Shown: in pieces, positions 1-64,000 of the stretch
Position numbering within the stretch: the stretch's first letter is position 1
Layout of the letters: each line of letters opens with the position of its first letter
From: Alphaproteobacteria bacterium
GTDB lineage: Bacteria > Pseudomonadota > Alphaproteobacteria > Rhizobiales > Rhizobiaceae
Reading direction: 5' to 3'
Length of the DNA stretch: 64,000 nt
NCBI GenBank assembly: GCA_024742485.1
Contig: JANSYK010000003.1
Coordinates: 1 to 64,000 of the forward strand
Made by a program: the position numbers and the translations under genes
Notes under the pieces: generated by a model
What the model was told of the DNA's origin: nothing
The model's input: the letters and a program-made list of their open reading frames with translations, nothing else
Database searches by the model: none

Positions 1-951
1 ACGGCCGAGGCGGTGCATGGAGCGGTGCGCACCGGGTCGGGGCGCGGCAACCGGTTCGGCGGCGGCTTTGGTGGGCAGTCGAGTTTTGCCTATGGCGCCG
101 ATGCGCCGGGCTTCGAGGCCACCGGCCCGCGCGGCTGGGTCAGCGGCTTTGGCGGCTACCAGTCCCAGGGCGCATCCGGCAATGTGACCGGCGGCACCCA
201 GGCCTATGGCGGCCTTGTCAGCGGTGGCGGCTTTGCCTCCGATGAGCGGCTCTATGGCGTCTTTGCCGGTGGGGCCTATACACAGCAGGAAACCGAATAC
301 GACACGCAGGAGATCGATGCGGCATCGGTCTTTGGCGGGGCCTATGCCGGAACCCGCGCCGGGGCCTACTGGGTGCGCGGCGGGCTGATGGGCGGCTATA
401 CCGAGTTCAGTTCGGACCGCACCGTGGCCAACAACACGGTGGCCGGGGGTCTGCAAACGGCATCAGCCGATTATGGCGCGACCTTCATTTCGCCATCCGT
501 GACGGTTGGCCGGGGGATTGGCGAGCGCACGGAGGTCAGCCTTGGCGGTCACTATGCGGCGCTGTTTGTGGACGGTTACAGCGAAAGCGGATCGGCGGCT
601 GATCTGACGGTGGCAAGCCGCACGGTTCAGGTGGCGGCCATGCGGGCGAAAGCCAGCTATCTGGCGCATCAGAAGCAGACGCAGTCGGGCCAGATCTCGG
701 TGGAGACCTGGGCCGGTGCCGATGGTGTGTTCAACCTTGGCGATGACGTTGATGCCAGTGTTGCGGCGGGCGCGTTCGAAACCTTCTCCGCCTCGTTTTT
801 CGACACGGCGGTGATGGGCTTTGCCGGCCTTGGGGTCAACCACCGCTCAGCCAATGGAAAATGGTCCCTGAACGCCTCCGTCGAGGGCCGCTACGGCACC
901 AATGACTATTGGGACGTCAAAGGCACCGCCACCGCGCAGGCCGCCTTCTGA
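1..951 (+). CDS. Autotransporter outer-membrane beta-barrel domain (5' truncated)
   Basis: This is the C-terminal part of an outer-membrane autotransporter; the frame is open from base 1, so the passenger and signal peptide lie outside the window. About 316 residues are visible. They have the alternating aromatic/small-residue pattern of amphipathic strands, with many Gly, Tyr and Phe, and the protein ends in Ala-Ala-Phe, the C-terminal aromatic signature recognised by the BAM machinery. The length fits a full 12-strand translocator domain of about 280-300 residues. An unrelated convergent regulator follows, so context gives no function. The barrel call is firm; the passenger's role is unknown. 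Confidence 0.85.
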   Translation, partial: TAEAVHGAVRTGSGRGNRFGGGFGGQSSFAYGADAPGFEATGPRGWVSGFGGYQSQGASGNVTGGTQAYGGLVSGGGFASDERLYGVFAGGAYTQQETEYDTQEIDAASVFGGAYAGTRAGAYWVRGGLMGGYTEFSSDRTVANNTVAGGLQTASADYGATFISPSVTVGRGIGERTEVSLGGHYAALFVDGYSESGSAADLTVASRTVQVAAMRAKASYLAHQKQTQSGQISVETWAGADGVFNLGDDVDASVAAGAFETFSASFFDTAVMGFAGLGVNHRSANGKWSLNASVEGRYGTNDYWDVKGTATAQAAF

Positions 952-958
952 GGCCCCG

Positions 959-982
959 CGGGCGCGTGTGGGACGGCGCCCG
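959..982. terminator. GC-rich stem-loop between convergent genes
   Basis: A 7-bp perfect inverted repeat (CGGGCGC / GCGCCCG) with a 10-base loop starts 8 bases after the autotransporter stop and lies before the stop of the convergent LacI gene. No T-tract follows on either strand, so if it ends transcription it is not a canonical intrinsic terminator. The call rests on position and symmetry only. Confidence 0.3.
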
Positions 983-1013
983 TCACAACCCTGATGGACG
1001 TTGACACTGCATT

Positions 1014-2063
1014 TTACGGGGCGACCGGCAGATTCTCGCAGAAAACCGGTTGAATGGCGATTGCCGCCTGTGGCGGTTCGGCTTTGCCGCGAAGCGCCGA
1101 GGCCAGAATATCGACGGCGAATTTCGCTTCGCTTCGCGGATCTTCATCAATAACCACATCCATGACGCCGCTCACCAGATGGTTGCTTGTGTCGGCGGAC
1201 AGGCCGTGGCCGACAAAAAACACGCGATCGCCGCAGCCCGCATCCAGCAGCGCCTGGCCGACGCCATTCTGCCCGGCGCCGATGCAATAGATGGCGTCAA
1301 TATCCGGGTGGTCCGTCAACAGGGCCATCGTTGCCGCATGGGCCTGCCCGGCATCTTCATGCACTTCCATCTCATTGACGATGCGAAATCCCGGAAATTT
1401 CTCGCGCAGGACGCTGCGAAACCCCATTTCACGCTCCTCATGCCCGCGATAGGCCCGTGAGCCCAGAATCAACGCTGCCTTGCCGCTGTTTCCGCAAACC
1501 AGCCGCCCGGTCAGATAGCCGGCCAGCCGTCCCGCAGCATGGTTGTCGATGCCGACATAGGCGGTGCGCGGTACATTGCGGATATCCGATGCCAGGGTGA
1601 CGACCGGAACGCCGCGCCGACAGATACCGCGCAGCGCCTCCCTGACCCGGTGACTGTCCACCCCGACAATGCCGAGCGCCCGGGTTGATGTGGACAATCC
1701 CTCCAGCAGGGCCACCAACGCGTCCTCGGACGTCGTCTCCGGCCGGTGGATGGTGGCCGCAATAGTGCCAAGCTGCCGGGCATAGTCGACGATGGCCCTT
1801 GCCTGGTTGGCCAGGAAGGCATTGCCCTGATCGGGAATGACGAAGTCGATCGGCACCGTTTCGTCAGGCGGGCGGTTCGCTTCGCCGGTGCCCGCCAGCC
1901 TGTCGATGACCGAAAGAACATGCTGGCGCGTATGGTCCTGAACGCCGCCCCGGTTGTTGATCACGCGGTCGACGGTCGCCCGCGAGACGCCCGCCACTGC
2001 GCAGATGTCCTTGAGTTTCGGGCGTTTGGCAGTTGGTTGGGGCATCGTCTGGTCTTGGAACAT
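1014..2063 (-). CDS. LacI family transcriptional regulator
   Basis: A 349-residue repressor-type protein. Residues about 15-65 form the LacI helix-turn-helix (KLKDICAVAGVSRATVDRV) with hinge; the rest is a periplasmic-binding-protein-like sugar sensor with regions such as AYVGIDNHAAGRLAGYLTG. It is divergent from a mocDEF-like operon and most likely controls it. The ATG at 2063 is preferred because GAGG, part of operator copy 1, lies 11 bases upstream; an in-frame ATG at 2045 has no comparable ribosome-binding site. An operator overlapping its own leader implies autoregulation. The effector is probably a sugar or cyclitol, by family and neighbours; this is inference. Confidence 0.92.
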   Translation of the reverse strand: MFQDQTMPQPTAKRPKLKDICAVAGVSRATVDRVINNRGGVQDHTRQHVLSVIDRLAGTGEANRPPDETVPIDFVIPDQGNAFLANQARAIVDYARQLGTIAATIHRPETTSEDALVALLEGLSTSTRALGIVGVDSHRVREALRGICRRGVPVVTLASDIRNVPRTAYVGIDNHAAGRLAGYLTGRLVCGNSGKAALILGSRAYRGHEEREMGFRSVLREKFPGFRIVNEMEVHEDAGQAHAATMALLTDHPDIDAIYCIGAGQNGVGQALLDAGCGDRVFFVGHGLSADTSNHLVSGVMDVVIDEDPRSEAKFAVDILASALRGKAEPPQAAIAIQPVFCENLPVAP

Positions 2064-2074
2064 TGAAAAATATG

Positions 2075-2087
2075 CCTCAAATTGAGG
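2075..2087. promoter_or_regulatory. Putative LacI operator, copy 1
   Basis: The palindrome CCTCAAATTGAGG is perfect except for its central base. It lies 12 bases upstream of the regulator's start codon, in the divergent intergenic region. A nearly identical copy occurs 50 bp away (2125-2137). Binding here would cover the regulator's ribosome-binding site and probably its promoter. Confidence 0.6.
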
Positions 2088-2124
2088 TTTTTTCGGCGAA
2101 GGTCAATCAAAATTGTCCAATATA

Positions 2125-2137
2125 CCTCAAAATGAGG
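2125..2137. promoter_or_regulatory. Putative LacI operator, copy 2
   Basis: CCTCAAAATGAGG differs from copy 1 at one position and is centred exactly 50 bp away, close to five helical turns, so a tetramer could bridge both on one face. It lies about 20 bases upstream of a candidate -35 for the divergent desaturase operon. Its presence argues against a possible TTG start at 2113 for the desaturase, which would put the operator inside the coding region. Confidence 0.6.
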
Positions 2138-2157
2138 CAAAACTGATCAATATATTC

Positions 2158-2185
2158 TTGACTCCGCCCATGACCCGTACAGTAT
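2158..2185 (+). promoter_or_regulatory. Candidate promoter of the mocDEF-like operon
   Basis: TTGACT (2158-2163) and CAGTAT (2180-2185) are separated by 16 bases and lie between operator copy 2 and the desaturase start. The match to the sigma-70 consensus is moderate, so this is only a candidate. Confidence 0.35.
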
Positions 2186-2217
2186 CGGGCTCTTGCATCT
2201 TGATGATGGAACTGCCC

Positions 2218-3297
2218 ATGACGCCAACGCCCAGAGACTACAGCCTTGTTGGCCGCGACAGCGCCCTTGCCGAGGAGAACGGGTTGGTTGCGGCGAAGTG
2301 GTATGCTGTCAAGATCGACCGGAAGGATCTCAAGCGCCTGATGCGTCGATCGGATTCACCAGCCATTCGCGACACGCTGATCTGGCTGGCCCTGCTTGTG
2401 GCATCCGGGGCGGGCGCCGTTTATTTCTGGGGCAGCTGGTTGTGCGTGCCGTTTTTCCTGGTCTATGGGGTGCTTTACGGTTCCTCCTCCGACAGCCGCT
2501 GGCACGAGGCCGGCCATGGTACGGCGTTCAAGACCCGCTGGATGAATGTCGCGCTGTATCACCTGGCAAGCTTCATGATTTTTCGCGAGCCCACCATCTG
2601 GATGTGGAGCCACACCCGCCACCATACGGATACGATCATTGTCGGTCGCGATCCGGAGATCGCCGCGCCGCGGCCGCCCGATCTCAGGACAATGCTGCTC
2701 AATATCTTTGCGCTTGCCAGTTCCTGGAAAACCCTGCGCAGCCTGCTTCGGCACGCCGCGGGCAGGCTCAGTGCGGAAGAAGCAACCTTTGTCCCGCAGA
2801 ACGAGCAGGCAAGGGTCTTTCTCATTGCACGCATCTATCTGGTCATCCTTGCGGCCGTGGCGCTTGCCTGCGCGGTGACAGGGTCGATCCTGCCGGCCAT
2901 GCTGATCGGCCTGCCCAGCCTCTATGGCGGCTTCATGGCCATCTTCTTCGGCCTCACCCAGCATGCGGGCCTTGCCGAGGATGTGCTGGACCACCGGCTC
3001 AACAGCCGCACGATCTACATGAACCCGATCTTCCGGTTTCTCTACTGGAACATGAACTATCATATCGAGCATCACATGTTCCCGATGGTGCCCTATCACG
3101 CACTGCCGAAATTGCATGAGGCCATCAGGGACGATTGTCCCGAACCCTATCCCAGCACATGGGCGGCCTATCGCGAGATCATTCCAACCTTGCTGCGCCA
3201 GGTGCGCGATCCGGGCTATTTCATCGCGCGCAATCTGCCGCACAATGTCGAGGCCGTGCCGCACAATCCGGGGGCGGTCTTCAAGGCGGCAGAATAG
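2218..3297 (+). CDS. Fatty-acid-desaturase-fold di-iron oxygenase, MocD-like
   Basis: A membrane di-iron enzyme of about 359 residues. All three histidine boxes are visible: HEAGH, HTRHH and HIEHH (the last followed by MFP), with hydrophobic segments between them, as in AlkB/desaturase proteins. A Rieske ferredoxin and an FAD ferredoxin reductase follow, so this is probably the oxygenase of a three-component system. The same trio in rhizobia is MocD-MocE-MocF, which O-demethylates the rhizopine 3-O-methyl-scyllo-inosamine. I chose ATG 2218 (MTPTPRDYSL) with GGA about 8 bases upstream; ATGs at 2203/2206 are possible. A fatty-acid desaturase role cannot be excluded, but two sugar/inositol dehydrogenase genes downstream favour a MocD-like role. 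Confidence 0.85.
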   Translation: MTPTPRDYSLVGRDSALAEENGLVAAKWYAVKIDRKDLKRLMRRSDSPAIRDTLIWLALLVASGAGAVYFWGSWLCVPFFLVYGVLYGSSSDSRWHEAGHGTAFKTRWMNVALYHLASFMIFREPTIWMWSHTRHHTDTIIVGRDPEIAAPRPPDLRTMLLNIFALASSWKTLRSLLRHAAGRLSAEEATFVPQNEQARVFLIARIYLVILAAVALACAVTGSILPAMLIGLPSLYGGFMAIFFGLTQHAGLAEDVLDHRLNSRTIYMNPIFRFLYWNMNYHIEHHMFPMVPYHALPKLHEAIRDDCPEPYPSTWAAYREIIPTLLRQVRDPGYFIARNLPHNVEAVPHNPGAVFKAAE

Positions 3298-3331
3298 CAA
3301 ACAAACAACAAATTGACTTTTGGGGGGTATC

Positions 3332-3649
3332 TTGACGAACGAATGGACTGATGCATGTGCGATAGATGATATCGACGAAGAGGATGTGATCGCATTTGAA
3401 CATGACGGCCATGAATATGCGCTGTACCGGACGGAAGATGACCGTTTCTTTGCGACCGATGGCCTGTGCACACATGAACAGGTTTCGCTGGCGGACGGTC
3501 TTGTCATGGGCACCATTATCGAATGTCCCAAGCACAATGGCCGGTTCGACATAACCACCGGCCAGACAAAGGGCGGCCCGGTCTGCGAACACCTCAAGAC
3601 CTATGAGACACAGGTGCGCGACGGGCGCCTGTTCATCCGGACGGGTTGA
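3332..3649 (+). CDS. Rieske [2Fe-2S] ferredoxin, MocE-like
   Basis: A small soluble Rieske ferredoxin of about 105 residues. The two cluster-binding motifs are visible: C-x-H in GLCTHEQ and C-x2-H in ECPKHNG. It should carry electrons from the reductase encoded next to the di-iron oxygenase encoded before it. The TTG at 3332 is chosen because a run of six G (3322-3327) lies just upstream; another TTG at 3320 would add four residues. Family resemblance is to the MocE type used in rhizopine demethylation rather than to large ring-hydroxylating dioxygenase subunits. Confidence 0.88.
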   Translation: MTNEWTDACAIDDIDEEDVIAFEHDGHEYALYRTEDDRFFATDGLCTHEQVSLADGLVMGTIIECPKHNGRFDITTGQTKGGPVCEHLKTYETQVRDGRLFIRTG

Positions 3650-3654
3650 CTCCC

Positions 3655-4872
3655 ATGAGCGCGAGCATGGTGATCATCGGATCGGGCGAGGCCGGCGGAT
3701 GCGCGGCCGTGGCCATTCGCGATGCCGGCTGGACGGGGCCGGTCACGGTTATCGGCGAGGAGCGGCATCTGCCCTATGAACGGCCTCCATTGTCAAAGGC
3801 TGCCATTACCGGCGACGACCCGCCGGAACCGAAACTGAGCGTCGAGGCGCGCAGGTTCGGCGAATGTGACATCACCCACACATCCGGCAGCCGCGTCAGC
3901 CATATCGATCGTGACAGCAAGCAGGTCCATATCGAGGATGGCGGCGTGATCGCCTATGAAAAACTGCTGCTGGCAACCGGTGCGCAGGCAAGGCCCCTGG
4001 CCGTCGAGGGAGGCGAATATGCGCTGACCCTGCGGTCGCAGGAAGATGTCTGGGCGCTGCGCCGCTTCTTCCAGAAGGGCCGGCACATCATCATCATCGG
4101 CGGCGGTTTGATCGGACTGGAACTGGCGGCAAGCGCAAACCGGCTTGGGGCGCGGGTGACAGTGATCGAAAGCCAGGACCGGCTGCTGGCGCGCGGCGTG
4201 CCGGAGGAAATCGCCGGCCGGATGCTGGAGACCCATCAGCAGCAGGGCAACCGGTTCCGTCTGGCCGCATCGGTCGAAAAGGTCACGCGAACCAGCGTCT
4301 GGCTGAAGACGGGCGAGCGCATTGACGGCGATGTGGTCGTGGCGGCGGTTGGCGCCCAGCCGGACATTGCCCTGGCGTCTGCGGCGGAGCTGCCCGTGTC
4401 AAACGGTGTCCTGACCGATGCGGCCCTTAGAACCGCTGACCCGGATATTTTTGCCTGCGGCGATTGTGCCGCCACCGTGCACCCGCTGTTTTCACCGTCG
4501 CCGCGTCGGCTCGAGAGCTGGCAGGTCGCACGGGATCAGGGTTCCCTGGCAGGGCGCAACATGGTTCTGTCGCCACAGGATCAGGAGGCGGTGCCCTGGT
4601 TCTGGTCGGATCAGTTCGACTGGCAACTTCAGGTTGCCGGGTTTCCCGACCTCGGTGAGACCGTGGTCAAACGCCAACTGGATGAGGAAACTGCTCTGCA
4701 TTTCTTCCTGTCGGGTGACGGGACGCTGGTCGGTGCGGCAGCTTTCGGACCGATGCGCCTCTTGGCCAAGGATCTCAGGATCTCGCAGCGGCTGATCGCC
4801 GGGCAGGTCAAGCCCGACCTGTCACAACTGGCCGCGGCGGACAGGCGCCTCAAGACGCTTCTGGCCGCCTGA
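3655..4872 (+). CDS. FAD-dependent ferredoxin reductase, MocF-like
   Basis: A flavoprotein of 405 residues that moves electrons from NAD(P)H to the Rieske ferredoxin encoded just upstream. The N-terminal FAD-binding GSGEAGG motif, the LPYERPPLSK signature of rubredoxin/ferredoxin reductases, a second dinucleotide fold (GGGLIGLELA, about residues 145-155) and the FAD-contacting DIFACGDCA near residue 270 are all present. The ATG at 3655 starts 5 bases after the ferredoxin stop. It completes the three-component oxygenase. Confidence 0.9.
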   Translation: MSASMVIIGSGEAGGCAAVAIRDAGWTGPVTVIGEERHLPYERPPLSKAAITGDDPPEPKLSVEARRFGECDITHTSGSRVSHIDRDSKQVHIEDGGVIAYEKLLLATGAQARPLAVEGGEYALTLRSQEDVWALRRFFQKGRHIIIIGGGLIGLELAASANRLGARVTVIESQDRLLARGVPEEIAGRMLETHQQQGNRFRLAASVEKVTRTSVWLKTGERIDGDVVVAAVGAQPDIALASAAELPVSNGVLTDAALRTADPDIFACGDCAATVHPLFSPSPRRLESWQVARDQGSLAGRNMVLSPQDQEAVPWFWSDQFDWQLQVAGFPDLGETVVKRQLDEETALHFFLSGDGTLVGAAAFGPMRLLAKDLRISQRLIAGQVKPDLSQLAAADRRLKTLLAA

Positions 4873-4952
4873 CGAAGGGGCGTGCCTGAATGTCGGGCGC
4901 GAACCGCAAAATTCCGGATCGGAATGACGAAAGAATGCAAAGGGAGGACATC

Positions 4953-6029
4953 ATGACCAAATGGCGGATAGCCGGGATCAATTTTGATCATATGCATATG
5001 GGCGACCTGCTGAGGATGGCCCATGACCACCCGGATGCCGAAATCGTCGGCATCTATGACAAGTCACCGGAAAAGATGGCGCAGGCCATTGCCGATTTTG
5101 CCATTGCCGACGAAAAGGTCTTTACCGATCTCGATGCCTGTATCGCGCAAACGGCGCCTGATCTTGCCATTTTGTGCGCCGCCACGGCCGAACATGCCGA
5201 TCATCTCGAGGCGCTGGCCCGACACCGGGTCCATGTGCATGTGGAAAAGCCGTTTGCAGCGTCGGTGGCGGAAGCGCGGCGGATGATCCGCGCCATGGAG
5301 GGCACGGAGCGTCTGATGTCCATCAACTGGCCGCTTGCCTGGTATCCCAGCCACAACACCTGCAAACGATTGATCGACGATGGCGTGATCGGTGACCTGG
5401 TGGAAGTGCATTTTTACGACGGCAATCGTGGGCCGCTGTACCATCTGGCGGACAAGGTGGAGGTCACGCCGGAGGAAGTGGAGCGTCAAAAACCCGATTC
5501 CTGGTGGTACAGGAAATCATCGGGCGGCGGCAGCCTGCTCGACTATCTTGGCTATGGTGCGACACTTGGAACCTGGTTCATGAACGGCGAAGCGCCCCTG
5601 GAAGTTACCAGTGTCGTCGACGAGACCCCAGGCATCGAGGTCGACCAGCACTCGATTACCGTGTGCCGCTATCGCCGTGGGCTTTCCAAGATGGAGACGC
5701 GGTGGGGAACCTTCACCGATCCGTGGACAACGCAGCCGCAACCCAAATGCGGTTTTGTCGTTGTCGGCACCGGTGGCACGATTTCCAGCTATGACTACGA
5801 CGATTTCGTTACGGTTCAGACACGGGAGCGGCCGGAGCAGACCCCGGTCCCGGTGGACGCGCTGGCCGAGGGCAAGACCAATCCGATCGAATATATCCTC
5901 GGCTGCATCGAGCGAAACGAGCCGGTCACCGGCCCGCTTTCGCCCGAGATGAGCCTGACGGCGCAGCGCATTGTCGATACGGCGGCGCTTTCGGCGCAGC
6001 AGAAGAAGACACTGGAGCTGATCGCATGA
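4953..6029 (+). CDS. Gfo/Idh/MocA family oxidoreductase
   Basis: A 358-residue NAD(P)-dependent dehydrogenase of the family that oxidises or epimerises sugars and inositols. The Rossmann fold starts at MTKWRIAGINFDHMHMG; the family's Glu-Lys-Pro motif is seen in VHVEKPFA near residue 96. GGGAGGA lies 6 bases before the ATG, which decides this start over an upstream candidate at 4890. The usual GxGxxG is replaced by GINFDHMH, common in divergent members of this family. It probably acts on the product of the oxygenase system. It overlaps the next paralogue by 4 bp (ATGA). Confidence 0.88.
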   Translation: MTKWRIAGINFDHMHMGDLLRMAHDHPDAEIVGIYDKSPEKMAQAIADFAIADEKVFTDLDACIAQTAPDLAILCAATAEHADHLEALARHRVHVHVEKPFAASVAEARRMIRAMEGTERLMSINWPLAWYPSHNTCKRLIDDGVIGDLVEVHFYDGNRGPLYHLADKVEVTPEEVERQKPDSWWYRKSSGGGSLLDYLGYGATLGTWFMNGEAPLEVTSVVDETPGIEVDQHSITVCRYRRGLSKMETRWGTFTDPWTTQPQPKCGFVVVGTGGTISSYDYDDFVTVQTRERPEQTPVPVDALAEGKTNPIEYILGCIERNEPVTGPLSPEMSLTAQRIVDTAALSAQQKKTLELIA

Positions 6030-7162
6030 CCGGCGACTCAGGCAGCGAAGCTGATAGCGGCACACCGGACGCAGATACCTATGCGCTGAAGACGAAGGAA
6101 CTGGCGCCTGTGCCAGCTCCCGCGCTCGATTATCTGCCGCCGGTCCCGAAGGCCTATTCACCGCGCATCGCCCTGATCGGAGCCGGCGGCATCGCATCGG
6201 CCCATCTCGACGCCTATCGCAGCGCCGGATTTGAGGTTGCGGCGATCTGCAACCGCACGGTGTCGAAAGCCGTTGCTCTGCGGGATGAGTACTATCCCGC
6301 TGCCATTGCGACGGATCGGTTTGACGATGTGCTGGCAGATGACAGCATCGCGGTGCTGGACATCACGCCGCACCCGCTGGATCGTCTCCCGCTCATCGAA
6401 AAGGCTCTGAATGCCGGCAAGCACGTCCTGTCCCAGAAGCCCTTCGTGGTCGATCTGTCGGCCGGCGAGCGGCTTGTAACCCTGGCACGCGAGCGAGGGG
6501 TCAAGCTTGCGATCAATCAGAACGGCCGCTGGTCGCCTCATATGGCCTATATGCGCCAAGCCGTGCGGACCGGTATCATCGGTGACGTGACCGGTTTCGA
6601 CGTGTCCATCCACTGGGACCACAGCTGGATTGCCGGAACCCCGTTCGAGGACATTGATGACCTCATTTTCTTCGATTTCGCGATCCACTGGTTCGACTTC
6701 CTGGCGAGCGTTGTCGGCGACCGGGTGCGCTCGGTCTACGCGATGACGTCGCGGGCAAGGGGCCAGACCGTCAAACCACCCCTGCTTGCCCAGGTCCTGG
6801 TCAGGCTGGACGAAGGTCAGGCCTCACTCATCTTCAATGCCGCGACCCGACACGGCCCGCAGGACAGCACCTATATCGCCGGAGCCGCCGGAAGCGTCTC
6901 CAGCACCGGCCCGGACCTTGGGCAGCAGAAGGTGACACTGGTCACCGAGGCCGGCATGGCCGTTCCGCAATTGGAAGGGACCTGGTTCAATGACGGTTTT
7001 CGCGGCGCGATGGGAGAGCTTCTGTGCGCCATCGAGGACGACCGCGAACCGATCAACGGCGCCGCCGAAAATCTCAAAAGCCTCGCCATCACTTTCGCAG
7101 CCATCAAATCTGCCAAAGAAGGCACAGAAATCGGCGTGGGGGAAGCGCGGGGCCGTGACTGA
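6026..7162 (+). CDS. Gfo/Idh/MocA family oxidoreductase (second paralogue)
   Basis: A 378-residue dehydrogenase with a classical GAGGIASAHLDAY Rossmann motif after an N-terminal extension of about 45 residues. The family Lys-Pro motif appears as SQKPF, so Glu is replaced by Gln, and a DFAIHWFDF motif carries a likely catalytic His in the substrate half. It is translationally coupled to the preceding paralogue (ATGA). Two different dehydrogenases in series suggest successive oxidation of one polyol or amino-polyol, as in inositol and rhizopine breakdown; the substrate is inferred. It is the last gene of the operon. Confidence 0.88.
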   Translation: MTGDSGSEADSGTPDADTYALKTKELAPVPAPALDYLPPVPKAYSPRIALIGAGGIASAHLDAYRSAGFEVAAICNRTVSKAVALRDEYYPAAIATDRFDDVLADDSIAVLDITPHPLDRLPLIEKALNAGKHVLSQKPFVVDLSAGERLVTLARERGVKLAINQNGRWSPHMAYMRQAVRTGIIGDVTGFDVSIHWDHSWIAGTPFEDIDDLIFFDFAIHWFDFLASVVGDRVRSVYAMTSRARGQTVKPPLLAQVLVRLDEGQASLIFNAATRHGPQDSTYIAGAAGSVSSTGPDLGQQKVTLVTEAGMAVPQLEGTWFNDGFRGAMGELLCAIEDDREPINGAAENLKSLAITFAAIKSAKEGTEIGVGEARGRD

Positions 7163-7306
7163 TGGGGGAGTTTGCCGAGCAAGGTTTCGGGGCAAATTGT
7201 CGTAGTCGGCTTTCAACGTGCTGAGTCGGTTGGGGGCAACCGTAAACAGATGCGCATTGCGAAACAGCCAACACCAAATTATCTCGCTCGTTCTGTCGCG
7301 GTCGTT

Positions 7307-8254
7307 CTATATCTTGTTGAGAAGGCATGCGATGTAGAGTGAAACCTGACCACCGATCGTCTGTCGATAGGTCCCGGATTTTCGCAGCCAGTACACACGT
7401 CTCCAGACAGTGCCCTTGCGGGCCAAAGCGAACCTGTCGATCACTTCGATTGCGGGCCGTTCAAGAAAGTCGCGACATCGGTCAAGTGCATCCAGATTGA
7501 TTGTGTTCCAATTGTTGAATCGACCCAGCAGGACTTGATGCAATCGCGACACACGCGCACGCATGCCCATATTCGATCCGACCACATTTGCATCATGCTG
7601 CCGGTAGAGGACGTGCGGGTCCGGTGAGCAGACGACATGCCCGCCGGCGCCGCTGACGATCATGTAAGTAAACCAGTCATGGCTGACAAACGTGGTACGC
7701 CGGGCCGCTTTCTGCAGCAAATGAAATCCGGCCTGGTTCAATATCATGGTGTTGCCGCCTCCAATATTTTGAACCAGTGCGTTGGAAAACGAAGGAGGGT
7801 GTTTATACAGCGGAGACTGCGCATTCACGGTGCCGTCCGCCCCGGCGATCAATGTCCGCGCGCAATAAAGAGCTGGCTGGCCAGGTTCACCGGTGAGGGC
7901 GGCAACCGATTGCCGTGTCTTTTCGGGAAGCCAGATGTCGTCCTGATCGCAGAATCCGTAGAAGTCAGAGTCGATTGGTGCATTGATGACCAATGACCGG
8001 AAGTTCTCCGTCACGCCCCGTCCGGGACCATCACTGATGTCGAATCGTCCCATTGTCCATTTGCTTGACCAGCCTTGCAGGATCGACCTGGTGTCGTCGG
8101 ATGAGCCGTCATCGGACGCGATAATATCGATCCGTTCCCAATCCTGCGCGGCGATCGATTGAATCTGGTCATCCAGATGCCGCGCACCATTCCATGTCGC
8201 CAAAAGCACGGTCAGTTTAGGACTGTGGAACGGGTGCCCCTCAGACGGTCGCAT
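7307..8254 (-). CDS. Glycosyltransferase family 2
   Basis: A 315-residue GT-A transferase. Residues about 13-50 contain the GT2 entry VLLATWNGARHLDDQI and the nucleotide-binding ASDDGSSDDT; DFYGFCDQDDIW carries the DxD-like metal/sugar-nucleotide motif. This N-terminal half resembles RfbF/rhamnosyltransferase-type enzymes that build O-antigens or exopolysaccharides. It marks the left edge of the polysaccharide cluster and is convergent with the dehydrogenase operon, 144 bp away. No clear ribosome-binding site is seen at the ATG, so the start is moderately sure. Donor and acceptor sugars cannot be told. Confidence 0.88.
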   Translation of the reverse strand: MRPSEGHPFHSPKLTVLLATWNGARHLDDQIQSIAAQDWERIDIIASDDGSSDDTRSILQGWSSKWTMGRFDISDGPGRGVTENFRSLVINAPIDSDFYGFCDQDDIWLPEKTRQSVAALTGEPGQPALYCARTLIAGADGTVNAQSPLYKHPPSFSNALVQNIGGGNTMILNQAGFHLLQKAARRTTFVSHDWFTYMIVSGAGGHVVCSPDPHVLYRQHDANVVGSNMGMRARVSRLHQVLLGRFNNWNTINLDALDRCRDFLERPAIEVIDRFALARKGTVWRRVYWLRKSGTYRQTIGGQVSLYIACLLNKI

Positions 8255-8482
8255 GGAAAATCGATGTGTATGCCAAGAAACGGATCCATGCTGGAAATGT
8301 CGTGGTGATTTGAAGCCAATATCGACCTTAGTGTTTCACCCGAGTTGATTCCAGCAATTCCTGCGGGACAGAAAGCCTGGCGATACAACTTTTTGTGCAT
8401 GGTGTCGGGGAGAGACGATGATATCTTGATTCCTGTGTGGGGTTGGTCGGTCAACCTTGAAAGTGCAGCTCAATCCGGGGTG

Positions 8483-10195
8483 ATGACGCTGATAGGGTGG
8501 CTATTTTCCGCTGCGCGACGATCCTGGCATGCGCTGCCGCTCAATGAACGGGCGCGGGCCAGTCTCAGGAAAGCGCTGTTCACGCGTCTCCCGCGCCTGT
8601 TCAGGGTCACGAAATCCTATTCGATGTGGCAGTTGCGCGAGAACAACATCAAGGCGCTTCGTCCATTGCGGCAGGGCAGGCGGTGCCTCGTCCTTTCAAC
8701 CGGACACACGCTGTTCATCGCTGAACAGCTTTCAAGGGAACTGGCCTCGTTCGGTTTTCAACCCACCATCCAGGAGAGTTGGGCGGGTGGTGAAACCGAC
8801 TTTTGTTTTGCGATTGCGCCACACATGTTTGAGCATCTGCCCGCCCACTATTTTGTCGTTCAGGTCGAGCAACTGCAAGATCAGCGTTGGCGGTCTGAAA
8901 GCTACAATGGGTTGTTGCGCGCCAGTGCGGCTGTTCTGGACTATTCAGCAGACAATATCGCGGAACTCCTGTCACGCGGCTTCCACTACACCGGATTGTT
9001 TCACCTGCCGATTTCAATCGCCGAGAGGGTGAACCGCCAGATGGATCGACCTATCGAAATCCTGTTCTACGGCGCAATGAACGAACGGCGACGGGCCATC
9101 ATCAGCGCGTTGTCGGATGAATGGACGATCACGATAGCAAGCGAGGTCTTCGGCGAGGAGATGAAATCTCGCCTCTCATCGACGAAGATTGTTTTGAATC
9201 TCCATTTTTACGACGATGCCCGTCTGGAGACCACACGGCTGTGCGAGTCGCTGTCCCATGGCGCGATGGTCCTCAGCGAGGATGCGACTGATATTTCCGC
9301 TCACCCGGAACTCGTGAACCTGGTTACATTCGTGTCCACTGGCAATATCGAGGCTATGCGGAGGGCACTTCGCACGCTCAAAGATCGCGCAGATGTCCAG
9401 CAATCCCTGTCAGAGCACCACTCGGCCATCGCGGCCGCGCCGCGACATTTTCGGGGGTATCTGGCCCGATTTCTGCTGGCCCAGCAAATGATATCCTTCG
9501 AGACCTTTGAATCCAGCGTGCCGGCCTATCCGGGGTTACCCGAGAGCTGGAGCAGGATCTGCCTGACATTGCCGGAAACGCCCGACAGACGACAGGCCTT
9601 TTCAACGGCCCATCCGCAGTTCGCGTTGTTTGACGGTCTGCGATATCATCCGGCGTGGAAAGGGTGTGCGCTGAGCTACAAACACCTCTTCAATGCCACG
9701 GCCGCCCGCCAGTCTGATATGATGGTGATATGCGAGGACGATGCCGTATTCGATCAGGCGGATCCGCGCCTGGATGCCATTCTGCAATACCTCGCGGCGC
9801 GCGTAGGGCAGTGGGACGTTTTCTCAGGCTTTATCGCCGATTTGAGTGAGGATGTCAGGATCATCCGTATCGAGGAAGAGCAGGGACAGAAATACATTTG
9901 GCTGGATCACGCGGTCAGCACGCTTTTCAACATTTATGCTCCCTCGGCCAGACAAGGACTCTCGAACTGGAATATCAGGGACGATCTAACGATTGATCGC
10001 TACATGGCATCATTGGGGCTGCGCTTTGTGACGACATATCCATTTTTTGCCGGGCATGACGAAACACTGACGTCAACGGTGTGGGGTTTTGACAACCGGG
10101 AGTACCGGACGATGATCGAAAAAACCAACGTGACGCTATCAAGAAAAATTCGTGAATTCGAACATGCAGAGGCGAATGCCGGGGCGAACGGATAG
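8483..10195 (+). CDS. Two-domain glycosyltransferase: GT-B-like N-terminus plus GT25-like C-terminus
   Basis: About 570 residues. The N-terminal ~350 residues look like a GT-B transferase lacking strong canonical motifs (ILFYGAMNERR; LETTRLCESLSHGAMVLSEDA, a C-terminal nucleotide-sugar site). The last ~215 residues resemble GT25 LPS-type transferases: ICLTLPETPDRR, then GCALSYKHLFN and MVICEDDAVF with the E-D-D motif. The start is uncertain. ATG 8483 fits a conserved-looking opening (W-HALPL, LPRLFR); earlier in-frame starts at 8345 and 8399 add residues unlike the family. Substrates are unknown. Confidence 0.7.
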   Translation: MTLIGWLFSAARRSWHALPLNERARASLRKALFTRLPRLFRVTKSYSMWQLRENNIKALRPLRQGRRCLVLSTGHTLFIAEQLSRELASFGFQPTIQESWAGGETDFCFAIAPHMFEHLPAHYFVVQVEQLQDQRWRSESYNGLLRASAAVLDYSADNIAELLSRGFHYTGLFHLPISIAERVNRQMDRPIEILFYGAMNERRRAIISALSDEWTITIASEVFGEEMKSRLSSTKIVLNLHFYDDARLETTRLCESLSHGAMVLSEDATDISAHPELVNLVTFVSTGNIEAMRRALRTLKDRADVQQSLSEHHSAIAAAPRHFRGYLARFLLAQQMISFETFESSVPAYPGLPESWSRICLTLPETPDRRQAFSTAHPQFALFDGLRYHPAWKGCALSYKHLFNATAARQSDMMVICEDDAVFDQADPRLDAILQYLAARVGQWDVFSGFIADLSEDVRIIRIEEEQGQKYIWLDHAVSTLFNIYAPSARQGLSNWNIRDDLTIDRYMASLGLRFVTTYPFFAGHDETLTSTVWGFDNREYRTMIEKTNVTLSRKIREFEHAEANAGANG

Positions 10196-10202
10196 TTGGC
10201 TG

Positions 10203-10937
10203 TCAGACCACCTGGCCATGGGTCGTAATCGGTTCATCTCCGATCAGCGTGCCTTGCGAAAGAGTGATGCGGCGATTGCAGTAACGGCTCAGCAACTCCT
10301 CGCTATGGCTTGCCAGCAGGATGATGGATGTTTGAGAGAAGAGCCCTTCAATGCGCTGTTGTGCCTTGTCCTGAAAGGCGGCATCACCGGCGCCAATGCC
10401 CTCGTCAATCAAAAGAATATCATTCTGGATTGCCGTTGACATGGCGAACGTCAGGCGAGCGATCATCCCTGTCGAGTACGTCTTCATCGGAAGATGAAGA
10501 AATTCACCGAGTTCGGAAAATTCGGCAATGCCGTCAATCAGCCGGGACACTTGTTTGCGGCGCAATCCCAGAATGGCGCCCCTTAGATAAATATTATCCA
10601 GTCCCGTTGCCTCGAAATCGATTCCGGCACTGGGATCGAGAATGGTCCCGACACTGCCGTCGATTCTTGCGGATCCGTGGACAGGCTTGTAGATCCCCGC
10701 AAGAACGCGGAGCAGCGTCGTTTTGCCGGAACCGTTATGGCCAACGAGGCCGATGCGATCGCCATCATTGATTTGCAGGTTGAGCCGATCGAGCGCGCGT
10801 ACCGTGACAATGTCTCGCGAACCGGCGGTCACCAGTCCGCCGGCAGCCTGTTCCATGATCGTGTCCTTGATCGAACGCGCCCTGGATCCGAAAACGGCAA
10901 AATCAACGGTCAGGTCGGTGATGGTGATGGTCGCCAT
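10203..10937 (-). CDS. Polysaccharide ABC exporter, ATP-binding subunit (KpsT/Wzt-like)
   Basis: A 244-residue ATPase. The Walker A motif is GHNGSGKTTLL, the signature region is YSTGMIARLTFAMST and Walker B is DILLIDEGIGAGD, whose GAGD ending is typical of the Wzt/TagH polysaccharide and teichoic acid exporter ATPases. It lacks the C-terminal carbohydrate-binding domain of O9a-type Wzt, so export probably does not depend on recognition of a terminal cap. It follows its permease by one base. It powers transfer of the lipid-linked glycan across the inner membrane. Confidence 0.92.
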   Translation of the reverse strand: MATITITDLTVDFAVFGSRARSIKDTIMEQAAGGLVTAGSRDIVTVRALDRLNLQINDGDRIGLVGHNGSGKTTLLRVLAGIYKPVHGSARIDGSVGTILDPSAGIDFEATGLDNIYLRGAILGLRRKQVSRLIDGIAEFSELGEFLHLPMKTYSTGMIARLTFAMSTAIQNDILLIDEGIGAGDAAFQDKAQQRIEGLFSQTSIILLASHSEELLSRYCNRRITLSQGTLIGDEPITTHGQVV

Positions 10938-10938
10938 A

Positions 10939-11748
10939 TCAGACCCAATAGGCTATGCGCGCATAGGCGCGACGATACAGATAGATGGTCGCGATCGTGC
11001 CAAAGAACGCCATCACCAAGCACACCGCCCAACTGGTCAAAGGTGGTCTCAAACCGAGCAGGGGCGCTCGGACAACTTCCAATAGATGGTAAAGTGGGTT
11101 GTAGGTCACAAAGGCAGGACGTGACGGAAGATCGCTGATGGACCAGAACACCGGTGTGAGAAAGAACAGGACCTGTATCACGCTGAGGATGACCTGTGGA
11201 ATATCCCGGAATCGGGTGGACAGAATTCCGGCCATGAAAGCGATCCAGCCTATATTGAGAAGAAACAGCGGTAATCCCAGCAAAAACAGGAATGTATTTC
11301 CACTCAGGGGCGGTCTGATGATCATCAGAAGACAAATGAACACGATCATGTTGAAGCTCCACATGATCACGTTGCGCATGAGCATCTGGAAGATATGGAT
11401 GCTGATCGGCAACGGAATGTTGCGGATATAGCTCTCTTGATCAATAAACGTGGTGCTTCCGTCGGTGATGCAATTCACCAGAAGGCTCCACATGATCATG
11501 CCGGCCGCAATATAGGGCAAGGTTTCGAAGGGGTCGCGATCAAGAAGCGTGGTGGTGATGAGACTCAGCGTGCCGATAAGGATTGCCATGGAAACAGTAA
11601 TCCAGAATGGACCGAGCATCGAGCGCCGAAATTTCTGGCGAAGATCGTGCAATGCGAGCAACGACCACGCTTCATATCGCATGAACCCTTTCCAAAGGTC
11701 CTCTATCGCTTCGCGGGCAAGGTGTTTTGCGCTGATGATTTTGGTCAT
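10939..11748 (-). CDS. Polysaccharide ABC exporter, permease (KpsM/Wzm-like, ABC-2 type)
   Basis: A 269-residue inner-membrane protein with about six hydrophobic segments. It begins with the amphipathic entry RYEAWSLLALHDLRQKFRRS followed by MLGPFW, hallmarks of ABC-2 polysaccharide permeases; LFFLTPVFW and the C-terminal YNPLYHLLEVVRAPLLG are equally typical. With the ATPase encoded after it, it forms the export channel. No Wzx flippase or Wzy polymerase was found in the cluster, so the ABC-dependent route is the likely one. The direction is opposite to most of the transferase genes. Confidence 0.92.
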   Translation of the reverse strand: MTKIISAKHLAREAIEDLWKGFMRYEAWSLLALHDLRQKFRRSMLGPFWITVSMAILIGTLSLITTTLLDRDPFETLPYIAAGMIMWSLLVNCITDGSTTFIDQESYIRNIPLPISIHIFQMLMRNVIMWSFNMIVFICLLMIIRPPLSGNTFLFLLGLPLFLLNIGWIAFMAGILSTRFRDIPQVILSVIQVLFFLTPVFWSISDLPSRPAFVTYNPLYHLLEVVRAPLLGLRPPLTSWAVCLVMAFFGTIATIYLYRRAYARIAYWV

Positions 11749-11911
11749 GTCTGTTGCCGGAAAAATACCGCTTCGGTTGCACTGAACAAGTCCAGTTCAT
11801 TTTGGAACAGGCGCCGACTGAATCTTCGGGCTTACCGAGCCAGCTTATACTGTAATAATTTTCGTTTTGAACCCACGAACACGGAGCGTACGTTGCGATG
11901 ATAGGAGAACC

Positions 11912-12004
11912 ATGCGCAAAGATCGATCAGTACAGATGATTGTCACGCTCAACCCGAAAGACAGGCGGCGGATCCAGTCTGGAAGGCGAGGCAAGTCTTC
12001 ATGA
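11912..12004 (+). CDS. Very small ORF, possible leader of a coupled cascade
   Basis: A 30-codon open frame, basic and rich in Arg/Lys. It has one of the better ribosome-binding sites in the cluster (AGGAG, 4 bases before the ATG), and its stop overlaps the next start as ATGA. I do not recognise the peptide. It may be a leader peptide for translational coupling or the first fragment of a decayed gene broken by a frameshift, since the next frame continues without a gap. Confidence 0.35.
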   Translation: MRKDRSVQMIVTLNPKDRRRIQSGRRGKSS

Positions 12005-12321
12005 CGGTGCCGGTGCAACTTCGCCAAGGCTTGATTGTCGCAAGAGATCGATTGCAGCAACTCACGTGGAAGGCTGACATGTCTGAAATTCACCGTCGTC
12101 TGGACCGGATGGAAAGCGATCTGATGGACCGCCTTTCAATCCTTGAGGCGCCTTTGACCCATCAGGTTTCCGTGCTGCAGCGGCCAACTGGCAACGATAC
12201 GCCGTTGCAGCTTCCTGTTCTCGCTGCACTCCACCGGTCCCACGCGCCATACCGAATGACAGTGAACACGGACAGGGCTGAGGCGTATGAGCAAATCCGA
12301 AAAAAATGGCAGTTGAATTGA
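12001..12321 (+). CDS. Small hypothetical protein with coiled-coil-like segment
   Basis: A 106-codon frame that starts inside the stop of the 30-codon frame and overlaps the next glycosyltransferase start by 16 bases. An internal ATG at 12079 has a better ribosome-binding site (GGAAGG) and would give 80 residues. The segment MSEIHRRLDRMESDLMDRL has heptad-like spacing and could form a short coiled coil. No family is recognised. Coupling to both neighbours supports translation; lack of recognisable homology keeps confidence low. Confidence 0.4.
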   Translation: MTVPVQLRQGLIVARDRLQQLTWKADMSEIHRRLDRMESDLMDRLSILEAPLTHQVSVLQRPTGNDTPLQLPVLAALHRSHAPYRMTVNTDRAEAYEQIRKKWQLN

Positions 12322-13997
12322 AGTCTCGATCAGTCAACCCGGAGCACGTGTCCGACACGGCAGTTTCCGTTCTCGCGATCGGTGATGTGAGCTATGCCTT
12401 GGCGGCGTGTGAAACAATCAACTCTCTTCTGGACCACACGACGTTTGACATCTTTGTGTCGTGCGATGCCAGCACCTTCAGGCTCATTGAACCCAATCCG
12501 CGCATTCATTTGAATCTGGTCCCGGCAAAAACCACGACCAATCGCGCCGATCCCTTCCTGCAAAAAATGGACGCCCTGGAATGGTGTTGGCAGAGCACTG
12601 ATCACACATTTGTCATGCATATCGACGCGGATGCCGTGTTGGTGCATCAGGTGACGGACCGGATGATTGAAGACGGGCTCGGATCCAATGAGATTGGCAT
12701 GGTGGAGCAGACTGGAATAATCGAGACCGGGATGAACCGGGCTCAGTTGTATGAGCATTATCGGGCTGTTTCATTGGCGTTCCTCGCACCATCGCAATCT
12801 GCGCCGCCCCTGGAAAAATTTCGGTATTTCAACAGCGGCGTAATCCTGTTTCGCCGGCATGGGCTCAGGCATTTCTTGGATTGGGCTGGAAAGACAAGAT
12901 CAGAATTGCCCCCTTCTCATGCGGTTGGCCAGAACATGATTGCAGATCAGGACTACCTTCAGGTCTGGGCCAATCAACACAGGATCGAGACATGCACCGA
13001 TCTGGGTTGGCAATGGAATCACTGTCCGTTGTGGGATGGTGATTTTCCACGGACTGAGGCCTTGATTGCCCATCTCAGCAATTTCTGCAATGGCCCTGCG
13101 CCACAGACAATTGAGCGACTCAGACAGCTGCGAACAGGGCGGTCCCCGAACGAGATGCGACAACACCAATCGCCGGACATCACCTTCATTGTGGTAACGT
13201 ATAATTCGGAGACATTTCTCGGTCCTTGCCTGGACTTTGCATCCAGCAAAGGCAGTGTGATTGTAGTGGACAATGCCTCCACTGACACATCAGTCGAGAT
13301 TGCTAAAGGGCGCTGCGTTGTCGTGCTCAGCAATCAGGAGAATCTCGGTTTCGCAGCGGCTGCCAATATCGGAGCACGGTCAGCGAAGACAGATATAATC
13401 TGTTTTCTCAATCCGGACTGTTTTGTCGACCGCAAGACGGTCGCCAAAGCACAGGTGGCCCTGAACGACAATCCCCGGTGCCTTGCGGTTCCGGACTTTG
13501 TCGACTGGTCAGGTGTTCGCACTTGTGGACGACAGAGTGGATACACGCGATGGAAACTCCTTGCCGATCTGCTTGAAACCGGTGGGCATTGGCGTGTCGG
13601 GCAATGGATGAGATCAATTTCCCACGCAAACGGGACGGACTGGCATTGGCCAGTCGCGGCCTGCCTGTTCGTTAATCGGGATGTATTTGACCAGCTCACT
13701 GGCTTTCCCGAGACCTATTTTTGCTACATGGAGGATGTTGCAATCGGTCAACTGGCAGCGGCTCGCGGTATCCCGACGGTTGGGCTTGATAGCGCAGTCG
13801 TGCATCTGGAAAGACGCGGTGCCGATGTTGGCGCCAAGACGCGTAACGTTCTTCTGGACCGAGCACGATTGACCTATGCCAGGCTGCAGTATGGGCGGGC
13901 ATATGTTCTTTTTGTTCGAGGTCTGCGCAGAATGTTGCGGATCATGTCACGTCTGAAAGCCCTTTCCGGTGCCCATGCCATGCGAGGAAAAGCGTGA
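12306..13997 (+). CDS. Bifunctional glycosyltransferase (N-terminal GT-A sugar-nucleotide domain plus GT2)
   Basis: 563 residues with two GT-A domains. Residues about 15-230 contain HTFVMHIDADAVL, a DxD motif of nucleotide-diphospho-sugar transferases, with FNSGVILF as in GT8-like enzymes. Residues about 290-540 are a classical GT2: FIVVTYNSETFL, VVDNASTDTS, LGFAAAANIG, CFLNPDCF and a C-terminal YMEDV, the E-D acid/base region of rhamnosyl- and galactofuranosyltransferases. It probably adds two residues in succession. It overlaps the next transferase gene by 4 bases (GTGA). Confidence 0.85.
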   Translation: MAVELKSRSVNPEHVSDTAVSVLAIGDVSYALAACETINSLLDHTTFDIFVSCDASTFRLIEPNPRIHLNLVPAKTTTNRADPFLQKMDALEWCWQSTDHTFVMHIDADAVLVHQVTDRMIEDGLGSNEIGMVEQTGIIETGMNRAQLYEHYRAVSLAFLAPSQSAPPLEKFRYFNSGVILFRRHGLRHFLDWAGKTRSELPPSHAVGQNMIADQDYLQVWANQHRIETCTDLGWQWNHCPLWDGDFPRTEALIAHLSNFCNGPAPQTIERLRQLRTGRSPNEMRQHQSPDITFIVVTYNSETFLGPCLDFASSKGSVIVVDNASTDTSVEIAKGRCVVVLSNQENLGFAAAANIGARSAKTDIICFLNPDCFVDRKTVAKAQVALNDNPRCLAVPDFVDWSGVRTCGRQSGYTRWKLLADLLETGGHWRVGQWMRSISHANGTDWHWPVAACLFVNRDVFDQLTGFPETYFCYMEDVAIGQLAAARGIPTVGLDSAVVHLERRGADVGAKTRNVLLDRARLTYARLQYGRAYVLFVRGLRRMLRIMSRLKALSGAHAMRGKA

Positions 13998-14881
13998 ACT
14001 ACTACTTCTTACCTGGAACCGGAATTTACGGTGGGATCAAGGTTGCATTTCAGTTTGCCGATGCTCTGTGCGAGCTTGGGGTAAAGACTGTCGTTGCGAC
14101 ACCAGGGGGCGAAGCGCCAGACTGGTTTGTAACACAGGCTCCGATTGTGGACCGCGACGCTGCGCTGGCCAACTTGTCACAAACAGATGTTGTGTTGTTT
14201 TCACTCCCGCATGACTATGAAACTCTTCGCCAGACGCCGGCATCGCTGGTGTTCCATTGCCAGGGAACCGATCCCCTTATCGATCCCATTCTGGCCGATC
14301 ACTCAGTTACGGTACTGACCTGCTGGCAGCAGGCAAAAGATTATGCGGCAGAATTCGGTCGCCAGGCCATCGAGGTCGGCATATCGGTCTCGGACTGTTT
14401 CTTTTATGACGGTACAAGAAAAGTGCCGAACCAGATTGCATTCATGCCGCGTCGCGGCGCCAGCATTGTGGATGAATGTGCCGCGGCAATCAGCGGCTTC
14501 GAGTTCGTGCCAATTGATGGAGACCATGAAAATGTGGTCGCACGCAAATTGAAGAAATCGACATATTATCTGGCAACATCGGTGATCGAAGGATTCGGGC
14601 TTCCGGCCCTTGAGGCCATGGCCGCCGGATGTGTGGTGACCAGTGTGCCGGTGCATGGCGCCAAGGAATATCTGATTGATCAGCGCAGTTGCCAGATTGC
14701 GGATCCAGCTCAAATGCCGTCCGCCCTGCATGCTGTCACAGATGGGTCGGGCGAAGTTATCCACACCCGCCTTTTGGCCGGCGCGCGGAATGTCGCGGCA
14801 AATTACCGGCCCAGTTTCCACAAACGCAAGCTCCGCGATGCTCTGAATGGTCGGTTGCAGGAGGCACTGTCGTGGAGCTGA
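13994..14881 (+). CDS. Glycosyltransferase, GT4-like
   Basis: 295 residues, short for a GT-B enzyme, which is usually 350-400. The N-terminal GTGIYGGIKVAFQFADAL is the GGI/KV glycan-acceptor entry seen in GT4 proteins. The C-terminal half has SVIEGFGLPALEAMAAGCVV, the E-x7-E nucleotide-sugar motif, and then the usual final helices. It starts with a GTG overlapping the previous stop (GTGA) and overlaps the next gene by 10 bp. The donor sugar is unknown. Confidence 0.8.
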   Translation: MNYYFLPGTGIYGGIKVAFQFADALCELGVKTVVATPGGEAPDWFVTQAPIVDRDAALANLSQTDVVLFSLPHDYETLRQTPASLVFHCQGTDPLIDPILADHSVTVLTCWQQAKDYAAEFGRQAIEVGISVSDCFFYDGTRKVPNQIAFMPRRGASIVDECAAAISGFEFVPIDGDHENVVARKLKKSTYYLATSVIEGFGLPALEAMAAGCVVTSVPVHGAKEYLIDQRSCQIADPAQMPSALHAVTDGSGEVIHTRLLAGARNVAANYRPSFHKRKLRDALNGRLQEALSWS

Positions 14882-15618
14882 CTGTCGTCATCCCGTCTTT
14901 TGGTCTGGTGGCCCTGTTGCAGGCGTGTCTGACGCAGCTGGAAGTCAGCATTGCGAATGCGCGGTTGGATCGATTTGCCATCATTGTGACTGACAACGGA
15001 AGTGGCATTCCCTATTCTGACGAGCAGTTTCATTGTGACCATCTGCGAATAGTTCGCACAGACAGGCGAGTATCGTTCTCCCGCGCCTGCAACCTTGGGG
15101 CAGCCGCGCAGCCGGCCGATCATTATCTTTTCCTCAACAACGACATATTGCTGCACCCAAGGGCACTCGATGATATGATGCACCTGATTGCCGAACCGAA
15201 TGTCGGCATTTGTGGAGCGCGACTGGTTTACCCCGACGAGACTATTCAACATTGCGGTATCCGGATGACGTCTGATGATCGCGCTGCAAGGCATGAATTC
15301 CATGGCAGGGCCAGCCGGGGCGTTTCGCGAACTGTCAGGTCATTTCAGGCCGTCACTGGTGCGGCGCTGCTGATCAGGGGTGATTTGTTTATGAGGTTGG
15401 GGGGCTTCGACGAGGTGTATCCATTCGGGTATGAAGATACGGATCTTTGCCTTCGTGCGCGACTAACAGGTTGCACAATCACCTGTTCCCAAGCGATCGA
15501 TTCCATCCACTTTGAATCAACCAGCAACAAGGACCCCTTGCGCCACACCGCCAGCCGAAAGGTCTTCATGCACAGATGGGCTGGTCGGTTCTCTGTCGAC
15601 GACCGGGACGAAACATGA
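14872..15618 (+). CDS. Glycosyltransferase family 2
   Basis: 248 residues. TVVIPSFG opens the GT-A fold, VTDNGSG binds the nucleotide, YLFLNNDILL holds the DxD-equivalent N-N-D, and a C-terminal GYEDTDLCLRA carries the catalytic E-D region of rhamnosyltransferase-like GT2 enzymes. The GTG at 14872 is chosen because AGGAGG lies 7 bases upstream; the frame is open further upstream, but that stretch reads as non-coding shadow of the previous gene. It is coupled to the next gene by ATGA. Confidence 0.85.
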   Translation: MELTVVIPSFGLVALLQACLTQLEVSIANARLDRFAIIVTDNGSGIPYSDEQFHCDHLRIVRTDRRVSFSRACNLGAAAQPADHYLFLNNDILLHPRALDDMMHLIAEPNVGICGARLVYPDETIQHCGIRMTSDDRAARHEFHGRASRGVSRTVRSFQAVTGAALLIRGDLFMRLGGFDEVYPFGYEDTDLCLRARLTGCTITCSQAIDSIHFESTSNKDPLRHTASRKVFMHRWAGRFSVDDRDET

Positions 15619-16598
15619 CTGCACCCATGTCATTCTCGCTGATTGTTCACACCAGGAATTCCGCGGAAACCCTGCCAAGGCTGCTGGAGACGACAGCGTG
15701 GATCGAAGAACGGATTGTTGTCGACATGGGGAGCATCGACTCAACCATTGCCCTTGCCGAAGAGGCGGGTTGCCGCATCGAGACGATCGAGCCGTCTGAC
15801 CAGGTTGATGCCGTTCGCAACAGATGTCTGCAGTTTGCCAATCACGAATGGTTGCTTGTGCTTGATTCAGACGAATATCTCTCGTCCGACGCACAAACGG
15901 AGATCGGGCGACTGGTCAATGACAATGGCCGTGCATTCGATGCTTTTGCCATTCCGCGCTTCAACACGATTGCCGGGCAATTGATGCGCGGCGGCCAATG
16001 GTATCCTGACCGGCAAATTCGACTATTTCGCAAGGGCAGCGTCGCCTGGCAGCCCGGACACCACCAGGCGGTGGAGGTCAAAACCGGCATGGACCGGCTG
16101 ATGTCATTGTCACCTCCCGACTGCCTGCATATCCATCATGCCAATTACGCCAGTGTCGCCGATTTCGTGGAGCGTCAGGTCAAATATGCACTGACCGATT
16201 CCTATTCGGACGATTTCGATTTCCATTGCGACCTGAAACGGGCCTATCAGGAATTCGAAAGCCGGTTTGATGTCGAGGCCGATGGCGATCTGTCGACCGC
16301 GCTGGCGATTGTCATGTCCTGGGACAAGGTCATTCGCGGCGTCTTGCATTGGGAGAAAACGGGAAGGGCCGGACCACTTGAAACAGCATTCACTCTTCCA
16401 ATCGTCGTGGACATGCCGGAAACGGAAGAATTGGTTGAACTGCGGGAACGTATCGCCGCGATACAGGCCTCGACAAGCTGGCGTATGACCGCACCATTGC
16501 GGTGGGTTTCGACCGCCATTCGTTCCCTGCGCGCGAACGGGAACGCTTTGGCGGACGACCATGGAGGGGCGGGCAGGCGTCGGAACGACGATGAATAG
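15615..16598 (+). CDS. Glycosyltransferase family 2, LpsA/WaaE-like
   Basis: 327 residues. FSLIVHTRNSAETL and VVDMGSIDST open the GT2 fold; LLVLDSDEYLS is the DxD motif. The later QWYPDRQIRLFRKG and HHAN-type motif match the LpsA/KdtX (lipopolysaccharide core glucosyltransferase) branch. A C-terminal SWRMTAPLRWV tail matches one at the end of the methyltransferase encoded two genes later. The start overlaps the previous stop (ATGA). A role in assembling the same glycan is inferred from context. Confidence 0.85.
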   Translation: MTAPMSFSLIVHTRNSAETLPRLLETTAWIEERIVVDMGSIDSTIALAEEAGCRIETIEPSDQVDAVRNRCLQFANHEWLLVLDSDEYLSSDAQTEIGRLVNDNGRAFDAFAIPRFNTIAGQLMRGGQWYPDRQIRLFRKGSVAWQPGHHQAVEVKTGMDRLMSLSPPDCLHIHHANYASVADFVERQVKYALTDSYSDDFDFHCDLKRAYQEFESRFDVEADGDLSTALAIVMSWDKVIRGVLHWEKTGRAGPLETAFTLPIVVDMPETEELVELRERIAAIQASTSWRMTAPLRWVSTAIRSLRANGNALADDHGGAGRRRNDDE

Positions 16599-18462
16599 GA
16601 TCCTGGTCGATGGCCGGATATTTTCATCGTGTGACCAAGGTGAAGAGATCGACGGCGTTCGGCAGCTGATTCAGAACCTGTTTGCCATGGGCTATCATAT
16701 CGAGGTGCTGCTGTTCGAAGGCTGTGTCCTTGGGTCGGATGATCCCATCATCAATGGATACGGTCTCCAAAACGCACCATTTTCCACGTCCGGTGAAAAT
16801 TTCGGCGAAGAGATGCACCGCTTCACGCGGTTTCTTACCCGTTTGTTGCACAGCGGACGGTTCGACATCTATGTCGACGCAACGCCACATTTGGGGCCGC
16901 TGCGCCTGGAAGTGCCGACGGCTTCCACCCTGGCGGTTGCCGATGAAGCCTGGTTTAGTCGTCCAGAAGCTGGACCGCTCAATCTATGGCGCAATACCAT
17001 GCTGCGGCTGGATCGCGCCGACGGCGTCATCTGCAAATCGGTAGGTGCGGCGGAATGCATGCGATCATTCCTTTGCAAACAGCCCGGACATCTGGTGACG
17101 ATGGATCACAAAGATGAACCCGTTGCAGGCCTGGACGAGCGAACCGGTTCGCCGGCGATCGATGCGTTGCGAGACCTGGCTGTGGAGGCTGTGTCGCGCC
17201 ATCAGGAATGGCGTAAAACGGCTGGCATCCAGGTTTTTTCGTCAATACCGGGTACGTTCTGCGGCATTGCTGATCACACGACCGCGCATCTGCATGACTA
17301 CGTCGGTGTGGCCGCATTGCATTTTTCCGAAGGCGATCCCTCTCGCATCGCGCCCTTCAATGTGCGCCTGTTTTCCTATCTTGATTTCGATACTGTCAGC
17401 GATCTTTGCGGAATGCGCCGCCTGTTCCAATTTGGTGTATCGGAAGCATTGCTTCCCGGGATTGAACTGATGCTCAGCTCGGGAAGGGCAGGGGATGTTG
17501 TTGTCATCCACGAACGCCGCTTTATGCATGGTCTTGAAAGCATTATGAGGGAAAGGGGAAGGACACAATTCCTGGGACAGCCATTTCTTGCATCCCAAGA
17601 GAAGCTCATCGGATCCGCCGGTCGTGCGACCGAATATGATCCTGCAGACGGGCCGATGGGCAAGCTTGTACAATGGCTCGGGCAGTCCGGCATCACACTG
17701 GTTTCTCCACTCTCACCAGCATCGAAATCTGAATTTGACCGGTATGTTGACCCCCTTGGTGCGCCGGCGCGCAACGAACTGAAGCCGATTGAAGGTCTTA
17801 TTCACGATGTGCCGTTTGGCATGGACGAGCGGGCGCTGCCGGATGTTCTTCGCGCGGCCCGGCGATTGAAATCTGAACGCGGCATTCCAGCGGAGGCAAT
17901 CGTGCTGGGACATTTTGGTCAGATCATTGATGAGATCAAATTGCTGCGTGAGACAGCCGCCGCATTCGTTCAAGTCGGCTGTCAGTTGGACTGGCACATT
18001 GATGAACGCCCGCTTTTTCTTTTGCTGTGCGGGAAGATTGTCGATGCACAGTTGGTCGCAGATATTCGGCAGCAGTTTCGTGACGTTGGCGCGCAGGACC
18101 GCCTGTTGTTTTCCACACCGTTTCTTGAAGAGGGTTTCGACGCGGAAATGCGGATTTGCACTGCGTCCATTTGCTTTCGCAAACAGGCTTGGGGTCATCA
18201 GTCCAATGCGATGATACGATCGCTGGCCCTGGGCGTGCCGGCATTGGTCAATACTGCGAGCGGCTGGTCCTATGATCCTGCAACAACGATCGATGATGAC
18301 AATATTGCCAGTGGCCTGCACAAGGCGTTGGGTGCATTGTCGTCTCCGAGGGCCATAGATTTGCGTCATTGGGCGCGAAAACACTATGAAGACAATCACC
18401 GTGCCGATGTGGCGCTGGACGCCATGCTGAGGGCTGGATTTGAGCACGCTGCCACGCACTAA
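16591..18462 (+). CDS. Large glycosyltransferase-like protein (GT-B, divergent)
   Basis: About 623 residues. The C-terminal third looks like a GT4-type nucleotide-sugar half (AIVLGHFGQIIDEIKLL; then ALGVPALVNTASGW), but the E-x7-E motif is not well kept. The first ~350 residues open with NRILVDGRIFSS, as in transferases that start with an acceptor Rossmann domain, and may hold a second domain I cannot name. ATG 16591 overlaps the previous stop by 8 bases; the ATG at 16561 adds 10 residues in a region shared with the previous gene. The function beyond glycan assembly is not clear. Confidence 0.7.
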   Translation: MNRILVDGRIFSSCDQGEEIDGVRQLIQNLFAMGYHIEVLLFEGCVLGSDDPIINGYGLQNAPFSTSGENFGEEMHRFTRFLTRLLHSGRFDIYVDATPHLGPLRLEVPTASTLAVADEAWFSRPEAGPLNLWRNTMLRLDRADGVICKSVGAAECMRSFLCKQPGHLVTMDHKDEPVAGLDERTGSPAIDALRDLAVEAVSRHQEWRKTAGIQVFSSIPGTFCGIADHTTAHLHDYVGVAALHFSEGDPSRIAPFNVRLFSYLDFDTVSDLCGMRRLFQFGVSEALLPGIELMLSSGRAGDVVVIHERRFMHGLESIMRERGRTQFLGQPFLASQEKLIGSAGRATEYDPADGPMGKLVQWLGQSGITLVSPLSPASKSEFDRYVDPLGAPARNELKPIEGLIHDVPFGMDERALPDVLRAARRLKSERGIPAEAIVLGHFGQIIDEIKLLRETAAAFVQVGCQLDWHIDERPLFLLLCGKIVDAQLVADIRQQFRDVGAQDRLLFSTPFLEEGFDAEMRICTASICFRKQAWGHQSNAMIRSLALGVPALVNTASGWSYDPATTIDDDNIASGLHKALGALSSPRAIDLRHWARKHYEDNHRADVALDAMLRAGFEHAATH

Positions 18463-19597
18463 ACTCATTGACGCCACGGATTTCAATCATCCCGAGCTAT
18501 TGCCCTTTCTGAAAGCTGTCGCCGAAGTTGACGGCATGGCATTTGGCAATGGTGACATGGAGTTTCCGGCCGACACCACCCACTGGCAAGATGCGATGAG
18601 TTTGCGGGTATTCGACCAGTTTGGACTGTTTGAATTGCCGGGCAGACTGGTCGCCGGTATTGGAGCGGGAATGGGTGACCTTGCGTTTCAAATGGCCTCG
18701 CAAGGCGCCGTTGTTGTTGCTGCCGACCGGTACCTGGATGCCACACCGCTTTCAGCGTATGCACCAGCGGACATGCTGGTTCGTCCGGAAGGATACTCAA
18801 ACCGAACCTATCCCAGAGGTGGTGTCATGCCATTGCATGCCGATCCGCGAGCGCTTGCCCTGCCGTCCGGGTTTTTTGATGCCGTCTATGCAGCCAATGT
18901 GCTTGAACACCTGTCCTCGGCAGAAGAGGTCCAGGCGGCGGCGGTCGAAATCGGCCGCGTTCTCAAACCGGGGGGCATTGCCTCGATTTCAACGGAGTTT
19001 CTGCTGCAGGCACCGGAACGGGCGACGTGGTCACGCGGGAACTGGCAACTCTTTTCGCCGGAGCTCATTGAATCGACCATTGTCACACCATCAGGATTGG
19101 CTTTTGTCGATCGCGAATATGAAACGCAACCAAGTGAGCTGACCTTTGCGGGCAAGCGCATATTGACGGATTTTGCCGAACAGAGCCGGAGTTTCAAAGA
19201 CCTGAAAGCGGCACGTAACCTGCATCCAAATCTCGTTATGTACCATGATGGTTTTCTGTTCTGCTCAATCCATATCACCCTTCAAAAGCTGAAAACCGAT
19301 AAAGCCTCTGCCCGTGAGGATTCTGACAACGAATTCCTGCCGGATGTCACCAGAAATGCTCGGCGGTCTGCCAGACTTGTTCTTGAGACGTTGCGTGAAG
19401 AAAGCCGAACGGCACAACCCTTTCCCGGCTATCCGCCGGATCCATCCGAGCAGCTAGATCAAATTTTGGCCTCGCGGTCCTGGCGGTACACAAAGCCGCT
19501 TCGCACTGTCGCATCTTCGCTGAGACGAAACCGGCTTTTTGGAATGGTACACCGGTCAATGTCGCGAATTCTGCGGTCTTTCAAGTCCGCCCGGTAG
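18440..19597 (+). CDS. SAM-dependent methyltransferase of the polysaccharide cluster
   Basis: 385 residues. A class I methyltransferase core lies at about 60-200: motif I is VAGIGAGMGDLAFQ, the acidic post-motif is VVAADRY, motif IV is FDAVYAANVLEHL and motif VI is VLKPGGIASI. The C-terminal ~90 residues end in RSWRYTKPLRTV, a tail shared with a nearby GT2. It probably O-methylates a sugar, or a chain end as a terminator. The TTG start at 18440 has TGAGGG 6 bases upstream and overlaps the previous gene by 23 bp. Its 3' end overlaps the convergent neighbour by 17 bp. Confidence 0.83.
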   Translation: MSTLPRTKLIDATDFNHPELLPFLKAVAEVDGMAFGNGDMEFPADTTHWQDAMSLRVFDQFGLFELPGRLVAGIGAGMGDLAFQMASQGAVVVAADRYLDATPLSAYAPADMLVRPEGYSNRTYPRGGVMPLHADPRALALPSGFFDAVYAANVLEHLSSAEEVQAAAVEIGRVLKPGGIASISTEFLLQAPERATWSRGNWQLFSPELIESTIVTPSGLAFVDREYETQPSELTFAGKRILTDFAEQSRSFKDLKAARNLHPNLVMYHDGFLFCSIHITLQKLKTDKASAREDSDNEFLPDVTRNARRSARLVLETLREESRTAQPFPGYPPDPSEQLDQILASRSWRYTKPLRTVASSLRRNRLFGMVHRSMSRILRSFKSAR

Positions 19598-20894
19598 GGG
19601 TGTGTTTCGCCGAGATTGCTGAACGGGCATCATCGGTCAATGAAAAAATCTGTCGCGCGCATTCGCTCCAGGGCATGGGTCTGTAGCGCGCGCTGATATC
19701 GCGCTGGCGCTGCTCAAGGCCATTGCGGTCCTGAATGTGATGCAGCAGAAGGTTCGACCATTGCTGCCAATCGAGAGGGTCGACATAATCGACCAGATCT
19801 TTGCCGGCCTCCGTCAATGCCCCGGCATTCGAGGCGATACAGAATTTTCCGTGGGCGAGGCTCTCGGATATGCCGAGGCCCCAACCTTCATAATGCGACG
19901 GAAAAACAGTGAACAGACAGGCATTGTAGAGCGCCGCCAATGCATCGTCTTCCAAATCGCTCAGAAACAGAACCCGTTCCGCCATTTGCGGATCGTTCCC
20001 GATGTCGTGCATCAAATCCGAGACGCCCCAGCCGCGCATTCCCACAAAGACCAGTTGTGGAAGTGCTGCTGACAGGTTGCGGTCAATGAGGTCACGATAG
20101 GCCTTGATGATGACGGCGTGGTTTTTGCGCCGCTCGATTGTTGAGACATACAGGATGAACGTGGCGTCAAGGAGCGCCTCCGGGAGAGACCCGTTTCGCT
20201 TGGAGATCAATTCGCCGCCCAACTCCACCACTTCAAGTCGAGGCATCGCAACGCCATTGCTTTCCAGATGGGCAGCAAGATCGCTTCGCGTGCGGTTAGA
20301 GATGCAAAAGACGACGTCCGCACTGATGCAGAGTTTTTCCAGATAACCTTCGGACATTGCGCGCACGGCGCTGGGGTGTGCGAGGTGCGGGAACTTTATC
20401 GGGATCAGATCATAGCACATCCGCGCAATATGTAGCCCGTATTGGGATTTCAATGCATCGATCCGACCTTGACATTTGTCGTCCCAATCGAGACCGATCG
20501 ACAGATAGGTATCGCCCTGTCGAAATGGCACGATGTCTTGCTTGGTATCACCGGCACGGTTTAATCCCGTTGGAACACGGCCAACCTGACGGAGACCGCT
20601 GCGCAACCGTTGGACAGCTTTGCCGATAGCCGCGCCAACTCTGCCGGGCCACACGGTAGTCGCATGGTGTGAATGTTCGACGTCCGTGGCAGGGCGCCGA
20701 GAAACGATATCGTCGATCCTGCACTCGACCTCGTCGCCGGCAATTTCGATCCACCCATCCCCCGCTACCGCACAAAACCTGATGGCATGATCGCTGCTTT
20801 GCAGGGCGTATCGAGCGCATTCCATTTCCACCCTGATGATGCCGACTGGTCGTTGGTTCCAACGACGAATGGATGTCACATCGAGCCAGATCAA
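19581..20894 (-). CDS. Glycosyltransferase family 4 (mannosyltransferase-like)
   Basis: 437 residues. The opening MIWLDVTSIRRWNQRPVGI is a well-known start of GT4 enzymes that act on lipid-linked or capsule glycans. The C-terminal half has LFTVFPSHYEGWGLGISESL, the E-x7-E motif, preceded by ILYVSTIERRKNH, the loop that opens the donor domain. The start is a TTG at 20894 with CAGG 5 bases upstream. It is transcribed against the main transferase set, which argues for two or more transcription units in the cluster. Confidence 0.87.
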   Translation of the reverse strand: MIWLDVTSIRRWNQRPVGIIRVEMECARYALQSSDHAIRFCAVAGDGWIEIAGDEVECRIDDIVSRRPATDVEHSHHATTVWPGRVGAAIGKAVQRLRSGLRQVGRVPTGLNRAGDTKQDIVPFRQGDTYLSIGLDWDDKCQGRIDALKSQYGLHIARMCYDLIPIKFPHLAHPSAVRAMSEGYLEKLCISADVVFCISNRTRSDLAAHLESNGVAMPRLEVVELGGELISKRNGSLPEALLDATFILYVSTIERRKNHAVIIKAYRDLIDRNLSAALPQLVFVGMRGWGVSDLMHDIGNDPQMAERVLFLSDLEDDALAALYNACLFTVFPSHYEGWGLGISESLAHGKFCIASNAGALTEAGKDLVDYVDPLDWQQWSNLLLHHIQDRNGLEQRQRDISARYRPMPWSECARQIFSLTDDARSAISAKHTPTGRT

Positions 20895-21164
20895 GGCATC
20901 CTGCCCCTATCAAGAATAATGCGTTCCGTGACACAAGTACTGAGGGGGCTAGAGCGGCAGATGAAGCCGGTCATGTAGTCAATACCGCTCTCCTTGATGG
21001 ACGACCGAATTCTCTCTTGTCATGGTTACTATACATGCTCGTTGAATAGGCGAAAGGCGGTTGCATTCGGAATTGAGCATGCAGATCCGATTGGAAGTTT
21101 TGTCAATCCCCGCTAGGGTCGTGGGCCTTGTCGCAATGCCACAATTACTGTCCGGGATGCCAAT

Positions 21165-23663
21165 TTGTCCGTTTCCGATACATTTCGACACATCCTGGTG
21201 CATTGGCCGTGGGCCTTGCGCCAGGCCAGGCGCAGCAAGCGTTGGCTTTCGCCGCCCCCACCGCGGCATTACGCCGGACGAAAGACAAAAGGAGCCGGGA
21301 GAACCGGACAGTCCGGGGCCATCAGGGTGCTTGTTTGTGAGGGGCGGGTGCCACGTCCGGAGAATTCAGCAGGCGATATGGCCGTTGCCGGAGTGATACG
21401 AAATTTTCAGCGCTTTGGATTCGATGTCACCTTTCTGCCGTGGGAAAGGACTGCAAAGAACGACAGCGCCGCTTCAGAGCTTGAAAACCTGGGCGTGACC
21501 GTCGTTACTGCCACCGATTGCAAGTCACCCGAGAGCTTTCTGCGGCGCAGTGGACGAACGTTCGACATTGTCTTTTTGATGCGATTTGAGGTGGCGGAAC
21601 AATTGGTCGATGCGGTTCGGCGGCATGCGTCCGGTGCCACGATCATCTACTGCGCCCTTGATCTGGTGTTTCTGCGGCGCGAGCGCGAGGCACTGGCGAA
21701 AGATGCATCAGATGCGGCCACAGATCTGCATGCTACGCGCGCCCGCGAACTCGCAGTGATGAGAAGGGCTGACCACACTGCATTGATAAGCAGGTTTGAA
21801 CAGGAGTTGGTTCGTGTCCTTGCTCCGGATATTCCTACAACACTCTTCCCATTTCTCAGCGTTCCTGTGGCGGACGATCTTGTGCCGATGGGCAATCGGC
21901 GGGGCACCATTGTTTTTGTGGGCGGCTTCAAACACGCTCCGAACACCGACGCTGTAATCTGGTTTGTTGAAAATTGCTGGCCGCTCATTTTTGATGAACT
22001 TCCCGAGGCGCGGTTCCAGATAATCGGGGCCGATCCGCCAGCAAGCATTGTTGCTCTCAGCGACAAGGAAGGTGTCGCTTGTCTCGGCCATGTGGATGAC
22101 CTCTCGAAACACGTGTCGTATGCGCGTTTGAGTGTAGCGCCGATACGCTTTGGCGCCGGCGTAAAGGGTAAGATTGCCTATGCACTTGGTAGCGGCACAC
22201 CAGTTGTCACGACCCGGGTCGGCGCGGAGGGAATGGAGCTTAAGCACGAAGTCACGGCTATGATTGCGGATTCCGCTGAGCAGTTTTCACAGGATGTTGT
22301 CCGATTGTTTCGCGATGATGAATTGTCGAGCAGGATGGCGAAAAACGGACACCGCCACGCGGCTGAACACTTCAGTGAAAAAGCCTGCGAGGCCGGGTTA
22401 TTGTCGGTTTTGAACAATGCCGGTGCTCTCCCTGCCGGACAAAGTCACACCAACCGTGCGAAATCCAGTTCCATCCGGCCGCAAATGATCGCTGAAAAGC
22501 TGAATATATTATACGTATCGGTGTTCCCGACACATCCCACCAGCCACGGAAATCGCGCCGCGCAACTTTGGTTCTGCGACAGCCTGAGTAGCACAGGTAA
22601 CATCCACTTCGCCCTGTTTGACAGCCCGGCCGTTACGACACAGGGAATGCTCGATATGCGTGATCACTGGGATACGCTCGATATCATCGGCTATGGCAAT
22701 TCGATGGCACCCCTAGCTGGCGGCGTGCCATTTGACGGGTGGTATGAAGACGGCCTTGGCGAGGATGTACGAGATTTATGCGAGCGCTATGCAATCGACG
22801 TCGTCATTTGCGCTTATGTCTTTCAGTCAAGGATTCTTGAGTTCCTTCCCCCCCATATTCTGACGATCATCGATACGCTGGACAAGATGACGGAGCGCTA
22901 TGATCTGCTTGAGGCCAATGGCGTGCCACGCGAATTTTTTTCCTGCAGCAGCCGGCAGGAGGCCCGCTACCTTGGACGCGCCGATCTTGTTCTGGCTATC
23001 ACCCGGGCGGAAACGGAATACTTCGATAGCATCTGCAAGCCGGATGCTGCGATTTTCGCACCGCATCTTCCGCCATCAAACTACCTCGATCCGCCACCAC
23101 CGGCATCGGCGCTCAGATGCGGTGTGACGGCAAGTGCGAACATGATCAATCTCATGGCGGTGCGCGACCTCCTGCGTGCTTTCCAGCGGCGATGGGGCGA
23201 CATCTGGCCGATTGAATTGACGATCGTGGGTGAAGTCGCCCGTTTGGTTCCGACGCTTGATCCGGATGATCAACAATTGTTTGATAATGCGAAGGTCAAA
23301 TTGGCAGGGTTTGTTCCCGACATCGGCAGTTTCTACGCATCCATTGACGTCATTGTGGTGCCAATCTCGGTCGGCACGGGAATGAACATCAAGATGATCG
23401 AGGCTCTGCGTCATGGCGTGCCGGTGTTGTCAACGGCTGCGGGCGCAAAAGGAGTTCCCACCACCCATTCGTTGCACCTCCATCGGGATGTTACGAGCAT
23501 GGCGGAAACGCTGAATGCAGCAGTATCGGATCGGCGTACCTTTGAAGGGCTCAGAAGCGCAAGCGTCGATTGCTATGACAGGTTTTTGCAGGATGCCGGG
23601 GAGGCCATTGAGAAGATTGTGAAGCACCCCAAGCTGAAAACGCACAATCGGGTCGCCAGCTAA
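21165..23663 (+). CDS. Tandem glycosyltransferase: two GT4-like GT-B modules
   Basis: 832 residues made of two complete GT-B halves. Module 1 (about 50-425) has IRVLVCEGRVPRPENSAGD and the donor-domain stretch IVFVGGFKHAPNTDAV, ending with SVAPIRFGAGVKGKI. Module 2 (about 445-832) starts at LNILYVSVFPTHPTSHGN and repeats the same end pattern, VVPISVGTGMNIKMIEAL. The duplicated end motif suggests two related active sites in one chain. The start is a TTG with GGGA 7 bases upstream; the first ~50 residues have no recognisable domain. It is the last polysaccharide gene before a convergent catabolic operon. Confidence 0.82.
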   Translation: MSVSDTFRHILVHWPWALRQARRSKRWLSPPPPRHYAGRKTKGAGRTGQSGAIRVLVCEGRVPRPENSAGDMAVAGVIRNFQRFGFDVTFLPWERTAKNDSAASELENLGVTVVTATDCKSPESFLRRSGRTFDIVFLMRFEVAEQLVDAVRRHASGATIIYCALDLVFLRREREALAKDASDAATDLHATRARELAVMRRADHTALISRFEQELVRVLAPDIPTTLFPFLSVPVADDLVPMGNRRGTIVFVGGFKHAPNTDAVIWFVENCWPLIFDELPEARFQIIGADPPASIVALSDKEGVACLGHVDDLSKHVSYARLSVAPIRFGAGVKGKIAYALGSGTPVVTTRVGAEGMELKHEVTAMIADSAEQFSQDVVRLFRDDELSSRMAKNGHRHAAEHFSEKACEAGLLSVLNNAGALPAGQSHTNRAKSSSIRPQMIAEKLNILYVSVFPTHPTSHGNRAAQLWFCDSLSSTGNIHFALFDSPAVTTQGMLDMRDHWDTLDIIGYGNSMAPLAGGVPFDGWYEDGLGEDVRDLCERYAIDVVICAYVFQSRILEFLPPHILTIIDTLDKMTERYDLLEANGVPREFFSCSSRQEARYLGRADLVLAITRAETEYFDSICKPDAAIFAPHLPPSNYLDPPPPASALRCGVTASANMINLMAVRDLLRAFQRRWGDIWPIELTIVGEVARLVPTLDPDDQQLFDNAKVKLAGFVPDIGSFYASIDVIVVPISVGTGMNIKMIEALRHGVPVLSTAAGAKGVPTTHSLHLHRDVTSMAETLNAAVSDRRTFEGLRSASVDCYDRFLQDAGEAIEKIVKHPKLKTHNRVAS

Positions 23664-23766
23664 CTGCAGGAAGGCGGTGCCAGGTAATTCGGTCGCGATG
23701 AGCAACAAATGGCCGCATTCTGACAATCAGATTATGTAACCACCAACCATGGGATCCCTGCACGCA

Positions 23767-25137
23767 CTACTGGTCCGGGTCAGCCACCATCAAACAGTCG
23801 GGTGATGTCGCGGCCGGCAGCGCCTGGACGCTCTCGAACAGCGCTGACGCGCGATCGTCCGACAGTTTGCCATAGGACGCGCAGTCCATGAATTTGGACC
23901 GGAGTTGTTGCAGTGTCAGCGGGTGATCGACATGGCCGCTTGCCCGGCGGATTTTCGCGGTGGCCAGCTTGCGGCCGTCTTTCATGATCAGCGTCACCAT
24001 ATCGTAGGGTGCGGGCACCGGATAATCGGGGTCGTATTCCTCCACCGCGTCCACATCCACGCGGGACATGAGATCCCGCAGCATCGGGTCCGCCAGGGCC
24101 GCCGGTTCCAGCTCCGACAAGCCCAGCCTTCCGAAGCGCAAGGCTGCACTGCAGGCGAATGCCAGGGAGAACTTCGCCTCCGCGGGATCCCTTGGCTCTG
24201 AAAAATGCATCAACCGGGCATATTTGTCCGAGACGCGCGGAACGATGGTCTCGATCTGCGACAGGTCGATATCCTGCTGCTCCGTCAATCCGAGAATGCC
24301 GTCGACAACCCGTTGGGAGGCGCCAACCGTCGGATATTTCTTGATGTTCAGTCCGGTTTCCGTGATCCGCCAGCGTTGACCGAAGGCCGCGCTGCTGCTG
24401 CGGTCCGCCCGGCCCCCTGGTGAGAGGGCGGCCAACAGCCCGGTGCCCCCATCAATGGCTTCGGCGCTTGCCGTCATTCCGGCCCGCGCCAGCCGGGCGC
24501 ATCGCAATCCGGCCTCGGCGGCCCGGCCGGCATGATAGGGTTTTGCCATTGAGCCGAAATTGCCCATGACACCACCGGCATGCGCGACGGAAAGACCAAG
24601 TGCGTGGCTGGTTTCCTGGATCGAAAGTTTCAGAACCCTGGCAACAGCCGCTGTGGCGCCAATAGGCCCGAAGACGGCCGTCGGATGCCACCCCTTGCTG
24701 TGCAGATGATCCGGTTCGCGGGCCATGATTTCGGCCCAGACCTCATAGCCGGCAATATAGGCCGTGATCATCTCTCTGCCGGTTGCGCGCGTCGATTGCC
24801 CGATCGCCAGGATCGCCGGCACCATCACCGAACTGGGATGATTGGCGAAGGCGTAGTCGTCATAGTCGAGAGCGTGGGCGGCAACGGCGTCCAGCAGCGC
24901 CGCCTGCTCAGGCGGCAAAAGGCGCTCACCCAGCAGTGCCCGGACATCCGAAGGCGATTGTCGCGGATCCTGATCGAGATATTGCTCGGTGGCCCGCGTC
25001 ACCGGCTCTGGACGGCCAGCGATCAGCGCCGCCAGCGTATCGGTAAATCCGAGAACCGTTGTATCGATTGCTTCCGCGGGAAGGTGCTCATGGGTCAATG
25101 AAGTTATAAAGCGCGCGGCATCTTGGCTGAATGTCAC
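23767..25137 (-). CDS. MmgE/PrpD family protein
   Basis: 456 residues, the usual length for this family, which includes 2-methylcitrate dehydratase and cis-aconitate decarboxylase. Landmarks are the conserved HALDYDDYAF, FGPIGATAAVARVLKL and NIKKYPTVGASQRVVDG, with the all-helical N-terminal half and the smaller alpha/beta lid expected. The GTG at 25137 overlaps the previous stop (GTGA); an earlier upstream start would run through the VOC gene. It probably dehydrates or decarboxylates a branched or hydroxylated polycarboxylate. It is the last gene of the ten-gene operon; the substrate is unknown. Confidence 0.9.
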   Translation of the reverse strand: MTFSQDAARFITSLTHEHLPAEAIDTTVLGFTDTLAALIAGRPEPVTRATEQYLDQDPRQSPSDVRALLGERLLPPEQAALLDAVAAHALDYDDYAFANHPSSVMVPAILAIGQSTRATGREMITAYIAGYEVWAEIMAREPDHLHSKGWHPTAVFGPIGATAAVARVLKLSIQETSHALGLSVAHAGGVMGNFGSMAKPYHAGRAAEAGLRCARLARAGMTASAEAIDGGTGLLAALSPGGRADRSSSAAFGQRWRITETGLNIKKYPTVGASQRVVDGILGLTEQQDIDLSQIETIVPRVSDKYARLMHFSEPRDPAEAKFSLAFACSAALRFGRLGLSELEPAALADPMLRDLMSRVDVDAVEEYDPDYPVPAPYDMVTLIMKDGRKLATAKIRRASGHVDHPLTLQQLRSKFMDCASYGKLSDDRASALFESVQALPAATSPDCLMVADPDQ

Positions 25138-25991
25138 GTTTCTGTCCCGGCTTGGTTGAGGATCAATCGTGTATTTGTCCGCGCCATCATATCGACCACC
25201 ATTCGGTCGCCCGAACCGGTGACCGGCAATCCAAGACTCCTGGCCTTGCCTGCCAGAAGGGATGGATCTGAAAGCGACAGGCCAATATCGGCCGCAAAGG
25301 CGGGGGCGGGCCAATGGGCCTGTGGGATCCCGCCGCTTTCACCGGGAAGGGACACGGACATCGCAACGCGTCCAAATCGAACCAGGTTTTGGCCCTCGGC
25401 GTCGCCTCCGGCATCACGAAGGCGATGTGTGATCGTATCGGCCCTTGCTTGATCCTCTGCGTAGAGGCCTATCCTTGTCAGGCCGATTGCGCCATTGGCG
25501 TGGTCGAGCAGCCGCGGTTCACGAATGGCATCCGGTGTCAGGTGTTGAACCCAGCACAGCAGGGCCTCATCGGCGGGGTTATAGTCGGCAACAAAGAAGG
25601 CAAACCGGGCTTCCCGGTCGCCATCCGTCCGGTGAACCCGGCGTGACCATTCCAGCACCTCGCCCAAAGGCAATTGCGTTTCAGTCAAACGGGCATGGGC
25701 AATCCGCGCATCCGGCACACCAAAGGCGATAATATGGAGTCCGAAATGCTTTTCCCGGGCGGCGGACAACAGATGGGAGCCGGCAGGCCCGGTGATCTCC
25801 TGCAGTTCGATATAGCCGTCCCGCATCATGATCGAGCATTGCCTGCTGCCGGCCGATTGACCATCGGCGGTCTCGTGTGACACCGGCGAACTGAGGGTGA
25901 ACCCAAGCGCTTCGTAGTCTTCGGCAGCACGATCGAGATCCGGCACAACGATACCGATATGGTCGAAGGTCGTGCCGGATCCGTTTGTCAT
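25134..25991 (-). CDS. VOC (glyoxalase-like) family protein
   Basis: 285 residues with a glyoxalase-like fold: FDHIGIVVPDLDRAAEDYEALGF starts the first beta-alpha-beta-beta-beta unit, with its metal-ligand His in DHIG, and FGLHIIAFG and GYIELQEIT supply further likely ligands. A second half follows, so one chain can make the full barrel. It resembles the glyoxalase-like domain often found in amino-acid and aromatic catabolism genes. The substrate is unknown; epimerase, lyase and dioxygenase activities are all possible in this superfamily. It lies 4 bases after the MetQ-like gene and overlaps the PrpD-like gene by 4. Confidence 0.85.
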   Translation of the reverse strand: MTNGSGTTFDHIGIVVPDLDRAAEDYEALGFTLSSPVSHETADGQSAGSRQCSIMMRDGYIELQEITGPAGSHLLSAAREKHFGLHIIAFGVPDARIAHARLTETQLPLGEVLEWSRRVHRTDGDREARFAFFVADYNPADEALLCWVQHLTPDAIREPRLLDHANGAIGLTRIGLYAEDQARADTITHRLRDAGGDAEGQNLVRFGRVAMSVSLPGESGGIPQAHWPAPAFAADIGLSLSDPSLLAGKARSLGLPVTGSGDRMVVDMMARTNTRLILNQAGTET

Positions 25992-25995
25992 GGAA

Positions 25996-26802
25996 TTATT
26001 TCCAGTGCGGCGGTGTCGAAAATCCGGCTGTGCTCGGATCTTTCTTCAGGAACGCGCGAAACTCATCCGACCGGTAGGCTTCGACAAGGTCTTTCGCCCA
26101 CTGCGTATCGGAGTTTCCGGCACGTCCAACCACGGTGATCTGATACTTCTCCGCCGGATCCTCCAGCTCAAAGGCATCTCCGAGGGAATTTCCGGAGGCG
26201 ATCACGTGATTGCCAAGGGCCGCACCCACATCGACATCCGCCAGCGCACGCATGATCTGCGGCGCATCGACCGGCACGATTTTCAGATTGCGCGGATTGT
26301 CGGCGACATCCGTTTCCGTGGCCTTTGTCGGCTCCACACCGTCCTTGATGGTCAGCAGACCGAGCTCCTGGAGAAAGGCCAGCGCCCGTCCGAGATTGGT
26401 AGGGTCGTTTGGCACTGCGATGGACATGCCATCAGTGATACCAGCAAGGTTCTCGACCTTCTCGGCGTAGAGACCCAAAGGGGCGCTCGGAATATAGGTA
26501 TAGCGGGCGAGGTCGCCGCTGTTCTGCTCGTTGAACAGGTCCATCCAGCCATCATTCTGGAAGACATTGGCGTCGAGATCTCCGTCCATCAGCGCCGTGT
26601 TCGGCTGAATGGCGTTGGAAAACTCGGTTGATTCGATCTTGTAGCCCTTGGCTTCCAGGATCGGCTGAATGCCCTTGGCGAACTGGTCTGCATAAGGCCC
26701 CGGGAAAAATCCCATCCGGATCATCTTGTCTTCCGCCTGGGCAAGTCCCGCCCCGAGGGTGACCGCTGCGAATGTCAGCGCAACCAGCATCTTGTTCTTC
26801 AT
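25996..26802 (-). CDS. MetQ/NlpA family substrate-binding protein
   Basis: 268 residues. A Sec signal peptide (MKNKMLVALTFAAVTLGAG, cleavage near AQA-ED) leads a NlpA-type ligand-binding domain: IRMGFFPGPYADQ and LDANVFQND stand where MetQ contacts methionine. There is no lipobox Cys, so unlike E. coli MetQ it should be a free periplasmic protein. AGGAGAAGGAGA lies just upstream of the ATG at 26802, the strongest ribosome-binding site in the operon, fitting the higher amounts of binding protein needed. The ligand may not be methionine, since the rest of the operon is catabolic. Confidence 0.9.
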   Translation of the reverse strand: MKNKMLVALTFAAVTLGAGLAQAEDKMIRMGFFPGPYADQFAKGIQPILEAKGYKIESTEFSNAIQPNTALMDGDLDANVFQNDGWMDLFNEQNSGDLARYTYIPSAPLGLYAEKVENLAGITDGMSIAVPNDPTNLGRALAFLQELGLLTIKDGVEPTKATETDVADNPRNLKIVPVDAPQIMRALADVDVGAALGNHVIASGNSLGDAFELEDPAEKYQITVVGRAGNSDTQWAKDLVEAYRSDEFRAFLKKDPSTAGFSTPPHWK

Positions 26803-26836
26803 TGTATCTCTCCTTCTCCTGTTTGAGATTATTGAC

Positions 26837-27499
26837 TTATCGTTTGTCCACCGCCCGTGCGGCCCATGAGCCGAGCCACTGGACTGCCTGCACCAGCGCG
26901 AACATGACAATGACGCACCAGATCATCACTTCGGATTCGAAGCGGTAATACCCGTAGCGAATGGCGAGGTCGCCGATCCCTCCGGCACCGATTGCCCCGG
27001 CAACGGCCGAATAGGCGATGAAACTGATCGCCGTGACGGTAAAGGACGAGACCAGGGCCGGCATGGCTTCGGGCAGAAGCACAAAGCGGACGATCTGCAG
27101 GACCGAAGCGCCGGTGGAGCGGGCGGCATCGACCACGCCGATAGGCACATCGCGCAGGGATTGCTCCACCAGCCGCGCAAAGAACGGAATTGCCGCAACG
27201 GACAATCCAACGGCGGCAGCGCGCGGACCGATGGACGTGCCGACGAGAAACCGGGTCACCGGGATCAGCACGACAAGCAGAATGATGAAGGGAAAACTGC
27301 GCAGCACATTGACCGCGTAGCCAAGAATTTCGTTGAACCAGCGGTGTTCGATCAGACCACCTCTGCTGGTCAGGAACAGGATCAGCCCCAGGGGACCACC
27401 CAGAACAACAGCGACGGTCATGGTGATGCCGACCATCAGGAGGGTTTCCCAAACCGCCTTTTGAAGCAGACCGCCATATTCGAACAATGCGTTGATCAT
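26837..27499 (-). CDS. MetI-like ABC transporter permease
   Basis: 220 residues and about five membrane segments, the standard MetI size. The EAA loop that docks to the ATPase is seen as VDAARSTGASVLQIVRFVLL. It overlaps the ATPase gene by 4 bases and ends 34 bases before the binding-protein gene. Together these genes form a methionine-uptake-family importer with altered specificity likely. Confidence 0.92.
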   Translation of the reverse strand: MINALFEYGGLLQKAVWETLLMVGITMTVAVVLGGPLGLILFLTSRGGLIEHRWFNEILGYAVNVLRSFPFIILLVVLIPVTRFLVGTSIGPRAAAVGLSVAAIPFFARLVEQSLRDVPIGVVDAARSTGASVLQIVRFVLLPEAMPALVSSFTVTAISFIAYSAVAGAIGAGGIGDLAIRYGYYRFESEVMIWCVIVMFALVQAVQWLGSWAARAVDKR

Positions 27500-28299
27500 G
27501 CATTTTCCTCCGGCAGGACCGTATCATCACTCCACCCCTTGGCCGTTTCCATGAAGAAGCGTCCCAGTGAACTTTCGGGTTTGGGATCGGCCATGTCGAT
27601 CCACTCGATGATCTGACCATCCTGCATGATCGCGCAGCGCGAGCAGATATAGCTGGCGACCTTGATGTCGTGGGTAACCACCACAATCGTGGTGCCTCGC
27701 TTTTTATTGAGATCTTTCAGGAACCGCAGGATCGACAGCGAGGTATGGGGATCGAGCGCGCTGGTGGCCTCGTCGCACAGCAACACTCCAGGCTCGTTGA
27801 CCAGCGCCCGTGCGATTGCAACACGCTGGCGCTGACCGCCGGAGAGCTGCGCCGGATAGGAGCCGGCCTTGTCGCTGAGCCCAACGATGTCCAGGGCTTC
27901 GCGTGCACGCTTGTCTCGTTCGGTCTTCCCGACCCCGGCAATGCGCAGCGCGAAGGCCACATTTTCCAGGGCCGTGTCGTGGCTGAGCAGATTGAATTGC
28001 TGAAATATCATGCCGATCTTCCGGCGAGCGGCCCGCAGCTCGGCGTCGTTCAGGCCAGTGAGATCCCGCCCTCCGATGCGGACGGTCCCGCTGGACGGTG
28101 TTTCAAGCACATTCATCAGCCGAAGAAGCGTTGATTTTCCGGCACCAGAAAATCCGAGAAGGCCGACGATTTCTCCCGGCGCGATGTCGAGATCGGTTTC
28201 GCGCAGCGCATGGACGACGCCGGTCTGAATATCGAAACGTTTGGACACACCGCGCATCTCGATGGCGGCGTTCATCACAGGATTGGCCGCGTCGTTCAC
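27496..28299 (-). CDS. MetN-like ABC transporter ATP-binding protein lacking the NIL domain
   Basis: 267 residues. Walker A is LGFSGAGKSTLLRLMN, the signature is LSGGQRQRVAIARAL and Walker B is VLLCDEATSALDP. It stops soon after the nucleotide-binding domain, while E. coli MetN (about 343) has a C-terminal NIL/ACT domain that binds methionine and inhibits transport. The missing domain removes that feedback site, which fits import of a carbon or nitrogen source rather than methionine homeostasis. The downstream permease gene overlaps by 4 bases. Confidence 0.92.
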   Translation of the reverse strand: MNDAANPVMNAAIEMRGVSKRFDIQTGVVHALRETDLDIAPGEIVGLLGFSGAGKSTLLRLMNVLETPSSGTVRIGGRDLTGLNDAELRAARRKIGMIFQQFNLLSHDTALENVAFALRIAGVGKTERDKRAREALDIVGLSDKAGSYPAQLSGGQRQRVAIARALVNEPGVLLCDEATSALDPHTSLSILRFLKDLNKKRGTTIVVVTHDIKVASYICSRCAIMQDGQIIEWIDMADPKPESSLGRFFMETAKGWSDDTVLPEENA

Positions 28300-28946
28300 C
28301 GTCCTTGTCCTTCTTCCAGAGCGGCGATGACATCTGCCATGGGCATCACATCTCCGTATTTTGTCCCCATGTCGAACAGGGATATTTCATGCAGGAGCGG
28401 GGACCGGTCTCCCACACAACCCTCGACCACGATCATCCTGTACCCATGCGCCATTCCATCCACCACGGTGGCGCGGACGCACCCGGATGTGGAACTGCCG
28501 CAGACCAGAAGCGTATCGACGCCCTGCCGTTCGAGCATCGCTTCCAGATCGGTGCCGTGAAAGCCCGACGCGGCCTCTTTCTCGATGACCACATCACCAG
28601 GTTCCGGAGAAACGATCAGTTCGACCTCGACTTCCTGCCGCCCCTGCGTGTTGTCTTTCAGGCCCGGGAGTTTTGCGAGCCACAGAACCTCATCATGGCG
28701 CTCCGGCGCATAGGACACGACCGTGTAGTAAACAGGCAGTCCGAAGCGGCGCGCGGCTTTCAGCAGCTCGGCCGTTGCCTCGGCCACCTCCAGCCCCGTC
28801 GAGGCACGGCCGCGGGTGTAGATATGCTGCAGATCGACAATCAGAACCGCCGCCTTTTTGCCAATTCCCAAGGTGTTCGACCGAATGCTCTGACCGGCAT
28901 AGAGTGCCCTGATTTCGGCCAGCGCCGCGCGGGTTTGTTCGCTCAT
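28296..28946 (-). CDS. Cysteine hydrolase (isochorismatase/N-carbamoylsarcosine amidase family)
   Basis: 216 residues. The catalytic triad of the family is visible: Asp in VLIVDLQHIY, Lys in VVIEKEAASGF and Cys in STSGCVRATV. The spacing and the SGCVRAT core fit amidase-type members such as N-carbamoylsarcosine amidohydrolase better than isochorismatases with carrier domains. A cytosolic amide or carbamoyl hydrolase is inferred. It overlaps its neighbours by 4 bases on each side and is encoded between the deacetylases and the importer. Confidence 0.88.
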   Translation of the reverse strand: MSEQTRAALAEIRALYAGQSIRSNTLGIGKKAAVLIVDLQHIYTRGRASTGLEVAEATAELLKAARRFGLPVYYTVVSYAPERHDEVLWLAKLPGLKDNTQGRQEVEVELIVSPEPGDVVIEKEAASGFHGTDLEAMLERQGVDTLLVCGSSTSGCVRATVVDGMAHGYRMIVVEGCVGDRSPLLHEISLFDMGTKYGDVMPMADVIAALEEGQGR

Positions 28947-29878
28947 GGTCCCGTCTCCGGATTCAGTTGAGCCAAAATCGTCGATGGCGGCGCGGAAAAA
29001 ACCCCGTCAATGGCGGATGCCTCGTGCAACGCAGTCTCAATCGCACCGATGCGGAACGGTTGGCCGGACAGGAACGGCCGCATGGTCCAGACCATGACCC
29101 TTGCGGATGTCCGCCCGTCCTTCGCAAGGCCCTGTGCGGCCTGTGCGATGCGTTCGCCATAGCTTTGTGGTGTGATGCCTCTCGGTGCGGCAAAGGCGAA
29201 GGCGTCGTCGAGATCAGCCATCTGGGGAAGGGCCGTGAGTGTTCCGGCGGGCACGGTCATCGCAAAGGGCTGTTCGTCATTGCACCAATCGAGCGTGTAG
29301 GCAAAACCCGCCCTTGCCAGCAATTCCGGTGTGCGCCGGCTCTCGGAATATTCGGGCCCGAACCAGCCTTGCGACGTGATGTTCTGGGCGGTCAACCGGT
29401 CTTTCGTCTCTTGCAGATACGCCGCTTCGTCCTGCGGACGCATATCGTCGAACAATGGCCGGTTGATGCTGATGCCATGGGCGATCCACTCGGCTTTTCC
29501 GGCTGCCACATCCTTGGCAATCTGACCGATCAGTTCGGGGCATCGCTCGGCCGTCAGGACGTCGATGGCAGCGCCGTAGCACAGATTGGCCGCCCTCAGT
29601 GCCTGCCGCAGCCTGGGCCAGCCAGCCCGCAGGCCGTAGTCGCGCTGCCCGATCCGCGCGATATTCGGATCCGGCCGAATGCCGACACCGCCCGCCAGCC
29701 AATGGGGTTGCGGCCAGTTGTCCGGCACCCGGTCTTCATGGCTTTCGAACGCAATGATCGGGCAAAGCCCGAGTGAATGTCCGCCGACAAACCGCATCGG
29801 CGGTCGCATGGGAAGTGGATCCCACGCGTGATGCGGATGATCGGGGGCTGCCGTCTGCATGTGTCCCGATCCCCTCAT
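28943..29878 (-). CDS. Polysaccharide deacetylase-fold hydrolase (NodB-like), copy 2
   Basis: 311 residues. A divergent NodB/PuuE-type carbohydrate esterase 4 fold: WIAHGISINRP gives the His-Gly pair used for metal binding, and an N-terminal AFESHED replaces the usual Asp-Asp. It is related to the enzyme encoded just before it, and both lack signal peptides, so the substrate is cytosolic. Cytosolic members of the family hydrolyse C-N bonds (for example the allantoinase PuuE), so an amidohydrolase role is as likely as sugar deacetylation. Confidence 0.82.
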   Translation of the reverse strand: MRGSGHMQTAAPDHPHHAWDPLPMRPPMRFVGGHSLGLCPIIAFESHEDRVPDNWPQPHWLAGGVGIRPDPNIARIGQRDYGLRAGWPRLRQALRAANLCYGAAIDVLTAERCPELIGQIAKDVAAGKAEWIAHGISINRPLFDDMRPQDEAAYLQETKDRLTAQNITSQGWFGPEYSESRRTPELLARAGFAYTLDWCNDEQPFAMTVPAGTLTALPQMADLDDAFAFAAPRGITPQSYGERIAQAAQGLAKDGRTSARVMVWTMRPFLSGQPFRIGAIETALHEASAIDGVFSAPPSTILAQLNPETGP

Positions 29879-30777
29879 GACGTGCCTGCCAGTTCCATGG
29901 AGGCAAAGGCTGCCTCGGCAATTTCACTGCCTTTCGCAAACCAGACATCATCCGAGGCACAGACGTGATCCAGGATACGCCGCAGCGCATCGATCGTGTG
30001 GGGTTGCCCGATCAGATAGGTGTGCAGCGGCAGGCAGTAGACCAATCCAGCGTCGGGACGGGCATCCGACATCAACCGGTCGAACTGGGCGATATTGCTG
30101 TCGACGAGAAATTCGGCGTCAAAATGCCCTTCCAGGGCAGGGCCATCATTGGTGTCATAGGCATAGGGCATGGAAACCAGGCGGCCATTTGTCGTCCTGA
30201 TCGGCACGGGGATGTCGTCATGCACCCAGTCGGCGTGATAGCAAAACCCGGCATTGGCGATCAGGTCCATGGTCCACGGGCTATTGGTCACACAGGGGCC
30301 CAACAGCCCGAATATGCGCTGGCCCGTGTGGCGTTCACATAGGTCGAGGGACAGACGGATTTCGGCTTCTTCCTCTTCGCGGGTTGAGCGGCCAAGGTAA
30401 CGGGTGTTGTAAATTCCGTGGCTCATGACCTCCCATGAACGATCGCGCACCAGTGCCGCAATCTCCGGACAGTGTTCGAAAATGGCAAGATTGGTCGATG
30501 CCGTGACCGCAATGGGGTAGGCGTCCAGCACCTCGGTCATGCGCCAGACACCGACCCTGTTTCCATAGTCCCGCCACGACCATTGCATGATGTCCGGGTG
30601 CTGGATTCGCGCGAACTGGTCGCGGAAATCATAGCCTTCAGGCAGATATTCATAATATTCCAGATTGGGCACGATCCAGACGGCAAGGCGTTTGCCGCCC
30701 GGCCATCGCATGGGCGTACGGGTTGCCGGCGTTGCATAGGCAATGCGTTCGTCGGTGACCCAATCCGCATTCGTCAT
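29875..30777 (-). CDS. Polysaccharide deacetylase-fold hydrolase (NodB-like), copy 1
   Basis: 300 residues. WIVPNLEYYEYLPEG, DYGNRVGVWRM and VMSHGIYNTRYLG match the cytosolic branch of the family that includes PuuE allantoinase and HP0310-type enzymes; LPLHTYLIGQPH supplies another His near the end. It has no signal peptide. It is coupled to the GntR regulator gene and to the paralogue by 4-bp overlaps. Two paralogues in series may act as a heteromer or on two related intermediates. Confidence 0.85.
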   Translation of the reverse strand: MTNADWVTDERIAYATPATRTPMRWPGGKRLAVWIVPNLEYYEYLPEGYDFRDQFARIQHPDIMQWSWRDYGNRVGVWRMTEVLDAYPIAVTASTNLAIFEHCPEIAALVRDRSWEVMSHGIYNTRYLGRSTREEEEAEIRLSLDLCERHTGQRIFGLLGPCVTNSPWTMDLIANAGFCYHADWVHDDIPVPIRTTNGRLVSMPYAYDTNDGPALEGHFDAEFLVDSNIAQFDRLMSDARPDAGLVYCLPLHTYLIGQPHTIDALRRILDHVCASDDVWFAKGSEIAEAAFASMELAGTS

Positions 30778-31487
30778 GGCTGATCCTCATGCGCGGTGTT
30801 CGGCGCGGTCTGCAGGCTGGCCATGGCAGCCAGGACATGGGCGGTCATGGTGTGTTCGGCCCAATCGGGAGCGCGGGCGGCAATGGCGTCGACCAGTTCC
30901 TGGTGATGTTGCGCCGATCGGATCAGGTCCCGGATGGAATAGGTTCGATAGGTCCGTGCGACCACGGAGACATCCACGATGGTGGCCATGATAACCTGCA
31001 ATCTGGGTGACCTGGCCGCCACATAGATCGTCTTGTGGAAGGATCCGTTGGCCCGGGATATCGTATCGTAGTCGGTATCGCTCTGCGGTGGCGTGTGGGC
31101 GCTCATGATATCGGCCAGCCGCCGAAGCTCATTGATTTCGGCCTCTGTTGCCGACAACGCTGCGCATCGGGCAGCATAGCCTTCGACGCGCGCCCGGATT
31201 TCAAAAACCTGCGCATACTCATCCGGCGCAAATTCCGCCACGCGGGTGCTGTAGCCTTCGCCGCGCTGTACGAAGCCTTCGGTCACAAGCCGGCCAATGG
31301 CCTCCCGGATCGGCGTTCGGCTGATGCCAAGCTGTTTGGCAAGCGCCTGTTCGGTCAGGCGGGCTCCGGCGGCCAGATGTCCGTCAAGAATGCTCCTGCG
31401 CAATGTGCGGTAGGCCAGCTCCACCGTATTGGTTGGCGAATCGGCCGCATCTGCGCCCATGGACGGGATGGTCGAAAGGTCACTCAT
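30774..31487 (-). CDS. GntR family (FCD) transcriptional regulator
   Basis: 237 residues. The winged helix (AGARLTEQALAKQLGISRTP, about 38-57) is the GntR DNA-binding domain; the all-helical FCD domain follows and typically binds a carboxylic acid through metal-coordinating Asp/His residues. It is the second gene of the operon it probably regulates, and a matching GTATAC-centred site lies in the divergent promoter at 32422-32433. Confidence 0.92.
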   Translation of the reverse strand: MSDLSTIPSMGADAADSPTNTVELAYRTLRRSILDGHLAAGARLTEQALAKQLGISRTPIREAIGRLVTEGFVQRGEGYSTRVAEFAPDEYAQVFEIRARVEGYAARCAALSATEAEINELRRLADIMSAHTPPQSDTDYDTISRANGSFHKTIYVAARSPRLQVIMATIVDVSVVARTYRTYSIRDLIRSAQHHQELVDAIAARAPDWAEHTMTAHVLAAMASLQTAPNTAHEDQP

Positions 31488-32398
31488 GCTGCGACACCTT
31501 CAGGAAACCCGCCGGCGCGCATGACCTGTCCGGGTGCCGTGATCCCGAGCTTCTTTTCAAGCCATTGAGCAAGTCCGATCGCCGCATCCAGATCGATCCC
31601 TGTCGAAACGCCGGCGCGCTCGAACATGTAGACAAGATCTTCAGTCGCGATATTGCCGGTGGCGCGCGGCGCGAATGGGCATCCGCCAATGCCACCAAGG
31701 CTGGAATCAAAGGTTCGAACGCCTTCCTCAAAACCGACCCATGCATTGGCAAACCCGGTGTTGCGGGTGTTGTGCAGGTGCAGGCGAAGTGGCACGTCAC
31801 CGGCTATGGGCTGAACCGCGCGCACCCGCTCCTGTATATCACGCGGCGTGGCGACACCGATCGTATCGGCCAGGGCCAATTCGTCCGGCCGCTGTGTACA
31901 GATCGCTTCGGCAAGTTCGGCAATGCGGCGCAGCGGAATGTCACCTTCGAATGGGCACCCGAATGCTGCTGCAATCGTTACGCTCGTGCGCACTACCTTC
32001 GGCCGTTTTGCAGCGATCTCGTGCCACAATGCCACCATCTGGTCGGCATCGCGGCCCTGATTGCGCTGTCCGAACGTGTCCGAAGCGACGACAACAAGAT
32101 TGATTTCACCGATGCCGCTGGCAAGAGCCCGTTCATAGCCGCGTGCGTTCAACACCAGCGCAATGCCCGACTCCCGTTGCGCCGCCGGCAATCCTTCGAT
32201 CACAGCCTCCGCATCGGCCATTTGGGGAACTTTTGACGGGTTCACGAAACTGGTGACCTCGACCCGTTTCAACCCCGCCGCATGCGCCCTGGTGACGAGC
32301 TTGCACTTGTCATCGGTGCTCAGAAGGATGGGCTCATTCTGTATACCATCTCGTGGAGAAACTTCCACAATTTCCACTTCATGCGACAAATTTGGCAC
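31484..32398 (-). CDS. Hydroxymethylglutaryl-CoA lyase-like DRE-TIM metallolyase
   Basis: 304 residues. VEIVEVSPRDGIQNE is the R-D metal/substrate site at the start of the barrel, LRLHLHNTRNTG holds the two His ligands and GIGGCPFAPRATGN holds the catalytic Cys of HMG-CoA lyase. It would cleave a 3-hydroxyacyl-CoA to acetyl-CoA plus a keto acid; the CoA-transferase encoded divergently could supply the thioester. The GTG at 32398 is chosen because an ATG at 32449 would put the GntR-type operator inside the gene and add unrelated residues. Confidence 0.88.
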   Translation of the reverse strand: MPNLSHEVEIVEVSPRDGIQNEPILLSTDDKCKLVTRAHAAGLKRVEVTSFVNPSKVPQMADAEAVIEGLPAAQRESGIALVLNARGYERALASGIGEINLVVVASDTFGQRNQGRDADQMVALWHEIAAKRPKVVRTSVTIAAAFGCPFEGDIPLRRIAELAEAICTQRPDELALADTIGVATPRDIQERVRAVQPIAGDVPLRLHLHNTRNTGFANAWVGFEEGVRTFDSSLGGIGGCPFAPRATGNIATEDLVYMFERAGVSTGIDLDAAIGLAQWLEKKLGITAPGQVMRAGGFPEGVAA

Positions 32399-32421
32399 TC
32401 GACTATTGCAAGACGTCTTAA

Positions 32422-32433
32422 TTGGTATACAAA
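32422..32433. promoter_or_regulatory. Putative GntR/FCD operator
   Basis: TTGGTATACAAA is a near-palindrome with core GTATAC, the type of site bound by FCD-family GntR regulators. It lies between the divergent HMG-CoA-lyase-like and CoA-transferase genes, so one dimer could control both. A second GTATAC core (TCTGTATACCAT, 32338-32349) lies 84 bp away inside the lyase gene, about eight helical turns; that copy overlaps codons for a conserved motif and may be chance. Confidence 0.45.
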
Positions 32434-32492
32434 ATGAAGAAAGGTGCAAGTGGAAATTTGAAAACTGAGTGAATCAGAATGCGGAGTATCGC

Positions 32493-33701
32493 GTGGCAAA
32501 TGAGGTAAATGGTTCGGCGCTGCAGGATCTCAGGGTGATCGAGATGGGGCAGCTTCTGGCAGGGCCTTTCTGTGGCCAGTTGCTGGCGGATTTCGGTGCC
32601 GAGGTGATCAAGTGCGAACAACCCGGCCAAGGCGATCCGATGCGGGTGTGGGGCCGAGAGAAACCGCATGGGAAGTCCTTGTGGTGGCCGGTGGTGGCGC
32701 GCAACAAGAAATCGATAACGGTCAATCTGCGGACGGAAGAGGGGCAGGAGATCATTCGTGAGCTTGTGGCCCAGGCTGACATTGTCATCGAAAATTTCCG
32801 GCCCGGCACAATGGAACGCTGGAACCTTGGCTACGAGCAGCTTTCGAAGATCAATCCGCGCATCGTGATGGTGCGGGTGACCGGCTATGGGCAGACCGGC
32901 CCCTATGCCTCGCGCGCCGGCTACGGGTCGGTTGGAGAGGCCATGGGCGGTCTGCGATATGTCATGGGTGATCCGGGGTCGCCACCGGCACGCGCCGGCA
33001 TTTCCATCGGCGATGAACTGGCGGCCATCCATGCAGCGCTCGGTGCCATGATGGCGATCCATGCGCGCGAAAGAACGGGGCGGGGGCAGGTCGTCGACAG
33101 TGCGATCTACGAATCCGTCCTGAACATGATGGAAAGCCTCGTCACCGAACATGTTGTGGCCGGATATACGCGCGAACGAACCGGAGCCATTTTGCCGAAT
33201 GTCGCACCGTCCAACATCTATCCCACGTCCGACGGCAAATTGCTGCTGATCGCGGCCAACCAGGACACGGTGTTCAAGCGGCTGGCAGACGCCATGGATC
33301 GTCCCGATCTGGCGACGGATGATCGCTACGCCACCCACTCTGCCCGCGGATCGTCACAGCAGGAGCTGGATGACCTGATCGGGCAATGGTCTTCAACATT
33401 GCCGCTGTCGGATCTGCAGGACCGGCTGGAGGATCATGGGGTTCCGTGCGGCCTGATCTACACGGCGGAAGACATGCTGCACGACCCGCATTTTGCCGCA
33501 CGCAATGCAATTGTCGACGTGAACCATCCCGAGTTCGGCCCGATCAAGATGCAGAATGTAGCGCCACGGCTGTCCGAAACGCCGGGCGCCGTGCGCCATG
33601 TCGGTCCAAGCCTGGGTGAGCACAATGATGAAGTGTTCGGCCAGTTGCTGGGGCTCTCCGAAACAACCCGTTCGGACTACGCAACACGCGGCATCATCTG
33701 A
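32493..33701 (+). CDS. CaiB/BaiF family CoA-transferase (family III)
   Basis: 402 residues. LRVIEMGQLLAGPFCGQLL with GAEVIKCEQPGQGDPMR is the typical N-terminal CoA-binding half; the catalytic Asp is expected near IVIENFRPG in the ADIVIENF segment, and RVTGYGQTGPYASRAGYGS follows. It transfers CoA between carboxylic acids in the cytosol and may prime the substrate for the divergent lyase. GTG 32493 is preferred (GGAG 6 bases upstream) over GTG 32469, which lacks a ribosome-binding site. Confidence 0.9.
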   Translation: MANEVNGSALQDLRVIEMGQLLAGPFCGQLLADFGAEVIKCEQPGQGDPMRVWGREKPHGKSLWWPVVARNKKSITVNLRTEEGQEIIRELVAQADIVIENFRPGTMERWNLGYEQLSKINPRIVMVRVTGYGQTGPYASRAGYGSVGEAMGGLRYVMGDPGSPPARAGISIGDELAAIHAALGAMMAIHARERTGRGQVVDSAIYESVLNMMESLVTEHVVAGYTRERTGAILPNVAPSNIYPTSDGKLLLIAANQDTVFKRLADAMDRPDLATDDRYATHSARGSSQQELDDLIGQWSSTLPLSDLQDRLEDHGVPCGLIYTAEDMLHDPHFAARNAIVDVNHPEFGPIKMQNVAPRLSETPGAVRHVGPSLGEHNDEVFGQLLGLSETTRSDYATRGII

Positions 33702-33726
33702 CGCAAAATTTTATCCGGAGCCAATC

Positions 33727-34410
33727 ATGTCACTCTTCGACGCTGCCGCCGACGCCTCGCGCGCTTTCAATGCACTGCGCGATGGCGGCGTGGCTATTGT
33801 TCCTCACACCATCGGTTATTCAGCGCTCGGAAGCACCCGGACGGCACTTGAGCGGATTTTCAACACCAAGAAACGCGCTGCCGGAAAACTCAATGCCATG
33901 GTGGGTAATCTCGAAATACATCGGCAGGTCCATCGATGCTCGACACGCGCCCGCGAAATTGTGGAGGCCGTCACCCTGGACTACGGACTGCCACTGGGTT
34001 GCATCGCGCCGGCCAATCTGGAGCATCCGCTGCTGTCGTCGTTGGGACCGGACATGCTGGAACGGTCCACCAAGGAAGGAACAGTTGTGATGCTGATGAA
34101 TGGCGGCGCATGTCATCGGCATCTGACCGCGCTCAGTCTCGAAAACAATGTACCGCTATTCGGATCCTCGGCAAATGTCTCACTGACGGGCACCAAGTTC
34201 TGCGTGGAAGACATCGAACCGGAAATCATCGCGATTGCGGATGTCGTCGTGGACCATGGTCTTCAGTGTTTTCATCCCTATGGCGCATCCTCCACATTGC
34301 TCAATGTCGAGACGCTTGAGGTCACGCGCGTTGGTTCGTGTTATGAGGATATCCGCTACATCCTTTCACGTCACTTCGCTCACGAATTGCCGCCGCGGGT
34401 CGATACCTGA
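33727..34410 (+). CDS. Sua5/YciO/YrdC-domain protein, divergent
   Basis: 227 residues. GGVAIVPHTIGYSALGS with RIFNTKKRAAGKLNAM is the entry of the YrdC fold, and GSSANVSLTG is the S-S-A-N ATP/carbamate site of threonylcarbamoyl-AMP synthases; the WPGPxT block seen in TsaC is not found. So it is unlikely to be the housekeeping tRNA t6A enzyme. It shares an operon with the CoA-transferase. A carbamoyl- or acyl-adenylate role in the pathway is a guess from the fold. GGAG 6 bases before the ATG supports the start. Confidence 0.75.
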   Translation: MSLFDAAADASRAFNALRDGGVAIVPHTIGYSALGSTRTALERIFNTKKRAAGKLNAMVGNLEIHRQVHRCSTRAREIVEAVTLDYGLPLGCIAPANLEHPLLSSLGPDMLERSTKEGTVVMLMNGGACHRHLTALSLENNVPLFGSSANVSLTGTKFCVEDIEPEIIAIADVVVDHGLQCFHPYGASSTLLNVETLEVTRVGSCYEDIRYILSRHFAHELPPRVDT

Positions 34411-34735
34411 AGCAAATCACCGTTCGCGGACAGTCCGGCCGTTTCTCACTACGGCTTTGGCGAGGAAGTTGATCCAACCTCGGAACTTCCCGTAATCAGC
34501 CTCCGGAAGCCGACGGCGAATCCAATGGCTGACGGAAACTGAATCCTCCCTCGAAAGACATCCCGACAAAGGTGCTGATGTGTGGTTCGCCGACGGGCAC
34601 GAATGTCCGGGTCAGCCGACATCTGCGTATTGTTGGATTATTCAATTGACATTTTTACTAGTGGGATCATAGTGGGCAGAACGGAATTCGACTTGGTCAT
34701 CTGTCGCCTTGAGCGGCATTTGAGAGGGATAAGCA
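34411..34735. other. Intergenic region of 325 bp with promoter near its right end
   Basis: No gene is recognised here. It holds a 7-bp inverted repeat (GGAAGTT 34464-34470 / AACTTCC 34484-34490) without a T-tract, and on the minus strand an open stretch of about 64 codons (34420-34611) without a convincing start or family. It could be a decayed gene or chance. The right end carries the TAGTGGG element and promoter of the next operon. Confidence 0.5.
34646..34680 (+). promoter_or_regulatory. TAGTGGG direct-repeat promoter element, site A
   Basis: TTGACA (34646-34651) and CATAGT (34668-34673), 16 bases apart, form a plausible promoter. Over its spacer and -10 lie two identical heptamers, TAGTGGG at 34659-34665 and 34670-34676, exactly 11 bp apart and followed by CAGA. 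The same arrangement recurs at 44623, 51200 and 53615. Heptamers one helical turn apart suggest a protein binding one DNA face and competing with RNA polymerase, that is, a repressor site. Confidence 0.6.
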
Positions 34736-35710
34736 ATGACCTACAAAGCCTATGCAGCCACAATGCAGAGCGTCTGGTTCAGTGAGGATGAGGGACACAG
34801 CTGGAACCGGCTGCTAACGCCGACAGGCGGCTTCTACAATGAGGCGCGGGTTTGGGCCGTGACCACCCATCCCGAACGGCCCGGCGAAGTCCTGGCGGGT
34901 TCGGACCAGGGGCTTTACCGCTTCACTGAGGAAACCGGACGGTTCGACTATATTCCGTCTCCGATGGATCAGTTGCATATTCTGAAAATAGCGCAGGACC
35001 CGCACGATGCCGATTGCATCGTCTGCGGAACACGCCCCGGCGAGATATTTGTCACGGAAGACAATGGAGAAAGCTGGACCCGCTCGACACTCGATGCGTC
35101 GACGGAGTGTTGGTTCATCAACACCAGCCGCGTGACCTCCATCCATTTCGATCCACGGGATCGGGACACGATCTGGATCACGGTGGAGATCGACGGCGTT
35201 TTCCGATCCACCGATCGCGGCAAGACCTGGCAACTCATCATCCGGGGATTGCATGACAATGATTCACACGATCTGGTCTTTCGCGATCACGATGACGGCA
35301 GCCGGACCATATTGTGCTCGACCGAAGATGGCGTGCACCGCTCATTCGACAATGGCGAGACCTGGGAGCAAATGAAAATCCCTCAGGCAAAGTGGGACTA
35401 TTTCCGCAGCCTCAAGCAGCCGGCGGAAAACAGCGATACGGTTATCGCGTCTGTCGGTGACAAACCGTCCGGGGAGGCGGGTGAGTTGCTGATCAGCCGC
35501 GATTTCGGTGAAAGCTGGGATATCTGCACGATGTCACATAAGGCCAATTCGACCCTGTGGTCGATCGGCACCAACCCGGCTGATACCAGCCTTTTGTTCG
35601 CCGCGACGATATTCGGTCAGATATTCAAAAGCACTGATGGCGGCGCAAACTGGCAAAAAATGGCGCGTGAGCTTGGCGAGATCCGAATGATCACCTGGGC
35701 CCCGGTCTGA
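34736..35710 (+). CDS. Asp-box beta-propeller protein (sialidase/Vps10-like repeats)
   Basis: 324 residues with six Asp boxes (S/T-x-D-x-G-x-x-W): SEDEGHSW, TEDNGESW, STDRGKTW, SFDNGETW, SRDFGESW and STDGGANW, enough for most of a six- or seven-bladed propeller. There is no signal peptide, so it should stay in the cytosol, unlike sialidases. No catalytic Arg triad or FRIP motif is seen. It is the first gene after promoter element A and precedes an unknown 192-residue protein and a GMC oxidoreductase. A lactonase, lyase or scaffold role is possible; none is supported by a motif. Confidence 0.85.
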   Translation: MTYKAYAATMQSVWFSEDEGHSWNRLLTPTGGFYNEARVWAVTTHPERPGEVLAGSDQGLYRFTEETGRFDYIPSPMDQLHILKIAQDPHDADCIVCGTRPGEIFVTEDNGESWTRSTLDASTECWFINTSRVTSIHFDPRDRDTIWITVEIDGVFRSTDRGKTWQLIIRGLHDNDSHDLVFRDHDDGSRTILCSTEDGVHRSFDNGETWEQMKIPQAKWDYFRSLKQPAENSDTVIASVGDKPSGEAGELLISRDFGESWDICTMSHKANSTLWSIGTNPADTSLLFAATIFGQIFKSTDGGANWQKMARELGEIRMITWAPV

Positions 35711-35722
35711 GAGGAGAATCCC

Positions 35723-36301
35723 ATGTCCTATTTTCTATACAAGCCCCATGTCATAGGGCCGGAAGAAAGCATCACGACGCCCGACATCATGGTCGATCGT
35801 GTGTTCGAGAACGGCCGGCTCCGTTCGGTCAACAGCGTATCGAGCGATTGCTGGCGGCAGGTCGAGACAGTCGAGACAGGTGTTTCAGCACAGGCAGCCT
35901 ACGCCGTCGTCGCACTGGGTGGCGGCGCGCTCATCGGGCCGGCCGTTGTGGTGTCCGATGGAGCGATCATCATTGCCCGCAAGGCATGGCGCCTGAACAA
36001 TCTCGACGGCCATATTGCCGATGTCACACTGAACGGCACAAAACTATCGGATCTGGACCTTCCTGCCGCCATCATCGAAAAGGCTGGAGGATCAGGTGAC
36101 ACCTTGCCAAGGGGCTACATGCTGTTATGCACCGCGCCGGGCGACGTCCGGGATGCCGTGCTTTCCGACCCGATTCGGCAGCGTAGCCTGTCCCACAGGA
36201 TCGTGCTTGATCCTGTCGATCATGACCGTTGGGGAACGGCCCGGCCGAAGCCCCGCTATTCCGTCGGCCCCACGCAAAAGGACGTTCAGCATTTCATATG
36301 A
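35723..36301 (+). CDS. Hypothetical protein, 192 residues
   Basis: I do not recognise this family. The protein is soluble and without signal peptide; it has a Gly/Ala/Val-rich stretch (AYAVVALGGGALIGPAVVV, about 52-70) that could be a buried beta-alpha turn or weak membrane contact, and a Pro-rich C-terminus. AGGAGA lies 6 bases upstream of the ATG. It lies 12 bases after the Asp-box gene and 25 before the GMC gene, so the three are probably co-transcribed and act together. Confidence 0.78.
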   Translation: MSYFLYKPHVIGPEESITTPDIMVDRVFENGRLRSVNSVSSDCWRQVETVETGVSAQAAYAVVALGGGALIGPAVVVSDGAIIIARKAWRLNNLDGHIADVTLNGTKLSDLDLPAAIIEKAGGSGDTLPRGYMLLCTAPGDVRDAVLSDPIRQRSLSHRIVLDPVDHDRWGTARPKPRYSVGPTQKDVQHFI

Positions 36302-36326
36302 ATTGCCTGCAGATTGAACGCTTGCC

Positions 36327-37964
36327 ATGGATGCCGATGAGACCGCCTGGGATTTCATAATCGTCGGTGCCGGAACAGCAGGATGTGTTCTGGCCAATCG
36401 CCTCAGTGCCGATCCGGCGATGCGGGTTCTCCTGCTCGAGGCCGGTGGCCGCAACCGGTCACCGTGGATTCGCATTCCGGTTGGGTATTTCAAAACGATC
36501 GGTGATCCCGCGCATGACTGGTGCTTTCAGACGGAACCCGAACCTCATTTGAACGGGCGTCGTCTGAACTGGCCGCGCGGACGAGGTCTTGGGGGTTCAA
36601 GCGCAATCAACGGGCTTGTCTATGTGCGCGGTCAGGCCGAGGATTACGATCACTGGGGCCAGGTGGCAGCGGGCTGGTCCTATGATGACGTACTGCCTTT
36701 TTTCCGGCAGGCGGAGCGACAGCAGCGGGGTGCCGATCGCTGGCATGGCGCCGATGGTCCGGTCGATGTCTCTGACGGTTCGGCGCAATTCGCCATCACT
36801 GATCTGTTCCGACAGGCGGCGCTGGCGGCCGGGCTGCCAGACAACCTCGACTGCAATGGCGCCGCGCAGGAGGGTGTCGGATACTACCAGACGACAACGC
36901 GAAACGGCCTGAGAGTCAGCGCTGCGCATGCCTATCTGGATCCTGTCCGACGCCGGACAAATCTGAAAATCGTGACGAATACGCAGGTGCTGGGCGTAAT
37001 GTTCGAGGGCAGGCGTGCGACGGGTGTTCGTCTTCGCCATCCGGATGGATCGGCTGGGATAGAGATCGCTCGGGGTGAGGTGATTCTCAGCGCCGGAGCT
37101 ATCGGTTCTCCTCATTTGCTACAGCTATCGGGTCTCGGAGCTGCCGAACTTTTGCGATCACACGGGATCACACCGATTGTGGATGCGCCTGGCATAGGGA
37201 GCGGGCTGCAGGATCACCTGAAATTCCACAACGCCTACCGCGTTACCATTCCCACGCTGAACGGGCGTCTTAACTCGCCTCTCGGCAAGACCCTCATGGG
37301 AATACAATATCTGCTGACACGCCGCGGACCCTTGACCATGGGCGCAGCGCCCGTCTTTGCGTTTCTGCGCAGCGCAGCAGGGGCCGGCCGCCCAGACATC
37401 CAGTTCCACGTGGTTCCATGGAGCAGTGATGATCCCGCAAAGGGCTTCCACCGGTTCCCGGGATTTGCTGTTTCGATCTGTCCCATTCGCCCTGAAAGCC
37501 GTGGTAACGTCCGACTGACCTCTGCTGACCCGCAAGTAGCGCCGGCGCTGAGTGCCAATTATCTGGCCACCGAATACGACCGCCAAACGATTGTCGCCGG
37601 TCTTCGTCAGGCGCAGCGTATCTGTGGGATGAACCCGATCCGTGACGTTATCGAAACTGAAGTCTGGCCAGGTCCGGCATTGGCAGGGGCATCCGACGCG
37701 GAGCTGCTGGAGGCCATCAGGAACCAGGTCACGACGATTTTTCATCCTGTTGGATCAGTTGCCATGGGCGACAGCGAAACCGCTCCGCTGGATGCGCGCT
37801 GCCGGGTTCGCGGGGTCGACGGATTGCGGGTGGTCGATGCTTCGGTGATGCCTGCGATCGTGTCCGGCAATACCAACGCTGCCGTCAACATGATCGCAGA
37901 GATGGCAAGCGTTATGATCCTTGAAGATCAGCAGTGCAGGACGCATCAGTCCGGAACGATGTAG
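36327..37964 (+). CDS. GMC family FAD-dependent oxidoreductase (alcohol/choline dehydrogenase-like)
   Basis: 545 residues. FAD binding is shown by DFIIVGAGTAGCVLANRL and by LLLEAGG; the GMC signature RGRGLGGSSAINGLVYVRG lies near residue 90; the second signature GAIGSPHLLQLSG is at about 255; the C-terminal FHPVGSVAMG and SGNTNAAVNMIAE hold the catalytic His/Asn pair. It oxidises an alcohol to an aldehyde or acid; family members act on choline, aryl and terpene alcohols and sugars. Its 3' end overlaps the convergent AhpD-like gene by 19 bp. Confidence 0.92.
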   Translation: MDADETAWDFIIVGAGTAGCVLANRLSADPAMRVLLLEAGGRNRSPWIRIPVGYFKTIGDPAHDWCFQTEPEPHLNGRRLNWPRGRGLGGSSAINGLVYVRGQAEDYDHWGQVAAGWSYDDVLPFFRQAERQQRGADRWHGADGPVDVSDGSAQFAITDLFRQAALAAGLPDNLDCNGAAQEGVGYYQTTTRNGLRVSAAHAYLDPVRRRTNLKIVTNTQVLGVMFEGRRATGVRLRHPDGSAGIEIARGEVILSAGAIGSPHLLQLSGLGAAELLRSHGITPIVDAPGIGSGLQDHLKFHNAYRVTIPTLNGRLNSPLGKTLMGIQYLLTRRGPLTMGAAPVFAFLRSAAGAGRPDIQFHVVPWSSDDPAKGFHRFPGFAVSICPIRPESRGNVRLTSADPQVAPALSANYLATEYDRQTIVAGLRQAQRICGMNPIRDVIETEVWPGPALAGASDAELLEAIRNQVTTIFHPVGSVAMGDSETAPLDARCRVRGVDGLRVVDASVMPAIVSGNTNAAVNMIAEMASVMILEDQQCRTHQSGTM

Positions 37965-38476
37965 CCGGTCTCGAAATGCCGCCGACCGCGCTGTTGAAAC
38001 TGCGTTTCATTGGCACTGATTCCGTGTCCCATGACCAAGCGGTTCATGAAGGCGAACAGCGCCGACACGGCAATGGCATCGTGCAGCGCATCTTCGCTCC
38101 ATCCTGCAGCGTACACAGCATCCGCATCGGCTCGGATCATCCGATGCGGTGTCAGCACCAGTTTTCGGATGAAGGCCAGCAGAGCGCGCTGTTTGTCACC
38201 GAGCGGCGCGGTTTCGAAATCATCGACCAGGTGCTCAAGCAGTCCGGGTTCGATACCGAACAGTCGGGCGGTTTCGGCGTGAATGCCGGCGCAATAGTGG
38301 CAGCCACCAAGGGCCGAGGAGAATGCACCGATCAGTTCCCGCTCCTTCACGGAAAGATCGGATGGGCCGCGCATGACGACATCATTGGCCTGTGCAAAGG
38401 GTCGATAGATATCCGGCCGGTGAAAGAAGATCTGTTCGACACGGGAATCGTCCGTGATGTAGCTGGTAAAGGCCAT
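37946..38476 (-). CDS. AhpD-like / carboxymuconolactone decarboxylase family protein (peroxidase-related)
   Basis: 176 residues. SALGGCHYCAGIHAETA contains the C-x2-C-x3-H motif of AhpD, and the helical bundle of the family fits. This subgroup is annotated as peroxidase-related and may reduce peroxides through its Cys pair. The ATG at 38476 has GGAG 5 bases upstream; earlier in-frame starts would run far into the preceding hydrolase gene. It is the last gene of the minus-strand TRAP/GST operon. Peroxide protection beside flavin oxidases is plausible. Confidence 0.85.
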   Translation of the reverse strand: MAFTSYITDDSRVEQIFFHRPDIYRPFAQANDVVMRGPSDLSVKERELIGAFSSALGGCHYCAGIHAETARLFGIEPGLLEHLVDDFETAPLGDKQRALLAFIRKLVLTPHRMIRADADAVYAAGWSEDALHDAIAVSALFAFMNRLVMGHGISANETQFQQRGRRHFETGYIVPD

Positions 38477-38487
38477 GAATACTCCGT

Positions 38488-39312
38488 TCAGTTCTGATCC
38501 GAAATCGCCCGCTCCAGGTGGGCGAAGAGCGGGCTGTCCGGTACGCCATACTCTCCGATGATCTTGAAGTGATCCGCTTCCGGGCTTTCGAACATCCGGA
38601 CAGGGTTTCCAGCGGATTGACACAGTTTTGCGAAGAGCTGCGACTGCCGCTTGAAGGCGGACGTCTCCTTGCCGCCCAAACCGACCAGAATCGGCAGGTC
38701 GGAAGGCGGCAAATGGTGGATCGGACTGGCCGCATGCGCCGTTTGTTCCGTCAGATGCAACCATTCATTGGAAGTTTCACCAATCAGTGGCGAGAGGTCG
38801 AACAAACCGCTGATAACACTCAACGAACGAATACCGGTCGGTCGGTCTTGGCGATCTGACCAACACGCGGTTGCCGCCATGGCCGCCAGATGCGCCCCGG
38901 CCGAATTGCCGGTCAGGTGCAGGGCGTTGACGTTGAGGTCCAGGGTGCCGGCATTGTCGTCAATCCAGGCAACCGCATCTCGGGCATCGGAAACGATGGC
39001 GCTCAGCCGGGCTTGCGGCGCCAGTCGATAGTTTACTGTGACCCAGGACACGCCGCGGGCATTCCAGGCTGGGGCCGGAAACCGTCTGGCGTCTTTCGAT
39101 CCCGCGCGCCAGTATCCGCCGTGAAAAAAGACGAGAACCGGCGCATGGGGACCAGCGGAAAAAACATCAAGTCTCTGGCGCTCATGCGCACCATAGGCGA
39201 CATCCAGACGAGCGCCGGGACGTTGGGCAGCGTCTCGCGACTTCCGTTCATACTCAGCTTGAAGGGCAATCACGTCTGGCGTTCCGGGATCGAGATCGTG
39301 ATCAGTGTTCAT
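38488..39312 (-). CDS. Alpha/beta hydrolase (esterase/arylformamidase-like)
   Basis: 274 residues. VLVFFHGGYWRAGSKD is the H-G-G-x-W oxyanion-hole motif of the hormone-sensitive-lipase/kynurenine-formamidase group, LTGNSAGAHLAAM is the nucleophile elbow with the catalytic Ser, and EADHFKII gives the catalytic His. It probably hydrolyses a small ester or formamide in the cytosol. The ATG at 39312 overlaps the GST stop by 11 bases; earlier in-frame starts lie inside the GST gene. Confidence 0.86.
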   Translation of the reverse strand: MNTDHDLDPGTPDVIALQAEYERKSRDAAQRPGARLDVAYGAHERQRLDVFSAGPHAPVLVFFHGGYWRAGSKDARRFPAPAWNARGVSWVTVNYRLAPQARLSAIVSDARDAVAWIDDNAGTLDLNVNALHLTGNSAGAHLAAMAATACWSDRQDRPTGIRSLSVISGLFDLSPLIGETSNEWLHLTEQTAHAASPIHHLPPSDLPILVGLGGKETSAFKRQSQLFAKLCQSAGNPVRMFESPEADHFKIIGEYGVPDSPLFAHLERAISDQN

Positions 39313-40129
39313 GACGCGTCTCCAATCCGGCCAGAATTTGTTCCACGGTTTCAGCGGTCTCCCGCCCGCGGCTTGTGAGGGTCTCGATGTTTTCCGGGTC
39401 ATACCAGTCCAGAACCGCCCTGGCGCTGTCGCGTGCCCTCAGTCGGCCATACCAGTCCGCCACGGCTGGACGCTTGCGCCACAGCGCATCAAGTTGAAGC
39501 AGATCAAGCCGGATCATGTAGGATGTGTAGGCGACATCGGCGATCGAATGGTGGTCACCAATCAGCCAGATCGAAGATGAAAGCCGCTGTTCGAAATCGG
39601 CGATGAGAAGGTCAAATCGCATGATTGCCGCTGCAAAGGCCGGTGCGTGGATGCCCTTATACACAACATCCTCCAGCCAGGCACGGCTCTTGTTATTCAT
39701 GGTCTGATCAATGGCTTTGGAAAGCTCGGCACGCTCAGTGCTGCCGGCCTTTGCAATGACGTGGTGACGATAGGCGATCGCATAGGTCGCCACGGACGCC
39801 GCGTGGTGTATGCCCGAAACATCATTGTCGAGATTTTGCAGAAGCAGGCGCGCGGCGGCGCGGTCCGCTGCATTGTCCGGCCGCAATGAGTGCTGCGGAA
39901 AGGCATCTTCGAGATACTCCAGAATGATGTTGGATTCGATGATGGCCCGCCCGTCATGCACCAGCGTGGGCACCACGGAACGTGGATTCAGCTTCCGGTA
40001 GCCCGGTTCGAACTGATCCCCGTCCAGTCGCAGCAATCGGCTTTCCCAGGGCAGGGATTTCTCCGCCAGCGCGACCCTGACCTTGGCGGCACAGACCGAG
40101 GAGTTGTGATGGTAGAGCGTCAGGGACAT
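39302..40129 (-). CDS. Glutathione S-transferase
   Basis: 275 residues. The thioredoxin-like N-domain (LYHHNSSVCAAKVRVALAEK; the cis-Pro in SVVPTLVHDG; glutathione contact in IIESNIILEYLEDAFP) and an all-helical C-domain are clear. The LEYLEDAFP segment resembles the bacterial beta-etherase/LigF branch as well as general theta-like GSTs, so ether cleavage of lignin-type compounds is possible but unproven. It follows the TRAP transporter genes by about 40 bases. Confidence 0.9.
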   Translation of the reverse strand: MSLTLYHHNSSVCAAKVRVALAEKSLPWESRLLRLDGDQFEPGYRKLNPRSVVPTLVHDGRAIIESNIILEYLEDAFPQHSLRPDNAADRAAARLLLQNLDNDVSGIHHAASVATYAIAYRHHVIAKAGSTERAELSKAIDQTMNNKSRAWLEDVVYKGIHAPAFAAAIMRFDLLIADFEQRLSSSIWLIGDHHSIADVAYTSYMIRLDLLQLDALWRKRPAVADWYGRLRARDSARAVLDWYDPENIETLTSRGRETAETVEQILAGLETRHEH

Positions 40130-40170
40130 TGGTGGGCTCCGGTCGTATGATCCGTTCTAAGTGCGCTGCG

Positions 40171-41487
40171 CTAGCGTTCCATCAGGGATGGAAGGAAAAG
40201 CGCGATATCGGGAAGCGCGACCAGAAGGAAGAACAGCAAAAGCCCGCATCCCAGATAGGGCAGGCCGGCCCGTGCGACCTCGCCCATGGTCGTGCCCTTC
40301 GGGGCAACCCCCAGCATCACGAAGAGATTGAGGCCGAAGGGGGGTGTGACGCCGCTCATCTCCAGCGCCAGAAGCATCACAACACCGAACCAGACCAGAT
40401 CAAATCCCTGCGCCATTGCGATCGGGAAGAAAATCGGAATGGTCAGCATCATGATCGACGCCTGATCCATGAACATGCCCATGAAAAGCAGGATTGCGAA
40501 CATCGCGATGATCACCATCACTGGTGTCAGTTCGACGCTGCTGACGGCGCTGATCATGCCGGAGGTCGCACCCGAAAACGCCAGAACCTGTGAAAAGGTC
40601 GATGAGGCGATGACGATCAACAGGATCATGCAGGTCACCTTCACGGTTCCACGCAGGGATTTGTAGATGGCTTCGAAAGTCAGGCCGCCGAACGCATAGG
40701 CAACGATCAGCACACCGAGCACCCCGAATGCCGCCGATTCGGTTGGTGTGGCAATGCCCAGCAGGATCAGGCCGACAACCAGGAATATGATCACCGATAA
40801 AGGCAGGATGTGGGTCACGATGACCCTTACTTTTGTACGCCAGGGATGATCCACTGGTTCGGTGTCCGGAACACTGTCCGGATTCAGCCGGATCATCACG
40901 AAGATCAAAACGAGATAGAGGCTGGCCAGCATGAGCCCCGGCAGCACGCCGGCGATCAGCAGCCGGCCGATATCGATTTTCGCGAGACTGCCGAGCAGCA
41001 CCGCCAGTCCGGAGGGCGGGATGAGGATGGCCAGTCCACCGACCCCCAGAATAGGCCCGATGGACATGTGTTTCCTGTAGCCACGTTCCGTCATTTCAGG
41101 AACCAGCAGCGATCCGAGCATCGCGGTGTTGCCCATGCTGGTGCCGGTGAGGGCGGCAAAGGTGGTCCCGCCGAATATGGTGACGTAGGACAGGCGCCCG
41201 CGCATGCGACCGATCAGCATGTCCACTGCGTCGAAGACCTTTTTTGCAACTCCGGCGTTGAAGAACAGTTCACCCATCAGAAGAAAGAGCGGGATCGGCA
41301 GAAAGGCAAAATGGGTCACCGCCACACTGGCATTGGCCGTTACTTGCGACATGCCGGCAAATCCGGAAAGCCAGTACATGCCGCCAAAACTGACAAGCAG
41401 GAAGGCAAAGGCGACCGGCATCGAGAGGAACATCAGGAACAGGATTGCCCCAAGTGCGAGACCGCCCGAAACATACCATTCAGGCAT
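40171..41487 (-). CDS. TRAP transporter large permease (DctM-like)
   Basis: 438 residues, close to the usual 425-440, with about 12 hydrophobic segments and the family motif GTSMGNTAMLGSLLVPEM. It forms the Na+-dependent transport channel with the small subunit encoded before it. The final MER ends a typical DctM. By family it carries organic acids; the neighbours (O-demethylase, GST, hydrolase) suggest an aromatic or related carboxylate here. Confidence 0.95.
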   Translation of the reverse strand: MPEWYVSGGLALGAILFLMFLSMPVAFAFLLVSFGGMYWLSGFAGMSQVTANASVAVTHFAFLPIPLFLLMGELFFNAGVAKKVFDAVDMLIGRMRGRLSYVTIFGGTTFAALTGTSMGNTAMLGSLLVPEMTERGYRKHMSIGPILGVGGLAILIPPSGLAVLLGSLAKIDIGRLLIAGVLPGLMLASLYLVLIFVMIRLNPDSVPDTEPVDHPWRTKVRVIVTHILPLSVIIFLVVGLILLGIATPTESAAFGVLGVLIVAYAFGGLTFEAIYKSLRGTVKVTCMILLIVIASSTFSQVLAFSGATSGMISAVSSVELTPVMVIIAMFAILLFMGMFMDQASIMMLTIPIFFPIAMAQGFDLVWFGVVMLLALEMSGVTPPFGLNLFVMLGVAPKGTTMGEVARAGLPYLGCGLLLFFLLVALPDIALFLPSLMER

Positions 41488-41514
41488 GCTGTCCTCCCGG
41501 CGTGTCGGGCCGCA

Positions 41515-42039
41515 TCAGATTTCCCCCTCGAATTCGGGGGCGTGTTCCGGCTCCGGATCACTCAGCGGTTGCCCGGTCACAAGCATGCGCAAAAACTCTG
41601 TGGCGCAAAGGGTAAAGCCGACGATAAGCGGCACGAATAGAAAAGAACGCGGGATTTCAATGGAGCGAATATCAACGGTGCCCTTGATCCAGAAGTCGAT
41701 GGCAAATCGGGTGCTCAGATAGGCCGCCGTCAGGCTGAGAATAAGACACACCAGAATGATAAGCCGCTCCAGCATTTGCTTCGCAGCAGGCCCGGCATAG
41801 GAGACAAAACTGTCGATCCGGACATGACCACGCTCACGCACCAGCCACGGGGCGGCAAACATGGTGACGTAAAGCAGCATGTATTCGGAAACTGCACTGG
41901 TGAAGATTGGTGGGTGCAAGCCAGCCGTGCGCATCCCGACATCGACCACGATCAAGACGAATAGAATCGCCACGAGGATGCCCGCCACCATGGCGAGCGT
42001 CCTGATCAGCAGATCATAGAGCCGAAAAACGGCGCGCAT
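41515..42039 (-). CDS. TRAP transporter small permease (DctQ-like)
   Basis: 174 residues with four membrane segments: RTLAMVAGILVAILFVLIVV starts the first, FTSAVSEYMLLYVTMFAAPW the second, with two more before the acidic C-terminal tail. The ATG at 42039 lies 7 bases after the binding-protein stop; the frame is open upstream only as a shadow of that gene. It pairs with DctM. Confidence 0.92.
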   Translation of the reverse strand: MRAVFRLYDLLIRTLAMVAGILVAILFVLIVVDVGMRTAGLHPPIFTSAVSEYMLLYVTMFAAPWLVRERGHVRIDSFVSYAGPAAKQMLERLIILVCLILSLTAAYLSTRFAIDFWIKGTVDIRSIEIPRSFLFVPLIVGFTLCATEFLRMLVTGQPLSDPEPEHAPEFEGEI

Positions 42040-42046
42040 GGCGGCC

Positions 42047-43045
42047 TCAGTTCCTGGCTGCCAAGGCAGATTGCAAGGCGTCGTGGTTTTCGGGTGCCTT
42101 TTCCTTGACCTGCTGCCACTGCAGCTTCTGCGCATGATCCAGATAGGCGGTTTCGGCTTCCGCGCCGAGTGTAAAGGACTTGACGCCTGCAGCCTCCACT
42201 TCAGCCCGTTCCTCACCAACAAGATTCCGGTAGAATTCGTGGGCCACCGGTTCATAGGCTTCGACCGCATCGCTTAGTGCTTTGCGCTGCGCATCGGTCA
42301 GCGAATTCCATTTGTCCTGGTTGATCCAAAGCATGTTGTCGAACTGCCAGACAGGCGGATCGATCCGATAGCCGACGAATTTTTCCCAGCCAAGGTCGGT
42401 AATGCCGAGACCGGGCCAGGCGGCGCCGTCAACCACGCCACGTTCGAGGGCGTTGTAGATATCGGGTGCCGGTACGGAGACCGTCGTGGCACCGTAATGG
42501 CCAAGCCAGGCATTGTAGAATCCCGATGAACGGATTTTCAGCCCGTCCAGCATGGGCAGACCCTGGTCATTCAGCTTCGGCTCGTCTTTCAGCCAGATGT
42601 GATATCCAACACCGGCTGCAACCCAGCCCAGCACATGGGCATTGGCTTTTTCGCGGTAGATTTTGTCGAACAGTTCCGTCGCGCCGGATTGGCGTGCTTC
42701 CATCGGCGTCAGCGATGTGCCGTATATCGCATAGGCTTCCGGCACCGCGCCCACATAGTAACCGGCTGCACCAAACAGCATGTCGAACACGCCATTGGAA
42801 AGACCGGTCAGTTGCTCGGTTGCGGGCGTGACTTCCGGCCCGCCGACATGGATGATGTTAATGTCGGCGGCTTTCGCTGCCTCGCTTTCGTTGAAGGTCT
42901 TGACGAATTCCAGCGTGCGCGCCACCGAGTAGGAACCGGTGTCCCAGTTGGTGACGAGGCGAAGGGTTTCCGACAGGGCCGGCGTCGCCACCAGCGCGGT
43001 CGTGGCAATTGCGACGCCAACCAGTTTCTGGATCATCTTGTTCAT
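42047..43045 (-). CDS. TRAP transporter substrate-binding protein (DctP-like)
   Basis: 332 residues. The signal peptide (MNKMIQKLVGVAIATTAL, cleavage near ALS-ET) leads to a DctP fold; SSGFYNAWLGHYGATTVSVP and NALERGVVDGAAWP are the segments where the conserved Arg/Asn site contacts the ligand carboxylate (the family Arg is likely in LKIRSSG). AGAGG lies 8 bases upstream of the ATG. It defines the ligand of the transporter; aromatic acids, sugar acids and ectoine are all known in this family. Confidence 0.92.
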   Translation of the reverse strand: MNKMIQKLVGVAIATTALVATPALSETLRLVTNWDTGSYSVARTLEFVKTFNESEAAKAADINIIHVGGPEVTPATEQLTGLSNGVFDMLFGAAGYYVGAVPEAYAIYGTSLTPMEARQSGATELFDKIYREKANAHVLGWVAAGVGYHIWLKDEPKLNDQGLPMLDGLKIRSSGFYNAWLGHYGATTVSVPAPDIYNALERGVVDGAAWPGLGITDLGWEKFVGYRIDPPVWQFDNMLWINQDKWNSLTDAQRKALSDAVEAYEPVAHEFYRNLVGEERAEVEAAGVKSFTLGAEAETAYLDHAQKLQWQQVKEKAPENHDALQSALAARN

Positions 43046-43202
43046 CGCTGTATCCTCTCTGCGTTTTAAGGAATATGTACGAATTGATGCGATCCGCATG
43101 TTTCAAGTTCAGTCATTGCGCATCCAACTGGTACCTCACTGATTTCCTTCATTCGGCCGGTTCGCGACCATTCACGGTCCTGTGTGCATCTGTACTCCCG
43201 AA

Positions 43203-44567
43203 CTATTTTTTGTATGTTTCGCGCGCCGTTACGGAGATCGGGCATGGTTCTACGGTGCAAGCAATCTCGGTCTGAACATGCCGCTCGACCGTGGGTTTTG
43301 CCGAGCCGCCATCGGGCTCGCCCCAGGTTAGCGCGACCTCTGTTCCTGGATCGGCCACATCGGAATCCAGCAAAGCAAGGGAAATCCAGCCACCGACATT
43401 GGATGTGTAGACCGGATAATGCGACAGTCCGACCGGCTTGCCGTCCTTGCTGACCAGATCATAGGGGCAGGTCGCATAATGCGAGGCCGGCATGTCCATG
43501 AATTTGAACCGGTCGCCTTCATTGAACATGGACGCGAAAACCCGCACCACATCGTCCTTGCCCCAGCGCAGCGTTCGCTTGTGGCGGTGCGGTTTCCCCT
43601 GCATCGCCTCCAGCGCCGGTCGACCGATGAAATCATGATCGAATTTGACGATATGGCCATAGCCCAGATCAAATGGGCTCAGATAGTAATCCTCGACATT
43701 GTTGCTCACCATCGATCCGCCCAGCGACAGGTTGGCCATGAAACTGTCCGCACCCAACCATTGCCTGAATGGTCGCATGGCCTCTCCGGTGTAGATCGCC
43801 GGCAACGGTGATGGGAACCAGCCGCTTTCATGGGCGACGGTGGCATAGGTCTTCGAACCGGCGGCCAGCAGGCCCATATCGGCACCGACCCGCATGATTT
43901 CGTCCCTGATGCGGTCATAATCCTCGAAGGGGCCAAACAATTCGAGTCCCGCCGCGCCAGCCATCCCATGGCGCAGCGCGCGCACCTGCCGTCCCGCGAC
44001 ATTGACGGTGCCCATGCCGAAGAATTTGAAGCCATCGATCGGACCTCCATTCATTTTTTCAAGGATCGCCCAGGCGTTGGGACCCTGGACCTCGAATCGG
44101 TAACCCATGCGCCGCCCGGAATTGTCCAGCGCCCGGTCATCGGTGGTTGCTTCGACATCGTAGCCGCCTGTTTCGATATGAAACTGGACCCAGTCGCGGT
44201 TGATCGGCTTGTTGACGATATTGACCTTGTGGTCATCGAGGATGAACATGATCGCATCGCCGATGACAAAACCGTCATGGTTGCAGAACACGACCTGCTT
44301 GGCGATGTCCCGCCGGAAATTGGCCATGGAGTTGATGGCCAGATCTTCCAGCAGGCGCTTGACATCCGGCCCTTCGATGTAGTGGTCGGTCATGTGAAAG
44401 GATTGGTCGAAAAGCACGGCACCATTGCGCCAGGCTTCCTGCTCGTCCCGCCAGTTTGTGAATTCAGCCTTGATTGGAAACTGATAGGGTCCAAGCTGCG
44501 CATTTCGCAGCATATCGACCGGATTCCCAATGGTTTTGAGCTTGTCTTCGAGTGTCATGGCCGACAT
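43203..44567 (-). CDS. Tetrahydrofolate-dependent O-demethylase, LigM/DesA-like (GcvT fold)
   Basis: 454 residues. A GcvT/aminomethyltransferase fold. LFDQSFHMTDHYIEGPDVKR, FVIGDAIMFILDDHKVN and WVQFHIETGGYDV match the branch of vanillate/3-O-methylgallate demethylase LigM and syringate demethylase DesA closely in order and wording; ALRHGMAGAAGLELFGPF follows. The reaction moves the methyl group of a methoxyarene to tetrahydrofolate. Paralogues that demethylate non-aromatic compounds exist, so the substrate is not settled. It is divergent from the RidA operon across TAGTGGG site B and lies upstream of the TRAP genes. Confidence 0.85.
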   Translation of the reverse strand: MSAMTLEDKLKTIGNPVDMLRNAQLGPYQFPIKAEFTNWRDEQEAWRNGAVLFDQSFHMTDHYIEGPDVKRLLEDLAINSMANFRRDIAKQVVFCNHDGFVIGDAIMFILDDHKVNIVNKPINRDWVQFHIETGGYDVEATTDDRALDNSGRRMGYRFEVQGPNAWAILEKMNGGPIDGFKFFGMGTVNVAGRQVRALRHGMAGAAGLELFGPFEDYDRIRDEIMRVGADMGLLAAGSKTYATVAHESGWFPSPLPAIYTGEAMRPFRQWLGADSFMANLSLGGSMVSNNVEDYYLSPFDLGYGHIVKFDHDFIGRPALEAMQGKPHRHKRTLRWGKDDVVRVFASMFNEGDRFKFMDMPASHYATCPYDLVSKDGKPVGLSHYPVYTSNVGGWISLALLDSDVADPGTEVALTWGEPDGGSAKPTVERHVQTEIACTVEPCPISVTARETYKK

Positions 44568-44622
44568 CGATGAATTCCTCCGGATATGCCTTTTGTGATC
44601 GAATTTGAAATGTCTTCTTTAC

Positions 44623-44640
44623 TAGTGGGCAGAAAATGGG
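44623..44640 (+). promoter_or_regulatory. TAGTGGG direct-repeat element, site B
   Basis: TAGTGGG (44623-44629) is followed 11 bp later by AAATGGG (44634-44640), both trailed by CAG. It lies between the divergent O-demethylase (start 44567) and RidA-like (start 44697) genes and could control both. The second heptamer is weaker than at the other sites, and no good -35/-10 pair fits the same spacing here. Confidence 0.5.
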
Positions 44641-44696
44641 CAGGATTACAAGAGTTTTTTTGGAATCACCGCCGATCGGAGCAGGAAGGAGGACGC

Positions 44697-45173
44697 ATGG
44701 GACGCGTCGAGGCAAAACTGGAAGCAATGGGTATCACCTTGCCCGAGCCGCTCGTCCTGCCGAGCGCAAACCGCACCTCCGGCGTTCTGGTCGGCAATAT
44801 GTTGTATCTGTCGGGACACGGTGCGGCATTGCTGGAGGATCAGTCCGTCAGGCGGCGCGGCAAGGTCGATGTGGACATCACCGAGGAGGAGGCCTACGCC
44901 ACCGCACGTGCCCTGGCGATCAAGATGATCGCGACGATCAAGCACCATGTCGCGGATCTGGATCGGGTCGAACGGGTGGTCAAGATCCTTGGCATGATCA
45001 ATGCGCATCCTGATTTCGAGCGCCAAAACAAGGTCCTCAACGGTGCAAGCGATCTGTTCTTCGAGGTATTCGGACCTGAAGTCGGGTGTCACGCGCGCTC
45101 CTCCGTTGGCGTTGAAGGGCTGGTCGACCGGCAGCCCGTCGAGATTGAAGGAACCTTCCTGATCCATGGGTGA
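44697..45173 (+). CDS. RidA/YjgF/YER057c family protein
   Basis: 158 residues, longer than the usual 125-130 of RidA because of an N-terminal extension typical of the larger subgroup. ANRTSGVLVGNMLYLSGHGA and RVVKILGMINAHPDF cover the family core, and VGCHARSSVGVEGL ends with the conserved strand; the Arg that binds carboxylate is probably the one in HARSSVG. Typical members hydrolyse reactive enamines; this subgroup is common in catabolic operons with unknown substrates. AGGAAGGAGG upstream of the ATG sets the start, the first gene after element B. Confidence 0.85.
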   Translation: MGRVEAKLEAMGITLPEPLVLPSANRTSGVLVGNMLYLSGHGAALLEDQSVRRRGKVDVDITEEEAYATARALAIKMIATIKHHVADLDRVERVVKILGMINAHPDFERQNKVLNGASDLFFEVFGPEVGCHARSSVGVEGLVDRQPVEIEGTFLIHG

Positions 45174-45236
45174 AAGCGTTGACAACCACCTGGACGCGGC
45201 GGAAAACCCGTGGAGTATTTCCAGGGAGGCGTTTGC

Positions 45237-46670
45237 GTGACTGCACCGATCACAAAACAGGACACGAAGGGGCTCGTGGAAACGATCAACGGGTTCTGCG
45301 AGAAACACGGTATAGCCGTTTCGACATTTGGCCGTTTGGCGGTCAATGACGGCAAGTTCGTGCGCCGCATCAGCAAGGGAAGCTGGATCGAGCGGGAAAC
45401 CTTTCAAAGGGTCCAGGATTTCATGGATCGTGCCGAACGGGGCGAGATAGCGCTGCGCGGACGGCCGCGGCGAAAGAAGGAAGAATCCAACTCCCACACC
45501 ATGGCGGAGTTGATCAACCAGCAGACTTCGATTCGCACACCCGGCAGTTTTGATCTTCATGAACAGCGGTATCGGTTCCATGTCTTCGCTGCGACCACCA
45601 ATGTGTCGTGGGTCCAGGCCGACATCATCACCGATGACCTGTTGAAACTCTCGGCAAAACCAGACGGGTTGCGCCTTTTCTATTCGCCGATGGACAACGG
45701 AATTACCCTGGCGCGCGTGCTCAGGGCGTTGCATGCGAAATACCCCGATATGCCCATTCAGGTCGTCATCAAGGGATGGGGGCTGGAGGACCTTCGCAAC
45801 ACGATGAGCCGAATGGTTGACCGATTGTCGGAACACCCCCTCACGGTGCTTGTCCTGACCAATCTCTACACACGAGAAGCCGTGCAACTGAAAAAAACCG
45901 CTCCCGAAGGTCCCGGGGAGATCGTCTGGCGTGATGTCGAACTGAGCGGCAAGTACAGCTATGACTATCAACAGCAGGTGGCCGGTCTGTTTTCAGATTT
46001 GGCGAATGAGTGGACCATATTTCGCGGCGAGGATGACTTTCCCGTCTATTCCCGGCCAAGCGTCATTACGCTGTACAGAGCCGATCAGCGGCACGCCCTT
46101 CGCGATTTCATTCCACAGCAGGGCGGATCGGATCTGCAGTTTGACTATTGTTTCCTGAATCATCCCTATCTGCACAGCCACACCATGAAGTTCAGGATCG
46201 AATACATTCTGCAGCCGGTAATCCGGCACCTGGCACCCGGCGGACAGATGAAGGTGGTGCAATCCCTTGGCGAAGATCCCGCCCATGAAATCATACGCCG
46301 GGTCTGGCCTGATCAGCCTCTCAATTGCGTCTCGCGGCACGACATCATTTCAGAGCTGCGCAAATCATTGCGTGATGAACTCAAGGATCTGACGTTCAGC
46401 GGCCTGACAGATGCCCGTTCGCTGTTTCGATTCGACATGCACACGCTGCCAACGTTGCAGGACAGTGAGCAGCGCAATCTGTCTCCACAGGGAGCCTGGA
46501 GCAATGCTGTCTATTTCGCGCAGGTGAAGGAAGAGCTTGTCCAGATTGCCATCGGGGAAGGCTCCCGTCACATGGACGTCACGGCTGATGTCCTGCGAGA
46601 ATATGGTGGGCTCTGGTTTGTCAATGAAACCTTCTCGATAACCCGCAAGCCAAAAAAGAAGCGAAAATGA
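45237..46670 (+). CDS. HTH plus degenerate SAM-methyltransferase-like protein
   Basis: 477 residues. The first ~65 look like a small helix-turn-helix (INGFCEKHGIAVSTFGRLAV, with FVRRISKG as recognition helix and wing). The rest resembles a SAM-methyltransferase-like family seen in alphaproteobacteria: a Rossmann-like entry at about 145 (LRLFYSPMDNGITLARVL), HPLTVLVLTNLY, FDYCFLNHPYLHSH and VIRHLAPGGQMKVV. The Gly-rich SAM loop is poorly kept (SPMDNG), so it may bind a ligand rather than catalyse. GGGAGG lies 7 bases before the GTG at 45237. It is a candidate regulator of the TAGTGGG sites; this is inference. Confidence 0.68.
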   Translation: MTAPITKQDTKGLVETINGFCEKHGIAVSTFGRLAVNDGKFVRRISKGSWIERETFQRVQDFMDRAERGEIALRGRPRRKKEESNSHTMAELINQQTSIRTPGSFDLHEQRYRFHVFAATTNVSWVQADIITDDLLKLSAKPDGLRLFYSPMDNGITLARVLRALHAKYPDMPIQVVIKGWGLEDLRNTMSRMVDRLSEHPLTVLVLTNLYTREAVQLKKTAPEGPGEIVWRDVELSGKYSYDYQQQVAGLFSDLANEWTIFRGEDDFPVYSRPSVITLYRADQRHALRDFIPQQGGSDLQFDYCFLNHPYLHSHTMKFRIEYILQPVIRHLAPGGQMKVVQSLGEDPAHEIIRRVWPDQPLNCVSRHDIISELRKSLRDELKDLTFSGLTDARSLFRFDMHTLPTLQDSEQRNLSPQGAWSNAVYFAQVKEELVQIAIGEGSRHMDVTADVLREYGGLWFVNETFSITRKPKKKRK

Positions 46671-46674
46671 ATTG

Positions 46675-48756
46675 ATGCAGGTTCTGGACGAAACCCAATA
46701 CTCCAAATTGCGGATGTGCTTCGCACCGGAAAGTGCTGCTATCATCGGCGCCTCGACGGACCCCATGAAATTCGGCGGCAGGGCACTCAAATTCTGCCTG
46801 GAACGGGGCTATGGCGGCCGCCTCTACCCGATCAACGCCAGAAACGACATTGTTCAGGGAGTCACGGCCTATCAGAGCGTTGCCGATCTGCCGGAGGCAC
46901 CGGAAATTGCGGTCATTGCCGTGCCGGCGCCGCAGGTGCGTGACAATTTGCTCGCGGCAGGCAAAAAAGGGTGCAGGATTGCCATTGTCTATGGTGCGCA
47001 ATTTGCCGAAGCCGGCGGTGACGGTCGCGCGCGTCAGGATGATCTGCTTTCGATTGCCCAAGATCACGACATGCGGATGATCGGCCCCAATTGCATGGGC
47101 GTTATCTCACTCGCATCCGGTTTTGTCGCCAGTTTTACCGCCGCCCCGGAACACCATGATGGCAACGGATGGCCACCGGTCGGAAGTGTTTCGATTGCCA
47201 GCCAGTCGGGTGCGGTTGGTATTCAGATGTTTGCCCAACTGCGTGACCGCGGACTGGGGCTGGCAAACTGGATATCGACCGGTAATCAGGCCGATATCGA
47301 TGTTGCGGATGCCATCGCCTTCTATGCCGGCGATCCGGCCACCCGAACCATTGCGGTCTACATGGAAGACGGCGCGCGGGGATTGAAACTGATTCAAGCG
47401 CTGGAATTGGCACGGCAAGCAAAAAAACCGGTTGTGGTGCTCAAGGTCGGCACGACACCGCTGGGGGGTACGGCGGCGGCCGGCCATACGGCGTCGATGT
47501 ATGTCGAAGACAGGGTCGTGGATGACCTTTTCGCCCAATACGGAGTATTGCGGGCTGCGTCGGTCAACGAGTTGATCGACCTCGTCGCAGCCTGCAATGC
47601 CGGTGTGATACCGCGATCCAACAGTGTCGCCGCAGTCTCCGTTTCGGGCGGTGGTGCCGTCATGATCTCCGACGCTGCTGCCCGTGGGGGCTTGGCACTG
47701 GATGATTATCCCAAGGACGCTCTGGCTGAGCTGAAGGCTGAAAACGCCTTTGTCAACGATCGAAATCCCATCGACATTTCCGCACCATCCATGAGCAATA
47801 TGGCCATCACGGGCGGTCATTTGAAATGGGGAACGGAACGCGGACAATCTACGATGCTCGGTTACATCAGCCATGTGCCGCTGGTGCCGCGAACGCGTGG
47901 CGCAATCATGCCGCAGCTTCTCGAATTGACGAAAGGTCATCCCGACCAGCTTGTTGCCATCGCCGGAAACTTTCACCCGGAGGATCGCAAGGCACTGGTC
48001 CAGACAGGGGTCGCGGTGTTCGACGATCCGACGGTTGCAACGGATGCGGTGGCAAAATTGGTAGCGACCGGAAAGGCCTTTGGAAATCCAAGCCAGCGTC
48101 CCTCGGTTCCCGAGCGTTTGACGGACGATATTGGCGCCATGCTCGCGCGCGCCGGAATTGATTTGGTTGACAGCGTCAGGATTGAAACCGAAGCAGACGG
48201 GCTCGCAGAGCTGGACCGTCACGGTGACATTGTTCTCAAACTTGCCGCTCCTGATCTGCACCACAGGACAGAACTGAACGGCGTGTTCATTTCCCTGCAA
48301 TCACCGGACGCCGTGCGCCGGGCCTTTGCCAGTCTTTCCGAGGCGGTGCTGCACCACGGCGGGACGTACCGGGATTTGCATATCATCGCCGAACCGATGA
48401 TCCATGGTGTCGAGTTTCTGGTCGGAACACGCGCGGATCCGCATTTCGGTCCGTTGATCCTGCTGGGTTCCGGCGGCTCGCACTGCGAACTTTTCGATGA
48501 TGTGGTCTATGCCAAGGCGCCCGTCACTGATGATGAGGCGCGACGGATGATTGCTGCGGTCCGAGCGGCGGCCATGCTCGATGGCTGGCGCGGTGCGCCG
48601 GCGGTCGATCGTGACGCCCTTGCCAACGCGCTTGTGGCGCTGTCGATTGCGGCGGCCGAGCTTCCGTCGCTCGAAATCAATCCAATGATCGTGACACCGA
48701 ATGGCGCAACCGGTGTCGATCTTGTCTCCGCCCGGGAGTGTTCGCACATTGAATGA
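46675..48756 (+). CDS. ADP-forming acyl-CoA synthetase (FerA-like; CoA-binding plus ATP-grasp)
   Basis: 693 residues. AAIIGASTDPMKFGGRAL starts the CoA-binding domain, SIASQSGAVGIQM the succinyl-CoA-ligase-like domain, AAGHTASMYVED holds the likely phospho-His (about residue 270), and the C-terminal ATP-grasp domain starts near 470 and includes LPSLEINPMIV. Both halves are fused in one chain, as in FerA feruloyl-CoA synthetase and related NDP-forming synthetases. It activates a carboxylic acid to its CoA ester. Together with the hydratase and aldehyde dehydrogenase encoded next it fits a hydroxycinnamate route; the substrate is inferred. It overlaps the next gene by 8 bases. Confidence 0.88.
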   Translation: MQVLDETQYSKLRMCFAPESAAIIGASTDPMKFGGRALKFCLERGYGGRLYPINARNDIVQGVTAYQSVADLPEAPEIAVIAVPAPQVRDNLLAAGKKGCRIAIVYGAQFAEAGGDGRARQDDLLSIAQDHDMRMIGPNCMGVISLASGFVASFTAAPEHHDGNGWPPVGSVSIASQSGAVGIQMFAQLRDRGLGLANWISTGNQADIDVADAIAFYAGDPATRTIAVYMEDGARGLKLIQALELARQAKKPVVVLKVGTTPLGGTAAAGHTASMYVEDRVVDDLFAQYGVLRAASVNELIDLVAACNAGVIPRSNSVAAVSVSGGGAVMISDAAARGGLALDDYPKDALAELKAENAFVNDRNPIDISAPSMSNMAITGGHLKWGTERGQSTMLGYISHVPLVPRTRGAIMPQLLELTKGHPDQLVAIAGNFHPEDRKALVQTGVAVFDDPTVATDAVAKLVATGKAFGNPSQRPSVPERLTDDIGAMLARAGIDLVDSVRIETEADGLAELDRHGDIVLKLAAPDLHHRTELNGVFISLQSPDAVRRAFASLSEAVLHHGGTYRDLHIIAEPMIHGVEFLVGTRADPHFGPLILLGSGGSHCELFDDVVYAKAPVTDDEARRMIAAVRAAAMLDGWRGAPAVDRDALANALVALSIAAAELPSLEINPMIVTPNGATGVDLVSARECSHIE

Positions 48757-50188
48757 GGTCACACATTTAATCGATGGTCAGGCGGTCAGGGGCGAGGGCC
48801 CTGTGCTCGATGACATCGATCCTTCGAACGGCCGGGTCCTGACGCAGATGCCCGAAGCGACCGTTTCACAGACTGCCGATGCCGTCGCTGCGGCATCGCG
48901 CAGTTTTATGTCCGGGACCTGGGCTGGCGCACCTGTTCGAGAGCGACAGGACGTGTTGCGCGAGACGGCGTCCGCCATCCGCGCCGATGCCGATACGCTG
49001 ATCGATCTCCAGGTCATGGAAGGCGGGATGATACCCGCCAATGTGCGCGGACAGATTATGGGTGCTGCTGCCTGGTTTGACTATTTCGCAGATTATCTGT
49101 CTCGAGAGAGTGGTGAGATCTTCCGGCAATTGGACAATGTCACGACATTGGTCAACAGAGAGCCGATCGGGGTCTGTGCCCTGTTTTCTCCATGGAATGT
49201 GCCAGTAACCCTCAGTGCGATCAAACTCGCGCCGGCGCTTGCGGCGGGCAACTCGGTGGTGTTGAAGCCGTCGGAAGAAACGCCGATGGTGACCCGTCAT
49301 CTGGTGGATCTGATACAGGGCGCCAGGCTGCCGAGCGGCGTGCTGAATCTCGTCAACGGGCGCGGTACCGTCACGGGAGCGGCGCTGGCCGATGCGCCGG
49401 ATGTTGCAATGATCTCGTTTACCGGTGGAGCCGTCGGAGGGCGGGCAGTGGCAGAAGCCGCAGCCCGCCGTCAGGTTCCCTGCGTCATGGAACTGGGCGG
49501 CAAGTCGGCAACGATTGTCTTCGAAGATGCCGATCTGGACGCTGCCCTCGAGGGCGCCCTGGCGTCGATCTTTTCGTCCAACGGGGAAGCCTGCCTGGCA
49601 GGGTCCCGGATTCTCGTACAGGAAAGCGTTGCCGAGGAATTCACCAGGGCGTTTGTCGAGCGGACGAAGGCGATGGTGGTTGGGGCCCCCCGAAACGATG
49701 GCGTCAGCATCGGTCCGATGGTGTCGGCTGCGCACCAGTCACGCGTCCTGAGTTTCTTTGAAAGCGCCGAAAGGGATGGCGACCGGATTCTCTGTGGCGG
49801 GCCCATGCCTGATGGTGGAGAGGGTTTCTATGTCCGCCCCGGGGCGGTCATGATCGCATCATCAGACAGCCGCATCTGGAACGAGGAGGTTTTCGGTCCG
49901 GTGGCCGCGCTGGCGACATTTGGCGACGAAGCGGAAGCCGTGGAGCTGGCCAATGACAGTCGGTACGGGTTGTCCGGCTATCTCTGGACCCGAGATCTGG
50001 GGCGGGCGATGCGGGTGGCCGGCAGAATCCGCACCGGCACCATCGTCATCAATGCGCCCTTTATGCGCGAACTCAACGCACCATTCGGCGGCGTCAAGAG
50101 ATCTGGCGTCGGCCGCGAGGGCGGCACACATAGCTGGATGAATTTTACCGAGGCAAAGACAACCGTGATTCATCACGGCAAGGGATAA
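48749..50188 (+). CDS. NAD(P)-dependent aldehyde dehydrogenase
   Basis: About 479 residues. FSPWNVPVTL and KPSEETP bind NAD(P); the general base Glu is in VMELGGKSA and the catalytic Cys is in SNGEACLAGSR; the C-terminal EEVFGPVAAL and GVKRSGVGREGG are standard. It oxidises an aldehyde to its acid and could be a vanillin- or syringaldehyde-type dehydrogenase. The start is uncertain: TTG 48749 with coupling to the synthetase stop looks best; an ATG at 48701 lies inside the previous gene. Confidence 0.88.
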   Translation: MNEVTHLIDGQAVRGEGPVLDDIDPSNGRVLTQMPEATVSQTADAVAAASRSFMSGTWAGAPVRERQDVLRETASAIRADADTLIDLQVMEGGMIPANVRGQIMGAAAWFDYFADYLSRESGEIFRQLDNVTTLVNREPIGVCALFSPWNVPVTLSAIKLAPALAAGNSVVLKPSEETPMVTRHLVDLIQGARLPSGVLNLVNGRGTVTGAALADAPDVAMISFTGGAVGGRAVAEAAARRQVPCVMELGGKSATIVFEDADLDAALEGALASIFSSNGEACLAGSRILVQESVAEEFTRAFVERTKAMVVGAPRNDGVSIGPMVSAAHQSRVLSFFESAERDGDRILCGGPMPDGGEGFYVRPGAVMIASSDSRIWNEEVFGPVAALATFGDEAEAVELANDSRYGLSGYLWTRDLGRAMRVAGRIRTGTIVINAPFMRELNAPFGGVKRSGVGREGGTHSWMNFTEAKTTVIHHGKG

Positions 50189-50192
50189 CTCC

Positions 50193-50942
50193 ATGCTTAG
50201 CAATAAACGGATCATCGTTACCGGAGCCGCACAGGGCATTGGCGCCGTCATGGCAGCCGGGTTTTCGCGGATGGGTGCAAAGGTGGCACTGGCGGATATA
50301 GCCGATCCCGCTCCGGCCGTTCGGCGCATCGAGGACGCGGGCGGTGAGGCGCTGGGTTTGCAGGTCGATGTCACCCGGCGCGCGGATTGCGAGAAAATGG
50401 TCGCCGAAACCGAGGCTGCCTTCGGTGGCCTTGACGGTTTGGTCAACAACGCCGCGCTCTTTGCCACGCTCTCGATTGAAAATTTTGACGAAATCGACGA
50501 CGCCCTCTGGGACAAGGTCATGGCCGTCAACGTCAAGGGCCCCTGGCTATGCACCTGTGCCGCCACCCCGGCCATGGAGCGATCGGGTGGCGGGTCGATC
50601 GTGATGATCGCCACCAATCGCATCTTGCACGGATTTCCCGGCATGCTGCACTACGATGCATCCAAGGGCGGCGTGATGGCCATGACCCGTTCGCTCATAC
50701 GCGAGGTCGGCAAAAAGAACATTCGGGTCAACACCATCGCCCCGGGTCTGACCATGAGCGAGGGCGTGCTGGCGCGCGAGGGCATCGAGGAAAGAGCATC
50801 GTCCGTTGCTGCCGGCCGATCGCTGGCGCGCAACCAGGAGCCCGAGGACCTGGTGGGGGCAGCAGCATTTTTCTTGAGCGACCATTCCAGCTTCATTTCC
50901 GGCCAGTCACTGTGTGTCGATGGTGGAGGCCTGGTTCAATGA
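50193..50942 (+). CDS. Short-chain dehydrogenase/reductase (SDR)
   Basis: 249 residues. TGAAQGIGAVMAAGF is the NAD(P) loop, LVNNAALF the structural N-N-A motif, and the catalytic set is Tyr-x3-Lys in HYDASKGG with the Ser region in VMIATNRIL (where Ser is replaced by Thr). The Asp after the second strand (ALADIADP) suggests NAD rather than NADP. It could oxidise a benzylic or side-chain alcohol or a sugar-like intermediate. It lies 4 bases after the aldehyde dehydrogenase gene. Confidence 0.92.
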   Translation: MLSNKRIIVTGAAQGIGAVMAAGFSRMGAKVALADIADPAPAVRRIEDAGGEALGLQVDVTRRADCEKMVAETEAAFGGLDGLVNNAALFATLSIENFDEIDDALWDKVMAVNVKGPWLCTCAATPAMERSGGGSIVMIATNRILHGFPGMLHYDASKGGVMAMTRSLIREVGKKNIRVNTIAPGLTMSEGVLAREGIEERASSVAAGRSLARNQEPEDLVGAAAFFLSDHSSFISGQSLCVDGGGLVQ

Positions 50943-50984
50943 CCGGCAAGTTACGACTCGGCTTACTTTAGCAAGGAAAATCCC

Positions 50985-51182
50985 ATGGCAATTGTCAGTG
51001 TCACGATCATCGAAGGACGTGATCGAGAAACCAAGAACCGACTGATCGAGCGCCTGACAGCGGCTGTTGTCGACACACTCGATGCTGAGCCGCGTCAGGT
51101 TCGCGTGGTCATCAATGAAGTGGGGGACGGTGACTACGCAGTCGCCGGTAAACCCGTCTTTTTGCATGATCACTCACAATAG
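50985..51182 (+). CDS. 4-oxalocrotonate tautomerase-like protein lacking Pro-1
   Basis: 65 residues, the size of a 4-OT monomer. AIVSVTIIEGRDRETKNRLI aligns with the family's first strand and helix, and VRVVINEV matches the second strand; the two Arg residues used by 4-OT (in EGR and VRVV) are kept. The residue after the start Met is Ala, not the Pro that serves as the catalytic base after Met removal. AAGGA 7 bases upstream supports this start, and no Pro codon lies at a suitable alternative. It may be inactive as a classical tautomerase or use another mechanism. Confidence 0.85.
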   Translation: MAIVSVTIIEGRDRETKNRLIERLTAAVVDTLDAEPRQVRVVINEVGDGDYAVAGKPVFLHDHSQ

Positions 51183-51185
51183 GAC

Positions 51186-51217
51186 TTGCACATCTGTGCT
51201 AATGGGACGATAGTGGG
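51186..51217 (+). promoter_or_regulatory. TAGTGGG direct-repeat promoter element, site C
   Basis: TTGCAC (51186-51191) and GATAGT (51209-51214) are 17 bases apart. Two heptamers, TAATGGG (51200-51206) and TAGTGGG (51211-51217), repeat at exactly 11 bp and are followed by CAGAG and the hydratase ATG at 51223. Transcription from this -10 would start within a base or two of the ATG, so the mRNA may be leaderless. Confidence 0.6.
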
Positions 51218-51222
51218 CAGAG

Positions 51223-52020
51223 ATGCAGAACCAGACCGAAATTTCCGCAACGACCGAGGGCCCGGCAGGGATCATCAGGCTGGCTCGTCCACAGGCACGC
51301 AACGCCCTGACAGACACCATGCTGACAGAGGTGAAGACCGCCATGCAGGCATGGGAGCTGGATGACTCTGTTGCCGCCATTGTTCTGACGGGCGACGACA
51401 AGGCCTTTTGTGCCGGCGGTGACGTCAAGGGCACCGCTTCCAGCGACATGGAGCCATTTGACAAGTATCGCTACCGATACACCCACGCGGTTTGGCATGA
51501 TTTCATGCGTTACATGGGCAATTGCACCAAGCCAGTCATCGCTGCGATTGAAGGGTATGCCCTGGGCGGTGGATTGGAACTGGCGCTGCGCTGCGATTTC
51601 GCGGTCGGCTCGCAGACGGCAAAGCTGGGCCTGACCGAAGCCACGATCGGCCTCTTCCCCATTCTGGGCGGTGCCTGGTCTCTCACCCATGCAATTGGCG
51701 AGCGCAAGGCGCGTGAGCTTGCCTATACCGGTCGGCGGATTGATGCCGATGAGGCGCTGTCGCTGGGGCTCCTCAATCATGTGACGCTGCCCGGTGGCGC
51801 AGTTGGCAAGGCTCTGGAAATCGTTGATGAAATTGCCTCCAGTGCACCGCTGGCGGTGATGACACTGAAACAGGCAATCACCCGTGCACGGAGCCAAAGC
51901 TACGAGGAAGCACTGAATGCCGGTGGAGATCTGTCCGCGCTTTTGATGTTCTCGGAGGACCGTCAGGAAGGACTACGGGCGTTTTTGGAAAAGCGCAAAC
52001 CGGAGTTCAAAGGCAAATGA
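51223..52020 (+). CDS. Enoyl-CoA hydratase/isomerase family protein
   Basis: 265 residues. GIIRLARPQARNAL and AFCAGGDVKG give the CoA and oxyanion-hole parts of the crotonase fold; both hydratase Glu residues appear to be present, in LGGGLELALRCDF and LTEATIGLFP. The protein is not close to the FCHL/Ech branch of feruloyl-CoA hydratase-lyase as I recall its motifs, so a plain hydratase or a FerB-like role are both open. It begins its own unit under element C and overlaps the FAD oxidoreductase by ATGA. Confidence 0.92.
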   Translation: MQNQTEISATTEGPAGIIRLARPQARNALTDTMLTEVKTAMQAWELDDSVAAIVLTGDDKAFCAGGDVKGTASSDMEPFDKYRYRYTHAVWHDFMRYMGNCTKPVIAAIEGYALGGGLELALRCDFAVGSQTAKLGLTEATIGLFPILGGAWSLTHAIGERKARELAYTGRRIDADEALSLGLLNHVTLPGGAVGKALEIVDEIASSAPLAVMTLKQAITRARSQSYEEALNAGGDLSALLMFSEDRQEGLRAFLEKRKPEFKGK

Positions 52021-53591
52021 CGTCGACCTATGACGCGATCATTGTCGGCGGCGGCCACAATGGACTGACCTGTGGTGCCTATCTTGCCCGGGCCGGAAAG
52101 ACCGTTCTCGTTCTGGAACAGAAACCCTATGTCGGCGGCGCTTCCGTCACGGAGGAGTTCAGCCCGGGATTTCGCGCTTCGACCTATTCGTTCATCATGG
52201 GTCACCTGCACCCCAAGGTGATCGAGGAACTGGAACTGCGCAAATTCGGGCTCGAGAACATCGAACAGCCCAATGTGATCAATCCAACGGATGACGACTG
52301 CATCGTTTTCTCAAAGGACCCTGTGAAGACGCAGGAACAGATTGCCCGGTTTTCGAAGAAAGACGCAGAAAACTATCCCAAATTCTTCGAACGGCTGCAG
52401 TCGACCATCGAAATCCTGCGCATGCTGCAGCTCGAAACCCCGGTCAATCCGTTCCGCAAGGATCCTGCCGGACTGTTCAGGACAGCGCGGTTTGCCTGGA
52501 AGTTGCGCAATGCCGAAAAGGAGGTCTACAACCTTCTTCACGCCCTTTCGATGAGCGCCCATGACTATGTTTCCCGCTGGTTCGAGACGGATCTGGTGAA
52601 GGCCAAATTCATGTTTTGGGCAACGATCGGCGGCAATGTTGGCCCCTACAGCCCCGGCACGGCCTTCTACCTGGTGACTCATCTGATCGGGCAAACCGGC
52701 ATGAGCTTTGCTCGCGGCGGCATGGGTGCGATTGCCGACGCGATAGCCAAATCAGGCCAAGCGCATGGGATGAAAATCCAGTGTGACGCCTGGGTGGATG
52801 AGATCCTGGTGCGTGACGGAAAAGCCTATGGTGTGCGCCTTCGCTCCGGCGAAGAAATCCTGGGATCCCGGATCATCAGCAACGTTAACGCAAAACGCAC
52901 TTTTCTGGACATGATCAAACCCGATGATCTTCCAGATGAGTTTGTCGAGGACATCAAGGGGTTTCGCAGCCGGGGCATGAGCTTCAAACTGTTGTGTGCA
53001 GTTGACCGCCTGCCGCAATACAAGGGATTCAGCCGGGAAACGTCCGGTGTCGAATATCCATCCTACGCTCACATCTGCCCAACCCCGGAGTTTCTGGAAC
53101 AGGCTTTCCACGATGCCAAATTCGGCTGGTACTCGTCAGAGCCTTTCCTGTCTCCGAACGTGCCGAGCTATTATGACGACACGCTGGCGCCGGAAGGCAA
53201 ACATGTGGTGGTGTTTCAGGGCGGCGTCACGCCCTATGAGTTGCGCAATTCCGACTGGGACCGCGAAGGGCCGCAACTGGTCAAGAATGCGTTCAACGTG
53301 ATGGATCGGTTTGCGCCGGGCTTCTCCGACAGCGTGATCGATCACAAACTCTACACACCGCGCGATATCGAGGCCGATATCAATCTGCCCGGGGGCAATT
53401 CGCAACATGGCGAACTGACACTCGATCAGCTGTTCTTCATGCGCCCAGTGCCGCGCTACGCCGATTATCGTTCGCCGATCCGCCAGCTATACCAGTGCGG
53501 TGCCTCGACGCATCCCGGCGGCGCCGTGTCCGCTGTTCCCGGTCACAATGCGGCGCGCGAAATTTTGAACGACTGGAAATGGTCCCGGTGA
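52017..53591 (+). CDS. FAD-dependent oxidoreductase, phytoene-desaturase/PYROXD2-like
   Basis: 524 residues. DAIIVGGGHNGLTCGAYLAR is the FAD-binding loop and VLVLEQKPYVGGASVTEEF the second contact typical of CrtI/PYROXD2-like proteins; the C-terminal GASTHPGGAVSAVPGHNAA is the final FAD motif. No membrane segment is obvious. It probably desaturates or oxidises a CoA-linked or amine substrate along with the coupled hydratase. Carotenoid synthesis is unlikely here, because no crtB or crtE is nearby. Confidence 0.88.
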   Translation: MTSTYDAIIVGGGHNGLTCGAYLARAGKTVLVLEQKPYVGGASVTEEFSPGFRASTYSFIMGHLHPKVIEELELRKFGLENIEQPNVINPTDDDCIVFSKDPVKTQEQIARFSKKDAENYPKFFERLQSTIEILRMLQLETPVNPFRKDPAGLFRTARFAWKLRNAEKEVYNLLHALSMSAHDYVSRWFETDLVKAKFMFWATIGGNVGPYSPGTAFYLVTHLIGQTGMSFARGGMGAIADAIAKSGQAHGMKIQCDAWVDEILVRDGKAYGVRLRSGEEILGSRIISNVNAKRTFLDMIKPDDLPDEFVEDIKGFRSRGMSFKLLCAVDRLPQYKGFSRETSGVEYPSYAHICPTPEFLEQAFHDAKFGWYSSEPFLSPNVPSYYDDTLAPEGKHVVVFQGGVTPYELRNSDWDREGPQLVKNAFNVMDRFAPGFSDSVIDHKLYTPRDIEADINLPGGNSQHGELTLDQLFFMRPVPRYADYRSPIRQLYQCGASTHPGGAVSAVPGHNAAREILNDWKWSR

Positions 53592-53600
53592 GAAAAACCA

Positions 53601-53632
53601 TTGCCAATGAAAATTAGTGGGACCATAGTGGG
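53601..53632 (+). promoter_or_regulatory. TAGTGGG direct-repeat promoter element, site D
   Basis: TTGCCA (53601-53606) and CATAGT (53624-53629) are 17 bases apart, and two identical heptamers TAGTGGG (53615-53621 and 53626-53632) repeat at 11 bp, followed by CA. It lies 40 bases upstream of the operon that runs from the cysteine hydrolase to the galBCD-like genes. Of the four copies this and site A have two perfect heptamers. Confidence 0.6.
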
Positions 53633-53671
53633 CAAAACACTGATCCAAGGTGATCTCTCAGGGGAGGAAAC

Positions 53672-54343
53672 ATGCCGCACGACGTAAAAATTCCGGACTA
53701 TGTGATCGAACGGATCATGGCCAAGCGCGGCAAGCTGAATGTCTATGATGAATTCGAGGCAGCCAAGACGGCTTTTCTCGTGATCGACATGCAGAATTTC
53801 TACGTTGCGGAGGTCGATACCGCCATTTCGATTGTGCCCAACATCAATCGCATCGCGAAAACCTGTCGTGAAAAGGGCGTTCCCGTCATATGGGTGATCA
53901 TGCGATGTGCCGAAGAGGAAGGCGCGCCCAGCCAATGGCCGATCTATCACAAATACTTCTTCACCGAGGCCAAGGGTCACAACCATCTGACCAAATTGAG
54001 CCCCGGCAATGCGGGTTATGAACTCTATCCGGACCTGGATGTGAAAGACTCAGATCGTGTCGTCACGAAACGTCGTTTCTCGCCCTTCATCGTCGGATCC
54101 TCGGACCTGCATGACGTGCTGCAGGAAATGGGCGTGGAGAACCTGATCGTCGCGGGCACGGCAACGAATATGTGCTCCGAATCGACCGCTCGCGATGCAA
54201 TGATGCTGGACTACAAGGTGGTCATGGTCGAGGACGCCAATGCAGCCCGTTACGATGACGATCATCTGGCAGGGCTGACGTCATTCTACCAGAGTTTCGG
54301 AGATGTCCGAAGCACAGACGATGTGATCGGGATGATCAAATAG
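53672..54343 (+). CDS. Cysteine hydrolase (isochorismatase family)
   Basis: 223 residues. The triad Asp (FLVIDMQNFY), Lys (VVTKRRFSPF) and Cys (GTATNMCSESTARDA) is in place. Similar enzymes hydrolyse amides, carbamoyl groups or isochorismate. GGGGAGGAAAC sits directly before the ATG. It is first in a nine-gene unit under element D with a sugar-type ABC importer and galBCD-like genes; its amide substrate is not obvious from them. It is only distantly like the cysteine hydrolase at 28296-28946. Confidence 0.9.
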   Translation: MPHDVKIPDYVIERIMAKRGKLNVYDEFEAAKTAFLVIDMQNFYVAEVDTAISIVPNINRIAKTCREKGVPVIWVIMRCAEEEGAPSQWPIYHKYFFTEAKGHNHLTKLSPGNAGYELYPDLDVKDSDRVVTKRRFSPFIVGSSDLHDVLQEMGVENLIVAGTATNMCSESTARDAMMLDYKVVMVEDANAARYDDDHLAGLTSFYQSFGDVRSTDDVIGMIK

Positions 54344-54352
54344 GACCGCTCC

Positions 54353-55402
54353 ATGGCTGAAATTCAGCTCAAGAATGTTGGCAAACGTTGGGGGTCGTTC
54401 GTTGGCGTCGACAATTTTGACCTGACGATTGCCGACCGCGAATTCCTGGTTCTCCTTGGCCCGTCGGGCTGCGGAAAGACAACGACCATGCGGATGATTG
54501 CCGGCCTGGAGGAAGTGACGGAAGGCGAGATTTCGATCGACGGCAAGGTGGTCAATGACCTGGAGCCGAAGGACCGGGATGTCGCGATGGTGTTTCAAAG
54601 CTACGCGCTTTACCCCAACATGAATGTCTATGAAAACATCCGTTTTCCGCTGGTGGTGCGGGGCATAGACCCGCCGAGCCATGATGCCAAGGTTCGACGC
54701 GCCAGCGCCATGGTTGAACTGGACGAATTCCTGCATCGCAAACCTGCCGAATTGTCCGGCGGGCAGCGACAGCGCGTTGCCCTTGCGCGCGCCATCGTCC
54801 GCGAGCCGAATGTTTTCCTGATGGACGAACCGCTTTCGAATCTTGACGCGAAGCTGCGGGTTTCTACGCGTGCCCAGATCAAGAACCTCAGTCATGAATT
54901 GGCAGTAACCACGATCTATGTAACCCATGATCAGATTGAAGCCATGACCCTTGCCGATCGCGTGGTTGTCATGAAGCGTGGCGTGGTTCAGCAGGTGGGC
55001 AGCCCGACTGAAATCTATGACGCGCCTGCCAATACTTTCGTTGCAGGCTTTATCGGTAGCCCGGCCATGAATCTCATCGACGGTCAGGCAGCGGGCGGGA
55101 TCGTTTCGGCCGAACACACCAGTATCAATGGGCTGACGGTGGCTGATGGAAATGTCACGCTCGGCTTTCGCGCCGAGGACGCGAACGTCGTCGAAAGCGG
55201 CGGCGAGATCAATGCGCCGATCTATACGCTGGAACTGCTGGGCGATGCCACCATGGTGTCCATCCGCATTGGCGGTGCCCTGGTGTCGGTCAAGGCCGAC
55301 AAGACGTTCAGAGCCAATATCGGGGATGCGGTTTCGATCCGCGTCCCACCACAAATCTGCCACCTGTTTGATGCCGATACGGGGGCAAGGATCGGGGCAT
55401 AG
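54353..55402 (+). CDS. CUT1-type ABC transporter ATPase (MalK/UgpC-like)
   Basis: 349 residues. Walker A is LGPSGCGKTTTMRMIAG, the signature is LSGGQRQRVALARAI and Walker B is VFLMDEPLSNLDAKLR, whose D-A-K-L-R ending is typical of MalK-like proteins. An OB-fold C-terminal domain (about 235-349) is present, so it can serve two permeases. It lies 9 bases after the cysteine hydrolase gene and powers the import of a sugar or glycoside-like solute. Confidence 0.94.
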   Translation: MAEIQLKNVGKRWGSFVGVDNFDLTIADREFLVLLGPSGCGKTTTMRMIAGLEEVTEGEISIDGKVVNDLEPKDRDVAMVFQSYALYPNMNVYENIRFPLVVRGIDPPSHDAKVRRASAMVELDEFLHRKPAELSGGQRQRVALARAIVREPNVFLMDEPLSNLDAKLRVSTRAQIKNLSHELAVTTIYVTHDQIEAMTLADRVVVMKRGVVQQVGSPTEIYDAPANTFVAGFIGSPAMNLIDGQAAGGIVSAEHTSINGLTVADGNVTLGFRAEDANVVESGGEINAPIYTLELLGDATMVSIRIGGALVSVKADKTFRANIGDAVSIRVPPQICHLFDADTGARIGA

Positions 55403-55479
55403 TCCCGAAAAATGAGTCGCGATACGACTTTCACGGTTCCGGTTGCCAGCGGTTGTCGGAACACAAAAGGGAGAAGACC

Positions 55480-56685
55480 ATGAAACTGAAACATATCCTC
55501 TATGCCGGGGCGCTGATGCTTGCAGGAACCTCTGCGGCCGCGGCAGCCTGCGAGAATACGGTGGCGGCAAAATCACTCACCAATGCGTTTCCAGCCTATG
55601 TCATCATGACGGACGTGATGAAATCCTGCGGCAATTTCGAGCCGGAACTGGACAAGGATCATCGGCTGAAACTGCAGGATGCATTTTCCACCAATCCGTC
55701 ACTTTACACGATCGCAGGCGTTGCAAACGCTACATCGGTTCCGCTGTTTGAACAGGAATTGGTGCGGCCGCTCGACGATCTCATAGCGGAGCACGGACAG
55801 GGCTTGAGCGAGAACCAGTTCATCCGGGTCGACGGCAAGGTGATGGCAATCGCTGCGCTCTTCAACACACAGCACCTGATGTATCGTGAGGATATTCTGA
55901 ACGATCTGGGAATTGCCGTGCCCACCACCTGGGACGAGGTCTTTGACGCCGCCGAGAAGATCAAGGCCGCCGGAGTCGTCGACTATCCGCTGGGCGGGTA
56001 TTACAAATCCGGCTGGAACCTCGGCTTCGTGTTCATCAATCACTATCTCGGTGAAGGCGGTTCCTTCCTTGACGAAAACAACATGCCGGCGCTCGACAAG
56101 GACAAGGCAAAAGCCGTCATGGAACGGCTCAAGAAAGCCTCAAGCTACATGGATCCGGAATATCTGGTCTCCGACACGACATTCGTGACCAAGCAACTGC
56201 AGCAGGGCAAGATCGCCATGGCCAATCTGTGGGCAAGCCGTGCCGGTGCCGTGAATGATCCGGCCGAAAGTTCGGTAGCGGGCAAGATCAAGATGGCCTC
56301 CGGCCTCATGGGCTCCGAGCAGCCGGCATCGACGGTCTGGTGGGATGGCTGGGTCGTAGCCAAGAACATTCCCGATGAAGAGGCTGAAGCCGGCTTCAAG
56401 CTGATCGTCGCTGCCATGGACCCGGAAGTGATATCGGCAAACAATGATGCGGCAGTCTGGTTGGCCAAGGGTTTCACGCCCGGACCGGCAGCAGCCGGTG
56501 CTGCGGCAACCGCCCAGGCCGGTGCACCGGCCTATCCCGCGTCCAAGGCCATGGCGGTGATGCACACCGCATTGGGCGATGGTCTGTCCGCCTACATGAC
56601 GGGTGACAAGGACGCCGACACCACACTGGCGGATATCGAAGCGGCCTATTTGACAGCCGCCAAGGAGGCTGGTCTGGTTCAATAG
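55480..56685 (+). CDS. ABC transporter substrate-binding protein (CUT1 sugar type)
   Basis: 401 residues. A Sec signal peptide (MKLKHILYAGALMLAGTSAA, cleavage near AAA-CE) leads a MalE-like fold: FNTQHLMYREDILNDLGI with PTTWDEVFDAAEKI is the usual ligand-cleft entry. A Cys follows the cleavage site but there is no lipobox L-A-G-C. GGGAGA lies 6 bases before the ATG. A stretch rich in Ala/Gly/Pro (about 328-350) precedes the last helices. The ligand is unknown. Confidence 0.9.
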   Translation: MKLKHILYAGALMLAGTSAAAAACENTVAAKSLTNAFPAYVIMTDVMKSCGNFEPELDKDHRLKLQDAFSTNPSLYTIAGVANATSVPLFEQELVRPLDDLIAEHGQGLSENQFIRVDGKVMAIAALFNTQHLMYREDILNDLGIAVPTTWDEVFDAAEKIKAAGVVDYPLGGYYKSGWNLGFVFINHYLGEGGSFLDENNMPALDKDKAKAVMERLKKASSYMDPEYLVSDTTFVTKQLQQGKIAMANLWASRAGAVNDPAESSVAGKIKMASGLMGSEQPASTVWWDGWVVAKNIPDEEAEAGFKLIVAAMDPEVISANNDAAVWLAKGFTPGPAAAGAAATAQAGAPAYPASKAMAVMHTALGDGLSAYMTGDKDADTTLADIEAAYLTAAKEAGLVQ

Positions 56686-56704
56686 AAACCTTCATTCATG
56701 ATGG

Positions 56705-56724
56705 GGGGCGTGGCGTCACGCCCC
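56705..56724. other. Stem-loop between binding-protein and permease genes
   Basis: GGGGCGTG and CACGCCCC pair perfectly over 8 bp with a 4-base loop in the only sizeable gap (85 bp) of the ABC operon. No T-tract follows. Stem-loops in this position commonly stabilise binding-protein mRNA or damp permease expression; a full terminator is unlikely since essential permease genes follow. Confidence 0.5.
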
Positions 56725-56770
56725 TCGCACTCGTCTCCGATGTTTTCGGCTCACGTAAAAGAAACTTGCG

Positions 56771-57796
56771 ATGCGATTTAAAACATTCCTGGCATTTGTT
56801 GGCCCATCGCTGTTTTTGATGCTCATATTCATCGCGGCGCCGCTGGTGACCGTGTTCTGGAACTCCTTTCACATCACACAGCCGGTCTATGAACGGGTGG
56901 AAGTCGAAACCTGTACACCCGGGTTTCTTGCTCCGACCTGCACGACATCTGTTGTTCAGCAACCGCAACTCGATGACGAGGGGAAGGTGATAACTGAGAC
57001 AACGTTTGTGGGTCTGGAGAGTTACCGCAATGTGCTGGAACCCGACCGGTTCTTCCGTGCCGTGGAAAACTGGGACTGGAACACCGTCAACAATATCCGG
57101 TTCTGGAAGGCGCTCCGGTTCACACTTGTTTTCACCCTGCTGACCATGCCGATGGTGGTTGGCGTGGGGCTGCTGATCGCGATCGTCGTCAATGGCACGG
57201 TGCAGTCCATCAAGGGACCGGTCATTTTCATCTCGCTGCTGCCATTCATCATAACGCCGGTGATCGGCGCGCTGGCGATCCGATGGTTGTTCATAGGGGA
57301 TGGTATCCTCACGCAGGCCATGGAGGGATGGCTGCAGCGCGACATCGCCCTGTTTGCGCAGGGCTGGACAATCGAGATTTTGATGTATGTCTACAGGGTC
57401 TGGCATGTCGCGCCCTTCGCGTTTGTGGTGTTCTATGCGGGCTTGCAGACGGTCAATCAGGACACGCTGGAAAGCGCCATTATTGACGGTGCAAGCCGGT
57501 TTCAGAGGCTGCGCTACGTGATCATCCCGCATCTGATGCCGCTCATCGTCTTCGTGATGCTGATTCACCTGATGGATGCCTATCGCGTGTTCGAGGAAGT
57601 CATCGGATTCTCCAGCCAGGCCCACGTGATATCGTTGCAATGGCTGACCTATGATTTCCTGATGCCGGATGAGGCCGGCACGCGCGCCATCAGTCGCGCC
57701 TCGGCCAGCGCGATGTTGACGATGGTCGGCATCATCGTCCTGTTGGTCATCCCGCTGCGCCGCGCGTGGCGCGATCAGAGAGGGACAGCCAAATGA
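56771..57796 (+). CDS. CUT1 ABC transporter permease 1 (MalF-like)
   Basis: 341 residues, about six membrane segments plus a periplasmic stretch of ~60 residues with two Cys (VETCTPGF, APTCTTS) that may form a disulfide. The EAA cytoplasmic loop that contacts the ATPase is LESAIIDGASRFQRLRYVII. It partners with the permease encoded next, which overlaps it by ATGA. The extra periplasmic loop sits where MalF has its P2 insert. Confidence 0.92.
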   Translation: MRFKTFLAFVGPSLFLMLIFIAAPLVTVFWNSFHITQPVYERVEVETCTPGFLAPTCTTSVVQQPQLDDEGKVITETTFVGLESYRNVLEPDRFFRAVENWDWNTVNNIRFWKALRFTLVFTLLTMPMVVGVGLLIAIVVNGTVQSIKGPVIFISLLPFIITPVIGALAIRWLFIGDGILTQAMEGWLQRDIALFAQGWTIEILMYVYRVWHVAPFAFVVFYAGLQTVNQDTLESAIIDGASRFQRLRYVIIPHLMPLIVFVMLIHLMDAYRVFEEVIGFSSQAHVISLQWLTYDFLMPDEAGTRAISRASASAMLTMVGIIVLLVIPLRRAWRDQRGTAK

Positions 57797-58950
57797 GCGT
57801 TCCAAAGTCCCTGCGCCCGCCGCTTCGGTTGAAAGTCCTGTCCAATGGCTTCCTGACCCTATGGTGCATCATCGCGGCGTTTCCGATCGTCTGGATTACG
57901 ATCATGTCGTTCAAGACGCCCTTCGATGCGTTTTCAGCAAACCCGCTCAATGTCATCCTTGGGCCGGACACGCTGAATAAAGTGGATGGTCTCTCGCTGG
58001 CCGAAATCGCGGTGGGGATTGCGTTGGCTTGGCTGTTGGTACTGACGGCTCGCAATTGGCTTCCCCGCCAGGTCGTCCATTACACCCCGCCCGGAATGAT
58101 CGGATTTGGCTGGCTTGTCGCCGCGCTTGTCTTCGGGATCGTCACATTGATCCTCTACATGTCGGTCCTGCCGGGTGTCATGGGCTTCGTCAACCCTTTG
58201 CTGGGTCCGCTCGGCCACGATGTTCTCGGGCTAACAACGGAGCACTACCAGGCAGTATGGGTGGATCGAAATTTCACCCGCAATTTCGGCAACTCGATGC
58301 TGGTCACCGCGGGGGTTGTGGCCATATCATTGACGATCGGCACCCTGGCCGGATATGGGCTGGCACGGTCGGGCACGGATCTGGCCTTCTGGCTCTTGAT
58401 CATTGCACTGATATTCCGGGCCTTGCCCCATTCGGTTCTCGTTGCCGGCTATCTTCCGGTGTTCATCAAGTCCTCGGAAATCCTGCGACCGATAATGGGA
58501 GATGCCGCACCGACGCTCTATGGCCAGCCCTGGGCCGTGATCGTTGTCCTGGTGTCCATCAACCAGCCCTTCACGATCTGGATGTTGCGGTCCTTCTTTC
58601 ACAATATTCCGGCCGAATTGGACGAGGCGGCTCGGGTCGATGGATGCAGTCATTTTCAGGCGTTTCGGCGAGTGATCATGCCGGTCATGTGGCCGGGTGT
58701 CATTACCGCGGGTCTGTTCAGTTTTCTGCTGGCCTATAATGACTTCCTAGTTACGTCCCTGCTGCTGGACGGACAGAACATGACCATGGTTCCGGCCATT
58801 GCCGGCATGTTCAACCGTGAAACAACCGCTTCCGATGAAGTGCAGGCGATTGCGGCGGCTGTTTCGATCACGGCTCCGCTCTTTGTGCTTGTGCTGGTCT
58901 TCCAGCGGCAGATCGTATCCGGTCTCACGGCCGGCGCCGTCAAGGGATAG
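57793..58950 (+). CDS. CUT1 ABC transporter permease 2 (MalG-like)
   Basis: 385 residues, longer than the usual 280 because of an insertion of about 90 residues after the first membrane segment containing two more hydrophobic stretches (about 72-92 and 105-125). The EAA loop is LDEAARVDGCSHFQAFRRVI. The ATG at 57793 overlaps the previous stop. The added segments are an oddity of this subfamily; their role is unknown. Confidence 0.92.
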   Translation: MSVPKSLRPPLRLKVLSNGFLTLWCIIAAFPIVWITIMSFKTPFDAFSANPLNVILGPDTLNKVDGLSLAEIAVGIALAWLLVLTARNWLPRQVVHYTPPGMIGFGWLVAALVFGIVTLILYMSVLPGVMGFVNPLLGPLGHDVLGLTTEHYQAVWVDRNFTRNFGNSMLVTAGVVAISLTIGTLAGYGLARSGTDLAFWLLIIALIFRALPHSVLVAGYLPVFIKSSEILRPIMGDAAPTLYGQPWAVIVVLVSINQPFTIWMLRSFFHNIPAELDEAARVDGCSHFQAFRRVIMPVMWPGVITAGLFSFLLAYNDFLVTSLLLDGQNMTMVPAIAGMFNRETTASDEVQAIAAAVSITAPLFVLVLVFQRQIVSGLTAGAVKG

Positions 58951-58969
58951 CGTTTCAAGGGGAAATGCG

Positions 58970-59701
58970 ATGAGTGAGAAATCCGCACTTGTGATCAGCG
59001 CCCATGCCGCCGATTTCGTCTGGCGTTGCGGCGGTGCGATCGCGCTGCATGCTGAGAAAGGATATGACGTAACCGTTGTCTGTCTGAGTTTCGGCGAGCG
59101 GGGAGAAAGCGCCAAACTCTGGAAGCAACAGGGTATGACGCTGGATACCGTCAAGGCCGAGCGAGCAAGGGAAGCCGAACGTGCGGCGTCGGCGCTCGGC
59201 GTTCACGATTTGCAGTTCTTCGACCTGGGCGACTATCCGCTGCGTGTTGGTCAAGAGGCCATGGATCGACTGGTTGATGTCATCAGAGCGGTTCAGCCCG
59301 CCTTCATGCTGTCCCATTCAAAGTGGGATCCCTACAATACCGACCATATGTATACCACGCAGGTCGCGCTGGAGGCGCGCATGATCGCCCAGGCCTGGGG
59401 CCACAAGCCTGGCGAAAAGGTTCTCGGTGCTCCCCAGCTCTATCTGTTCGAACCGCATCAGACCGAGCAGATGGAATGGAAACCCGACATTTTTCTCGAT
59501 ATCTCCCCGGTCTGGGACAAGAAGCGGGCAGCCATCGAATGCATGGAAGGTCAGGAGCATCTCTGGACCTACTACACCAACGTCGCGGAAAATCGAGGCA
59601 ATCACTTCCGCCGCAATTCCGGCGGTCAGGCTGGAGGGCGCAAGGCAACCCATGCCGAGGGTTTCCAATCTGTCTTTCCGCGCACCGTGGACGAATTGTG
59701 A
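58970..59701 (+). CDS. galB: 4-oxalomesaconate hydratase, GalB-like (PIG-L/LmbE fold)
   Basis: 243 residues. [45 protein letters not shown] and [13 protein letters not shown] follow the order and wording of Pseudomonas GalB, a Zn-dependent hydratase that turns 4-oxalomesaconate into 4-carboxy-4-hydroxy-2-oxoadipate. The metal site uses the His and Asp of A-H-A-A-D and the later H-x2-D of the PIG-L fold. It is followed by GalC- and GalD-like genes, which strengthens the call. AAGGGG lies 7 bases upstream of the ATG. Confidence 0.87.
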
Positions 59702-60375
59702 TGGGCGGTATTGTCAGGCAATCAATCGATCGGGCTGCGCCGGACATCATACAGGCGCTGGGACAGGCCGGTGTTGCGACAGTGCACGAAGCGTTGGGCC
59801 GGACGGGTCTCATGGCCTCCTCCATGCGACCGATCCAGCAAGACCTCTCAATCGCGGGATCGGCCGTGACGATATCAGCGCCGCCAGGTGACAACTGGAT
59901 GATCCATGTGGCCATCGAGCAATTGAACGAAGGGGATATCATGGTGCTGGCTCCGACCGCACCTTGCGATATGGGCTATTTCGGCGATCTGCTGGCGACG
60001 TCGGCCATGGCGAGAGGCTGCAGGGCGCTGATTATCGATGCAGGTGTGCGCGATACGCGCGATTTGCGAGCAATGGGTTTTGCGGTCTGGTCGACGGCCA
60101 TTTCGGCGCAGGGAACCGTCAAGGAAACCGTCGGCAGCGTCAACATTCCCATCGTCTGTGCCGGTGCAGCCGTAGCACCCGGTGACATTGTTGTGGCCGA
60201 TGACGACGGTGTTTGCATTGTCCCGCGCGAACGCGCTGCGACAACAATGGAAGCGGCACAGAGGCGATTGGATGCCGAGGAAGGCAAGCGCCAGCGGCTC
60301 CAGAACGGAGAGCTTGGGCTCGATATTTACCAGATGCGTGAAAGGCTCGAAGCCAAGGGCCTGAAATATGAATAA
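59701..60375 (+). CDS. galC: 4-carboxy-4-hydroxy-2-oxoadipate aldolase, GalC-like (RraA fold)
   Basis: 224 residues. [20 protein letters not shown] followed by [15 protein letters not shown] is the metal and pyruvate site of RraA-fold class II aldolases (the R-D pair), and [19 protein letters not shown] is the signature strand. It splits 4-carboxy-4-hydroxy-2-oxoadipate into pyruvate and oxaloacetate, the last step of gallate or protocatechuate 4,5-cleavage. The ATG shares one base with the previous stop. Confidence 0.86.
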
Positions 60376-61417
60376 TGGCATCCCGGCAATGTGGATGCGT
60401 GGCGGCACTTCCAAGGGCGGCTATTTTCTCGCTGATGATCTGCCCAGTGACCCGCAGGAAAGGGATACCCTCCTGCTGAGGATCATGGGCTCGCCGGACC
60501 CGCGTCAGATTGACGGCTTGGGAGGCGCGGTACCCGTGACCTCAAAGGTGGCGATTGTTTGCCGCAGCAGCGAGCCCGGGATCGACGTCGATTATCTCTT
60601 TCTGCAGGTGTTTGTCGATCAGGCCCTGGTGTCGGACGCACAAACCTGCGGCAATATATTGGCAGGTGTGGGACCCTTTGCGATTGAACGCGGGTTGGTG
60701 ATGACGACCGGCGATGAAACGACTGTCCGGATTCGCAACACAAACACCGGCCAGTCTGTCAGCGCCCGTGTGCAGACACCAAACGGACATGTCACCTATG
60801 AGGGCGCTTCTGCCATAGACGGTGTGCCGGGTACCGCAGCGCCGATCCCGTTGCTTTTTTCCGGACTGGCCGGGTCGAAATGCGGTGCGTTGCTGCCGAC
60901 CGGAAACGCCGTCGATGTGATTGACGGCCTGCGCTGCTCGTTGATCGACAACGGCATGCCGACGATCCTGATTGCCGCCGCGGACCAGGGATTGTCCGGA
61001 GGTGAGGCGCCTGACGATCTGGAAGGCAATGAGCCACTCAAACAACGGTTGGAGGACATTCGGCTACTTGCCGGGCCCATGATGGCGCTGGGCGATGTGA
61101 CCGCGCAATCGGTGCCGAAAATATGTCTGGTCAGCCCGCCAGGACAGGGCGGTGTGATCAATACCCGCTGCTTCATACCCCATTCGGTTCACCGAACCAT
61201 TGGCGTCTTGTGTGCCGTCAGTGTTGCAACAGCCTGCCTCCTGGAGGACGGGCCGGCCCGAGATGTCGCGGAGATTCGTTCGGGAGAGGAATTGGACATC
61301 GAGCACCCCGGAGGCACGATGAGCATCGTTCTCAAACGAAACAACGACGGCGTTGTCACCGAAGCCGGTAATTGCCGCACTGCGCGCAAGCTTTTTGACG
61401 GCCTGGTCTTTGCCTGA
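60368..61417 (+). CDS. galD: 4-oxalomesaconate tautomerase, GalD-like (PrpF family)
   Basis: 349 residues. [38 protein letters not shown] and TSKVAIV are typical of the GalD branch of the PrpF/diaminopimelate-epimerase fold, with the cysteine DAQTCGNIL where GalD has a conserved Cys region. It converts the keto form of 4-oxalomesaconate to the enol used by GalB. It overlaps the aldolase gene by 8 bases. Confidence 0.9.
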
Positions 61418-61429
61418 GGGAATGGGAGC

Positions 61430-62272
61430 ATGGGCAATACGGTCCTGATGATCGGATTTGGCGAGGCCGGACAGGCTATCGCATCGGGCTGGCGCGATGC
61501 TGGAATGGACCATACGGTCCTGACTTATGATACCAAGCTCGACGACCCCCTCACGCGGGACGCAATGCACGCGGCGGCAGTGGCACTGGATACCAAACCC
61601 GTTGCCCATGTGCCTGAAGCGGCTGCCGAAGTGTCCCATGCCGTTTCTGTCGTGACCGCTGATCAGGCGCTTCATGCCGCAGAGCGTGCGGCCGACATCC
61701 TGCCGCCTGGCGCGGTCTTCTGGGACATGAACTCCGTGGCGCCGGACACGAAGCGGCAGGCTGCAAGGACGCTGGCGCAAGCCGGCTTGGTGTATCTGGA
61801 TGTAGGTGTGCTGTCACCCATCCATCCCAAACGCCATGCGGCGCCGCTGGCGGTCGCCGGTGTCGTCGATGACCGGATCCGCGACGCGATCGATGCATTC
61901 GGCTTTGATGCCGATGTTCTCTCCGGGACGATCGGCGACGCTGCGTCCCTGAAGCTTCTGCGCAGCATTATCATCAAGGGAATGGAAAGCCTGCTGGTGG
62001 AGTGTCATCAAGCCGGCGAGCGTGCGGGGCTGACCGACGAAGTGCTGCAATCGCTGGCACCATCCTTCCCTGGCATCGATTGGCCTGAACGCCTGGACTA
62101 TGTTCTGCAGCGGGTTGAACAGCATGGACCGCGGCGTGCCGCCGAAATGGCTGAGGCCGTCAAATTTCTTGACGATTTGGGTGTGCCGCCACTGATGTCG
62201 AGCGCCGCATCGAAACGGCTGTCATTGGGAACCGCAGCATCACAAAGTGCTGATGGTGGCGAGCCAGATTAA
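61430..62272 (+). CDS. NAD(P)-dependent oxidoreductase, 6-phosphogluconate-dehydrogenase-like with DUF1932 domain
   Basis: 280 residues. VLMIGFGEAGQAIASGW starts the Rossmann domain; the loop SLKLLRSIIIKGMESL contains the Lys used by beta-hydroxyacid dehydrogenases, and the C-terminal HGPRRAAEMAEAV is the mark of DUF1932. Members are often found beside aromatic meta-cleavage genes but their substrate is not well known. It ends the element-D operon 12 bases after galD-like; it might act on a ring-cleavage semialdehyde or a 3-hydroxy acid. Confidence 0.85.
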   Translation: MGNTVLMIGFGEAGQAIASGWRDAGMDHTVLTYDTKLDDPLTRDAMHAAAVALDTKPVAHVPEAAAEVSHAVSVVTADQALHAAERAADILPPGAVFWDMNSVAPDTKRQAARTLAQAGLVYLDVGVLSPIHPKRHAAPLAVAGVVDDRIRDAIDAFGFDADVLSGTIGDAASLKLLRSIIIKGMESLLVECHQAGERAGLTDEVLQSLAPSFPGIDWPERLDYVLQRVEQHGPRRAAEMAEAVKFLDDLGVPPLMSSAASKRLSLGTAASQSADGGEPD

Positions 62273-62321
62273 TACGAGCAAGCAACCGAACATTGGTTCG
62301 TGGCGGCAGGGCCAATCGATC

Positions 62322-63554
62322 TTATGCTTGCGATTGTCGGGTCAAATTCTGAAACCGGACCATGGCGATCGTTCCAATGATCGGTCCGGGCACGACGGCC
62401 ATGAAAACCCACCGCCAGCTTCCGAGCGCCTGTGCCAGCTGCGGCAAGAGCCAGATGGCAAGAATGGTCAGGGCAAAACCCAGCCCCAGTTGCAGTGACA
62501 GGGCCGTGCCGACATATCCCGGATCGCTCACCTCGGTCGTTGCCGCAGAAAACTGCGCGGAATCACCGATGATCGAAATGCCCCAGACCAGAAGGACCGC
62601 GACTAATATCCAAAGCGGGCCGGCAAAGGCAAAGCCGGCAAGAAAGGCACATGTTCCAGAGACGATCATCATTCCGGCTGCGGTTTTCGCCCGCCCGATG
62701 CGATCCGACAGAACACCGCCGAGAATGCAGCCGATGGCGCCGATGGCGATCGCAGCAAAGGTAATGATCGACGCCAATGCCGGATCAGGTGAAGGATTGG
62801 CAACGAGATAGGCCTGCGTAAACAAAAGCAGCCAGGCCCAGACGGCGTAGAGTTCCCACATGTGACCGAGATACCCGATTGTGACCAGAATAAAGGGCCG
62901 TTGCCGTATCACCGCGCCGATCTGGCGGGGATTGAAACGCGCCTTTGAAAACGGATAGGGCCCTTCCACCGCGGCAAACAGAAAGATGACAGCGCCAGCC
63001 AAGGTGAGGCCGCTGGAAGCAGTGACCACATTCTGCCAATCAAGCGACGTCGTGAGCGAGCGCAGCAAGTGGGGAAGGGACGATCCGACCGTCAGGGCGG
63101 CAATAACGGCACCGAGTGCGATGCCGCGCCGTTTCGCAAACCAGGTCGCAATCAGCTTGAGCGCGGGCGGATAGACGCCGGCCAGAGCGATGCCCACCAG
63201 CACACGCGCCAGGATCAGCAGCGTCGTGCTGGGCTCGAACAGGAGCGCGATATTGGCCGCGGCGGCGAGAGCCGCGCTGGCGGCCATCAGCCGGTTCAGT
63301 GGGACGATATCGGGAAGATTGACGACACTGGCCGCAACCGCGCCGATGACGAAGCCGACCTGAACTCCATTTGTCAGCCAGGATGCAGCCGAGGGCGACA
63401 GGTTCCAATGGGCAATGAGTTCCGGAGCGATGGCCGTCGCCGAGAACCATGTCGTCATGGACAGGACGACGGCAAGGCAGACGAGCCCGAGAACCAGCCA
63501 TGGTGCGCCGGTTCGGTCCTGCAACAGCCGGTTTTCTTTAGCCATGGCCGGCAA
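62322..63554 (-). CDS. MFS transporter
   Basis: 410 residues with 12 hydrophobic segments. The loop 2-3 motif is seen in weak form (VNLPDIVPLNRLM), and a second copy GVLSDRIGRAKTA appears between segments 8 and 9, as in MFS proteins. The branch looks like the cyanate/aromatic-acid type NarK-like porters, but the substrate is not readable. Two starts (63554, 63545) differ by three residues. It is convergent with the catabolic operon, with 49 bases between stops. Confidence 0.88.
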   Translation of the reverse strand: MPAMAKENRLLQDRTGAPWLVLGLVCLAVVLSMTTWFSATAIAPELIAHWNLSPSAASWLTNGVQVGFVIGAVAASVVNLPDIVPLNRLMAASAALAAAANIALLFEPSTTLLILARVLVGIALAGVYPPALKLIATWFAKRRGIALGAVIAALTVGSSLPHLLRSLTTSLDWQNVVTASSGLTLAGAVIFLFAAVEGPYPFSKARFNPRQIGAVIRQRPFILVTIGYLGHMWELYAVWAWLLLFTQAYLVANPSPDPALASIITFAAIAIGAIGCILGGVLSDRIGRAKTAAGMMIVSGTCAFLAGFAFAGPLWILVAVLLVWGISIIGDSAQFSAATTEVSDPGYVGTALSLQLGLGFALTILAIWLLPQLAQALGSWRWVFMAVVPGPIIGTIAMVRFQNLTRQSQA

Positions 63555-63568
63555 TCCCCGATCGATGC

Positions 63569-63988
63569 CTAGAGGTCTGCGAGGGCAACGGTGAAAACGG
63601 TCGCTGTTCCGGACAGGCAGGTTTCACCGGCTTCATTGCGAACAGATGTTTCGACCTTGCAGATGGGTTTGTCGGGGCGCACATCGGTTATTTCGACCCT
63701 TCCCGTGATCATCTCTCCCACGCCGACCGCCTTGACGAATTTCCATGACACTTCAAGAAAAACCGTGCCGGGACCGGGCAGGTCTTCCGCTACGATCGCA
63801 TTGAGGATCCCCGACGTTACGCCGCCCTGGACGATCAGCTTTCCAAAGACGGACTTTTCCGCCAGCGCCTTGTCGAAATGCAATGGGTTCATGTCGCCCG
63901 TCATTTTGGAAAAGGCAACAATGTCTTCTTCGGTCGTGCGTCGGCTCCGCTCCGCGAAGGCTCCGACCTCCGGTCTTCCCTTGATCAC
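63569..63988 (-). CDS. MaoC-like hotdog-fold dehydratase (5' end near window edge)
   Basis: 139 residues visible. TTEEDIVAFSKMTGDMNPLHFD is the MaoC (R)-specific hydratase motif, with the catalytic Asp/His in GDMNPLH. The frame starts at GTG 63988 but stays open to the window end, so the true start may lie outside; the aligned family needs only a few more residues. It hydrates trans-2-enoyl-CoA or a similar thioester. It lies 14 bases upstream of the MFS gene and may share its transcript. Confidence 0.82.
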   Translation of the reverse strand: MIKGRPEVGAFAERSRRTTEEDIVAFSKMTGDMNPLHFDKALAEKSVFGKLIVQGGVTSGILNAIVAEDLPGPGTVFLEVSWKFVKAVGVGEMITGRVEITDVRPDKPICKVETSVRNEAGETCLSGTATVFTVALADL

Positions 63989-64000
63989 GCCGGCCCAGCC

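Follow-up and report, generated by a model that had tools for sequence, protein, structure and literature searches.

Four copies of a heptamer direct repeat stand among catabolic genes in the window, the whole 64,000-nucleotide stretch of alphaproteobacterial DNA analysed here, and raise the question of whether they tie these genes into one regulon and which protein would bind them. The sequence-only reading had placed the copies at four positions, each followed by CA, and both points were confirmed: TAGTGGGATCATAGTGGG begins at 34659, TAGTGGGCAGAAAATGGG at 44623, TAATGGGACGATAGTGGG at 51200 and TAGTGGGACCATAGTGGG at 53615, all on the + strand and with CA directly 3′ of the repeat at 4/4 sites. 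The consensus of these putative operators is CTAGTGGG-ANNA-TAGTGGG-CA, with a heptamer period of 11 bp.

From 100 shuffles, 0.01 copies of the repeat would be expected in the window by chance, and across the whole source genome (6,867,895 bases, 161 contigs) WARTGGGN4WARTGGG has 4 matches versus 0 for its backwards control. When up to three mismatches from TAGTGGGN4TAGTGGGCA were allowed, the source genome yielded 15 matches (backwards control, 82), comprising the four sites (0, 0, 1 and 2 mismatches) plus 11 further matches with exactly three each. The genome-wide search proposed by the sequence-only reading therefore finds the element nowhere else in the 6.87-Mb genome within two mismatches of that pattern. 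A chance or genome-wide repeat was rejected on these whole-genome motif counts.

Site A (34659..34678, + strand, operator TAGTGGGATCATAGTGGGCA) lies 5′ of unit A (34736..37964, + strand), which encodes a BNR/sortilin-like (Asp-box) protein (34736-35710), an unknown protein (35723-36301) and a GMC oxidoreductase (36327-37964). Site B (44623..44642, + strand, operator TAGTGGGCAGAAAATGGGCA) lies between two divergent gene rows: leftward (37946..44567, − strand), a CMD-domain ORF, an esterase, a GST-like protein, TRAP DctM/DctQ/DctP and a DesA/LigM-like THF O-demethylase (43203-44567); rightward, unit B (44697..51182, + strand), with a RidA-like protein, the regulator proposed below, a CoA ligase, an ALDH, an SDR and a tautomerase. 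Site C (51200..51219, + strand, operator TAATGGGACGATAGTGGGCA) precedes unit C (51223..53591, + strand), an enoyl-CoA hydratase family (ECH) gene followed by a CrtO/CrtI-like FAD oxidoreductase gene. Site D (53615..53634, + strand, operator TAGTGGGACCATAGTGGGCA) precedes unit D (53672..62272, + strand), which begins with an isochorismatase-family hydrolase and an ABC ATPase, SBP and two permeases and continues with PIG-L (GalB-like), RraA-like aldolase (LigK/GalC-like), PrpF (GalD-like) and DUF1932 dehydrogenase genes. The intergenic placement that had been described for every site holds for site C insofar as it occupies the 40 bp that separate the tautomerase and ECH ORFs, but this site is internal to a longer gene row rather than at its start, with 5 bp between the end of its second heptamer and the ECH ATG.

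The DesA-like gene suggests that the pathway substrate may be a methylated aromatic, as in the DesA/LigM syringate or vanillate O-demethylase pathways, which the cluster resembles in the scores of 43203-44567 (577 bits to DesA and 555 to LigM) and in the galBCD-like genes of unit D. Unlike in those pathways, the protein falls under both curated cut-offs (800 and 580), and none of the five other stretches running past the permeases showed galBCD-like genes. Homologues of the FAD protein occur in 36/289 genomes of the class, its own included, with the others at 51% at most.

Recurrence of the sites and their promoter context

Orthologues of the protein encoded at 45237-46670 (58-65%) occur in six other genomes, all six with a syntenic cluster, and these six and the source genome form our comparison set of seven. 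The motif recurs 5′ of the Asp-box gene (site A) in 6/6 of the other genomes, 5′ of the RidA gene (site B) in 6/6 and 5′ of the isochorismatase gene (site D) in 5/5 with a readable gene, while site C was found in the source genome only (1/7). Two genomes have their TRAP operon away from the cluster, with a separate copy of the site at the operon, again between divergent genes; we call these copies E sites. The total is 24 sites in seven genomes: seven A, seven B, one C, six D, two E and one directly 5′ of the regulator gene in genome G858. The regulator gene of G900 is located 5′ of site A, with no site preceding it. The clusters of both G900 and G858 lack TRAP genes, and neither genome showed an off-cluster site at ≤1 mismatch.

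Searching all seven genomes with TARTGGGN4WARTGGGCA at ≤1 mismatch returned 21 matches, of which 19 are in clusters, two at the moved TRAP operon and none elsewhere. At exactly two mismatches there were three further in-cluster matches and 22 elsewhere (backwards control, 70 at ≤2). Seven of these 22 had a locus, none of them by TRAP genes and one (L122) by ABC transporter genes.

The exact pattern CTAGTGGGN4WNRTGGGCA occurs in 6/394 genomes of one family, which are the six with a regulator orthologue, and is absent from the 388 without one (the backwards control gave four matches, in other genomes); because the pattern was chosen from the six genomes' own sites, it is informative only as absence elsewhere. 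The exact motif was not found in 60 relatives of the source genome, nor, as a stricter pattern that fits 3/4 of the window's sites, in 396 genomes of the same order other than the source, a set overlapping the 60 relatives; looser sites would escape these patterns. Judged from this absence of the exact motif, the cluster would be accessory among relatives of the source genome. Among ORFs of at least 90 aa, the groups common to all seven clusters are BNR, DUFx, RidA, the regulator, the esterase, DesA and one antisense shadow. BNR occurs in 3/159 genomes, all three of which carry the regulator, and no genome was found with the cluster and without the regulator, a co-inheritance that links the sites to the whole cluster and not specifically to the regulator. 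The proposal that the sites define one shared regulon is supported by their specificity within the genome, their recurrence at orthologous promoters in six genomes, the copy at the moved TRAP operon and the absence of the motif from 388/394 genomes. Very likely the regulon also includes the DesA/TRAP/GST/esterase row that runs leftward from site B.

The promoter overlap that had been noted at three sites was likewise borne out. Predicted promoters read TTGACA-N16-CATAGT at site A (-35 at 34646..34651; -10 at 34668-34673, overlapping the second repeat), TTGCAC-N17-GATAGT at site C (51186..51191; 51209-51214) and TTGCCA-N17-CATAGT at site D (53601..53606; 53624-53629), all on the + strand. Across the seven genomes, TTG precedes the first repeat by 13 bp at 7/7 A sites and by 14 bp at 7/7 C and D sites, placing the repeats over the spacer and -10 at all 14. 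No TTG occurs at this distance at the 9/9 B and E sites, including the window's site B (+ strand), or at the G858 site 5′ of the regulator. CAAG instead follows the site by 7-8 bp at 7/7 B and 2/2 E sites; in the window (44649..44652) it reads CTTG on the − strand and may be the -35 core of a leftward DesA/TRAP promoter. A -10-like xATAGT is present at just 9/14 A, C and D sites. The first repeat is better conserved than the second, both by column information and in reading TARTGGG at 24/24 sites.

A candidate regulator and how it might act

The sequence-only reading knew of no described regulator with this site. A candidate regulator, for which no named family was found, lies inside the very span that reading had marked, at 45237..46670 (+ strand), and had been missed. 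Among the matches listed, the literature searches showed nothing on the regulator and, for the heptamer, nothing that looked relevant. The gene has a GTG start with GGGAGG upstream and occurs in all seven clusters; among the groups common to them (ORFs of at least 90 aa), no other candidate DNA-binding protein was noticed. Its product would comprise a helix-turn-helix (HTH), a GRPRRKK segment that we take to be AT-hook-like and a methyltransferase-like domain that reads PMDNG instead of DAGxGD. The N-terminal part has four predicted helices in residues 7-67 (block pLDDT 60-84, weaker in a second AlphaFold2 run), and its first 100 residues gave a sub-threshold CUT-domain match (E 0.016) and nothing else, which is supportive, though not proof, of an HTH DNA-binding domain. 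STFGRxxVNDGK and GRPxRxK are kept in 7/7 regulators.

PMDNG is likewise present in 7/7 regulators where the relatives have DAGxGD (16/16 compared), presumably the glycine-rich SAM motif I, so that the C-terminal domain has no such motif. To describe this domain as methyltransferase-like is our own reading, for which Pfam, PDB phmmer and profile searches gave no supporting match. Pfam matched nothing in 45210-46670 at E up to 5, with HMMER filters dropping most weak matches; neither a GntR wHTH or FCD domain nor an aminotransferase domain was found, and the sequence relatives carry DAGxGD. NCBIfam returned one sub-threshold match, to PurU (E 0.009, 15.7 bits versus a cut-off of 286), and AlphaFold2 with one or two input sequences gave a mean pLDDT of 39 for the C-terminal domain, too low for fold assignment. 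A tblastn search of plasmids gave no match to the regulator, and viral contigs scanned with the family alignment held no relative.

We propose that all four elements act as operators in a single catabolic regulon, bound by the unit B regulator (45237-46670), which would repress it until released by a pathway metabolite, a reading to which we assign a probability of about 0.7. Two protomers would bind head to tail, one HTH per repeat, with both heptamers on one face of the helix. At sites A, C and D the operator would take up both the spacer and the -10 element of a sigma70-type promoter, and at site B and the moved TRAP operon it would lie between divergent genes; the bound protein would exclude RNA polymerase and so repress transcription, that of the regulator gene included. 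Release from DNA would follow when the altered methyltransferase-like domain binds a pathway metabolite.

The same protein on the same operators might instead activate, by spacer distortion or by polymerase recruitment at divergent promoters; MerR-type factors activate from operators over the spacer by distorting the promoter. The B and E sites (9/9), with CTTG on the other strand and no TTG 13-14 bp upstream, have a less canonical promoter reading, and some promoters may be weak unaided, xATAGT being kept at only 9/14 A, C and D sites. Against this, the second repeat overlaps the -10 position and the A, C and D spacers have a normal length of 16-17 bp, making distortion unnecessary, and we regard activation as possible but rather unlikely. 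The overlap with -10 would also suit a repeat that is part of an unusual promoter, with an extended -10 or an alternative sigma factor, rather than an operator; since the better-conserved first repeat sits in the spacer, and B and E retain both repeats without the same -35 spacing, we give this reading next to no weight.

Direct repeats at one helical turn had been called unusual for common dimeric repressors. Direct repeats as such are uncommon, but PMC4494728 and PMC5320631 list NanR, FarR, NagQ and MocR-type factors with them. A binder encoded outside the cluster, such as a MocR-type or AraC-type factor, would leave ORF 45237 with another role; in its favour, the same papers describe MocR factors as often using direct repeats, and the PdxR boxes AAAGTGGW(-/T)CTA contain AGTGG. 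As far as PMC5320631 describes them, MocR-type regulators (GabR, PdxR, TauR) resemble the regulator as predicted here in being one-component, in belonging to a catabolic cluster, in joining an N-terminal DNA-binding domain to a large enzyme-related C-terminal domain and, for many, in using direct repeats, of which there are 24 here. They differ in their aminotransferase-like C-terminal part, where the protein here is on our reading methyltransferase-like, in the absence here of any GntR match and in the spacing of the characterised repeats, which lie two or three helical turns apart rather than the one turn (11 bp) seen here. A widespread factor would moreover be expected to leave sites elsewhere than in 6/394 family genomes, and no other regulator-like group common to the seven clusters was noticed among ORFs of at least 90 aa; an outside binder is distinctly unlikely.

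An FCD-type GntR regulator at 30774-31487 is the sole transcription factor that Pfam named in a scan of 45 distinct ORFs from 19 to 64 kb, and some FadR-subfamily factors, such as NanR, bind direct-repeat operators according to PMC4494728. The proposed regulator, by contrast with that subfamily, has no GntR or FCD match, and the window's FCD protein does not go with the sites: genome G716 carries the cluster with three sites yet lacks an orthologue (the whole genome gave 28 matches, the best-scoring at 31% identity), the other five cluster stretches gave no match at 1e-15, and no site precedes the protein's own operon. Its closest plasmid relative (56%, Acidiphilium) stands among HMGL/CaiB/deacetylase genes without such a site, and none occurs in the four stretches around homologues of the FAD and FCD proteins on plasmids. 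It is a highly improbable binder and was rejected as cognate regulator, not being conserved with the sites.

Enzyme-like relatives of the proposed regulator

If the unit B protein does bind these sites, MocR and other enzyme-derived regulators would be joined by one with a methyltransferase-derived sensor, whose ligand would indicate the pathway substrate. The proposal supplies operators, targets and a candidate regulator as a testable regulon for an uncharacterised catabolic pathway present in a few of the alphaproteobacterial genomes examined (6/394 of one family), and a candidate function for a protein that neither Pfam nor NCBIfam matches above cut-off. We see an even chance that the protein represents an undescribed regulator family, in which a one-carbon methyltransferase-like protein gained an HTH and later lost its SAM motif while keeping its pocket as a sensor; a dead methyltransferase would now control a THF-dependent O-demethylase pathway via operators made of head-to-tail direct repeats.

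The methyltransferase-like proteins to which its C-terminal domain is 24-38% identical, and for which no family name was found, include HTH fusions with an intact DAGxGD in G636 and G628, and also in G551, where the fusion is cut by a contig end. The cluster regulators (7/7) differ from these proteins in carrying PMDNG for DAGxGD and NHPxLxSHTM for SQP(Y/F), and in having GRPxRxK, which is absent in the 16 relatives compared. Many of the relatives adjoin MTHFR-like genes, such a gene standing beside 8/20 of their loci, one of which supplied the MTHFR query.

Direct-repeat sites in the window and in related genomes

The sequence-only reading had claimed four direct repeats with an 11-bp period, and all four are present exactly as described: site A (34659) before the Asp-box (BNR)/GMC unit, site B (44623) between the divergent DesA/TRAP row and the RidA/regulator unit, site C (51200) before the ECH/FAD genes, and site D (53615) before the isochorismatase/ABC/galBCD unit. 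The pattern WARTGGGN4WARTGGG is expected 0.01 times by chance in the window and occurs four times in the whole genome (6,867,895 bases), every time in the window. Searching the genome for TAGTGGGN4TAGTGGGCA with up to three mismatches returned 15 places, namely the four window sites (0, 0, 1 and 2 mismatches) plus a further 11 at 3 mismatches each, while the backwards control returned 82. That reading had named many matches in unrelated coding regions genome-wide as grounds against a shared regulon; our check did not refute the regulon.

The syntenic cluster is present in all six other genomes with an orthologue of the proposed regulator (G716, G730, G858, G900, G917 and G1030). A site precedes the Asp-box gene in 6/6 and RidA in 6/6 of these genomes, and the isochorismatase gene in 5/5 whose stretch extends that far, the G858 contig ending before this gene. 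The second half of the isochorismatase site reads TAGAGGG in G1030 and CAGTGGG in G917, and G858 has one additional site directly upstream of the regulator gene. Site C was found in the window only; ECH-FAD follows isochorismatase in G900 and G716, and tautomerase in G730, G917 and G1030, each time without a site of its own. The first heptamer is TARTGGG in 24/24 sites, with C directly before it in 21 and CA directly after the second heptamer in 20.

When up to two mismatches were allowed, TARTGGGN4WARTGGGCA matched 46 places across the seven genomes (22 in-cluster, 2 at a relocated TRAP operon and 22 others, all of the latter at exactly 2 mismatches), compared to 70 for the backwards control; at up to one mismatch, 19 in-cluster sites, the 2 TRAP sites and no others remained. 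Exact CTAGTGGGN4WNRTGGGCA occurs in 6 of 394 genomes of the Paracoccaceae family searched, the same six that have the regulator orthologue, although only its absence from the other 388 is informative because the pattern was derived from the six genomes' own sites; its backwards control matched in 4 other genomes of the family.

GST-TRAP genes are missing from the clusters of G917, G1030, G900 and G858. G917 and G1030 each have one further site at one mismatch outside the cluster, CTAGTGGGCCGATTGTGGGCA, flanked by an FAD oxidoreductase gene (56-58%) and by DctP-DctQ-DctM-GST genes with 54-86% identity to those of the window. Because this TRAP operon has its own site outside the cluster, these sequences suggest a binder acting in trans, and they suggest that the regulon includes the leftward row at site B. 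Whole-genome motif search found no off-cluster site at up to one mismatch in G900 or G858.

Choice of the candidate regulator

A Pfam scan of 45 distinct ORFs at 19-64 kb of the window named a single transcription factor, a GntR/FCD protein (30774-31487). An ORF of unit B (45237-46670, + strand; scanned as 45210-46670) gave no usable match in Pfam or PDB, and we sought its homologues because its translation starts with a stretch resembling a helix-turn-helix, after which comes a basic GRPRRKK segment. One relative (63%) came from the GTDB contig collection, in a Paracoccaceae MAG (L067). The 394 genomes of that MAG's family gave nine matches at 1e-30, six at 59-65% identity, including the MAG itself (G716), and three at 31-35% in the C-terminal part. 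In the window's class, 20 of 289 genomes had a match, the window's own genome included; relatives outside it reached at most 38% identity, full-length or C-terminal.

ORF groups of at least 90 aa common to all seven stretches were Asp-box, DUFx, RidA, the regulator ORF, esterase, DesA-like and one antisense shadow, among which only the regulator ORF looks like a DNA-binding protein. The FCD protein was rejected as the regulator, having no orthologue in G716 (28 matches, the best-scoring at 31%) and going unmatched at 1e-15 in the five remaining cluster stretches. The Asp-box protein had matches in 3 of 159 genomes, each with the regulator. We found no genome with the cluster and without the regulator, so co-inheritance alone does not distinguish the regulator from the other genes of the cluster. 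In G900 (L089-L091, oriented stretch 33335-34308) the regulator gene is missing from its usual place between RidA and CoA ligase and lies upstream of site A instead; the gap holds two ORFs that by eye look like transposase pieces.

Single-sequence AlphaFold2 placed four helices within residues 7-67 (block pLDDT 60-84) and yielded no model for the remainder, a two-sequence run being no better. All seven regulators contain PMDNG, NHPxLxSHTM and GRPxRxK. In its C-terminal part the regulator shares 24-38% identity with a group of alphaproteobacterial proteins; of 16 such relatives inspected, 16/16 have DAGxGD, where the regulators have PMDNG, and 0/16 have GRP(R/K). We read this group as SAM-methyltransferase-like from its glycine-rich motif; profile searches gave no match confirming that label, and one sub-threshold NCBIfam match was to PurU. 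An MTHFR-like gene lies in the short flank of 8/20 relatives' loci, a count that includes the locus supplying the MTHFR query. Two loci (L127:8331-12056 and L126:10366-11757) carry HTH-methyltransferase-like fusions with DAGxGD intact, the fusion gene in L127 being followed by MTHFR and Meth_synt_2 genes; such fusions are possibly a group of methyl-metabolism regulators.

Promoter geometry and proposed mechanism

A TTG lies 13 bp upstream of the first repeat at 7/7 A sites and 14 bp upstream at C (1/1) and D (6/6), so that the two repeats occupy the spacer and overlap the -10, which reads xATAGT at 9 of 14 A/C/D sites. The G858 site before the regulator has no TTG at 13-14 bp upstream. At B sites and those of the relocated TRAP operon, CAAG follows 7-8 bp after the site (9/9), and its complement, CTTG, is a possible -35 for the opposite, DesA/TRAP direction. 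At site C the predicted -10 ends 8 bp upstream of the ECH ATG (51209-51223), so this transcript would be nearly leaderless.

An operator lying between the -35 and the start fits steric repression, although binding may instead activate by distortion. With direct repeats 11 bp apart, two HTH domains would point the same way on a single face of the helix, and two protomers would thus probably pair head-to-tail; the effector, as a default guess, would be a pathway intermediate. MocR-type regulators, which PMC5320631 describes as joining a DNA-binding domain to an enzyme-related sensor, often with direct repeats, are the closest in working; unlike them, the proposed regulator has no GntR or aminotransferase match and is therefore not a MocR member. 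NanR, FarR and NagQ are further regulators for which PMC4494728 lists direct repeats. A limited search of open-access literature found no description of the proposed regulator or its site, and we rate the protein a predicted one-component catabolic regulator of a family without a name in the libraries searched.

Neighbouring modules in the window

A separate module surrounds the FCD GntR gene (23767-33701), with HMGL-like, two deacetylase-like, isochorismatase, NlpA-type ABC, glyoxalase, MmgE/PrpD and CaiB-like ORFs, the last (32469-33701) outside the Pfam scan and named by eye. A conjugative Acidiphilium plasmid (L009) carries a related set (CoA transferase, HMGL, GntR at 56%, deacetylases and isochorismatase); we found no operator in that stretch. 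GalB/GalC/GalD-like genes lie at the end of unit D (58961-61417); none was seen in the five other stretches of the cluster extending past the permeases, and the regulon has apparently gained these genes locally. The region 7307-23663 encodes glycosyltransferases together with a Wzm/Wzt-type pair that resembles a galactan exporter at scores under the curated cut-offs, an O-antigen-type locus adjoining the catabolic cluster.
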